Assembly (NCBI GenBank): GCA_947259165.1
Contig: CAMYKY010000016.1
Span: forward strand, 1 to 37,669
Source of the DNA: an uncultured Acidobacteriota bacterium
GTDB lineage: Bacteria > Acidobacteriota > Vicinamibacteria > Marinacidobacterales > SMYC01
Reading direction: 5' to 3'
Length of the DNA stretch: 37,669 nt
Shown: piece by piece, positions 1 to 37,669 of the stretch
Numbering within the stretch: the first letter of the stretch is position 1
Layout of the letters: each line of letters opens with the position of its first letter
Program-made: the position numbers and the translations under genes
The notes under the pieces: model-generated
What the model saw: the letters and a program-made list of their open reading frames with translations, nothing else
What the model was told of the DNA's origin: nothing
The model's database searches: none

Positions 1-61
1 TTGGTTACTACGGAGGGCCGCGAGTCGCCGGGAGGGAGAGTTGTAGTTGCTTCGGTTGGCC

Positions 62-124
62 TCCCCCTCACCCGGCGAGCTTCGCTCGCCTCCGTGAAAC
101 GCTCTCCCCCTCTCGGGGGAGAGG
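62..124. repeat. Palindromic repeat cluster upstream of the S9 peptidase
   Basis: Two perfect hairpins lie side by side: GGCGAGC at 74-80 pairs with GCTCGCC at 84-90 over a 3-base loop, and CTCTCCCCC at 102-110 pairs with GGGGGAGAG at 115-123 over a 4-base loop. The first hairpin and its right flank (GCCTCCGTGA) recur in similar form on the other strand near 3258-3284, which argues for a dispersed repeat rather than a gene-specific site. The second hairpin has no T-run after it, so it is not a clear intrinsic terminator. It ends about 20 bases before the peptidase start and would fall in its leader. Confidence 0.5.
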
Positions 125-142
125 TTGGATTACAATTCGGGT

Positions 143-2191
143 ATGAGCTACCGAATGTGGGTCTTGGTTCTCGCGTGTTTTGGGTCGAGTGTCGTGGTTG
201 CGCAGGAGAAGCGGGCGATGTCCGTGGTGGATCTCATGGAGGTGCCGGTGCTTCGGGATCCGCAGCTGTCGCCCGATGGGAGTCAGCTTCTCTACGTGCT
301 TGCCGAGGCGGATTGGAAGGCGAACGAGCGGATCAACCATGTTTGGCGGGTTGACGTTGCGGGCGGCGACGCCGTCCAGCTTACGAATGGCGAGAAGGGT
401 GAGCAGCAGCCGCGATGGGCGCCGGACGGAAGCTCGATTGCGTTCGTGGCGCAACGCGGCGATGACGAGATCGGGCAGATCTACCTCCTCGGTAGCCGCG
501 GCGGAGAGGCTGTGCCGTTGACCGAGCACGCGACTTCGGTGTTGTCGATCGAGTGGTCACCGGACGGGCAGTATCTTTATTTCATTGCTGACGACCCGAA
601 AACCGAGGTCGAGAAGAAGAAGGACGAGCTAAAGGACGACGTTTTTGCGTTCGACGAAGACTTCAAACAGCGCCATCTGTGGCGCATTGCGGTCGAGACC
701 AAGACGGAAGAGCGGATCACGGAAGGAGACTTCTCGATTCGGAGCTACCGCCTCTCGCGCGACGGAACGCAGATCGCTCATCATCGCGCCCCGACGCCGC
801 TGGTCGACAGCGCCGACGAAGGGGAAGTGTGGCTGATGAGGGCGGACGCCAGTAGCGCGAAACAGCTCACCGACAACACAGTGGCTGAGGGCGGAGCGGA
901 ACTCTCTCCCGACGGCCAGAGCGTCTTGTTTCGGTCGGACTCGAACGAGGCGTTCGAGAGCTACTTCAACGACAACATCTTTGTCGTCCCGGCAGCCGGC
1001 GGAGCAGCGCGGATGGTGCTGGCCGAGTTGCCTCACGAGGTACAGGGGGCGCATTGGTCGCAAGACGGCTGGTCGATCGTGTTTGCCGCGAATACCGGTG
1101 TTCGCAGCGAGCTCTTCAGCGTGGACGTCGATTCGGAGACACTGACGCAGCTCACCGAAGGCGATCACTCTCTCAGAGAGTGGCGATACGTCGCGGAGCG
1201 CGACCAACACGTTTTCGGGATTGACCAACGAACGAACAGCGGCGACGTTTACACGATATCGGCCTCCGGTGGAGCTCAACCGATGCGGATAACGCACGTG
1301 TACGACTACCTCGATCGCGAGTTCCGTTTGCCGCGACAAGAAGCCATTCAGTGGAAGGGCGACGACGGCGCGGACGTGGAGGGTTTGCTCTACTATCCGC
1401 TCGACTACGTTGACGGGACACGTGCACCGCTAGTCGTCCAGACGCACGGCGGGCCGGCTTCATCCGATAGGTTCGGATTCGGCCGGCGGCGCAGCTACGT
1501 TCAAGTGTTGACCGCTCGAGGCTACTTCGTTTTCAAGCCAAACTATCGCGGCAGCACCGGCTATGGCGACGAAGTGTTGCGCGACATGGTGGGCCACTAC
1601 TTCCGTCAGGCTCATCTCGACGTCATGACGGGCGTCGATCATCTGATTGCTCTCGGCCTCGTCGACGGTGAGCGGATGGTGAAGATGGGCTGGAGTGGCG
1701 GCGGGCACATGACGAACAAGATCATTACCCACACCAACCGCTTCAAAGCTGCGTCGTCCGGTGCCGGTGCTGTGAACTGGATCTCGATGTACGCGCAGAG
1801 CGATGTGCGTATTTACCGGACGCCCTGGTTCGGTGGAACACCGTGGCAAGAGGATGCTCCTATCGACACGTATTGGGGACATTCACCGCTCAAGGACATC
1901 TACAAAGTCACGACGCCCACGATCATCCTCGTCGGCGAGAACGACGTGCGCGTCCCGCCGCCGCAATCGGTCGAGCTCTACCGCGCGTTGAAGTCCAATG
2001 GCGTGGACACGCATCTCTACATTGCACCACGCGAGCCACACGGGTGGGGTGAGCTTCGCCACGAGCTGTTCAAGGTGAACGTCGAGCTCGACTGGTTCGA
2101 AAAGCACGTGCGCGGGATGGACTACGAATGGGAAACAGCGCCGGGTGACGCGGATGAGAAACCGATGTCGTCAACGACGGAGAACCCGTAG
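143..2191 (+). CDS. Secreted S9-family (prolyl oligopeptidase/acylaminoacyl-peptidase type) serine peptidase
   Basis: The product is about 682 residues, normal for a two-domain S9 peptidase. An N-terminal hydrophobic segment ending near VVVAQ looks like a Sec signal peptide, so the enzyme probably acts in the periplasm or outside the cell. Residues ~25-400 carry repeated SPDG/APDG blades typical of the WD40/TolB-like beta-propeller that gates substrate access. The alpha/beta-hydrolase domain follows: the nucleophile is Ser518 in GWSGGG, with Asp601 (GENDVR) and His633 (EPHGW) completing the triad. I chose the ATG at 143 because it starts the signal peptide directly; an in-frame TTG at 125 would add a polar extension next to a hairpin. 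The family cleaves short peptides or acyl-amino acids. The gene stands alone and shows no link to the catabolic cluster further on. Confidence 0.93.
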   Translation: MSYRMWVLVLACFGSSVVVAQEKRAMSVVDLMEVPVLRDPQLSPDGSQLLYVLAEADWKANERINHVWRVDVAGGDAVQLTNGEKGEQQPRWAPDGSSIAFVAQRGDDEIGQIYLLGSRGGEAVPLTEHATSVLSIEWSPDGQYLYFIADDPKTEVEKKKDELKDDVFAFDEDFKQRHLWRIAVETKTEERITEGDFSIRSYRLSRDGTQIAHHRAPTPLVDSADEGEVWLMRADASSAKQLTDNTVAEGGAELSPDGQSVLFRSDSNEAFESYFNDNIFVVPAAGGAARMVLAELPHEVQGAHWSQDGWSIVFAANTGVRSELFSVDVDSETLTQLTEGDHSLREWRYVAERDQHVFGIDQRTNSGDVYTISASGGAQPMRITHVYDYLDREFRLPRQEAIQWKGDDGADVEGLLYYPLDYVDGTRAPLVVQTHGGPASSDRFGFGRRRSYVQVLTARGYFVFKPNYRGSTGYGDEVLRDMVGHYFRQAHLDVMTGVDHLIALGLVDGERMVKMGWSGGGHMTNKIITHTNRFKAASSGAGAVNWISMYAQSDVRIYRTPWFGGTPWQEDAPIDTYWGHSPLKDIYKVTTPTIILVGENDVRVPPPQSVELYRALKSNGVDTHLYIAPREPHGWGELRHELFKVNVELDWFEKHVRGMDYEWETAPGDADEKPMSSTTENP

Positions 2192-2221
2192 CGAAGCGTG
2201 CCGCCCCGCCCGGGAGAAAGC

Positions 2222-2476
2222 CTAGAGCTCGCTACAGTAGCTGCCTCCAGAGCTTTGTGTGCTCGCTTCGCTTCCGAGTCCGTCTCCGATGAGAACGCCC
2301 TCATCGCTGATGACGATGAGACCGTTCGTGGTTGCCTGGTTGGTTCCGCTCGGCTCCCCGTCCGTGTAGACGTAGATGTTGTCGGCGACCTCGTGCATCC
2401 CCAGGCGATTTTGACCGGCCGCGGTGACAGCGAGAACGAGCCAGCACGCAGTTACCGAAGCAATTGTTCTCGAGGT
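2222..2476 (-). pseudogene. N-terminal remnant of an exported metallo-beta-lactamase-fold protein
   Basis: On the minus strand the frame from 2476 down to a TAG at 2222 reads a hydrophobic signal-like stretch (CWLVLAVTAAG), then VADNIYVYTDG and GLIVISDEGVLIGDGLGSEA. This is the usual opening of MBL-fold hydrolases, just before the HxHxDH zinc motif. The zinc motif never comes: the frame turns to low-complexity sequence and stops. At the 5' end there is no start codon in frame; an in-frame TAG lies directly upstream, and the nearest ATG (2487) is in another frame. I read this as the decayed 5' end of a gene whose remainder was deleted up to the peptidase stop. The match is by eye to family consensus only. 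This fragment occupies most of the otherwise gene-free stretch 2192-2526. Confidence 0.5.
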
Positions 2477-2526
2477 CTATATGACATCCTCCGAGAAATC
2501 ATCGCGGATCCTGCACCTAACGGGCT

Positions 2527-3216
2527 TCAGCGAGGATCTTGCAGGAGCACTGGAACTTCGTCTGCGAATACGACTTCGATGCGGTAGCTCTCAGCGTTGT
2601 CGTACGATGTCAGCAGCCAGCTCCGAATAAATTCTTGGGTTTTCTTTCGGCCGAGCTCGCGGACCAAGGGGATGTTCTCCTTGGCTCGTATCTTCGCCAG
2701 GTCGGAGAGGCCTCGTCTCAGGTTTTCGAGCGCTTCGTCCTCGTCCCGCAACACGCTGCGATCGGCGACTTCGTAGCGAAGGTTGGAGACGTCGATGGCC
2801 GGAGGGTTGTAGCGAATCTCCGGAGCCTGTACGAGTACCGTTTGGTCGTTGATGAGAAGCTCCCATTTCTCGTCGAGGTCGAGGTAGAAGGTATATTCGA
2901 CTGGCGCTTCGGCGCGAACGACAACGTCGGGAAGAGCGAATCGGCCCCACATCACGGTGACGCGGTCGGTGCGCTCGAAGACCTCGACCTGCTTGAGATT
3001 CGCGAACTGCAGGTAGGTGCTGCCGCTGATCTCAGCGGCGTAGCTCACGAACCGGGTCGTGACGGTGCCGGTTTTGAACGCCTCGACAAGGGAGCGGCCT
3101 GAGTCGATGACGTCTCCTGGCATATTCCGCGTCGACTGGAAGACGAAGGCGACGAGCGCGAGCGACGCGAGGCCGAGGATTGCCACGACCGCGGGCCAAG
3201 GTGACTTCTTTTCCAT
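2527..3216 (-). CDS. Membrane-anchored protein of unknown function
   Basis: The product is 229 residues with a short basic N-terminus (MEKK) and one hydrophobic helix at about residues 8-27, after which no second membrane span is seen. This suggests an N-in signal anchor with the bulk outside the cytoplasm. The body is charged and mixed alpha/beta (for example RDEDEALENLRRGLSDLAKI), contains no cysteine, and shows no catalytic motif I recognise. The general plan, one anchor followed by a domain of around 200 residues, resembles DUF4230-type proteins, but I cannot confirm that. On the minus strand a TACAAT hexamer lies seven bases before the ATG, so a promoter may sit unusually close to the start. 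The gene is divergent from the flavoprotein at 3373. Confidence 0.75.
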   Translation of the reverse strand: MEKKSPWPAVVAILGLASLALVAFVFQSTRNMPGDVIDSGRSLVEAFKTGTVTTRFVSYAAEISGSTYLQFANLKQVEVFERTDRVTVMWGRFALPDVVVRAEAPVEYTFYLDLDEKWELLINDQTVLVQAPEIRYNPPAIDVSNLRYEVADRSVLRDEDEALENLRRGLSDLAKIRAKENIPLVRELGRKKTQEFIRSWLLTSYDNAESYRIEVVFADEVPVLLQDPR

Positions 3217-3257
3217 CCTTATTATTGTACAGGGAGGTCGAACCCGACTGCTTTTTC

Positions 3258-3284
3258 ATCACGGAGGCTCGCGAAGCGAGACGG
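3258..3284 (-). repeat. Second copy of a short hairpin repeat
   Basis: Read on the minus strand, this stretch (CTCGCTTCGCGAGCCTCCGT core) closely resembles 74-97 on the plus strand: both have a GCTTCGC hairpin top followed by GCCTCCGTGA. It lies in the divergent gap between the membrane-anchored protein and the flavoprotein. The similarity was found by eye across about 25 bases. Confidence 0.4.
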
Positions 3285-3372
3285 ATGGGCGGCGGCGGCA
3301 CTCTTCGTGGTTGTCTTTTGACCGAGTTTCTTGAGCGCAACGGATCCGATACAAAGAGCGTGAGGGGACACG

Positions 3373-5073
3373 ATGAAAAACAAAATCACGCGTCGGGATT
3401 TTCTTAATGGGACTCAGGTTGCCATCGGAGCCTCATTATTGTCGCCGTGGAATGCGCTGCTGGGTGCCGAAGTTTCACAGCCCAGTCCTGGCGCGGACTA
3501 CTATCCGCCTGCTTTGACGGGGCTGCGGGGGAGCCATGAGGGTTCCTGGGAGACCATGCACGCTCGGGTGATGGGCAACACCTGGCCGACCGGCGCGCCG
3601 GAAGAGCACTACGATCTGGTCGTGGTCGGAGGTGGGATCAGCGGGTTGTCGGCCGCGCACTTCTATCGGAAGGAACGACCCGACGGCCGTATTCTCGTCC
3701 TCGATAATCGCGATGATTTTGGCGGCCATGCCAAGCGCAACGAATTCCAGATCGGCGATGAAACCCAGATCGGGTACGGTGGCACGGAGTCGATCGACAC
3801 CCCGTCGTCTTACAGCCAAGTTGCGAAAGACCTGCTGGTTGAGGTCGGGATCGACACCGAGAAGTTTTACGAGGCGTTCGACCAGGAACTCTACCCGTCC
3901 ATGGGCCTGAGCAAGGGCATCTTGTTCGACGAAGAGACTTTTGGGAAGCGAAAGCTCGTCGTTGGCTACGGGAAGATCCCGTGGGAGGAGTTCGCGGCAC
4001 AGACTCCCATGAATGAACAGGCCAAAAAGGATCTAGTCCGGATCCAAACCGAAGAGCGTGACTACCTGCCCGGACTGACGAATGAGGAGAAGCACAAGAA
4101 ACTTCGACGGGTGAGCCACGAGGCTTTCTTGAGAGACTACGCCAAGGTCGATCCACAACTTCTGAAAATGTACCGGCGGTGGGGGATGAGTTTCTGGTGC
4201 GTGGGCACCGATGAGATCCCCGCGACCTCGGTGCAGTCCTATGATGGCGGCATGCCGGGCCTCAACTACACGCTGATACGTGAGGGTTCGCGCGGTGACG
4301 AGCCTTATATCTTTCATTTTCCCGACGGCAACGCTTCGGTCGCGCGACTTCTGGTCCGTTCCCTGATCCCGGATGCTGTTCCTGGGCGAACGATGGAAGA
4401 TGTGGTCACGAGTCGCATCGATTACTCGAGGCTCGACCGCAAGAGCGAAGCTGTTCGAATGCGTCTCAACAGCTCCGTCGTTCACACCGCGCATACGGCT
4501 GACTCGAGAGGCGTGGACGTGACCTACGTCCATGGGGACGACGCGCACACGGTCCGGGCAGACCGATGCATCATGGCCTGTTACAACGGTGCGAACCCGT
4601 ATCTCTGCCCGGATTTGCCCGAGGCGCAAAAAGCCGGTCTTGCCTATGGTGTCAAGGCACCCCTGACGTATTTCAAGGTCCTCGTCCCGAATTGGCGTCC
4701 GATGGCCGAGCTCGGCTTGGAGTTCGTCTACTACACCAACGAATTCTACAAGCAGGTGGAGCTCGACTACCCGGTCTCGCTCGGCAAGTATCGTCGCGCC
4801 CAAACACCCGACGACCCGATGATCTTGCACATGTGCCATGTGCATCATTCGTCCGACATCACCGGGCCCGAGCAGTGGCCGGTGTCTGCCATCTTGTCTT
4901 CAAACCCGGCGAAGCCGCAATCAAACGTTCGCCGCAGACATCAGCTCAGATCCGCGAGCCATTCTTCGGGGTTTCGGTGTTTCCCGAGGCCCACCACTTC
5001 GAACTCTTCGCGTCGTGACGTAACGGACACTCCCAGGGCGCGCAACGCTCGATTGATCGCGCCCGGACCTTGA
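3373..5073 (+). CDS. Tat-exported FAD-dependent amine oxidoreductase (spermidine dehydrogenase-like), C-terminally truncated
   Basis: The N-terminus has a twin-arginine signal (TRRDFLNG, residues 6-13) followed by a hydrophobic stretch, so the folded flavoprotein would be exported. A dinucleotide-binding GGGISG is at residues 86-91 with a downstream acidic LDNRDDFGGHAKRNEF, and the sequence follows the spermidine-dehydrogenase-like family (ALTGLRGSH, GGTESIDTPSSY) to about residue 497. After that it turns into Arg/Ser/Pro-rich sequence that is simply the antisense of the 4941-5402 gene. The family usually runs well past 600 residues and ends in a second FAD-contact segment; that segment is missing here. 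The product is therefore probably inactive, a pseudogene made by deletion or rearrangement near 4870-4940. A good ribosome site (GAGGGG) precedes the ATG. Confidence 0.75.
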   Translation: MKNKITRRDFLNGTQVAIGASLLSPWNALLGAEVSQPSPGADYYPPALTGLRGSHEGSWETMHARVMGNTWPTGAPEEHYDLVVVGGGISGLSAAHFYRKERPDGRILVLDNRDDFGGHAKRNEFQIGDETQIGYGGTESIDTPSSYSQVAKDLLVEVGIDTEKFYEAFDQELYPSMGLSKGILFDEETFGKRKLVVGYGKIPWEEFAAQTPMNEQAKKDLVRIQTEERDYLPGLTNEEKHKKLRRVSHEAFLRDYAKVDPQLLKMYRRWGMSFWCVGTDEIPATSVQSYDGGMPGLNYTLIREGSRGDEPYIFHFPDGNASVARLLVRSLIPDAVPGRTMEDVVTSRIDYSRLDRKSEAVRMRLNSSVVHTAHTADSRGVDVTYVHGDDAHTVRADRCIMACYNGANPYLCPDLPEAQKAGLAYGVKAPLTYFKVLVPNWRPMAELGLEFVYYTNEFYKQVELDYPVSLGKYRRAQTPDDPMILHMCHVHHSSDITGPEQWPVSAILSSNPAKPQSNVRRRHQLRSASHSSGFRCFPRPTTSNSSRRDVTDTPRARNARLIAPGP

Positions 5074-5402
5074 AGGGGTCCGGCCACCACCATGCCATCG
5101 CGCAAAACCACGGCGCTTTCGGTCCCTTCGCCACCGATGAACTCAGCTTCGACATAGGTGAGGGTCGTGCCTTGTGAAAGGCGTCGTGCCCATGCCAACA
5201 CGACCTCCGTTAGGAACTCAAAGCCGGGTTCCTCCGTCGCGCCCGACGAGGTTCCACCCTGCTCGATGGCGCCGAGCAACTCTTCGGAGATCGGGATCAT
5301 CCCGATGCCCTGTTCCAGGTGGACGACCACGGCGCTGGGATATTCCAAGCGCTTGTGGAGGAGGTCTCGAGATTTCCCGACGATTCCATAGAGACAATAC
5401 AT
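4941..5402 (-). CDS. Small unknown protein coupled to the aminotransferase
   Basis: The product is 153 residues and I do not recognise the family. The start ATG at 5402 lies two bases after the aminotransferase stop, so it is very probably co-transcribed and translationally coupled with it. The sequence is soluble and mixed: it opens MYCLYGIVGKSRDLLHK, has a Gly-rich central segment (IEQGGTSSGA), and ends in a compact alpha/beta stretch (GPGAINRALRALGVSV). No signal peptide, membrane span or cofactor motif is visible. Its placement after iorA-iorB-aminotransferase hints at a role in 2-oxoacid or amino acid metabolism, but that is inference. Its 3' end overlaps, antisense, the abnormal tail of the truncated flavoprotein. 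Confidence 0.65.
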   Translation of the reverse strand: MYCLYGIVGKSRDLLHKRLEYPSAVVVHLEQGIGMIPISEELLGAIEQGGTSSGATEEPGFEFLTEVVLAWARRLSQGTTLTYVEAEFIGGEGTESAVVLRDGMVVAGPLQGPGAINRALRALGVSVTSRREEFEVVGLGKHRNPEEWLADLS

Positions 5403-5404
5403 GT

Positions 5405-6610
5405 TCAGCTCCGCTTGATGACCTTCGCGAGTCGCTCGATACCCACGTTGATCCTGTCTTCGGTGTAGCCGGAGAAGTTGAGCCGTAGCGCGTTCGTTCC
5501 GCCGCCAGCCCCGTAATAGCAGGAGCCCGGGACGTACATCACCTTCTCGGCGAGAGCGCCGTCGAGTATCGCGTCCGTGTCCATTTCCTTTGGTAAGGCG
5601 ACCCAGAGGAAAATGCCCCCCTCGGGCCGGCTCCAGGAAACACCGGGGGGGAAGTGCTTCTTCATAGCGGCGAACATGGCATCACGCCGCTTGCGATAGG
5701 CCTCCACGATGCGACAGATGTGCGGGTCCAGCCAATCGCGACGCAGGAACTCGTGGACGATGCGTTGGGGCAGTACGCTCGTGTGGAGGTCTGCGATTTG
5801 CTTGGCGAACACGAGCTTCTCCATGAGGGCGCCGGGCGCCAGGATGACGCCCACGCGCAGACCCGGACTGAGCGTCTTGGAGAAGCTCGACATGTAGATG
5901 ACACTTCCGCGGGTGTCGAGCGCTTTGAGCGGGGGGAGTGGGTCGCCATCGAATCGGAGCTCGCCGTAAGCGTCATCCTCGACGATGGGCACACCGTAGC
6001 GCTCGGCGATCTCGAGCAACTGGTGGCGACGCTCGAGGCTGAGCGTTCGACCCGTAGGGTTTTGGAAAGTGGGCATGATGTAGATGAACTTGACGTCGTT
6101 GCCTTCGAGGATCTCCGGGAGTCGGTCGATCCGCATGCCGTGCTCGTCCAAGGGAACGCTCAAAAAACGGGCTTGATAGAAGCTGAACGTCTGGAGCGCG
6201 GTCAGAAACGTCGGCTCGCCGAGCACAACGGCGTCGCCCTTTTCCAAAAACAGCTTCCCGACGAGATCGATTCCCTGCATCGCGCCGGTGACGATCATCA
6301 CGTTGTCCACACTCACATCGAAGCCGCGTTTGCGGTAACGTGTAGCGACTTGCTCTCGAAGTGGGAGGAAGCCTTCCGAGGTACTGTATTGGAGCGTCAA
6401 AGGGCCGTCGGTGCGCAGCAGCTCATCGGTGACTTCACGAATCTTGTCGAGCGGGAAGAGATCCCACGCGGGAAGACCACCGCCGAAAGAGATGATCTCG
6501 GGATCGGCCAATACGCTCATGAGCTTCCGAGTCATCGACCCGTAGAGCCCACCGGCGCGCTCGGCGAGCTTGCTCTCCCAGTCGATGGCGCTCGGCGATT
6601 GTGTCGTCAT
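5405..6610 (-). CDS. PLP-dependent class I/II aminotransferase (aromatic/2-aminoadipate type)
   Basis: The product is 401 residues, the usual size for fold-type I aminotransferases of the LysN/Aro8-like branch. Visible signatures are FGGGLPAWDLFP near the N-terminus (residues 42-53), the substrate/PLP loop NPTG at 184-187, EDDAYGEL at 211-218 with the Asp that contacts the pyridine nitrogen, and the Schiff-base Lys245 in SSFSKTLSPG. There is no MocR-type DNA-binding domain. The ATG at 6610 overlaps the iorB stop (ATGA), which fixes the start. The family moves amino groups between 2-oxoglutarate and aromatic amino acids or 2-aminoadipate. With two indolepyruvate oxidoreductases adjacent, the most economical role is tryptophan (or Phe/Tyr) to the arylpyruvate. 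Specificity cannot be proven from the motifs. Confidence 0.9.
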   Translation of the reverse strand: MTTQSPSAIDWESKLAERAGGLYGSMTRKLMSVLADPEIISFGGGLPAWDLFPLDKIREVTDELLRTDGPLTLQYSTSEGFLPLREQVATRYRKRGFDVSVDNVMIVTGAMQGIDLVGKLFLEKGDAVVLGEPTFLTALQTFSFYQARFLSVPLDEHGMRIDRLPEILEGNDVKFIYIMPTFQNPTGRTLSLERRHQLLEIAERYGVPIVEDDAYGELRFDGDPLPPLKALDTRGSVIYMSSFSKTLSPGLRVGVILAPGALMEKLVFAKQIADLHTSVLPQRIVHEFLRRDWLDPHICRIVEAYRKRRDAMFAAMKKHFPPGVSWSRPEGGIFLWVALPKEMDTDAILDGALAEKVMYVPGSCYYGAGGGTNALRLNFSGYTEDRINVGIERLAKVIKRS

Positions 6611-7206
6611 CGACCTGCGCCCCTCGCCAAGGAAAGAAGGTTGTTCGGAAGAGACGCCGCCTTCGCCGTCTTCTCGATGCTTTTGACGACCGCGTCGTAG
6701 CTCAGCGGGAAGGTATCGACGCTCGAAAGCACCCCCAGCATGACGACGTTGGCGGTGGCGGCACCGCCCGCCTCCAACGCGACGGCCAGAGCATCGACTT
6801 CTTCGATGCTGCCGGCGCCGAGCCGCTCCAACTCCGTGCGGATGGTGGGCAGATCGAGGCTCGGCTGTCGTCCCATCTTTGTCTCGAGCGGTGCGTTGAT
6901 GTTCGTGTTGAGCACGACTTCTCCACCGGGGGCGAGATACATCGTGGCACGCCGCAGCGTTTCGATAGGCTCGAGGCCCAGGATGAGCGGGCACGTCTTT
7001 TTCGGGATCAGTGGGCCGCACACGTCGTAGCCGAGACGAATTTGGCTGAACACGGCGCCGCCGCGCTGCGCGACGCCATAAGTCTCGGCGACGCGAACCG
7101 AGATTCCTTCAAGAAGAGCGGCCTGAGCAATGACCCGGGACGCGAATAGGCTACCCTGGCCACCGACCCCGGCGATGATGAGATCGAACGGCTCGTGGGC
7201 GCTCAT
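6607..7206 (-). CDS. iorB: Indolepyruvate ferredoxin oxidoreductase, beta subunit (copy 1)
   Basis: The product is 199 residues, a typical IorB consisting of the 2-oxoacid:ferredoxin oxidoreductase gamma domain. The opening GVGGQGSLFASRVIAQAA and the AETYGVAQRGGAVFSQIR segment are family hallmarks; they contribute to the CoA/TPP site together with IorA. The frame is open much further upstream, but the ATG at 7206 overlaps the iorA stop codon (ATGA) and starts exactly at the conserved domain, so I take it as the start. With IorA it forms an enzyme that converts arylpyruvates plus CoA to arylacetyl-CoA, CO2 and reduced ferredoxin. Its stop in turn overlaps the aminotransferase start, tying the three genes together. 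Confidence 0.93.
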   Translation of the reverse strand: MSAHEPFDLIIAGVGGQGSLFASRVIAQAALLEGISVRVAETYGVAQRGGAVFSQIRLGYDVCGPLIPKKTCPLILGLEPIETLRRATMYLAPGGEVVLNTNINAPLETKMGRQPSLDLPTIRTELERLGAGSIEEVDALAVALEAGGAATANVVMLGVLSSVDTFPLSYDAVVKSIEKTAKAASLPNNLLSLARGAGR

Positions 7207-9083
7207 GTCGGCGGTGAATCTCGGCGGACAAAAGAGATAGCCTCGGGCGGGCAAATGAACTTGCAGGCCGCGCAGCCGGTGCACTGGAGGGCTTCCACTT
7301 CGATCTTGCCCAAGCCGTCCGCGGCAGGCACAAAAGCGGGGCATCCGAACTCGTCGATGCACGCGAGGCAACCGTCGCACAACGCCTCGTCGATGGTCGC
7401 GACGATGGCACGCCGGCCAATCTCGGAGGGCTCGAGTGCGCACGCCTGGCGAGAGACGACCATGGCCGGTCCATCGCTGCTCAAGGCTTCTTCGAGAATC
7501 CCGGGGAGCTTCTTCAGCTGAAACGATCCGACGACGCGAACGTAAGGAAGTCCGTAGGCTTTGCCCAGGTCTTCGATGGGAACGAGGGTGCGCGCATCGG
7601 AGTTTTGCCACGAGCCGGGATGTGGCTGCTGTCCCGTGGAACCGGTCACCGAGTTGTCCATTACCAAAACGGTGACGGGAAGCCTCTGATGGCTTATCTG
7701 AAGCAGCCCGGGCATGCCGGCGTGGTACATCGTCGAGTCGCCGATGACAGCGATGACCTTGCGGTGCGGGTTGAGCTCGGCGAGCGCAGCCGCCGTTCCC
7801 ATGCTCGCGCCCATCGACGTCATCGTCTGCAGGATGTTGAACGGTGGGAAAAAGCCGAGCGTATAGCAACCGATGTCTCCGACGACAATCGGGTCGTTGA
7901 TACCCAGGTTATCGAACGCTTGGGCGAGCGCGTAGTATGTCGTTCGGTGCGAGCAGCCGGAGCAAAAGGAAATCTGGCGATTGGGGATCGATGCCGGCTT
8001 CGCGGCTTCACCGGGAAGGCGCGGTGGCGTCCCCTCCACCAACGCATCGAGAGCGTCCACGACGTCGTCCGGCAAAGTTTCCCCGGTGCTTGGCAGCGCG
8101 CCCGATCGTCGACCGCGCACTTCGACGAGCTTTCCCATGGCGGCGGCTTCAAGAAGCAATCCCTCTTCGAGGTACGCAGCGACGTCTTCCACGACCAACA
8201 CCCGGTCCAGTGGCTCGAGGAACTTCCGTATGAGCGCGCGAGGGAGGGGGTTGACGCTCGACACTTTCAATAAAGCCACGCGGTTGTTGACGGCCAGCCG
8301 GTCCACCGCTTCTCGCGCGTAGTTGTACGCAAAGCCTGCGGCGGCGATACCGAGACGTTCGGTGCCGTTGCTCTCCCAGGTGTCGACTCCGAAGGCGTCG
8401 AGCATCCCCGCCGCCTGTCTCAGTTTCTTCTGTAGCCGTCCGTGAGGGGCCAGCGGTGGAAACGGACTCCACTGACGAGACGAATCGAAGTGCGGCTTCT
8501 TGTGAGGAGCTTCAATCGTTCCGAGCGTGAGCGCGCTCGTCATGTGAGCGAGCCGGGTGACCGAGCGGATCAAGACGGGAACTTTCAGACTTTCGGAGAT
8601 CTCGAACGCGCGTCGGGTGAGCTCGCGGGCCTCCTCGAGGGTTGATGGTTCGAGCGCGGGGATCTCCGCCATCTTCGCGTACAGGCGGTTGTCCTGCTCG
8701 TTGTTGGAGCTGATGCCTCCGGGATCGTCGACGGAGATGATCACGAGGCCCCCGGCAATGTCCACGAGGTTGAGCTGCATCAGAGAGTCGGCTGCGACAT
8801 TCAAGCCGACGTGTTTCGTGACGACGAGAGCTCTTGCTCCGGAGAAGGATGCACCCGTAGCGACATCGAAAGCGACTTTCTCGTTCACCGACCAGAAGGC
8901 ACTGAACCCGAGCACGGGCGCCGCCTCAATGAGTGTCTCCATGATCTCTGTCGATGGAGTCCCGGGATAACCCGTGGCGAGCTGGACGCCCGCCTCGATG
9001 GCGCCTCGCGCAAACGCCTCGTTCCCCAGAGCGAGGAGCGGCTCCTCGGGAGTGGGCGATAACAGAGTGGGGTTGAGTGTCAT
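7203..9083 (-). CDS. iorA: Indolepyruvate ferredoxin oxidoreductase, alpha subunit (copy 1)
   Basis: The product is 626 residues, normal for IorA. Domain order is visible: pyrimidine-binding domain with GYPGTPSTEI (residues 38-47); a middle transketolase-like domain; the TPP pyrophosphate domain with FCSGCSHRT, GDIGCYTLG, GDSTMYHAG and TGSTGQQP; and a C-terminal two-cluster ferredoxin domain with CDGCLAC...CP and CTGCAACKFICP, all cysteines present. The enzyme decarboxylates indolepyruvate and related arylpyruvates to the acyl-CoA, reducing ferredoxin. It is usually oxygen-sensitive, which suggests low-oxygen use. The ATG at 9083 has a GGAG-type ribosome site on the minus strand. The gene leads the minus-strand operon and faces the thiolase operon across a shared control region. 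A second copy lies at 10454. Confidence 0.95.
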   Translation of the reverse strand: MTLNPTLLSPTPEEPLLALGNEAFARGAIEAGVQLATGYPGTPSTEIMETLIEAAPVLGFSAFWSVNEKVAFDVATGASFSGARALVVTKHVGLNVAADSLMQLNLVDIAGGLVIISVDDPGGISSNNEQDNRLYAKMAEIPALEPSTLEEARELTRRAFEISESLKVPVLIRSVTRLAHMTSALTLGTIEAPHKKPHFDSSRQWSPFPPLAPHGRLQKKLRQAAGMLDAFGVDTWESNGTERLGIAAAGFAYNYAREAVDRLAVNNRVALLKVSSVNPLPRALIRKFLEPLDRVLVVEDVAAYLEEGLLLEAAAMGKLVEVRGRRSGALPSTGETLPDDVVDALDALVEGTPPRLPGEAAKPASIPNRQISFCSGCSHRTTYYALAQAFDNLGINDPIVVGDIGCYTLGFFPPFNILQTMTSMGASMGTAAALAELNPHRKVIAVIGDSTMYHAGMPGLLQISHQRLPVTVLVMDNSVTGSTGQQPHPGSWQNSDARTLVPIEDLGKAYGLPYVRVVGSFQLKKLPGILEEALSSDGPAMVVSRQACALEPSEIGRRAIVATIDEALCDGCLACIDEFGCPAFVPAADGLGKIEVEALQCTGCAACKFICPPEAISFVRRDSPPT

Positions 9084-9251
9084 GGTGACTCCAGCGCGAA
9101 AGCGCGCACCACGCGGGTCATTTGACGCAAAACCACCGCCTTGTTCGCTGGTAATAAGGGAACAAACGCCCTTGTCCAGCCTGCCCAGTGGTGATGCAAG
9201 ATCTTTTCCATTATTGGCGCGCGGTTTGCTTGTCAAAACGTGAGTCGATCT
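9084..9251. promoter_or_regulatory. Divergent control region between the two IOR operons
   Basis: This 168-base gap must hold the promoters of both divergent operons. It contains an inverted repeat TTGTTC (9141-9146) / GAACAA (9160-9165) with a 13-base spacer, overlapped by a second one, AAGGG (9156-9160) / CCCTT (9169-9173); either could be an operator. A GCGC-GAAA-GCGC hairpin (9094-9105) sits just upstream of the iorA ribosome site. I see no convincing -35/-10 pair; TTGTCC at 9172 with TGCAAG at 9195 is the best weak candidate toward the thiolase. No regulator gene is encoded in the window to pair with these sites. Confidence 0.4.
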
Positions 9252-10454
9252 ATGACGATGCCGTGCATTCCCTACGGTGGTTATTGGTCGACACCGTTTG
9301 CCCGCTGGCAAGGCTCGTTCGCGGATCTACACAGCATCGAGTTTGCGGCCCATGTGGCCAGGCTCGAGCTCAAAAAACGGGACATCGCGCCCGAGTCTTT
9401 CGACTATGGTGTCTTGGGGATCACGATCCCGCAGCGCTCGTCTTTCTACGGTCTTCCGTGGTTGATGGGCATGATCGGGGCCTCGCGGGTGCCCGGGCCA
9501 ACGATCTCTCAGGCGTGTGCCACTAGCGTGCGAAGCGTTGCATCCGCCGTCGATGAGATAGTGCGCGGTGCCTCGGAAACGGCCCTGGTCGTTACCGCGG
9601 ATCGCACTTCCAACGGGCCACACCTCTACTACCCCAAACCGTCGGGACCGGGAGGCACGGGCGACCACGAGAACTGGGTGCTCGACAACTTCTCGTGTGA
9701 TCCGTTTGCGAAGGTCTCAATGATCGAGACCGGCGAGAACGTCGCCCGCAAATGGGAGCTCGGCACCGAAGCGCAGCACGAAGTGGTGCTTCGCCGCCAT
9801 CAGCAGTATCACGACGCGCTCGCCGACGATGCCGCTTTCCTGAAGCGCTTCATGACGCTTCCTTTCGAAGTGCCGGACAAGCGGTACCGCAAGACGGTCG
9901 CGACCTTGGACGGGGACGAAGGCATCCATCCCACGACGTCCGAAGGATTAGCCGCGCTCCGTCCGGTCGTGGCCGGGGGCACGATCACCTTCGGAGGGCA
10001 AACGCACCCTGCGGACGGTAACGCCGCTCTCATCGTCACCTCCGAAGAGCGAGCGCGCGCGCTTTCGCGGGACGGCTCGATTGCCATCCGCATCCTCTCG
10101 TTCGGTCAGGCGCGTGCCGACAAGGCTTTCATGCCCGAGGCGCCGATCGCGGCGGCGAGTCAAGCCCTCGACGCCGCCGGCATTCGCATCGGGGCTGTGG
10201 ACGCGATCAAGTCCCACAATCCCTTCGCGGTGAACGACCTTGGGTTTGCGCGCGAGATGGGCGTCGACGTGATGACGATGAACAACTTCGGCTGTTCTTT
10301 GATCTGGGGTCACCCGCAAGGACCGACCGGGTTGCGTGGCATCATCGAGCTCATCGAAGAGCTCACGCTTCGAGGTGGAGGCGTGGGCCTGTTCCACGGT
10401 TGCGCCGCGGGGGACACGGCTATGGCCGTTATCTTGAAAGTGGAAAACGGCTAA
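9252..10454 (+). CDS. Thiolase-family acyl-CoA acetyltransferase (proposed aminobenzoylacetyl-CoA thiolase)
   Basis: The product is 400 residues, standard for thiolases. The nucleophilic Cys89 lies in SQACATSV, the same number as in the classic biosynthetic thiolase. His354 in WGHPQGPTG and Cys384 in FHGCAAGD complete the active site, and SHNPFAVND replaces the usual NEAFA loop, as in a divergent thiolase branch. I use the ATG at 9252; an in-frame GTG at 9240 gives only four more residues and neither has a strong ribosome site. The stop overlaps the next start (TAATG). As first gene of the plus-strand operon with a dehydrogenase and a mutase, it would do the last step: CoA-dependent cleavage of a 3-oxoacyl-CoA to acetyl-CoA and an aroyl-CoA. 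The substrate is inferred from context. Confidence 0.9.
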   Translation: MTMPCIPYGGYWSTPFARWQGSFADLHSIEFAAHVARLELKKRDIAPESFDYGVLGITIPQRSSFYGLPWLMGMIGASRVPGPTISQACATSVRSVASAVDEIVRGASETALVVTADRTSNGPHLYYPKPSGPGGTGDHENWVLDNFSCDPFAKVSMIETGENVARKWELGTEAQHEVVLRRHQQYHDALADDAAFLKRFMTLPFEVPDKRYRKTVATLDGDEGIHPTTSEGLAALRPVVAGGTITFGGQTHPADGNAALIVTSEERARALSRDGSIAIRILSFGQARADKAFMPEAPIAAASQALDAAGIRIGAVDAIKSHNPFAVNDLGFAREMGVDVMTMNNFGCSLIWGHPQGPTGLRGIIELIEELTLRGGGVGLFHGCAAGDTAMAVILKVENG

Positions 10455-12292
10455 TGAAGGCCGGCGACGAAGTTCTGCAGGGTCGAGCTGGTACGACCGC
10501 GTGCCTCCTGGGTAATCTCGCCATCGTCCGCGGAGCTCTCGAAGCGGGCGTGCAGTTTGTCTCCGGCTATCCCGGAACCCCCGCTTCCGAGATCGGAGAC
10601 ACCTTCGCCCGCATCGCCAGCGAGGCGGATGTTCTCTTCGAGTACTCGGTCAACGAGAAGATCGCCGTGGAGATAGCCTTCGCCGCCAGCCAGGCCGGCG
10701 CTCGGTCGCTTTGCAGCATGAAGCACGTCGGGTTGAGCTACGCAGGCGATCCAATCTCCACGATTCCGTATGTTGGCGTCGGAGGCGGGATGGTGATCGT
10801 TTCTGCCGGCGACCCTTCCGCCATCACCAGTCCCAACGAACAAGACCAACGCCACTACAGCAGCTTTCTCTTCTATCCGGTTTTCGATCCCGCGACGCCC
10901 GAAGACGCGAAGAACATGACGCGGTACGCGTTCGACTTTTCGGAGAGAACGCGTCTACCGGTTCTGCTGCGTCCAACGACACGGGTGTGTCACACGAGCG
11001 GCATGGTGCGTCTCGGCCAGCTTCCGCAGGCGAAAAACGCGCTCGGGTTCGAGAAGGACCCCAACGCTTACGTCCCCATTCCGGCCAATGTCCAAAGGAT
11101 GCGCCGAGAGCTATCCGCTCGCTGGGATCTTGCGGAGCAACTTCTTGGAGAATCGGATTTTTTTTCTCACACCGGTGACGGCAAGCACGGGATTGTCGCG
11201 GGGGGTGTCCCGTATGCCTACCTGGATCAGGTGATTCGCGAGCTGGGTCTCGAGAGTGATGTGTCCGTACTCAAGGTCGGAGCCTATCCGATACCGGAGT
11301 CGGTGCTCTCCGAGTTTCTCGCCTCGGTGGAATCGGTACTCGTCGTCGAAGAGCTCACGCCCTTCATCGAAGACACGGTGACACTCTCGGCGTATCGAAA
11401 CAGGGTACAGATTCCGATTCTCGGGAAACGTACCGGGCATTTTCCCGAGGCGTTCGAGTACTCGCCCGAGCTCGTCGAAGACGCCGTACGGAATTACCTG
11501 CAATTAGGCGCGCGCGCGAAGCGAACACTGGATGTTCCGGAGCTACCACCGCGCCCGCCGGTGCTGTGTGCCGGGTGCTCCCACCGAACGAGCTTCTACT
11601 TGACGCGAAAAGTGTTTGGCAAGAAGACCGTCTACTGCAACGACATCGGCTGCTACACCCTCGGCTACGGTGAGGTGTTGGATTCTTGCGACACCGTGCT
11701 GTGTATGGGCTCGAGCATCACTCAGGCATCAGGAATCGCCCGAATGACCGGCGAGCGCGCCGTCGCTTATATTGGTGACTCCACATTCTTCCATAGCGGC
11801 CTTCCAGCTCTCGTCAACGCCGTCCAGGCGGACGACGCGGTGACGGTCGTCATTCTCAATAATTACGTCACCGGGATGACCGGCTTCCAGCCTAGTCCAA
11901 CAACGACGCCTCACTTCAACATCGAAGACGCGGTCAAAGGCCTCGGCGTCCATACCGTGTTGTCCGCCAACCCTTTCGAGGAAGACCTTGCTCTCGACGT
12001 CTTGAAGCAAGCGAGAGGCGGCACCGGGGTCAACGTCGTCGTGTTCAACGCACCGTGTGTGGTGAACGAGACGAAGCTCGGGACCCGTATGGATCGCCCC
12101 GCCTACGAAGTCGATCAAGTGCTGTGTAACGAGTGCTCGTTGTGCGTTCGTCTTATCGGCTGCCCTGCGATCTTCATCGAAGACGGCCGCTACGTCATCG
12201 ACCAGGAGCTTTGCGACGGCTGTGACCTTTGTGCGAGCGTCTGCAACCGAGGCGCCATTCACGCGTTAGCCCCGGTGAGTCCAGTGAAGTGA
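10454..12292 (+). CDS. iorA: Indolepyruvate ferredoxin oxidoreductase, alpha subunit (copy 2)
   Basis: The product is 612 residues and parallels copy 1 in domain order: GYPGTPASEI (residues 38-47), CAGCSHRT, NDIGCYTLGYG, GDSTFFHSG and TGMTGFQP in the TPP domains, then a C-terminal pair of iron-sulfur motifs, CNECSLCVRLIGCP and CDGCDLCASVCNRG. All expected cluster cysteines are present. It differs clearly in sequence from copy 1, so this is an old paralogue or separate acquisition, not a recent duplication. The ATG overlaps the thiolase stop and its own stop overlaps the iorB start, so it is embedded in the pathway operon. The two copies may prefer different arylpyruvates (indole-, phenyl-, hydroxyphenylpyruvate). 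Expected role: indolepyruvate to indoleacetyl-CoA. Confidence 0.95.
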   Translation: MKAGDEVLQGRAGTTACLLGNLAIVRGALEAGVQFVSGYPGTPASEIGDTFARIASEADVLFEYSVNEKIAVEIAFAASQAGARSLCSMKHVGLSYAGDPISTIPYVGVGGGMVIVSAGDPSAITSPNEQDQRHYSSFLFYPVFDPATPEDAKNMTRYAFDFSERTRLPVLLRPTTRVCHTSGMVRLGQLPQAKNALGFEKDPNAYVPIPANVQRMRRELSARWDLAEQLLGESDFFSHTGDGKHGIVAGGVPYAYLDQVIRELGLESDVSVLKVGAYPIPESVLSEFLASVESVLVVEELTPFIEDTVTLSAYRNRVQIPILGKRTGHFPEAFEYSPELVEDAVRNYLQLGARAKRTLDVPELPPRPPVLCAGCSHRTSFYLTRKVFGKKTVYCNDIGCYTLGYGEVLDSCDTVLCMGSSITQASGIARMTGERAVAYIGDSTFFHSGLPALVNAVQADDAVTVVILNNYVTGMTGFQPSPTTTPHFNIEDAVKGLGVHTVLSANPFEEDLALDVLKQARGGTGVNVVVFNAPCVVNETKLGTRMDRPAYEVDQVLCNECSLCVRLIGCPAIFIEDGRYVIDQELCDGCDLCASVCNRGAIHALAPVSPVK

Positions 12293-12909
12293 TTGAAGAT
12301 GCGAGCAACAATGGCCGCCATCCGTGGCGCATTTTGACCGTCGGTACCGGAGGGCAAGGGGTTCTGACGGCCGCTCACTTGTTGAGTCGATTCTTCGTCG
12401 CACGCGGACATGAAGTCGTGAGCGGGCAGCTGCACGGCATGGCGCAGCGCGGGGGTTCGGTTCAGTCATCGGTCATGGTCGACTGCGGCATCAGCCCGGT
12501 CATACCGGAAGGCAAGGCGGACTTCGTCTTGGCTCTCGAGCCCATTGAGTGCGCTCGCGCTCTGCGCTTCGTCTCGTCGCGGACAAATGTGTTCATGAAC
12601 ACGGCGATGGTGACGCCATTCGTCGTAGCGCAAGACCAAGTCAGAAACCGCGATATGGGTCCTCCGAGTGTGCAGGAGCTCGAGCAGGCGATTGCGTCGG
12701 TGACGTCGCGTCTGCGTGTGACCGATGCGACCGCTCTCGCGGAGCAGGCGGGCTCGATCCGGACGCTCAACCTGGTGATGCTCGGCTCTTTATTCGGTGC
12801 GGACCTACTTCCTTATCGGCCCGCGGATTTCACCGACACGGTGGCTCTTGCCGAGGAGAACCGACGAGCCTTTATGAGCGGGGTGACGTGGAGTAGCGTC
12901 TTGTCATGA
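12289..12909 (+). CDS. iorB: Indolepyruvate ferredoxin oxidoreductase, beta subunit (copy 2)
   Basis: The product is 206 residues if started at the GTG at 12289, which overlaps the iorA stop (GTGA). An upstream ATG at 12229 in the same frame would lie inside iorA and add an Arg-rich non-conserved leader, so I reject it. The gamma-domain signatures TVGTGGQGVLTAAHLL and GQLHGMAQRGGSVQSS are clear. It pairs with the alpha subunit immediately upstream to form the second arylpyruvate oxidoreductase. Its stop overlaps the hyuA start by four bases, physically linking arylacetyl-CoA formation to the ring-opening enzyme. Confidence 0.92.
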   Translation: MIEDASNNGRHPWRILTVGTGGQGVLTAAHLLSRFFVARGHEVVSGQLHGMAQRGGSVQSSVMVDCGISPVIPEGKADFVLALEPIECARALRFVSSRTNVFMNTAMVTPFVVAQDQVRNRDMGPPSVQELEQAIASVTSRLRVTDATALAEQAGSIRTLNLVMLGSLFGADLLPYRPADFTDTVALAEENRRAFMSGVTWSSVLS

Positions 12910-15035
12910 GCCTCAAGATCGGGATCGACGTGGGTGGAACCTTCACCGACTTTCTCGTCGCGGACGGAGACTCCGCCACAACGTTCAAAGTCCTGTCCAC
13001 CCCGTCCGACCCGTCTATCGGGCTCATCGACGGCCTGACCGAGATCGCGGGCAGCCGCGATGTGAGCCTCTCGGAGCTCGCGCGCTCGATCGACACGATC
13101 GTCCATGGCACTACGGTGACCACCAACGCGGTTCTCACGCACACCGGAGCCAAAACCGGGCTGGTGACGACCCAAGGGGTGCGCGACGCCCTAGAGATGC
13201 GGCGCGGGATTCGAGAGGAGCAATACAACAATCGCTACACCAACGTGCCGCCGCTGGTTCCACGCTACTTGCGCGCTCCGGTGGCGGGTCGGCTCGACTA
13301 TAAAGGTGACGAGCTCGAAGCCTTGGAGCTCGATGACGTGCGGGAGGCCGTCCGTCTCTTCAAGCTCGAAGGCGTCGAATCGGTCGCGGTGTGTTTCATG
13401 AACGCCTTCGCCAATCCGCAGCACGAACGCGAGGCGGCGAAGCTCATCGAAAGTGAGCTTCCCGGTGCGTACGTCACCATCTCCACCGACCTTCTGCCGT
13501 CGATACGATTCTACGAGCGCGTGAGCACAACCGTGCTCAACTCGTATGTGGGGCCCAAGCTGAGCTCCTATCTGGACAGTCTCGTGTTACGCCTGCAAGA
13601 GATTGGCTTCGGCGGCGTTCTTCTCATCATGCAGTCGAATGGCGGCGTGATGGCGCCCGAGGTCGCTCGGGACAAAGCTTCGCTCACGTTGCTGTCGGGG
13701 CCGGCGGCGGGTCCGCGGGCCGGGCTCACGTACTCACGCGCGCACGGACACGATAGCTGCATCACCGTCGACATGGGAGGGACGAGCTTCGATGCCGCGC
13801 TCGTTCGAGACGGTGCCCCTATCGTCGTCAACGAAGGCGAGATCAACCGCTACCGGATCGCGCTACCCATGCTCGGGATCGTCACCATCGGGGCCGGCGG
13901 AGGCAGCGTTGGGTGGATCGATGAAGGCGGGCTTTTGCGTATGGGCCCTGAGAGCGCGGGCGCCGACCCGGGGCCCGCTTGCTACGGGAAGGGAGGTCGG
14001 CGCCCGACGTGTACCGACGCAGATCTCGTTCTCGGCTACCTCGATCCTGACTTCTTCGCCGGCGGCAAGATTCGCCTGGATGTAGAAGCGAGTCGGGGCG
14101 CCATCGAGGAGCACACTGCGAAACCGTTGAACCTGCCGATCGAAGAGGCAGCGGCGGGGATGTATCGCATCATCAACAACAACATGGCGCAAGGCGTCCG
14201 CGAGATCACCGTGAAGCGCGGTTACGACCCGAGGGAGTTCCCCATGGTCGTCGCCGGCGGCGCTGGGCCAATCCATGCCTGCTTGATTGCCGACGAGCTC
14301 GACATCCCCATGTTCTTGGTCCCGCGGGAGTCTTCCATCTTCTGCGCCGCGGGCATGCTCATGAGCGATTTGCAGCATGATTTCGTCCGTTCCTTCGTCG
14401 GAGATCTGGACAAGCTGGATTGGGACGCACTCGGCCGCGTGCTCACGGATATGGTGGAAGAAGGGACACGCCTTCTCGCTGCGGAGAAGATCCCGGAAGA
14501 CCGCTCGCAGTTCCAGGTAAGCCTCGACTGTCGCTACGTGAAGCAATACCACGAGGTTTCCTTCCCGGTTTCCGTGGATGCTGTTTGCCAGGCGCAGCTC
14601 GGCGAGATTGCCACCCTTTTTCACCGAGAGCACAACCGTATGTTCGGCTACTCTCTCGAACAGGAAGGCACACCCATCGAGCTCATCAACATCCGGCTCC
14701 GCGCGGTCGGGACCACCGAAAAACCGGCGCGCGCCGCGGAAGAGCCTTCCGGAGCCGACCCCGATGAGGCGCTCAAGGGTGAGCGTCGCCTGTTCGTTCC
14801 CGAAGACAACGGCTTCGCGAATGCCCCGGTTTACGACGGAAACCGTACCCGGCACGGGCACCGCATCGTCGGGCCGGCACTCATCGAGCAGGTGAACACG
14901 ACGGTCTTTCTTTCTCGCTCGTACGATTGCGTTTGCGACAAATACGGTTCCTTCGCCGTTTACCAAAAGGGCAAAGAGAACCGAGGTGCAGTTACACCAG
15001 GCGATTCAGCCGCAACCGGAGGCACCGCGGCATGA
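12906..15035 (+). CDS. hyuA: Hydantoinase/oxoprolinase family protein, A subunit (proposed ATP-dependent lactam-opening enzyme)
   Basis: The product is 709 residues, typical for HyuA. ATP-binding signatures of the ASKHA-like fold are visible: DVGGTFTD (residues 8-15), HGTTVTTNAVL, DMGGTSFDAAL and the Gly-rich GAGGGSVGW. With HyuB the family hydrolyses hydantoins or 5-oxoproline at ATP cost, or carboxylates ketones such as acetone and acetophenone. No partner for amino acid racemisation or carbamoyl removal is present, so ordinary hydantoin use is unlikely. In the indoleacetate pathway a hydantoinase-like pair opens the five-membered lactam of oxindole-acetate; with a molybdenum hydroxylase and IORs in the same operon, that is my preferred role. 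ATGA overlaps join it to iorB upstream and hyuB downstream. Confidence 0.9.
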   Translation: MSLKIGIDVGGTFTDFLVADGDSATTFKVLSTPSDPSIGLIDGLTEIAGSRDVSLSELARSIDTIVHGTTVTTNAVLTHTGAKTGLVTTQGVRDALEMRRGIREEQYNNRYTNVPPLVPRYLRAPVAGRLDYKGDELEALELDDVREAVRLFKLEGVESVAVCFMNAFANPQHEREAAKLIESELPGAYVTISTDLLPSIRFYERVSTTVLNSYVGPKLSSYLDSLVLRLQEIGFGGVLLIMQSNGGVMAPEVARDKASLTLLSGPAAGPRAGLTYSRAHGHDSCITVDMGGTSFDAALVRDGAPIVVNEGEINRYRIALPMLGIVTIGAGGGSVGWIDEGGLLRMGPESAGADPGPACYGKGGRRPTCTDADLVLGYLDPDFFAGGKIRLDVEASRGAIEEHTAKPLNLPIEEAAAGMYRIINNNMAQGVREITVKRGYDPREFPMVVAGGAGPIHACLIADELDIPMFLVPRESSIFCAAGMLMSDLQHDFVRSFVGDLDKLDWDALGRVLTDMVEEGTRLLAAEKIPEDRSQFQVSLDCRYVKQYHEVSFPVSVDAVCQAQLGEIATLFHREHNRMFGYSLEQEGTPIELINIRLRAVGTTEKPARAAEEPSGADPDEALKGERRLFVPEDNGFANAPVYDGNRTRHGHRIVGPALIEQVNTTVFLSRSYDCVCDKYGSFAVYQKGKENRGAVTPGDSAATGGTAA

Positions 15036-16717
15036 GTAACGTGGATCCTATTCTTCTGTCGGTCATGGCGCGCGCGTTCAAGTCCATTACCGACGAGATG
15101 AGCATCTCTCTCGAAAAGACGACGCGCTCTCCGATTCTCTGTGAGGCCAAGGATTTCGTCACCGGTCTTTACGACGGGAACGGAAACATGCTGGAGCAGA
15201 CGGAGAATCTTCCGATACTCTCGTTCTCACTCGGCCCCGTGTGCAAGTACATCCTGAAGTATTTCGGAGACGAGATCTATCCCGGCGACGTCATCTTTCA
15301 CAACGACGTCTTCAGCATGGGTAATCAGAACAACGACGTTGCCGTCTACAAACCGATCTTCTTCGAGGACGAGCTCGTTGCGTTCTCGGCCGCCAAGGGG
15401 CATCAGGCCGATATCGGCGGTGCCGTGGCCGGCGGCTACAATCCCGGTGCCACCGAGGTATGGCAAGAGGCGCTTCGCATCCCGCCGGTCAAAGTCTACG
15501 AGAAGGGCAAGTTTCGCAAGGACGTTTGGGATCTCATCTTTGCCAACATCCGTTTCAACATCGTCCAGGAAGACATGCGGGCCGAGATCGGCTCCTGTGT
15601 CGTGGGCGAGCGCCGCATGCTCGCGTTTCTCGAGAAGTACGGGCGCGAGTGCTTCGAGAACCACAAGAAAGCTTTGTTCGAGGCAACCCGTAAGATGATG
15701 GAGGCGGAGATCGGCACGATCCCCAACGGGGTCTACCAGGGCGAGTCCACGGTCTACTACGACGGGAAAAACCACGGCAAGCACTACTCTATTCGCGTCG
15801 AGGTGGAAGTCGAAGACAAACGTATCAAGTTCGACTACTCGGCAACGGATGCGCAATCGAACGCGTTCGTCAACGGCACCTATACCTCGAGCGCTTCGGC
15901 GACGGTCTTGACTCTTCTTCAAATGGTGAACCCCGACATTCCTCACAATGAGGGGATGGTCGAGCCCGTTGAGATCGTCATTCCCGAAGGCACGCTGCTC
16001 AACGCCGCGTACCCCGCGGCCACGACCTATGGAAACCACTTGTGCCCCGCGAACGCCGACGCCATCACCCGTGCGCTCGCTCCCGTCATCCCCGATCGCA
16101 CGACCGCTGGGTGGAACCACCTTTTGTGCTCGTTGACGACGGGTCGGGATCCTCGCAAACCCCGTCAGGACGACAAGTACGTCGATATCTGTTTCATGGG
16201 TCTCAAAGGGGGCTCGGGCGCGATGCGCGGTGTCGATGGCTACGACCATATTGGGATGATCGATGCGTCGGGAGGGCTTTTGGATCAGGACTACGAGATG
16301 TTCGAACAGCAAACGCCCCATCGACTCGTGCACCACGAGTACTCGTGCGATTCCGCCGGTGCGGGCGAGTGGCGCGGCGGGTTGGGGGTCGAGACCGTTT
16401 TCGAGATTGGATCTGACGACACCCAACTCGTGGTGTTTGGTGACGGCGACGTGGAGCCGGCCTTCGGTCTCGACGGTGGTGGCAGCGGAAGCCTGAACTC
16501 GATCGTTCTCCGCTATCCCGATGGAAGCACCAAGACTCCCGACAGCCTCGACCTCATCCGGGAGGTTCCAGCGGGAACCGTCTATCACCAACGGGCGGGA
16601 GGTGGCGGAGGTTATGGAGACCCCCGAAAGCGACCCGCGGTGCTGGTGGCGAAGGACGTCAACAACGGCGTGATCTCGAAGAAAGCGGCCGAAGAGATCT
16701 ACGGAAGGAAGACTTAG
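15032..16717 (+). CDS. hyuB: Hydantoinase/oxoprolinase family protein, B subunit
   Basis: The product is 561 residues from the ATG at 15032, which overlaps the hyuA stop (ATGA). The frame is open slightly further upstream inside hyuA, but the conserved family opening (DPILLSVMARAFKSITDEM) begins right after this ATG. HyuB signatures include RSPILCEAKDF, GDVIFHNDVF, SAAKGHQADIGG and a Gly-rich C-terminus RAGGGGGYGDP. HyuB carries the metal-dependent hydrolytic or carboxylating site and works as a complex with HyuA, which supplies ATP hydrolysis. The TAG stop shares one base with the GTG start of the dehydrogenase. Proposed substrate: 2-oxoindole-3-acetyl-CoA or its free acid, giving an aminophenylsuccinyl product; this comes from context, not from active-site residues. 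Confidence 0.9.
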   Translation: MSNVDPILLSVMARAFKSITDEMSISLEKTTRSPILCEAKDFVTGLYDGNGNMLEQTENLPILSFSLGPVCKYILKYFGDEIYPGDVIFHNDVFSMGNQNNDVAVYKPIFFEDELVAFSAAKGHQADIGGAVAGGYNPGATEVWQEALRIPPVKVYEKGKFRKDVWDLIFANIRFNIVQEDMRAEIGSCVVGERRMLAFLEKYGRECFENHKKALFEATRKMMEAEIGTIPNGVYQGESTVYYDGKNHGKHYSIRVEVEVEDKRIKFDYSATDAQSNAFVNGTYTSSASATVLTLLQMVNPDIPHNEGMVEPVEIVIPEGTLLNAAYPAATTYGNHLCPANADAITRALAPVIPDRTTAGWNHLLCSLTTGRDPRKPRQDDKYVDICFMGLKGGSGAMRGVDGYDHIGMIDASGGLLDQDYEMFEQQTPHRLVHHEYSCDSAGAGEWRGGLGVETVFEIGSDDTQLVVFGDGDVEPAFGLDGGGSGSLNSIVLRYPDGSTKTPDSLDLIREVPAGTVYHQRAGGGGGYGDPRKRPAVLVAKDVNNGVISKKAAEEIYGRKT

Positions 16718-17850
16718 TGAATTTTGCGCTTTCGGTGGACCAGCAGTTGGTTCGCGAGACCTTTGCGCGTTTCTGTGACGAGCAGATTCGACCGAAGGCG
16801 GCGGCCATCGATGAAGCGAAGAAGTTTCCCCGCGAGTCGTTCCTCGCTCTGGCGGAGCTCGGTTTCTACGGCTTGCGCTATCCCGAGAGCGTGGGCGGCT
16901 CTCGCATGGACTTCGTCTCGTATTGTTTGGTGATCACCGAGATTGCTCGAGGGTCTCTGTCTCTCGCGGCCGTCGCCGCCATGCAATCGCTCATGGGCAC
17001 GCACTTCCTCTACACGCTCGGAAACGATGACATTCACGTACGACTTCTCGCGCCCGCGCTGCGCGGGGAGAAAATCGGGACCATCTGTATTACCGAGCCG
17101 AACGCGGGGAGTGATCTGTCTTCCATCTCTTCCACGGCGGACAAAGTCGACGACGGCTATGTTCTCGATGGACAGAAGATGTGGATCACGTCGGCAACCG
17201 TCGCAGATTTTTTCACTGTGTTTGCTCGCGCTGGCGAGGGACGCAAACTCACTATCTTCCTCGTCGAAAAGGGAGCGCCCGGCCTCACTGTGGGAAAGAC
17301 CATCGAAAAGATGGGGGTATGGGCGTCACCCACCTCGGAGCTCTCACTTGAACAGTGCTTCGTTCCCATGGATCACCGACTCGGTGACGAAGGCGACGGG
17401 GAGGCGGAGCTGCGCAAGATCCTCGCGGAAGTACGGATCATGACCGGAGCCCTCGCGCTCGGGGTAGCGCGCGCTGCGCTCGACGATGCGCTCGTCTACG
17501 CCTCGGGTAGAGAACAATTCGGAAAACCCATCAACCGTTTCCAGGCGATCCAGCACAAGCTTGCGGAGATGGGCACCGACCTCGAAGCTGCAACCCATCT
17601 CGTCCACTACGCCGCGTGGTTGAAAGATGAAGACCGGCCTCACGCGGGCGAGGCGGCCATGGCCAAGCTCTTCGCAACCGAGGCAGCCACCGCCATCTGC
17701 GACAAGGCAAGCCGGATCTTCGCCTCTTACGGCTACGCCATGGAGTATCCGATCCAGCGGTACTTGCGCGATGTCCGCTTCACGCTCTTCGGCGGTGGCA
17801 CCAGCGAGATCCTGAAGCAGATCATCGCCAAAGAGATGACGACATCTTGA
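16717..17850 (+). CDS. Acyl-CoA dehydrogenase lacking the canonical catalytic Glu (proposed decarboxylating arylmalonyl-CoA dehydrogenase)
   Basis: The product is 377 residues, with the usual acyl-CoA dehydrogenase plan: ITEPNAGSDLS (residues ~126-136), WITSA, REQFGKPINRFQAIQHKLAEM (FAD contact), and a C-terminal FGGGTSEI. In medium- and short-chain enzymes the base is Glu in YEGT; here the position is Gly360. The alternative Glu of isovaleryl- and long-chain enzymes, just before a conserved Arg in the central helix, is Val239 (with Glu238 one residue off). The decarboxylating benzylmalonyl-CoA dehydrogenase (IaaF) of auxin degradation does not need to remove an alpha proton, because CO2 leaves instead. 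A Glu-less enzyme next to a mutase that would make an arylmalonyl-CoA fits that chemistry. The GTG start overlaps the hyuB stop. The last codons (TCTTGA) touch the repeat that follows. Confidence 0.9.
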   Translation: MNFALSVDQQLVRETFARFCDEQIRPKAAAIDEAKKFPRESFLALAELGFYGLRYPESVGGSRMDFVSYCLVITEIARGSLSLAAVAAMQSLMGTHFLYTLGNDDIHVRLLAPALRGEKIGTICITEPNAGSDLSSISSTADKVDDGYVLDGQKMWITSATVADFFTVFARAGEGRKLTIFLVEKGAPGLTVGKTIEKMGVWASPTSELSLEQCFVPMDHRLGDEGDGEAELRKILAEVRIMTGALALGVARAALDDALVYASGREQFGKPINRFQAIQHKLAEMGTDLEAATHLVHYAAWLKDEDRPHAGEAAMAKLFATEAATAICDKASRIFASYGYAMEYPIQRYLRDVRFTLFGGGTSEILKQIIAKEMTTS

Positions 17851-17984
17851 AGAAGCAAACGCCAAGGCGCAAAGGCGCAAAGGCGCAAAGTGGGCTGGCG
17901 ACGAATCGTCAATTTGGCGACGAAATGGGAACAAGACCTTGCTTTTTCTTCTTTGCGCCTTTGCGCCTTTGCGCCTTCGCGTTG
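17847..17984. repeat. GGCGCAAA inverted-repeat element, copy 1
   Basis: A 27-base arm made of three GGCGCAAA-like units (17864-17890) is matched perfectly in inverse orientation at 17951-17977, around a 60-base centre; near-matching bases extend both arms outward. A second copy is at 21332-21460, and the centres are clearly alike (both contain GAATCGTCA and GGCGACG). It begins at the dehydrogenase stop and fills the gap before the B12-binding gene. It has no coding capacity and looks like a REP/MITE-type element. As RNA it would form a long hairpin inside the operon transcript. Confidence 0.85.
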
Positions 17985-18005
17985 AGTCTTTTTACTTTTT
18001 GAACC

Positions 18006-18401
18006 ATGACGGAAAAAAGAATTCGCGTGTTGATCGCCAAGCCCGGTCTTGATGGCCACGACGTGGGGGCCAAAGTCGTGGCGCGCGCACTCATGGACGC
18101 GGGTTTCGAAGTGATCTACACAGGCCTGAAACAGTCTGCCGAAGAGATTGCCCGGGCGGCCGGCCAGGAGGATGTCGACGTCATCGGGCTCTCGGTTTTG
18201 TCGGGCTCACACTTGCCTCTGTGCCGAACGCTGAAAGGCAAGCTCGAAGAGCAAGAGCTCGGCGACAAGCTCTGGATCGTGGGCGGCAACATTCCTCGCA
18301 GAGACCACGACGAGCTGAAAAAACTCGGCGTCGCCGCCGTCTTTGCTACCGGAACCACGACGGAGACGATCGTCTCGTTTGTCCGTGAGAACGTCGTATG
18401 A
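18006..18401 (+). CDS. Cobalamin-binding small subunit of a B12-dependent acyl-CoA mutase
   Basis: The product is 131 residues, just the B12-binding domain. The base-off cobalamin motif DxHxxG is Asp16-His18-Gly21 in GLDGHDVGAK, followed by the family's SVLSGSH and the VGGNIP loop. In fused methylmalonyl-CoA mutases this domain is the C-terminus; here it is a separate gene, as in archaeal, isobutyryl- and 2-hydroxyisobutyryl-CoA mutases. The stop overlaps the large-subunit start (ATGA), so the two are made together. The upstream gap is filled by an inverted-repeat element, and there is no obvious ribosome site before the ATG at 18006. Confidence 0.94.
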   Translation: MTEKRIRVLIAKPGLDGHDVGAKVVARALMDAGFEVIYTGLKQSAEEIARAAGQEDVDVIGLSVLSGSHLPLCRTLKGKLEEQELGDKLWIVGGNIPRRDHDELKKLGVAAVFATGTTTETIVSFVRENVV

Positions 18402-19981
18402 AATTCGAGAACGAGTCGGGCATCGAGATCAAATCCGTCTATACACCAGAAGACGTGACCGCCACGGGCGGGGACGACGGCATCGGCCGGCCCGGACAGT
18501 TTCCCTTTACCCGCGGCATCCACGAGCAGATGTATCGCAAGCGTCCCTGGACGATGCGCCAGTACGCGGGGTTCGGCACGCCGGAAGAAACCAACGAGCG
18601 GTTTCATTACTTGATCGATAACGGGCAGACGGGGTTGAACGTGGCTTTCGACCTTCCGACCCAAATGGGGTTGAGCTCCGACGATCCGATGGCCGAGGGC
18701 GAAGTGGGCCGGGTAGGCATGGCCGTAGACACGCTCGAGGATTTCGAGATCGCCTTCGCGGGCATCGATCTCGACGAGATCACGGTATCGCTCACGATCA
18801 ACGGTGCGGCAGTCACTTTGATCGCCATGTACTTCGCCATGGCGGAAAAACGCGGCTATGACCTAAGCAAGCTCCGCGGCACGGCGCAAAACGACATCCT
18901 GAAGGAGTTCGTCGGCCGAGGTACTTGGGTGTTTCCCGTGGAGCCCTCCATCAAGCTCGTCGGGGACACCATCATCTATTGTGCTGAGAACGTTCCCAAG
19001 TACAGCCCGGTCAGCGTGTGCGGGTATCACATCCGAGAATCCGGGGCGAGTCCGGCTCAGGAGATGGCGTATGCCTTCCTGATCGCCAAAGCCTACATCG
19101 ATCACGTTTTGGCTCGCGGGATGAGCGTCGACGACTTCGCATCGCGGTTGTCGTTCAACTTCGACATCTACGGGAATCTCTTCGAGCAGGTGGCCAAGTT
19201 TCGAGCCGGCCGGCGGCTGTGGGCCAAGATCATCAACGACGACTACCACGCCGAGAATCCACGGTCTGCGTGGATGCGCATGATCGCGGGAGGGGGAGGA
19301 GGGGGTCTCACCATCGAGCAACCCGAGAACAATATCGTCCGGGGCGCCTACTACGCACTCATCAGCGCGTTGTCGGGCACGCAAACGATGGCGCTTTGCA
19401 GCTACGACGAGGCGTACACCATCCCCTCCGAGAAAGCGGCTCGCGTATCGCTGCGTACGATGCAGATCTTGATCGAAGAGATGGGACTGTGCGACACCGT
19501 CGATCCGCTGGGCGGCTCCTACTACGTCGAGAGTCTCACCAATCAGATGGAAGAGAAGATTCGCGCTGTCATGAAGGATGTCGACCGGGGTGGTGGCATC
19601 GTGAAGTCCATCTCCGAGGGCTATATCCAGGCGGCCGTCTCGCGCCAGGCGTACGAGAACGTCCGGAAGATCGAGCGCGGCGAGATTCGCAAGGTGGGCG
19701 TGAATTGCTTTCAGGTCGAAGAGGAGACTCCCGACGTCGAGTTTCATCCTTTCCGGGACGAAGACCGCGACAAGCAGGTTCGACGGTTGGAGCGGGTGCG
19801 ATCCGAACGTGATGGCACTCGGGCCGAACGGGCCCTGGGAAAGCTCCTCGACACGGCGAAGGCGGGCGACAACGTCATGCCTGCCGTGATCGAAGCCGTG
19901 AAGTCCTACGCGACCGTCGGTGAAATCACGAGCTGTTTGGTGGAAGTCTATGGTCGGTACAAGGAGCCCATCCGTTTCTGA
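18398..19981 (+). CDS. B12-dependent acyl-CoA mutase large subunit, methylmalonyl-type active site (proposed arylsuccinyl-CoA mutase)
   Basis: The product is 527 residues forming the substrate-binding TIM barrel of the methylmalonyl-CoA mutase family, without the B12 domain. Key residues map to the Propionibacterium enzyme with a constant offset of 33: Tyr56 (Tyr89) in TMRQYAGFG, Gln164 (Gln197) in GTAQND, Arg174 (Arg207) in FVGRGTW, and Tyr210-His211 (243-244) in CGYH. Isobutyryl- and 2-hydroxyisobutyryl-CoA mutases have Phe or Ile and Gln at the Tyr and Arg positions, so this enzyme should bind a substrate with a free carboxylate. Arylsuccinyl-CoA to benzylmalonyl-CoA is such a reaction and fits the operon. 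Plain methylmalonyl-CoA mutase remains possible. No MeaB-type G-protein chaperone is in the window. Confidence 0.93.
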   Translation: MKFENESGIEIKSVYTPEDVTATGGDDGIGRPGQFPFTRGIHEQMYRKRPWTMRQYAGFGTPEETNERFHYLIDNGQTGLNVAFDLPTQMGLSSDDPMAEGEVGRVGMAVDTLEDFEIAFAGIDLDEITVSLTINGAAVTLIAMYFAMAEKRGYDLSKLRGTAQNDILKEFVGRGTWVFPVEPSIKLVGDTIIYCAENVPKYSPVSVCGYHIRESGASPAQEMAYAFLIAKAYIDHVLARGMSVDDFASRLSFNFDIYGNLFEQVAKFRAGRRLWAKIINDDYHAENPRSAWMRMIAGGGGGGLTIEQPENNIVRGAYYALISALSGTQTMALCSYDEAYTIPSEKAARVSLRTMQILIEEMGLCDTVDPLGGSYYVESLTNQMEEKIRAVMKDVDRGGGIVKSISEGYIQAAVSRQAYENVRKIERGEIRKVGVNCFQVEEETPDVEFHPFRDEDRDKQVRRLERVRSERDGTRAERALGKLLDTAKAGDNVMPAVIEAVKSYATVGEITSCLVEVYGRYKEPIRF

Positions 19982-19988
19982 GCGAGCT

Positions 19989-20846
19989 ATGACTATCGAG
20001 CAATACGCCGCGCCCGAGACGTTGGATGAGCTCACCCGGCTTCTGTCTGGGGGCAATGCCCTGATATTTGCTGGGGGAACCGACGTCATGCCCCAAACGC
20101 GCGCGGGAGCTCGGCAGTTCCAGCCGTACCTTATTAATGCTTCCCGTGTCGCCGGGCTTCGGGGGATCTCCCGGGAGGGAGCGAGAATCCGCATAGGGGC
20201 CTTGACGACGGTAACCGACATTCTCGAGAGCAACCTTCTGAGCGAGCACGTCCCGGTGCTCGTGGAGGCCGCCGACTGTTTCGCGAGCGGACAAGTGCGT
20301 AACACCGCGACGCTCGGGGGCAACCTCTGCAACGCCTCGCCCGCCGCCGACCTCGCCATCCCCCTGTTGCTCGTCGACGCCGAGCTCGAGCTCTCGTCCA
20401 ACGACAATGGCGCACCGAGTCGTCGAGTCGTGCCGATTTCCGATTTCTTCGTGGCTCCGGGAAAGACGGTTTTGAAGCCGACCGAGATCCTCACCCGTGT
20501 GATCTTCGACGCGCCGCCCTCCGGTTTCAGGGCCCGCTTCATAAAGTTCGGGACGCGTCCCGCACTCGATATTGCGGTGGTGTCGGTGGGTGTCGCCGGT
20601 GCGACCGCGAACATGGTTTTCGCAATCACTCGTGTGGCTTTCGGCGCGGCCGCTCCCACGCCCATCCGAGGCAAGAAGACCGAAGAGTTGCTCGAAGGCC
20701 GCTTGTTGGTTGACGACACGATCCTTGCCGCGTCGAGCGCGGCACAAAAAGACGTCTCGCCGATCTCGGATGTTCGAGGCTCGGCCTGGTATCGAAGAGA
20801 GCTGGTGAGGACATTGACCGAAAGAGCGCTCCACGATGTCGCTTGA
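19989..20846 (+). CDS. Molybdenum hydroxylase, FAD-binding medium subunit
   Basis: The product is 285 residues from the ATG at 19989, seven bases after the mutase stop. It belongs to the CoxM/XdhB/HcrB FAD subunit family: IFAGGTDVMP (residues ~27-35) and TLGGNLCNASPAADL (~108-122) are the two flavin-binding signatures. The length is that of the simple form, so it lacks the extra iron-sulfur insertion found in 4-hydroxybenzoyl-CoA reductase. It would carry electrons from the [2Fe-2S] clusters of the small subunit to an external acceptor. The 3' end overlaps the start of the small-subunit gene by 11 bases, implying coupled synthesis. Confidence 0.93.
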   Translation: MTIEQYAAPETLDELTRLLSGGNALIFAGGTDVMPQTRAGARQFQPYLINASRVAGLRGISREGARIRIGALTTVTDILESNLLSEHVPVLVEAADCFASGQVRNTATLGGNLCNASPAADLAIPLLLVDAELELSSNDNGAPSRRVVPISDFFVAPGKTVLKPTEILTRVIFDAPPSGFRARFIKFGTRPALDIAVVSVGVAGATANMVFAITRVAFGAAAPTPIRGKKTEELLEGRLLVDDTILAASSAAQKDVSPISDVRGSAWYRRELVRTLTERALHDVA

Positions 20847-21336
20847 GAAAGAGATCCACTTCCGTGTGAACGGGAATCTCACGAGCGTCGAGGTACCCGT
20901 CACGATGAACGCCCTCGCCATGATCCGGGACCGTCTGAAGTTGACAGGAACGAAGCGCGGCTGCGAGGAAGGTGAGTGCGGCTCGTGCACGATTCTCGTC
21001 GACGGGGTTTCGGTGAATGCCTGCCTGATGTTCGCGGTGGATTGCGACGGCCGCGACCTGACCACGATCGAGGGCATCCGCACTGCGGAGGGACTGAGCC
21101 CGCTCCAGAAGCTGTTCGTGGAGGAGTGGGCGGTCCAGTGCGGCTTCTGCACACCTGGCATGGTGATGCAGGGGACGTACTTGCTGAGTCAGAACCGGGA
21201 AATGAGTGTCGAGGACATCAAACGTGGCATCGAAGGAAACCTCTGCAGGTGCACCGGCTACAAGAAAGTGATCGCCGCCATCGCAGGAGCTCTCCACGCA
21301 ACGCCAAGGCGGGGAGAGGAGAAAGAGGATTCTTGA
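20836..21336 (+). CDS. Molybdenum hydroxylase, [2Fe-2S] small subunit
   Basis: The product is 166 residues, typical for the XdhC/CoxS-type subunit. The N-terminal plant-type cluster uses Cys43, Cys48, Cys51 (CEEGECGSC) and Cys63. The C-terminal four-helix cluster uses Cys102 and Cys105 (CGFCTPGM) and Cys137 and Cys139 (CRCTGY). All eight ligands are present. The tail after ALHA is a short charged stretch (TPRRGEEKEDS) encoded right up to the edge of the second inverted-repeat element, so the native C-terminus may have been altered by insertion of that element. The subunit passes electrons from the molybdenum site to the FAD subunit. Confidence 0.95.
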   Translation: MSLEKEIHFRVNGNLTSVEVPVTMNALAMIRDRLKLTGTKRGCEEGECGSCTILVDGVSVNACLMFAVDCDGRDLTTIEGIRTAEGLSPLQKLFVEEWAVQCGFCTPGMVMQGTYLLSQNREMSVEDIKRGIEGNLCRCTGYKKVIAAIAGALHATPRRGEEKEDS

Positions 21337-21460
21337 AAAACAAACGTAAAGGCGCAAGGGCGCACAGAGGACTGGCAGCGAATCGTCAGTTAGGCGACGC
21401 AATCGGAGCGAAATCTTGGGTTTTCTTTGCGCCTCTGCGTCTTTGCGCCTTTGCGTTGAA
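21332..21460. repeat. GGCGCAAA inverted-repeat element, copy 2
   Basis: This is a diverged copy of the element at 17847-17984. It begins with the same TCTTGA-A-rich-CAAACG left edge, has an imperfect left arm (21341-21366), a centre with GAATCGTCAGTTAGGCGACG, and a right arm of CTTTGCGCC/CTTTGCGTTG units (21425-21458). It separates the small- and large-subunit genes of the molybdenum enzyme, which in most such operons nearly abut. As with copy 1, the upstream gene's stop codon lies exactly in the left edge. Confidence 0.8.
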
Positions 21461-21487
21461 AAAACGCAGAAAGCGACGGTAGCAACG

Positions 21488-23794
21488 ATGACGGTTATCG
21501 AAAAGCAGACTCTGATCGGCAAAGCGATCCCCAAGCTGGACGGGCCCAAGAAGGTCACTGGTGAGGCGCGCTACGTTCAGGACATCGAGCTTCCCCGCAT
21601 GCTGTTCGCGAAGATACTTCGCTCGAGCCGAGTGCACGCGCGTATCGTGCGGATCGACACGAGCGCGGCGAGGAAGCTTCCGGGGGTTCACGCCGTTATC
21701 ACCGCTGCCGACACACCGGGCGTGCCCCTCGGGCACGGCAAGGACAATCCTCCGCTCAAGAGCGACAAGGTCCGCTCGCTCAGAGACGAAGTAGCGGCGG
21801 TAGCCGCCGAAAGCGAAGACATTGCGGAACGAGCGCTCTCTCTGATTGAAGTCGACTACGAAGACTTGCCGGCGGTGTTCGACCCGAATGCGGCGCTTCT
21901 CGACGACGCGCCCGTCATCCACGAGAGCCATCCCGACAACATTCCCTTCACTTACGAGTACAGTCAAGGCGACGTCGGTCAAGGGGAGCGAGACTCCGAC
22001 GTCGTCATCGAGGACAAGTTCACACTCCACTTCGTCACCCACTGCTGTATGGGCGTGAGCGGCGCTGTCGCTCAGTTCGATGCGGACGACAACTTGACCG
22101 TCTACTCCCAGACGCAGGTGCCGTTTCTCTACAAGAAGGACATCGCTCCCATCATCGACGTTCCGCCGGAGAAGATCCGCGTCATCCAGCCGTCGATCGG
22201 AGGCGGGTTCGGGAGCAAACTCGATATTTATCCGTTCGAGCCAATCTGCATTCTGTTGGCGCGGGCGACGCGGCGGCCGGTCAAGCTGACGTTCACGCGG
22301 GAAGAAGAGTTCCTCGCGTCGCCGACGCGCCAGCCGGTGGAGCTCACGCTGAGAAGTGGTGTGAAGAAAGACGGAACCCTGACGTTTCGCGACGTCGCTA
22401 CGGTGCACGACAACGGCGCCTACACCTCTTGGGGAGCGACCACTCCCTTCGTCATCATGCAGACGATCTCGTCGCTCTATCGAGTGCCGCACTGTAGTTA
22501 TCGAACGACCGTGGTGTACACCAACAACCCCTATAGCGGATCGTTTCGCGGCTTCGGAAATTTGCAGGCCACGTTCGCGGTCGAATCCCACATGGACAAG
22601 TTGGCGGAAGCCGTGGCGATGGATCCTCTCGCGTTCCGACTTCAAAACGCACAGCAGCCAGGTGAGACCACGCCGCAAGGAATGGTGTTCCGAAGCTGTG
22701 GCCTTGCCGAGTGCCTCACCACCGCGGCCGAGCGGAGCGGGTTTGTCGAGAAGCACGCCCGTTATTCTCGATACGGGCGTGGGCAAAATGGACAGGGCGG
22801 ACCGGTCAAACGTGGCGTGGGGATCGCCTCGCTTCTTCACGTGGGTGGGGGCGCCAAGATTTACCGCTCCGATGGATGCGGCACGATGCTGAAGATCGAC
22901 GACTACGGGCACGTCACCGTGTTGACGGGAGCATCCGAGATCGGTCAAGGCTCGGAGACGGTCATCGCACAATTCGTGGCCGAAGAGCTCGGACTACCGA
23001 TCTCGTCGATAAGCGTCGTGAACGATGATTCCGAGCTTACGCCTTGGGACGTCGGGGTGCACGCGAGTCGGACGACGTTCATCGCGGGGAACTCAGCTCA
23101 ACGCGCCGCACGCAAAGCGCGCGAGAAACTCCTGGCTGCTGCGGCGACTAAGCTCGAACTATCGGCGGAGGAGCTCGATCTGCGCGAGGGGAACGTCACC
23201 CGTGCCGATACCGGAGAGGCTCTTCTCGAGCTTCCCCGGCTCATCCGCTCCCTGCACTTTGCGAAAAAAAGCGAGGTGGTCATGACCGCGGAGTACTACG
23301 AGCCGCCGAGCGTTCCCCAGGACAAAGAGTTCAAGGGCGACGTGTCCGCGAGCTACGCGTTCGGTACCCAGGTCGTGGAGCTCGAAGTGGACACCGAGAC
23401 CGGTGTGATCCGCATCGTCAAAGTGACGGCGGCTCACGACGTCGGCAGAGTCATCAATAGCCTGGGCATCCAGGGACAAATCGAGGGTGGTGTCGCCATG
23501 GGCATGGGCTACGCCATCTCCGAGCACCTTCTCGTAGACGAGGGGGTCATCCAGAATCCGTGCTTTCGAGACTACAAGCTCGTCACTGCGCCGGAGATGC
23601 CCGAGATCGACATGCACTTCATCGAAACGCTGGACCCGGAGGGTCCGTCGGGCGCGAAGGGCGTTGGCGAGGCCCCGGCCATTTGCATCGCTGCGGCCGT
23701 CGTGAACGCGGTCTACAACGCGACCGGGACGCGGTTTGACTCACTGCCGCTCACACCGGAGCGGGTGCTGCGGAGACTGAAAAACCACGCCTGA
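21488..23794 (+). CDS. Molybdenum hydroxylase, molybdopterin-binding large subunit (proposed indole-ring hydroxylase)
   Basis: The product is 768 residues in the xanthine oxidase large-subunit family. Visible are the Gly-rich molybdopterin loop GGGFGSK (238-244), SFRGFG with Arg354 matching xanthine oxidase Arg880, and the catalytic base Glu728 in GVGEAP matching Glu1261. The residue matching purine-binding Glu802 is Leu245, so xanthine is an unlikely substrate. The loop NPYSGSFRG lacks the Cys of CO dehydrogenase (AYRCSFR), so it is not a CO dehydrogenase. It would hydroxylate a carbon next to a ring nitrogen with water as oxygen source; in context, C2 of the indole ring of indoleacetate or its CoA ester. 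The ATG at 21488 is chosen because upstream in-frame sequence is repeat DNA. Confidence 0.93.
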
Positions 23795-23804
23795 AAAACC
23801 ACTG

Positions 23805-24998
23805 ATGAAGCGTCGCACTGTGGTCTCGATGGAGCAAGCGCTGTCGTTGAGCTACGCCACGTTGCGTTTCGTGCAGCTCGGCTGGCGTGTTATTCGGCTG
23901 GAGTCGACGCCTGTGGGCACGAGCCTCCCCGGCGATCCCAACCGCTACATCGGCGACATCGTGGCCGACGACGACCGGCGCTCCTACTTCATTGCACCCA
24001 ACGTCGGGAAAGAAGCCATCGCTCTCAACCTCAAGGAAGAAAAAGGCCAGGAGCTTCTGCAGCGGATCGTCCGGGAGCTCGACGTCGAGATTTTTTGTTG
24101 CAATACGCTTCCTCATCGTTACCAGAGCCTCGGCATCGACTACGAGACGCTGCGCTCGGTGAGAGAGGACATCATCTGGGCCGGAATCTCGGCGATGGGG
24201 CCGGACTACCCGAATACACCGGGCTACGATCCTGCGCTGCAGGCCATGGTGGGCTACATGGAGCTCACCGGAGACAAAGACGGCCCGCCCACGCTCTCAG
24301 GTGTCCCGCTCATCGATTTGAAGGCGGGTGACGAAGTGTATGCCAATGTCCTGCTGGCGCTCGCAGAGAAGGCGGAGACCGGCCTAGGCAAGGCGATTCA
24401 CGTCTCCATGTTGCAAGCCGCGGCTTCGTGGCTCATCACCACGCTGCCGCTCATCGATTTCGACTGCGACCCAACCGAGATCACTCGAGCCGGAAACGAG
24501 CACCGCAAGTTCATCCCCGCCAACGCCTATCGCACCAAGGACGGATTCATCTACATAGCCATCGGAAACGACTTGCAGTGGCAACGGCTGAGCGCAGCGT
24601 CGAAATTTCAGACGCTTCGTTCCTCCCAGCGCGAGACCAACGCCGGTCGCATACGAGAAGCCGGATCGATCCACCGCGAAATGGCCGAGGCGACGTCCCG
24701 CCACTCGACCGATGAGCTCGTGCGAGAATTTCGAGAAGCGAAGATCCCGCACGCTCCCATCCACACCGTGCCCCAGGTTCGGGAAATGGAAGCCGTTCAG
24801 TCGAAGTTGACGTCGACGCAAGCTCCCGACGGACGGACGATCCATCTAACCCCCGCGGCGGTGGACCTTTCAGGCACCGCATCCGAGTATTCCTTCGCTC
24901 CTCGCTACAGCGAGCACACGATGTCCGTTTTGAAAGAAGCCGGCGTCCCTGCTTCCGAGATGGGCGGACTCGAGACCCAGGGCATCATCCCCCGGTGA
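23805..24998 (+). CDS. Family III (CaiB/BaiF) CoA-transferase (IaaL-like role proposed)
   Basis: The product is 397 residues, normal for family III. The catalytic aspartate is Asp171 in LIDLKAG, close to Asp169 of formyl-CoA transferase, and it forms the aspartyl-CoA anhydride intermediate. [10 protein letters not shown] and [16 protein letters not shown] are the usual Rossmann-like N-terminal elements. The N-terminus is slightly shorter than many members, which begin with a LxGxRVLDL strand. Ten bases separate it from the molybdenum subunit. The family moves CoA between carboxylic acids such as succinate, phenylsuccinate and benzylsuccinate; in the auxin pathway IaaL acts on phenylsuccinate-type acids. 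Here it would equilibrate the two CoA regioisomers of aminophenylsuccinate so that the mutase can act. Confidence 0.92.
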
Positions 24999-25027
24999 GC
25001 ATTCGCTCGCCTGGTTCATAAACGAAT

Positions 25028-25032
25028 GGAGG
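25028..25032 (+). promoter_or_regulatory. Ribosome binding site that favours a TTG start for the radical SAM gene
   Basis: GGAGG at 25028-25032 lies eight bases before TTG 25041 but inside the first codons if the ATG at 25026 is used. The ATG itself has no ribosome site upstream (the preceding bases are TTCATAAACGA). I therefore prefer the TTG; the two differ by five residues. Confidence 0.55.
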
Positions 25033-25040
25033 ATAAGAGA

Positions 25041-26867
25041 TTGCATTCCAAGAAAGAACGGAAGGTCCTGCTCACGTCGGTGTGCCGCCCCTTTGGCGGA
25101 CCTGGCGAGGGTGATTCGGTGGGCGCAGAGCTGTTTCATGCGCAGGTTACCAGGGCGCAGGGGATCTTCAGTCTCCGTCAAGTCATCCGCTGTTGGGCTA
25201 TCGATTACATCGCCGAGAACATCGAAGCCCCTTGTGTAGCGCTTCACTATCCTTCGGAGCGCGAGCTGATTCGTGAACTGAGATCCGGCGCGTACGACTA
25301 CGTGGGTATCAACTTCGTCGTGGCGACGTTTCACAAAGTCCGGCGCATGGTGAAGCTGGTTCGAAGGTATGCACCCGAGGCGCGCATCGTTCTCGGAGGC
25401 TACGGCACCGTTTTGCCCGATGAGATTCTGAATTCCTATGCCGACGAAATTTGCCGCGAGGAAGGCATCGGCTTCATGCGCCGTCTGCTGGGTGAAAACA
25501 CCGAACGAGCGGTCGCACATCCTTATGCCCCGATTCCTGCGGTCCGTCTCTACTCGTATCAACAACCGTCGAAGGTAGGACACCTCACCGCCGGGCTCGG
25601 ATGCCCCAACGGGTGTGATTTCTGCTGCACTTCGCACTTCTTCAAGCGCAAATACGTGTCGTTTCTCCATACGGGTCGTGAAATCTATGAAGAGATTCAG
25701 GCGATCGAGCAGAAGGCCAGCGCGCGGGGAGAGACGCTGAGCAGTTTCATCCTCATCGATGAGGATTTCTTTCTCTACAAGAAGAGAGCGCAAGAGTTTC
25801 TCGAATGTGTCCGCGAGGGCGGTAAGCCGCTTTCCCTCATGGGCTTTGGCAGCGTGAAAGGGCTTTCCCAATTCACCGCCGACGAGATCGCTGAAATGGG
25901 ATTCGATACCATCTGGACCGCGTTCGAGGGCGCCGAGGCCGGCTACGGAAAGCTGAAAGGCAAGACCGTGGAAGAGCTCTACGCGTCGTTGAAAGCCGCC
26001 GGCATCTCGGTTCTGTCTTCGATGATTATCGGTTTTCCGTATCAGGACTCTACCGTGGTGCACGCGGAATTCGATCGACTCATGGGTTTGGGACCCTCAT
26101 TGCTCCAGTGCCTCATCTATTTCGCGTTTCCAACGACTCCGTTTCATGCGCAGGTGGTGGCCGAAGACCGCTACCTTCCCGAGTACAAGAAAGACCCCGA
26201 TCTCAGACGCTGGGACGGTTTCGCCATGCACTTCAAACACCCCGAGTTCAGTGCCCCCGAGCTCGAGTCCTTGCAAAAAGAGCTCTACCGCCAGGACTTC
26301 GAGCGGCTCGGCCCGTCCATTGTCAGGCTGATTCGGGTCTGGCTCGAAGGCTACAAGAACCACCGAGACTCGCCCAACCCTTTGTTGCGAGCACGCGCAG
26401 AGGAGAAGCTGAACACGATCCGCGGCGCCCTACCCGGGATTGTGCCGGCCACGCTCTTTGGCCCCAACAAGAAGACACGCGCTGAAGCACGTGCCCTGTT
26501 GCGCGACGTCCGACACGAGGTCGGACGGCTGAGCGTGCTCGAGCGGGTGAAGTGTCTCGGCTCACCGGTTCTCGCGGTGTGGACGGCGGCAGTCAATAAG
26601 CTCAGAATCTTTCAACAACCCGGGCTTCTCAGAGTCGAGCATCGAACAACGGGAACAAGGGGCCGAGTGCCGAAAGAGGCGCCCATCTGTCGGCTTCAGG
26701 GCGGCTTCCATGCGAATCCCGTCAAGGCATTGACCGAGGACTTGAACCGGAACGCGCGCGATCTGGTGGCGCACGTTTTCTCGTACGACCGTGCGGCGGC
26801 CGAAGAGTTCTCCGCGACGGCGGCAACGCGTTCGACCGTCAGCTCCGGCAAGGCGAATTCGATGTGA
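25041..26867 (+). CDS. B12-binding-domain radical SAM protein
   Basis: The product is about 608 residues (613 if started at the ATG at 25026). An N-terminal Rossmann-like region (GINFVVATFHKVRRM, IVLGGYG) looks like a cobalamin-binding domain, although without the DxHxxG ligand motif, as is common in class B radical SAM enzymes. The radical SAM cluster motif CxxxCxxC is in LGCPNGCDFCC, about residues 188-195. IDEDFFLYKK and FGSVKGLSQF continue the TIM barrel. These proteins commonly methylate unreactive carbons or rearrange carbon skeletons, but the substrate is unknown. The gene follows the CoA-transferase by about 42 bases and may be the last gene of the operon; no link to the indole pathway is shown beyond position. 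Confidence 0.85.
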   Translation: MHSKKERKVLLTSVCRPFGGPGEGDSVGAELFHAQVTRAQGIFSLRQVIRCWAIDYIAENIEAPCVALHYPSERELIRELRSGAYDYVGINFVVATFHKVRRMVKLVRRYAPEARIVLGGYGTVLPDEILNSYADEICREEGIGFMRRLLGENTERAVAHPYAPIPAVRLYSYQQPSKVGHLTAGLGCPNGCDFCCTSHFFKRKYVSFLHTGREIYEEIQAIEQKASARGETLSSFILIDEDFFLYKKRAQEFLECVREGGKPLSLMGFGSVKGLSQFTADEIAEMGFDTIWTAFEGAEAGYGKLKGKTVEELYASLKAAGISVLSSMIIGFPYQDSTVVHAEFDRLMGLGPSLLQCLIYFAFPTTPFHAQVVAEDRYLPEYKKDPDLRRWDGFAMHFKHPEFSAPELESLQKELYRQDFERLGPSIVRLIRVWLEGYKNHRDSPNPLLRARAEEKLNTIRGALPGIVPATLFGPNKKTRAEARALLRDVRHEVGRLSVLERVKCLGSPVLAVWTAAVNKLRIFQQPGLLRVEHRTTGTRGRVPKEAPICRLQGGFHANPVKALTEDLNRNARDLVAHVFSYDRAAAEEFSATAATRSTVSSGKANSM

Positions 26868-27060
26868 AAGCCGCGACACCACGAGCGTCAACGCTTCGCA
26901 GATAGCGAAGAAGTATTGATGGCATGTTGAGTGCGATGAGATCCGAACCTCAGCGATGTGAGGCGTCCCTTCGCTGCCGTTGGTTGCTTCTACTCCTGGT
27001 GGTCTCTGTCGGAGTGAGCACATGGGATGCAAGGCAGACCTCCGAGAGTACGATGGTTCG
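26868..27060. other. Convergent intergenic gap with a weak hairpin
   Basis: This gap lies between the ends of the plus-strand pathway operon and the minus-strand transporter operon. CTTCGC (26894-26899) and GCGAAG (26905-26910) form a 6-base stem with a 5-base loop, but no T-run follows on either strand, so terminator function is doubtful. A plus-strand frame from 26924 opens with a signal-peptide-like LRCRWLLLLLVVSVGV, then runs into the antisense of the ferredoxin gene; it may be a remnant of an exported protein's 5' end. Confidence 0.35.
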
Positions 27061-27405
27061 CTACACCGGTGGCTTCCGGTTCGGCGGGGGTGGGTTGGCC
27101 ATCCCGATGCGGAAGTGCTCTCCCGTGTCCTTGTCCTTCCAGCGTACGTTTTGCATCATCGGCCGGCGGAGCTCGATGGCGCCCTGATCGAGCACGGGAC
27201 ACACCCGCAAGCACACGCCGCAGTACCAGCACTCGTCCGGGTAGAGGACGATGGGTGGTTTATCGGGTTCGGGATTCGGGATGAACACGTCGCTCATGCA
27301 CGGGTCGATGCACATGTCGCACGCGATGCACGTATCTTCGTTGAACACGATGGGGCTGTTGGGAGTGACCTGGCTAGTGGATGCGTAGACGTCTTTCTTT
27401 GACAT
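27061..27405 (-). CDS. Two-cluster [4Fe-4S] ferredoxin, partner of the 27542-29473 flavoprotein
   Basis: The product is 114 residues from the ATG at 27405, which has an AAGAGG ribosome site; a longer frame upstream would add a Pro/Lys-rich leader read from repeat DNA and is rejected. Two full cluster motifs are present: Cys26, 29, 32, 36 (CIACDMCIDPC) and Cys59, 62, 65, 69 (CWYCGVCLRVCP). The layout resembles the beta subunit of adenylylsulfate reductase (AprB). Its C-terminal NVRWKDKDTGEHF matches the tail NSVEWKRKNTGETF of the second ferredoxin at 34842, so the two are paralogues. It is the last gene of the nine-gene minus-strand operon and would take or deliver electrons for the flavoprotein just upstream. 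Confidence 0.9.
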   Translation of the reverse strand: MSKKDVYASTSQVTPNSPIVFNEDTCIACDMCIDPCMSDVFIPNPEPDKPPIVLYPDECWYCGVCLRVCPVLDQGAIELRRPMMQNVRWKDKDTGEHFRIGMANPPPPNRKPPV

Positions 27406-27495
27406 GACCGGCCTCTTCTTCAATGCCGCTTCCGGTGCTCGTTTCCTCGGGTATCGGAAACGTCCATCCCGCGGCTTCTCGCTTCCGCCTCCGCT

Positions 27496-27547
27496 CTTGA
27501 GCTTCGGCGGACCCGCCGTAGCTTTTGGCGAAGGCGGGCTCTCAAGC
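27496..27547. repeat. REP-like palindrome at the flavoprotein stop codon
   Basis: CTTGAGC (27496-27502) near-pairs with GCTCTCAAG (27539-27547), and CCCGCC (27512-27517) pairs with GGCGGG (27533-27538), giving a nested imperfect palindrome of the CTTCGGCGG...GGCGAAGGCGGG type seen in REP elements. It covers the flavoprotein stop and widens the gap to the ferredoxin gene to 136 bases in an operon where other genes overlap. Confidence 0.5.
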
Positions 27548-29473
27548 GGGGCAATGCGTTTCATAGTTGTCTTCCAGGGAGCCGTGAAAATCGAGAGGCA
27601 GCTCTCCCACCTCGGGACCGTTGGCGCCGAGGCGCAGCGTCAGCCACTTCCTCCACTCGGGCGGATCGTCGTCGGGAAAGTCGAGTCTGTCGAACATGAG
27701 CCAGCTGTTGCTCGCCCGTCGCGCCAGGCACGCATGGGTGACGATCTCGCTACACGTGAGAATGTCCTGGACCTCGATCGCGCGCATGAGCTCGTGCGGG
27801 TTTCGCGCGTAAAGAGTCTTCGCCTCCGCCTCCTTGATCTCGCCCAAGGACGTGAGGCCGATGTTCATGAGCTCTTCGGTCTTGGTATCACCGCAGTAGG
27901 TCTGCATCACCTTGGCAATTCCCGAGGCGAGCTCTTTCCATTCCATGCCGTCGCCGCGCTCCACGAGCGCGTACACGCGGGCCTTCTCCTCGTCGATTTG
28001 TTCGCGCTCGAGCAGCGGCCGTGGGGCCCGGCTCGCGTAATCCGCAGCGTGGCTACCCGCCCACCGCCCTGTCGAGCAGGCGTGCGACGATCCAATACCA
28101 TCGAAGAGCTGTTGGCCGGCGGCCCACAGGCCCTCGAGGTTGGTCCTGAGCGTCCAGTCGTGCGTCAGTGCGCCATAACGCAGACGCCTCCAGCCCAGGG
28201 GTGCAGGGCCGATGTCGTAAACCTGGAGCAAATCTTTGTCGGGGTCGAACCCGGCTCGAGTCAAGTTCCGGTAGACGGGCCACGTCTGCCCCTCTTGGCC
28301 GATCATGAGCCCGAAGATCGCGCGTCGCTCGTGGGCGGGCATGCCGGGAAGATCGGCATACAACGGAAGCTTGAACTCGCCTTTCTTTACCCGCTCATCC
28401 AGGTCCGCGATCAACTGCGGCTGCGACGGTGCCTTGCCCTCTTCGCCTCCCAGGACCATGCAGAAGAATCCGTCTTCGGGCGCGGGATGGGTTCTCTCAT
28501 CAACGGTGGTGATCGGCTTGCCGCCTTTGCCGACCCAGGGAACCTCCTTGCCGTTCGCGTCGATGATGGAGCACGGATACCAGCTTGCGAAGTTGGATCC
28601 GCTGCCAAAGGTGGTGCTCCCGATACCGGTGGCCCCACCCCACTCTTCGTGGGTCGACGATTCCATGCGGGTGAACTCCGCACCGGCGCGCCACGCCATC
28701 GCGTGGCCGTTTCCCACGTTGGTCGCGGGTCCGTCTCGTCCGACGATCCCGGTCATCTCCGACGAGAAGATCCAGAGTCGATCCGGCGTCGCCATCGTCA
28801 GCACCGATGCCTTGGCTTCGAACACGTAGAATTCCCCGGTGCGCGTGCTCACCCCGGTGGCGCCGACGACGCGAGCGCCTCGCTCACCGTTTTCGGTAAG
28901 GAGCTTCGTCACCATGCAGCGCTCATAGAGGCGCACGCCGAGCTTCTTGCACTCGCGGTAGAGCGAGGGCTTCATCCCCGTTCCCCAAACCCGAACCGCA
29001 TTGCGGGTCAGGTAGTCGTAGGCGAACAGGTGTTTGGTCTCCTCATCGCGAAACGGCGCCCCCACGAACTCGTCATTCGTGTCTCGGATCTGCATCCCCA
29101 TCTGTTCGAGCTCGAGTAAAACCTCGTAGCTGTCGCGGGCGGTGATGTACGACGTGATGTAGTTGCCGTAGCCGCCTTTGTAGTTATCGAGCGGCATGCG
29201 CACGTATTCTTCCGGGGTGACCGTGCTTGCGGGATTGGAAGGGCAGTCCATCCAGTGGTCGATACCTGAGCCTGCGGCGCCGCTGAACTGGGTGCAACTC
29301 TTGTCGACGATCGCCACATCCAGCCCTCGTCGGGCGGCCGCGATCGCCGCGAAACACCCCGAGAGCCCGCCGCCGAGCACGATGACGTCGGCCCGGACGT
29401 TCGTTTCCTTGCCGTATTTGATGGGGTAGGGCCATTTTACCGGCTTGCCCCCCGACATCATGATGGGTCTCAT
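27542..29473 (-). CDS. AprA/fumarate-reductase-like FAD flavoprotein (copy 1)
   Basis: The product is 643 residues. The FAD-binding dinucleotide fold begins at residues ~29-40 (VIVLGGGLSGC), and SGAAGSGIDHW follows. The overall type is the FAD_binding_2 family that includes succinate dehydrogenase, fumarate reductase and AprA. The start ATG at 29473 has an AGGAAGG site and overlaps the transporter ATPase stop (ATGA). The ferredoxin next to it repeats the AprA-AprB arrangement, but no sulfate-metabolism genes are near, and SGAxGSGxDHW is shared only with the second copy here. Blocks shared with copy 2 include LYARNPHE, HACLARRAS and YADLPxMP. The reaction is unknown: a two-electron redox step on an imported or pathway-derived compound, coupled to ferredoxin, is the reasonable minimum. 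Confidence 0.88.
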   Translation of the reverse strand: MRPIMMSGGKPVKWPYPIKYGKETNVRADVIVLGGGLSGCFAAIAAARRGLDVAIVDKSCTQFSGAAGSGIDHWMDCPSNPASTVTPEEYVRMPLDNYKGGYGNYITSYITARDSYEVLLELEQMGMQIRDTNDEFVGAPFRDEETKHLFAYDYLTRNAVRVWGTGMKPSLYRECKKLGVRLYERCMVTKLLTENGERGARVVGATGVSTRTGEFYVFEAKASVLTMATPDRLWIFSSEMTGIVGRDGPATNVGNGHAMAWRAGAEFTRMESSTHEEWGGATGIGSTTFGSGSNFASWYPCSIIDANGKEVPWVGKGGKPITTVDERTHPAPEDGFFCMVLGGEEGKAPSQPQLIADLDERVKKGEFKLPLYADLPGMPAHERRAIFGLMIGQEGQTWPVYRNLTRAGFDPDKDLLQVYDIGPAPLGWRRLRYGALTHDWTLRTNLEGLWAAGQQLFDGIGSSHACSTGRWAGSHAADYASRAPRPLLEREQIDEEKARVYALVERGDGMEWKELASGIAKVMQTYCGDTKTEELMNIGLTSLGEIKEAEAKTLYARNPHELMRAIEVQDILTCSEIVTHACLARRASNSWLMFDRLDFPDDDPPEWRKWLTLRLGANGPEVGELPLDFHGSLEDNYETHCPA

Positions 29474-30438
29474 GTTCGTCCTTCCTCTTGATTGTGCTGG
29501 TGACAGGCGACGAAATGTCCGTCCCGAGTGCGGTGGAGCTCTGGAGTCCGAGCCTCGCACACGCTCTGTCGATCGGGGCACCGCGCGTAGAAACGGCAGG
29601 CGTCGCCGTTCGGGCTCGATGCGTCGATATCGAGCTCGTCTGTCGGGCTCCAGTCGTCATCCGGTTCGAGCGGCGGCACCGATGCCATCAGAAGCTTGGT
29701 GTACGGGTGTCGTGGTGCGCGAACGATGTCCGTAGCCGAGCCGAGCTCGACGATACTGCCCGCGTACATCACCGCGATGCGATCGCATACGTGGTAGGCG
29801 ACGGGCATCTCGTGGGTGATGAAGACGTAAGTGAGACCGCGCCCGCGTTTCAGATCCATGAAAAGCGATAAAACTCCCGCCTTGACGCTGGCATCGAGCA
29901 TGCTCACTGGCTCGTCGGCAACGATCAGCTCGGCGTCGAGCATGAGCGCTCGCGCGATCCCGAGCCGTTGCCTCTGGCCTCCGCTCAGCTCGGCCGGCAT
30001 GCGGAACAAGAACCCAGACGTCGGCGGAAGCCCGACGAGCGCGAGGACCTCCTCGGCCCGTCGCCTCCAATCGTCCGCATTACCTAGGCGGTGCACGCGA
30101 AGCGGCTCGGCGAGGACGTCGTACACGCTACATCTCGGGTCGAACGCACTGTAGGGGTCCTGAAAAACGATCTGCAGTCGTTGTCGCAGAGCTTTCATTT
30201 CGGCCCGGGCGAGTGTGCCGAGCTCGTTTCCGTCGAAGACCACTCGGCCGCTCGTGGGCTCGGTGAGCGCCAGCAGGAGTCGCGCCAACGTCGTCTTCCC
30301 GCAACCACTCTCGCCCACGATGCCGAAGCACTCACCCTTGGTGACGGCGAAGCTGACGCCGTCGACGGCAGGGCGGACACCGCCACGCCGTGAGAACGCC
30401 TTGGTGAGGTCTTGGACCTCGAGGAGTGCGCTCGTCAT
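29470..30438 (-). CDS. Oligopeptide-type ABC transporter ATPase (OppF/DppF family)
   Basis: The product is 322 residues. Walker A is GESGCGKT (residues 42-49), the signature is LSGGQRQR, Walker B is LIVADEP, and the C-terminal segment with CRFYARCPDRQSVC is the oligopeptide_HPY region of Opp/Dpp ATPases, whose cysteines can hold an iron-sulfur cluster. I start it at ATG 30438, which overlaps the stop of the partner ATPase (ATGA), rather than at the ATG four codons upstream. It powers import together with the second ATPase and two permeases. Its stop overlaps the start of flavoprotein copy 1, so transport and redox genes are directly coupled. Confidence 0.93.
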   Translation of the reverse strand: MTSALLEVQDLTKAFSRRGGVRPAVDGVSFAVTKGECFGIVGESGCGKTTLARLLLALTEPTSGRVVFDGNELGTLARAEMKALRQRLQIVFQDPYSAFDPRCSVYDVLAEPLRVHRLGNADDWRRRAEEVLALVGLPPTSGFLFRMPAELSGGQRQRLGIARALMLDAELIVADEPVSMLDASVKAGVLSLFMDLKRGRGLTYVFITHEMPVAYHVCDRIAVMYAGSIVELGSATDIVRAPRHPYTKLLMASVPPLEPDDDWSPTDELDIDASSPNGDACRFYARCPDRQSVCEARTPELHRTRDGHFVACHQHNQEEGRT

Positions 30439-31391
30439 GCGAAATGACACCTCACCGTGTGCCCGGGTGCGACTTCCACGAGCGCTGGCTCCGTCTCACC
30501 GCACTCCTCGCGCCGTCGTGGACACCTCTGCGCGAAGCGACATCCCTCAGGAGGTTTTGCGAGATCGGGCGGGCGTCCCGAAAGGCCGGCGAACTTGTGC
30601 TTGTGTCTTCCGAGGTCTGGAAAGGCCTTCACCAGAGCCGTCGTATAGGGATGCCGGGGGCGGCGCAGCAACTCGCGACACTCGCCGAGCTCGACCACCT
30701 GACCCGCGTACAGAATCAGAACGCGATCGCACGTCTGCGCGAGTACGGAAAGATCGTGAGAGATGAACACGACTGCAATGCCAAGGTCTTGCTGAAGCTT
30801 TCGAAAGAGCTTGAGGATACGAGCCTGCGTGACCGTGTCGAGCGCCGTTGTAGGCTCGTCGGCGATGACGAGATCCGGCTCGAGCGCGAGCGCCATGGCG
30901 ATCATGATGCGCTGGCGTTGCCCTCCGCTCAATTCGTGTGGATAGCTCCTGAGCTGCGACGCGGCGAGTCCGACTTTGGCGAGAAGCTCGCTCGCCCGGT
31001 TCCGGGCTTCGGCTTTGCCAACGGCTCGATGGGCGGTGATAGCTTCGACGATCTGATCCCCAACGCGATAGACCGGGTTCAAACCGTCCATGGCGGCCTG
31101 GGGAACGAGAGCGATCTTTTCCCAGCGAACTCCGTCGAGCTCTCGTCTCGATAGATCCAGCAGGGACGTGCCGTCGAGTACGATGCGTCCCGACGCGACT
31201 TCGCCGCCACGCACGAGCCGCATCAACGACAGCGCCACCGTGGTCTTGCCGCAGCCAGATTCTCCAGCAATGCCGAGCGCTTCACCTCGACGGACGGTGA
31301 AATCGACGCCGTCCACCGCCGTCACCGCCCCCTCCGGGGCGAAGTAGCGCGTCACCAAGTTCTCGACGGACAGAAGCGGCGCCGCCTTCAT
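30435..31391 (-). CDS. Oligopeptide-type ABC transporter ATPase (OppD/DppD family)
   Basis: The product is 318 residues. Walker A is GESGCGKT (residues 43-50), followed by the DppD-like Q-loop [21 protein letters not shown], and Walker [13 protein letters not shown]. The C-terminal [14 protein letters not shown] is the Opp/Dpp cysteine motif. The ATG at 31391 overlaps the permease stop (ATGA); the long open frame upstream of it is antisense-like read-through over the permease. It pairs with the ATPase at 29470. Substrate range of the system (peptides, nickel, or other amphipathic solutes) cannot be read from the ATPases. Confidence 0.93.
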
Positions 31392-32242
31392 TGGCGCGCC
31401 TCGGAGAAACTGAGTACGTCGTTGAGCGCCGTGCCCACGAAGTTGAACGCACACGCCAGAGCCGCGATGCAGAGTCCGGGGGGAAAGATCCACCACCACG
31501 CGCCACGCAAGAAAGCACCCTGGAGTTGGGCGAAGTACAACATCACGCCCCAACTCTTGTGCGTCGGGTCCCCGAGACCGAGAAAGCTCAGCCCCGACTC
31601 CGCCAGGATGGCGAACATGATCTCCATGACGCCGTTGGCGAGGACGATCCCGATGACGTTGGGCAGAACGTGGTCGGTGATGATCTGGCCTTTGCCCGCA
31701 CCGAGCGCGCGGGACGCTTCGATGAACGACGATTCACGAATGCTCAAGACCTGGGCGCGGATCTGGCGCGCCAGGCTCGCCCACCCAACGACCGAATACA
31801 CCAAGACGATGGTCCAGATACTCGGCCCGAGGTAGGCGGCCATGACGATCATCAACGGAAGCCGCGGCAGGATGAGAACGAGATCGGTCACCCGCATGAG
31901 GGCTTCGTCCACGTATCCCCCGAAATACCCCGCGATCAAACCGACCGTCGTGCCCACGAGAACAATCACCCCTGCGGCGACGAGACCGACCAGCAGCGAG
32001 ATACGACTCGCATAGACGAGCTCGCTGAAAACGTCGACGCCGATGTCGTTGGTGCCGAGCCAGTGGCTCGAGCTCGGCGCTTCGAAAGGCTCGCCGGCAC
32101 GATCGGACGGCCCATAGGGGACGATCACCGGCGCGAGCAGAGTCGCGACGATGAAGACACCGACGACGCACAGACCGAAGACAGCGGTCTTGCGGCGCGA
32201 GAACCGCCGCCACAGCCGAAGCCACTTCTCCTGTCGCTTCAT
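31388..32242 (-). CDS. ABC transporter permease (DppC/OppC family)
   Basis: The product is 284 residues from ATG 32242, which overlaps the upstream permease stop (ATGA). The N-terminus has the OppC_N-type segment (LRLWRRFSRRKTAVFGL) with the first membrane helix, then a periplasmic part with HWLGTNDIGVDVFS, a DppC hallmark. About five more helices follow. The EAA coupling loop is recognisable as EASRALGAGKGQIITDHVLPN. It forms the channel with the DppB-type partner. Confidence 0.93.
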   Translation of the reverse strand: MKRQEKWLRLWRRFSRRKTAVFGLCVVGVFIVATLLAPVIVPYGPSDRAGEPFEAPSSSHWLGTNDIGVDVFSELVYASRISLLVGLVAAGVIVLVGTTVGLIAGYFGGYVDEALMRVTDLVLILPRLPLMIVMAAYLGPSIWTIVLVYSVVGWASLARQIRAQVLSIRESSFIEASRALGAGKGQIITDHVLPNVIGIVLANGVMEIMFAILAESGLSFLGLGDPTHKSWGVMLYFAQLQGAFLRGAWWWIFPPGLCIAALACAFNFVGTALNDVLSFSEARQ

Positions 32243-33216
32243 GACGCGTATTGGATCCTCGGGTCGAGAAAACGATAAGCGACGTCGACGAGAAAGTTCC
32301 CTGCAACGACGACGAGGGCGAACACGAGAAAACACCCCTGGAGCGTGGGGTAGTCGCGGCTCACCACCGAGTCGTACATGAGCTTGCCGATCCCCGGATA
32401 AGAGAACACCGACTCGACGAAAACGGCGCCACCGACGCTCATTGCAAAACTGAGGCCGAGGAACGTGACCACGGGCAAGAGCGCGTTGCGTGCCGCGTGC
32501 TTGTGTTTGACTTTCGCGTCGCTCAAACCCTTCGCCTCGGCGATGAGCACGTACTGCTCTTTGCGAACACCAATCAAATTGTTCCGGAGAATCAGTTGGT
32601 AAGCGGCGTATTGGGCGAGGGTGAGGGAAACGACCGGGAGCACCGCATGGCTCACGATGTCGCCGACACGGGCGAACAGGCTCGTATACGCCGCGCCGAT
32701 GGTGTACGCGCCGCCAAGTGGCAGCCATCCGAGCTGGAAACCGAAGACGTAGAGGAGCACCATCGCCACCCAGAACAGCGGTGTCGAGAAGAAGACGAGA
32801 GATACCGTCGATAACACCGTATCGGTTCGGCTCCCTGCGTTCCACGCGGAGGCCACTCCCGCAAAGTAGCCGATGAGCACCTGGAGCACGAGCGATGACA
32901 GGATCACGAGCAGAGTCCACGGAAGAGCTTGTGCCACGAGCTCCCGCACCGGCCGGGGAAAGTAGGCGAAGGAGAGCCCGAGGTCACCCTGCGCGGCACC
33001 CAGCAAGTATCGCCAGAACTGCTCGCCTAGAGAGGCGTCGAGTCCGAAACGCGTCACCAGGGCCTCGCGCGCTTCGGTCGAGAGCTTCGCGCCACCGGCC
33101 AGGAGATCCACCGGGCTTCCGGGCATCAGCCGTGGGATCGCGAAGTTCACCGCGAGCGCAACGAACAACACGAGAGCGCTGGTTGCGATCCTGCGAATGA
33201 GCCAGTGGCCGGACAT
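32239..33216 (-). CDS. ABC transporter permease (DppB/OppB family)
   Basis: The product is 325 residues with a first membrane helix at about residues 10-30 (ALVLFVALAVNFAIP) followed by RLMPGSPVD, the standard DppB opening. Further helices and the cytoplasmic coupling loop (EAKGLSDAKVKHKHAARNALLP) follow. The C-terminal FVESVFSYPGIGKLMYDSV is highly typical of the family. Nine bases separate the start at 33216 from the binding-protein stop. It is half of the transmembrane channel. Confidence 0.94.
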   Translation of the reverse strand: MSGHWLIRRIATSALVLFVALAVNFAIPRLMPGSPVDLLAGGAKLSTEAREALVTRFGLDASLGEQFWRYLLGAAQGDLGLSFAYFPRPVRELVAQALPWTLLVILSSLVLQVLIGYFAGVASAWNAGSRTDTVLSTVSLVFFSTPLFWVAMVLLYVFGFQLGWLPLGGAYTIGAAYTSLFARVGDIVSHAVLPVVSLTLAQYAAYQLILRNNLIGVRKEQYVLIAEAKGLSDAKVKHKHAARNALLPVVTFLGLSFAMSVGGAVFVESVFSYPGIGKLMYDSVVSRDYPTLQGCFLVFALVVVAGNFLVDVAYRFLDPRIQYAS

Positions 33217-33225
33217 GGGTGCTTC

Positions 33226-34845
33226 CTACTCCTTGGGCTCCACCGAGAGCAGGTTGATGATGGAGCCGAGAGGGTGCACCATCCCTCCGTAGTGAACCGG
33301 ATGGTGGGTCCATCCCGTGAATTTATCGGTGCGGTAGGCGGCGGGATGCGTGCGGTGCGCGAGCGTGATGACGGGGAGCTCCTCGGCGAAGAGCTCCTGG
33401 ACACGCATCACCATTTCGAGCCGACGGGCCGCGTCCATCTCTTTGCGGGATGCCCGCAACAGAGACTGGATCTCCTCGTTCTCCCAACCGATGGCCACGG
33501 CGTTGTCCCACGGGTTCGGCGGCTCGGGCGCGAACTCCCTGGCAAAGTGGTCTGGATCCGGGTTCATCATCGAGCCATGTACGAGAAGGTCCCAATCGAG
33601 TGGCCGCTTGCCACTGAAGACGATGCCGCCGTAAAGCGATTCCGGATCGGAGACCGACACCCGGGCATCGATCCCGATCTCGGCAAAGCTCTCCTTGATG
33701 AGCTCCGCGGCCCGGATGTAGGAGGGATAGGTGATGGTGCTGATGGTAAACGAGAGCGGTTCTCCCTCGGGACCGATTCGGACGCTGTCCTTGCCGCGGA
33801 GGAAATTCAGGTCGTCGAGGAGCGCGTTGGCTGTTTCGATCCGCTCGCCGTCCGACATCTCGGCACCGCGCCACGTGAGCGCGGTGTTCGCCCACTTGGT
33901 GACGACGGGGGGCACATAGCCCATCAATGGCATCTCCCCGTAGCCCGCCAGCGATGTCTCGAGGACGGCGCGCTTGTTCACGGCGAGGTCGATAGCCTGA
34001 CGAAACTCGCGGTCGCCCCAAGGTGCGATGCGATGATTGGCCGCGAGATAGAGAACGTGGGGTGCGCGATCGATGAGCACCTCGATGTTGTCGTCCTCCT
34101 CGAGGGGAGGGATGAGCGATTCACTTCCCGACAGGTCGGGCATGAGATCGAGCTCCCCCGCCTTGAAAGCCGCGACCTCGGCTTCCAGGTTCATGAACAC
34201 CCGAATGACGATTTCCTCGATATCGACGTCTTTTCTCCAGTAGGATTCGTTTCTCACCGCGTGTAGAAAAGCACGTGGCTGGAACTCACGGACGACGAAC
34301 GGGCCGCTTCCCACGGGCACCGGGTTCTGCTCCAGCGCGATGTCTTCGACTCGAGACCAGATATGCTCGGGCATGATGAGCGTGCCGCCCGCGATGGGAA
34401 GAAACGCGGCGAAGTCGCCTTTCATCTGGAAGCGCACCGTGTGGGCGTCGACGGCCTCGATGGATTCGACGAAGGCTTTCGAGGTGGAGCCGAGAGCGAA
34501 GTCGTTCTCGTACGCGGCTTCAAACGTGAACTTCACGTCCTCGGCTGTAAGAGGTTCTCCGTCACTCCACGTCGCCCGTTCATCGAGATGAAGCGTCCAC
34601 TGCTTCTGAGCCTCGTCCAGGTCCCAACTTTTCGCGAGCCAAGGTTCGATGGAACCGTCGAGCATGGGCATGCACAGAGGCTCGTAGACGAGCCCGAGAA
34701 AGAGGTAGTCGCCTTCGTTTCTGGCAAGGAACGGGTTCATTCCCGCCTGAGGACTCTCGCTCCAACCGATGTTCAAACGGTTCGGATTCGACTCGATGCA
34801 GCCGGCAGCGAGCACGACCCCGAGCCACAGCGCGCGCCATCTCAT
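33226..34845 (-). CDS. Lipoprotein substrate-binding protein of the ABC transporter (SBP family 5)
   Basis: The product is 539 residues. A lipoprotein signal ends in the lipobox LAAGC with the lipidated Cys16, so the mature protein is membrane-tethered in the periplasm. SBP_bac_5 signatures are visible: YLFLGLVYEPL, LAKSWDLDEAQKQWTLHL, WSDGEPLTAEDVKFTFEAA and VGSGPFVV. The ATG at 34845 overlaps the ferredoxin stop (ATGA). This family binds peptides, nickel chelates, sugars or other organic solutes. The position between ferredoxin and permeases suggests that the ligand is the substrate, or a precursor, of the flavoproteins in the same operon; a ring-type or dicarboxylic solute is as plausible as a peptide. 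Confidence 0.93.
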   Translation of the reverse strand: MRWRALWLGVVLAAGCIESNPNRLNIGWSESPQAGMNPFLARNEGDYLFLGLVYEPLCMPMLDGSIEPWLAKSWDLDEAQKQWTLHLDERATWSDGEPLTAEDVKFTFEAAYENDFALGSTSKAFVESIEAVDAHTVRFQMKGDFAAFLPIAGGTLIMPEHIWSRVEDIALEQNPVPVGSGPFVVREFQPRAFLHAVRNESYWRKDVDIEEIVIRVFMNLEAEVAAFKAGELDLMPDLSGSESLIPPLEEDDNIEVLIDRAPHVLYLAANHRIAPWGDREFRQAIDLAVNKRAVLETSLAGYGEMPLMGYVPPVVTKWANTALTWRGAEMSDGERIETANALLDDLNFLRGKDSVRIGPEGEPLSFTISTITYPSYIRAAELIKESFAEIGIDARVSVSDPESLYGGIVFSGKRPLDWDLLVHGSMMNPDPDHFAREFAPEPPNPWDNAVAIGWENEEIQSLLRASRKEMDAARRLEMVMRVQELFAEELPVITLAHRTHPAAYRTDKFTGWTHHPVHYGGMVHPLGSIINLLSVEPKE

Positions 34846-35132
34846 AGATTGAAGGTCTCCCCCGTGTTCTTGCGCTTCCACTCGACGCTGTTTTTCGGCA
34901 TCTTGTTCAAGCGGATGGCGCCGGGCACGGGACAAATGGCGACGCAGTGACCGGAATGCCAGCACTCACCGGGATAGAGGACGACGGGTGCGGCGCCTTT
35001 TTCGGTGCGCGGCAAGAACACGTCGACCTGGCATACCTCGACACACCGGTTGCAGCCGATACAAAGATCGTCATCGATGCTGATCGGCTCGAAAGCCGCT
35101 TCTTCGCGTTCGACCTTTACGTTTTCTTCCAC
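34842..35132 (-). CDS. [4Fe-4S] ferredoxin with one cluster cysteine replaced by Ser, partner of the 35117-37096 flavoprotein
   Basis: The product is 96 residues from the GTG at 35132, which has a GAGGG site inside the end of the flavoprotein gene and gives a 16-base overlap. The first cluster motif is complete: Cys24, 27, 30, 34 (CIGCNRCVEVC). The second reads CWHSGHCVAICP: Cys57, Ser60, Cys63, Cys67, so one of the four ligands is serine. In the paralogue at 27061 the same position is Cys62. The second cluster may be a [3Fe-4S], a Ser-ligated [4Fe-4S] with altered potential, or absent. The NSVEWKRKNTGETF tail matches the paralogue. Upstream in-frame sequence without a start codon is antisense-like and excluded. 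Confidence 0.85.
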   Translation of the reverse strand: MEENVKVEREEAAFEPISIDDDLCIGCNRCVEVCQVDVFLPRTEKGAAPVVLYPGECWHSGHCVAICPVPGAIRLNKMPKNSVEWKRKNTGETFNL

Positions 35133-37096
35133 GTACCCTCGATGTAGTCTTGGTTTTCGGACTGGTAGCGCTGTGCAAGAGCTCCGTAGTAGTCGATGGG
35201 AAGCGCTCCTACTTCGATGCCGCCGTTTCGTTTTTTCACAGTGACGAACTTGCGCCAGTCGTCGGGATCCATCTCCGGGTAGTCCGTGCGCGTGAAGTTG
35301 AGCTGTTTGGAGCTCGCTCGTCTGGCGAGACACGCATGGATGACGAGCTCGGCATTGGTGAGCACGTTGAGCGTCTCGATGACGCGCATCCACTCGTGGG
35401 GGTTGCGCGCGTACAGCTGCTGGGCTTCGCCTTCCTGCAACCGCGCTAGTCGCGCGAGTCCTTCCTCGAGCAAGGCGCGCGATTTTTGTTCACCGCAACA
35501 CTCCTGCATCACCTTGGAGACCAGGCACGCGAGCTCTTTCCACCCGACGCCGTCCGTGCGCTCGAGGGGGGCGGCGAGGCGCATTCGCTCGCGTTCGAGC
35601 TGGTGCTGATCGATCGCGGCCGCGGGTACGGTGCGCGCGTACCGGGCCGCATGGCGGCCGGCATAGTGGCCCGTGGCGGCCGCGTGGCCGTGGCAATTGG
35701 AAGCAAAAAGCTGGTCTCCCGCCGCGTAAAGCCCGTCGAGGTTCGTCTTGAGATGCCAGTCGTTGACGATGCCGCCGGGAAGCCCGAAGAGTTGCCGCTC
35801 ATTGGGGTCGAACACTGCGGACTTCCAACCATCGCCATAGCCGCGCAACAGATCCTGGTGGGGATCGAAACCTGCTTCGGTGTAGGCCTGTAGAACCGGA
35901 ATACGAGTCTTGCCCTCCTGTCCCACCATCAGTCCCCAGATGGCTTTGCGCTCGAGCTCGGGCATCGCGGGCAGATCCGCGTAGAACGGAAGCTCGAAGC
36001 CTCGCTCGAGGAGCTCTTTCACCGGCGGCGTATCGGGGCCGCGATAATGATAGGAGGGGTAGTTCGATTCGCAGCCGCCCTTGATGAAGAACTTCTGGCC
36101 GGGGGCGGGTCGATAGCGATCGGAAACGGACTCGACGACGTTGCCGTCTCGGTCGAGCCACGGGATTTCCTGCCCGCGAGCATCGACGAGCGAGCACGCG
36201 TACCAGGTGTTGTGGTTGTTCCCGGTACCGTACGGAGGAAACGAGCGATCGCCGGACCACTCCGCCCGCACGGATTTCTCCATCATCGCGAACTCGACAC
36301 CGACACGAAAACCCATCGCATGACCGTCGCCGGTGCACTGCGGCGGCCGGAACTCGGAGAGGCCGGGAAGATCGGGAATGAAGAGCCACAGGCGCGTCGG
36401 TCGCGACATGGCGAGCACCGTCGCTTTGGCTTCGAAAGCAACGAGCTCTCCGGTGCGGGTTCCTATACCGTACCCGCCGACGACGCGTGCGCCTTGCTCA
36501 CCCCCTTCGGTTAGCAGCCCGCAGGCCATGGATCGGTCGAATATCTGGACCCCAGCTCTTCGGAGCTCGCGATAGAGGGCCGGCTTGAACGTCGTGCCCC
36601 AGACTCTCAACGAGAACTTGTTGTGATAGTCGTAGGCGAAGAGAAGCTGGGTCTGTTCGTCACGAAACTCGGCCCCCTCGAACTCTCCGTCGACGTCGCG
36701 GACTTTGGCGCCCATCTGTTCGATGTCGACGACCCGGTCGTAACCTTCGCGGCATTCGATGTAGTGGGAGATGCCGTTGTTGTAACCGTCGTTATCATCG
36801 AGCATCGCCTGGGTGAGCTCTTCCGGCGTGACTCGGGAGCACGGGTTCGTTGCCGCCGACTCCCAATGATCGCATCCGGAACCGCTGGCGCCGCTCGTGA
36901 GCGTCGCGCCTTTTTCGACGAGAGCTACCTTGGCGCCCGAGCGCGCGGCGCCGATGGCGGCCCAGCAGCCAGCTATCCCGCCGCCGAAGACGAGAACATC
37001 GACGCCGTCGACGAGTCTCCGCTCGTTCCATTTGAGGGGATAGGGCCAATCGTATTGGCCTTCATCGGGAGGACGAGCATCGGAGCGCGCAACCAT
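35117..37096 (-). CDS. AprA/fumarate-reductase-like FAD flavoprotein (copy 2), first gene of the operon
   Basis: The product is 659 residues. VLVFGGGIAGC (residues ~34-44) is the FAD-binding motif and SGASGSGCDHW parallels copy 1. Further shared blocks are RVWGT, YADLPAMPELERKAIWGLMVGQEG and LYARNPHEWMRVIE. It is clearly a paralogue of 27542-29473 but well diverged, with different residues around several blocks (for example GSGCDHWES against GSGIDHWMD), so substrates may differ. It opens a nine-gene operon: flavoprotein, ferredoxin, binding protein, two permeases, two ATPases, flavoprotein, ferredoxin. A GAGGG site precedes the ATG. The family carries out hydride or electron transfer between FAD and an organic or sulfur substrate; which one here is unknown. 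Confidence 0.88.
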   Translation of the reverse strand: MVARSDARPPDEGQYDWPYPLKWNERRLVDGVDVLVFGGGIAGCWAAIGAARSGAKVALVEKGATLTSGASGSGCDHWESAATNPCSRVTPEELTQAMLDDNDGYNNGISHYIECREGYDRVVDIEQMGAKVRDVDGEFEGAEFRDEQTQLLFAYDYHNKFSLRVWGTTFKPALYRELRRAGVQIFDRSMACGLLTEGGEQGARVVGGYGIGTRTGELVAFEAKATVLAMSRPTRLWLFIPDLPGLSEFRPPQCTGDGHAMGFRVGVEFAMMEKSVRAEWSGDRSFPPYGTGNNHNTWYACSLVDARGQEIPWLDRDGNVVESVSDRYRPAPGQKFFIKGGCESNYPSYHYRGPDTPPVKELLERGFELPFYADLPAMPELERKAIWGLMVGQEGKTRIPVLQAYTEAGFDPHQDLLRGYGDGWKSAVFDPNERQLFGLPGGIVNDWHLKTNLDGLYAAGDQLFASNCHGHAAATGHYAGRHAARYARTVPAAAIDQHQLERERMRLAAPLERTDGVGWKELACLVSKVMQECCGEQKSRALLEEGLARLARLQEGEAQQLYARNPHEWMRVIETLNVLTNAELVIHACLARRASSKQLNFTRTDYPEMDPDDWRKFVTVKKRNGGIEVGALPIDYYGALAQRYQSENQDYIEGTWKKT

Positions 37097-37669
37097 TACG
37101 TTCCCTCACAGCAATGCATTCAGAGCAAAATCCGCTCTGAGCCCAGCCATGCTCACCCCTGATGCAATTTTGATCTTACCCGTACCAGGACGCCCCAAGC
37201 AAACACCGCCCTTTTACGATATCAACGAAGGACCCCTGACGCCGGAGAGACTGAAGCGAGTGTGGACGGCGGCGAACCGTCGGCAGACTGGGCGATTTTC
37301 ATCCCTTCGGCCCTCAACCAGAACGTGGGCGCCTACGGCATTGCTCCGTCTGGCGTCGCTAGAACCGGGTGATTCCAGGTGAGGGATAAACCTTCTCGCG
37401 TGTGGGGTTTTGCCCTCTCTTGGGACGACCGCGACGCCCAGTCGCGAACGCCTTTGGGAGTCGATCGAGCGCATGAGATGACGTTAAGCCTCTGGGCTCG
37501 GTACCGCCGCCGTCGTTGGTGACCTACTCCAACGGGACCGCTTCTTCTTGCGGATCTCGTTGTTGGGCACGTTATTTGCTACTTTCAAGTGAGTCATGGC
37601 CTTTCGACGCCCCAGGCTCTTCCGTTCCTGGCCGATTTCTCGCGGTGCGATGAGCCTTATCAGGGACCG
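37097..37669. other. Gene-free stretch upstream of the transporter/flavoprotein operon
   Basis: No frame here reads like a conserved protein. A plus-strand frame at 37149-37382 (77 codons) and a minus-strand one at 37214-37474 are short, have no ribosome site and match nothing I know. The first ~100 bases should hold the promoter and leader of the minus-strand operon. A frame starting at ATG 37596 runs off the window end after about 24 codons and may or may not be a gene. Confidence 0.5.
37120..37140. promoter_or_regulatory. Inverted repeat upstream of the flavoprotein/transporter operon
   Basis: TCAGAGC (37120-37126) and GCTCTGA (37134-37140) are perfect 7-base arms with a 7-base AT-rich spacer, 24-44 bases before the start of flavoprotein copy 2. 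It could be a repressor operator or a leader hairpin. No flanking -10/-35 pair is convincing. Confidence 0.35.

What the first reader, a model, noticed from the sequence alone, without database searches (positions are those of the whole stretch)
5405..24998. Apparent CoA-dependent tryptophan/indoleacetate (auxin) degradation cluster fed by indolepyruvate oxidoreductase
Seen: aminotransferase, two IORs, HyuAB, Glu-less acyl-CoA dehydrogenase, two-part B12 mutase, three-subunit molybdenum hydroxylase, family III CoA-transferase and thiolase, in two divergent operons with overlapping genes. Known: anaerobic indoleacetate degradation in Aromatoleum/Azoarcus (the iaa genes, including IaaB ligase, IaaL CoA-transferase and IaaF benzylmalonyl-CoA dehydrogenase) uses a molybdenum hydroxylase, hydantoinase, CoA-transferase, B12 mutase, decarboxylating dehydrogenase and thiolase to reach 2-aminobenzoyl-CoA. 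Inference: this cluster is a tryptophan-entry version in which IOR makes indoleacetyl-CoA directly and no indoleacetate-CoA ligase is needed. I know of no description of this gene arrangement.
Basis: partly seen in the sequence, partly recalled or inferred. Interest (0 to 1): 0.9.

Follow-up and report, generated by a model that had tools for sequence, protein, structure and literature searches.

The report
Tryptophan-fed version of auxin-breakdown operon
This bacterial gene cluster matches the known oxygen-free auxin-breakdown operon gene for gene, except that a keto-acid oxidoreductase sits where the operon normally has its auxin-activating ligase, so the cell likely feeds tryptophan, not auxin, into the pathway; related clusters with such an oxidoreductase occur in several phyla, which suggests an unrecognised route for tryptophan breakdown.

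Summary
Window 5405-24998 holds an aminotransferase and a second IOR alpha chain on the minus strand, divergent from thiolase-IorA-IorB-HyuA-HyuB-acyl-CoA dehydrogenase-mutase (small, large)-Mo hydroxylase (3 subunits)-CoA-transferase. The ten non-IOR plus-strand genes are collinear with the iaa locus of Aromatoleum toluclasticum (52-72% identity). The dehydrogenase carries the published IaaF signature (GGG for YEG), and the mutase falls in an iaa clade apart from other mutases (100*). In that stretch one slot differs: Aromatoleum has a CoA ligase (IaaB) between thiolase and HyuA, the window has IorA-IorB. No close IaaB relative was found in the MAG (84% complete). The MAG encodes BcrABCD and BoxBC for the expected product. 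Of 68 other IaaF-type loci, 22 have an OFOR near by (four architectures; 6 of them beside IaaB), against 0 of 14 control loci; 26 show neither. In this sample IaaB-type ligases form one derived clade. Best reading: tryptophan -> indolepyruvate -> indoleacetyl-CoA -> iaa pathway -> 2-aminobenzoyl-CoA. Every substrate is inferred. The 2016 paper that surveyed iaa clusters could not be read, so priority of the IOR variant is unverified. Interest 0.62; new variant of a known kind.

The parts
5405..6610 (-). class I/II aminotransferase (predicted to make indolepyruvate from tryptophan)
   Evidence: PF00155; nearest solved: 1wst and KAT-II-type enzymes; ATG at 6610, the longer ORF to 7021 is not family-like in its first part
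7203..9083 (-). IOR2: second indolepyruvate oxidoreductase-type alpha chain, no beta gene beside it
   Evidence: TIGR03336 578 bits, below cut-off 650.9; TPP (GDS...DN) and two Fe-S motifs read, motif knowledge recalled
9252..10454 (+). thiolase, IaaA-like
   Evidence: PF00108/PF02803; 66% to the A. toluclasticum iaa thiolase
10454..12292 (+). IorA: indolepyruvate oxidoreductase alpha chain in the slot of ligase IaaB
   Evidence: TIGR03336 653.3 bits, cut-off 650.9; 64-67% to the IorA of the Phycisphaerae iaa cluster L043
12289..12909 (+). IorB: beta chain
   Evidence: PF01558; TIGR03334 132.5 bits, below its cut-off 205.8; 4-base overlap with HyuA
12906..15035 (+). HyuA, lactam hydrolase subunit
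   Evidence: PF01968, PF05378; 65% to L025
15032..16717 (+). HyuB, lactam hydrolase subunit
   Evidence: PF02538; 72% to L025
16717..17850 (+). IaaF-type decarboxylating acyl-CoA dehydrogenase, GGG motif
   Evidence: IaaF-type rows separate at 100/100*
18006..18401 (+). B12-binding small subunit of the mutase
   Evidence: PF02310, TIGR00640 over cut-off; 61% to L025
18398..19981 (+). large subunit of the mutase (benzylmalonyl-CoA mutase type)
   Evidence: PF01642; iaa clade 100*; CGYHIRESG stretch; 72% to L025
19989..20846 (+). molybdenum hydroxylase, FAD subunit
   Evidence: PF00941, PF03450; 52% to L025
20836..21336 (+). molybdenum hydroxylase, 2x[2Fe-2S] subunit
   Evidence: PF01799, PF00111; 58% to L025
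21488..23794 (+). molybdenum hydroxylase, Mo subunit
   Evidence: PF02738, PF20256; 64% to L025; nearest solved 4-hydroxybenzoyl-CoA reductase 1rm6
23805..24998 (+). family III CoA-transferase, IaaL-like
   Evidence: PF02515; 67% to the A. toluclasticum iaa gene, next-best-scoring match in that genome 27%

Best explanation
The cluster is an iaa-type operon in which IorA-IorB occupies the place of the indoleacetate-CoA ligase, and it likely carries tryptophan to 2-aminobenzoyl-CoA plus acetyl-CoA. Predicted steps, none tested: the aminotransferase turns tryptophan into indolepyruvate; IorAB (perhaps also IOR2 with the same IorB) oxidatively decarboxylates it to indoleacetyl-CoA and reduces ferredoxin; the molybdenum hydroxylase oxidises indole C-2 to the oxindole lactam; HyuAB hydrolyses the lactam with ATP to (2-aminophenyl)succinyl-CoA; the CoA-transferase moves CoA to the other carboxylate; the B12 mutase rearranges it to (2-aminobenzyl)malonyl-CoA; the GGG dehydrogenase oxidises and decarboxylates it to 2-aminocinnamoyl-CoA; a hydratase and a dehydrogenase encoded elsewhere, then the thiolase, release 2-aminobenzoyl-CoA and acetyl-CoA. 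The ring would then go to BcrABCD without oxygen (or BoxBC with oxygen), probably after loss of the amino group. Shown from sequence: gene families, gene order, the different occupant of the ligase slot, tree placement, presence of bcr and box genes. Inferred: every substrate and the direction of flow.
For: Ten genes collinear with the iaa locus of A. toluclasticum L025: THL 66, HyuA 65, HyuB 72, IaaF 70, MutS 61, MutL 72, MoM 52, MoS 58, MoL 64, CT3 67%; there an AMP-binding ligase lies between thiolase and HyuA, here IorA-IorB. GGG motif in the 120 best-listed homologues, 120 of 120 (104 by pattern, 16 by eye). In one search, 62 of 67 loci at about 50% identity or more have GGG (3 read by eye), 5 of 67 could not be read, and 14 of 14 loci at 41% or less have GEG or YEG. 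Published IaaF: GGG, decarboxylating benzylmalonyl-CoA dehydrogenase (PMC8360864). Mutase: 21 iaa rows and 18 mutases of related genomes (labelled methylmalonyl-CoA mutase by me) separate at 100*. No close IaaB relative in the MAG: 17 matches, the best-scoring 29% identical, short pieces up to 38%, against 54-90% for the other ligases of that slot. OFORs recur: of 68 loci with an IaaF-type gene (45% identity or more), 22 have an OFOR in the held flanks (6 together with IaaB); 0 of 14 loci of GEG/YEG dehydrogenases do, several of which are short. In L043, L048, L055, L062, L080, G019 and G157, as in the window, IorB lies directly before HyuA; four of the seven share the window's 4-base overlap (window). 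In the class, 3 of 193 genomes have IaaF at E 1e-105 or better; of 119 searched for IOR alpha at E 1e-60, 17 have it and only these three have two copies; at most 10 candidates per genome were scored. BcrB, C, D over curated cut-offs, BcrA 571 against 578, BoxB and BoxC over. [quoted passage not shown]
Against: No substrate tested; PMC13290082 (passages) states that no clear motif predicted indolepyruvate oxidation among its OFORs. IorB scores below its equivalog cut-offs, IOR2 below the alpha cut-off, and IOR2 has no beta gene. No hydratase, hydroxyacyl-CoA dehydrogenase or ETF seen in the cluster, and none was searched for in the genome. The MAG is 84% complete, so a ligase could be in the missing part. 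26 of 68 IaaF-type loci show neither IaaB nor an OFOR in the held flanks; 11 of these 26 have at least 2 kb before HyuA, so the entry gene is not always next door. L065 and L077, both among the 26, carry a PaaK-type ligase. The family III CoA-transferase could in principle activate free indoleacetate.
Confidence: 0.8

Rival explanations
1. Auxin reading: the cluster degrades imported indoleacetate like Aromatoleum, with the CoA-transferase (from succinyl-CoA) or an unlinked ligase making indoleacetyl-CoA, while the IORs serve general aromatic amino acid oxidation and merely sit near by.
For: IaaL is reported to do intermolecular CoA transfer with succinate (PMC8360864); G000 has several AMP-binding ligases (17 matches); 6 of 68 loci have both IaaB and a single-chain IOR.
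Against: IorA-IorB are inside the operon with 4-base overlaps in the ligase slot, and IorB-HyuA adjacency recurs in seven other loci; no close IaaB relative; no IaaM-type binding protein (Peripla_BP_6, as beside the L025 locus) among the window ORFs scanned.
Confidence: 0.12
2. Same chemistry on a different aryl 2-oxo acid: the IORs make another arylacetyl-CoA (for example from a substituted indole) and the pathway ends in a substituted benzoyl-CoA.
For: OFOR specificity could not be read from sequence (PMC13290082); IaaF accepts several bulky malonyl-CoAs weakly (PMC8360864); two different IOR alpha chains suggest more than one substrate.
Against: A Mo hydroxylase plus ATP-dependent lactam hydrolase makes sense for a fused N-heterocycle, which among the common amino-acid-derived 2-oxo acids means indolepyruvate (inference); similarity of the later enzymes to the indoleacetate pathway.
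Confidence: 0.06
3. Not an aromatic pathway: a chance assembly of hydantoinase, methylmalonyl-CoA mutase and acyl-CoA dehydrogenase genes of propionate or amide metabolism.
For: Family names alone (methylmalonyl-CoA mutase, caprolactamase, acyl-CoA dehydrogenase) would allow it.
Against: Collinearity with the iaa operon, the GGG signature and the trees; the MAG has other mutase genes of the methylmalonyl-CoA/isobutyryl-CoA kind.
Confidence: 0.02

Closest known systems
iaa operon (anaerobic indoleacetate degradation) of Aromatoleum
   Same: Thiolase, HyuAB, GGG dehydrogenase, two-part mutase, Mo hydroxylase, family III CoA-transferase in the same order
   Different: No IaaB ligase; IorA-IorB in its place; divergent aminotransferase and second IOR alpha; no IaaM-type binding protein among the window ORFs scanned (L025 has one)
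Indolepyruvate:ferredoxin oxidoreductase of peptide- and amino-acid-oxidising anaerobes
   Same: IorA/IorB with an aminotransferase near by; predicted product indoleacetyl-CoA
   Different: There the thioester is thought to yield ATP and the free acid leaves the cell (PMC3942289, search listing; PMC13290082, passages); here it would be kept and the ring opened
iad loci (aerobic auxin degradation, Variovorax, Achromobacter)
   Same: Also contain IOR-like genes iadA/iadB (PMC9613470, passages)
   Different: Aerobic, through isatin to anthranilic acid; described in that paper as highly divergent from the iaa genes and pathway
IorA-GltD fusion iaa clusters (G019, G157, L055, L062, L080, L060)
   Same: OFOR-bearing iaa clusters; in 5 of the 6 IorB lies directly before HyuA
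   Different: IorA is fused to a Fer4_20 + Pyr_redox_2 (GltD-like) part, 1122-1249 aa (L060 cut at 1058), suggesting NAD(P)H coupling; the window's IorA is unfused

Membership tests
iaa-type indoleacetate pathway | IaaF-type acyl-CoA dehydrogenase with GGG in place of YEG | tested here: met
   RFTLFGGGTSEI; IaaF-type rows separate at 100/100*; definition from PMC8360864
iaa-type indoleacetate pathway | Two-part B12 mutase of the IaaGH group, distinct from methylmalonyl-CoA mutase | tested here: met
   100*; shared stretch
iaa-type indoleacetate pathway | Conserved operon with HyuAB, Mo hydroxylase, CoA-transferase, thiolase | tested here: met
iaa-type indoleacetate pathway | Indoleacetate-CoA ligase IaaB | tested here: not met
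   slot holds IorA-IorB; best-scoring ligase in the MAG 29%; MAG 84% complete
iaa-type indoleacetate pathway | Activity on phenylsuccinyl-/benzylmalonyl-CoA | not testable with these tools
   needs enzyme assay
Indolepyruvate oxidoreductase (IOR) | Alpha chain over TIGR03336 cut-off | tested here: met
   IorA 653.3 vs 650.9; IOR2, 578, does not meet it
Indolepyruvate oxidoreductase (IOR) | Beta chain over TIGR03334 cut-off | tested here: not met
   132.5 vs 205.8; its best NCBIfam families are all IOR beta models, none over cut-off
Indolepyruvate oxidoreductase (IOR) | Oxidation of indolepyruvate | not testable with these tools
   no clear motif predicted it (PMC13290082, passages)
Downstream benzoyl-CoA route in the same genome | BcrABCD | tested here: met
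   TIGR02263 510, TIGR02260 725, TIGR02261 367 over cut-offs; BcrA 571, just below 578
Downstream benzoyl-CoA route in the same genome | BamB-type reductase (AFOR family) as alternative | tested here: inconclusive
   one AFOR_N match at a contig end, named aldehyde ferredoxin oxidoreductase at 140 bits, cut-off 868
Downstream benzoyl-CoA route in the same genome | 2-aminobenzoyl-CoA monooxygenase/reductase | not tested
   not searched for

The most novel reading that the evidence does not exclude
Tryptophan, not auxin, is the original substrate of this pathway: OFOR-fed iaa clusters are the widespread older form (the window's bacterium, Planctomycetota, Chloroflexota, Bacteroidota, an archaeon), assembled with at least four different OFOR architectures including an NAD(P)H-linked IorA-GltD fusion, and the textbook auxin operon of Aromatoleum is a late, ligase-swapped derivative that arose in proteobacteria.
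Probability: 0.45. Interest if true: 0.78.

Novelty: new variant of a known kind. Interest (0 to 1): 0.62.

Why it matters
If true, it gives many uncultured bacteria, and perhaps an archaeal lineage, an oxygen-free way to break tryptophan's indole ring while keeping the thioester and reduced ferredoxin from the first step, instead of spending ATP on a ligase or excreting indoleacetate. It makes the direction of evolution between amino-acid and auxin catabolism testable, and warns that iaa genes in metagenomes should not be read as auxin degradation by default.

Tried and rejected
Propionate/methylmalonyl-CoA reading rejected by trees. Reading the longer aminotransferase ORF (538 aa; best NCBIfam hit PdxR/MocR, below cut-off) as a MocR regulator rejected: no GntR domain found, and the family match starts after the internal ATG at 6610. 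A mutase position (Lys in the window where methylmalonyl-CoA mutase has Arg; position recalled) was dropped as a marker because iaa mutases carry Lys, Arg or once Asn there. The first ligase/IOR tally missed single-chain IORs, three-subunit OFORs and PaaK-type ligases and scored one 24% match in L069 as IorA; replaced. One of the two three-subunit calls, L054, rests on weak matches (26% and 31%, 104 and 88 bits). The IorA tree (quick method, several long branches) groups the IorA of window, L043, L055, L062, L080, G019 and G157 with the 14 sampled homologues (95*), apart from L060, the Chloroflexota pair L066/L068, IOR2 and the IorA of other genomes of the class; used only with caution. Five contig lengths shared between the IaaF and IorA homologue lists beside the window's own were noted but are weak. 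(passages) gave nothing on a role of IOR genes in iad or iaa loci. The genome-contig scan kept the best 80 of 584 confirmed places; Ferroglobus and Desulfatiglans iaa loci, named in PMC8360864, were not among them, so the root of the IaaF tree is under-sampled. Paper searches listed no paper that, by title, abstract start or the passages opened, describes an IOR-fed iaa cluster; the library holds open-licence papers only. Schuhle et al. 2016 and Ebenau-Jehle et al. 2012 are not held.
Full report
What is there. The window is contig 16 of a 5.02 Mb MAG (172 contigs, completeness 83.9%). The nearest homologues with an organism name, for both IaaF and IorA, are labelled Acidobacteriota, so the host is probably an acidobacterium (inference). 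ORFs and domains give two divergent units. Minus strand: IOR2 alpha (7203-9083), then an aminotransferase (5405-6610). Plus strand: thiolase, IorA, IorB, HyuA, HyuB, acyl-CoA dehydrogenase, small and large mutase subunits, three Mo-hydroxylase subunits, family III CoA-transferase (9252-24998). Four neighbouring pairs overlap by four bases.

It is an iaa cluster. A scan of named genomes with an alignment of the dehydrogenase returned the best 80 of 584 confirmed places, among them two Aromatoleum species. Ten window genes match the A. toluclasticum locus L025 in the same order at 52-72% identity. The dehydrogenase has GGG where ordinary enzymes have YEG, the mark of benzylmalonyl-CoA dehydrogenase IaaF in PMC8360864 (parts 1, 3 and 4 of 6 and find passages read). 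All 120 of the 120 best-listed homologues have it. Among the loci, 62 of 67 sequences at about 50% identity or more have GGG (59 by pattern, three by eye), five could not be read, and 14 of 14 at 41% or less have GEG or YEG. In the careful tree the IaaF-type rows are one side of a 100/100 branch. The mutase falls with 20 other iaa mutases, apart from 18 mutases of related genomes that I labelled methylmalonyl-CoA mutase (100*, quick tree). One-way best matches: the CoA-transferase finds the iaa locus of A. toluclasticum at 67%, next-best-scoring 27%; the A. toluclasticum thiolase finds the window at 66%, next 28%. The other eight genes were not tested for reciprocity.

The one change in this stretch. 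In L025 an AMP-binding ligase (IaaB position) lies between thiolase and HyuA; in the window IorA and IorB fill that slot. The MAG has no close IaaB relative: 17 matches, the best-scoring 29% identical, shorter pieces up to 38%, against 54-90% for the other ligases of that slot. The IorA of the window has no close relative in A. toluclasticum (best 36%, on another contig), but 67% identity to the one in the genome of the Phycisphaerae iaa cluster L043.

The swap recurs. Of 68 loci with an IaaF-type gene (45% identity or more; 66 from named-genome records plus G019 and G157 of the window's class), 20 have an IaaB-type ligase alone, 6 have it with a single-chain IOR downstream, 16 have an OFOR without IaaB (4 single-chain, 3 IorA+IorB, 1 with IorB only, 5 IorA-GltD fusion + IorB, 1 fusion alone, 2 three-subunit OFOR), and 26 show neither within the held flanks; 0 of 14 loci of GEG/YEG dehydrogenases show any. 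Against the reading: 11 of the 26 have at least 2 kb before HyuA and still show no entry gene there, and L065 and L077 of the 26 carry a PaaK-type ligase. Two of the four single-chain loci (L034, L045) are cut before the ligase slot. In G157, L055, L062, L080 and L060 Pfam shows IorA fused to Fer4_20 and Pyr_redox_2 domains, a GltD-like part; G019 has the same by similarity (94% to G157 in that part). In seven loci and the window IorB lies directly before HyuA (window). On the IaaF tree, which holds 13 of the 26 ligase loci, the ligase rows are one clade (100/100) whose sister L039 has a single-chain IOR; the window sits in the neighbouring clade with IorAB-bearing Phycisphaerae (99/92), and the two join at 100/99. 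In this sample the ligase form is therefore nested among OFOR forms; Ferroglobus and Desulfatiglans were not sampled, so which form is older is an inference.

Rarity in the host's class. IaaF at E 1e-105 or better occurs in 3 of 193 genomes: the window's and two of one other genus. Of 119 genomes searched for IOR alpha at E 1e-60, 17 have one, and the only three with two copies are the same three. At most ten candidates per genome were scored. G019 and G157 are close relatives, so these are two independent cases.

Fate of the product. The same MAG encodes BcrC, BcrB, BcrA and BcrD side by side on contig 131 (three over curated cut-offs, BcrA 571 against 578) and BoxC-BoxB on contig 99, both over cut-offs. 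An AFOR-family match is not a clear BamB. Review PMC4539516 (passages) records anaerobic conversion of anthranilate through 2-aminobenzoyl-CoA to benzoyl-CoA in Azoarcus evansii. The hydratase and hydroxyacyl-CoA dehydrogenase are not in the window cluster; in L061 and L084 a fused 3HCDH-ECH protein sits in the iaa cluster, which fits the scheme. Nothing here identifies the electron acceptor of IaaF, which is unknown in Aromatoleum too (PMC8360864).

Mechanism. Tryptophan -> indolepyruvate (aminotransferase) -> indoleacetyl-CoA (IorAB, reduced ferredoxin) -> oxindole lactam (Mo hydroxylase) -> (2-aminophenyl)succinyl-CoA (HyuAB, ATP) -> regioisomer (CoA-transferase) -> (2-aminobenzyl)malonyl-CoA (mutase) -> 2-aminocinnamoyl-CoA (IaaF) -> 2-aminobenzoyl-CoA + acetyl-CoA (thiolase). 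The IOR step has support from another two-gene OFOR (PMC13290082, passages), and the same source says that no clear motif predicted indolepyruvate use. All substrates here are inferred.

Novelty. The pathway core is known. No description of the IOR entry in the ligase slot, its recurrence or the GltD-fused form turned up in ten searches of the held library, but the 2016 survey paper could not be read. IOR-like genes in aerobic iad loci are known. Hence: new variant of a known kind.

Noticed in passing
window 27130-37096, minus strand: Two AprAB-like pairs (FAD_binding_2/Succ_DH_flav_C flavoproteins at 27545-29581 and 35120-37096, each followed by an ORF with two ferredoxin-type cysteine motifs or one) flank an oligopeptide ABC transporter. 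The flavoproteins are 71% and 49% identical to ones near the iaa clusters of G019/G157 and have no match at E 1e-15 in the other 80 loci; function unknown.
   Followed up: partly
G000 contigs 131 and 99 (L117, L118): The MAG carries both the ATP-dependent benzoyl-CoA reductase genes bcrCBAD and the aerobic boxC-boxB pair.
   Followed up: yes
L055, L060, L062, L080, L124 (G157), G019: IorA fused to a Fer4_20 + Pyr_redox_2 (GltD-like) module, 1122-1249 aa (L060 cut at 1058), in iaa clusters: a possible NAD(P)H-linked indolepyruvate oxidoreductase.
   Followed up: partly
L146, L147 (G019, G157): A second IorA, over the TIGR03336 cut-off, lies about 17-22 kb from the iaa IorA, beside a 444-aa ORF whose N-terminus looks PaaK-like by eye.
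   Followed up: partly
window 25026-26864: B12-binding radical SAM protein directly after the CoA-transferase, without a match in the other loci.
   Followed up: no
window 3373-5070: FAD/NAD-binding protein with a Tat-like N-terminus whose C-terminal tail looks unlike the rest, perhaps a frame change (by eye).
   Followed up: no
L072, L079, L091: Rokubacteria loci with a GGG IaaF-type gene, a second acyl-CoA dehydrogenase (38-46%) and only distant HyuAB (29-37%): perhaps a related pathway for another substrate.
   Followed up: no
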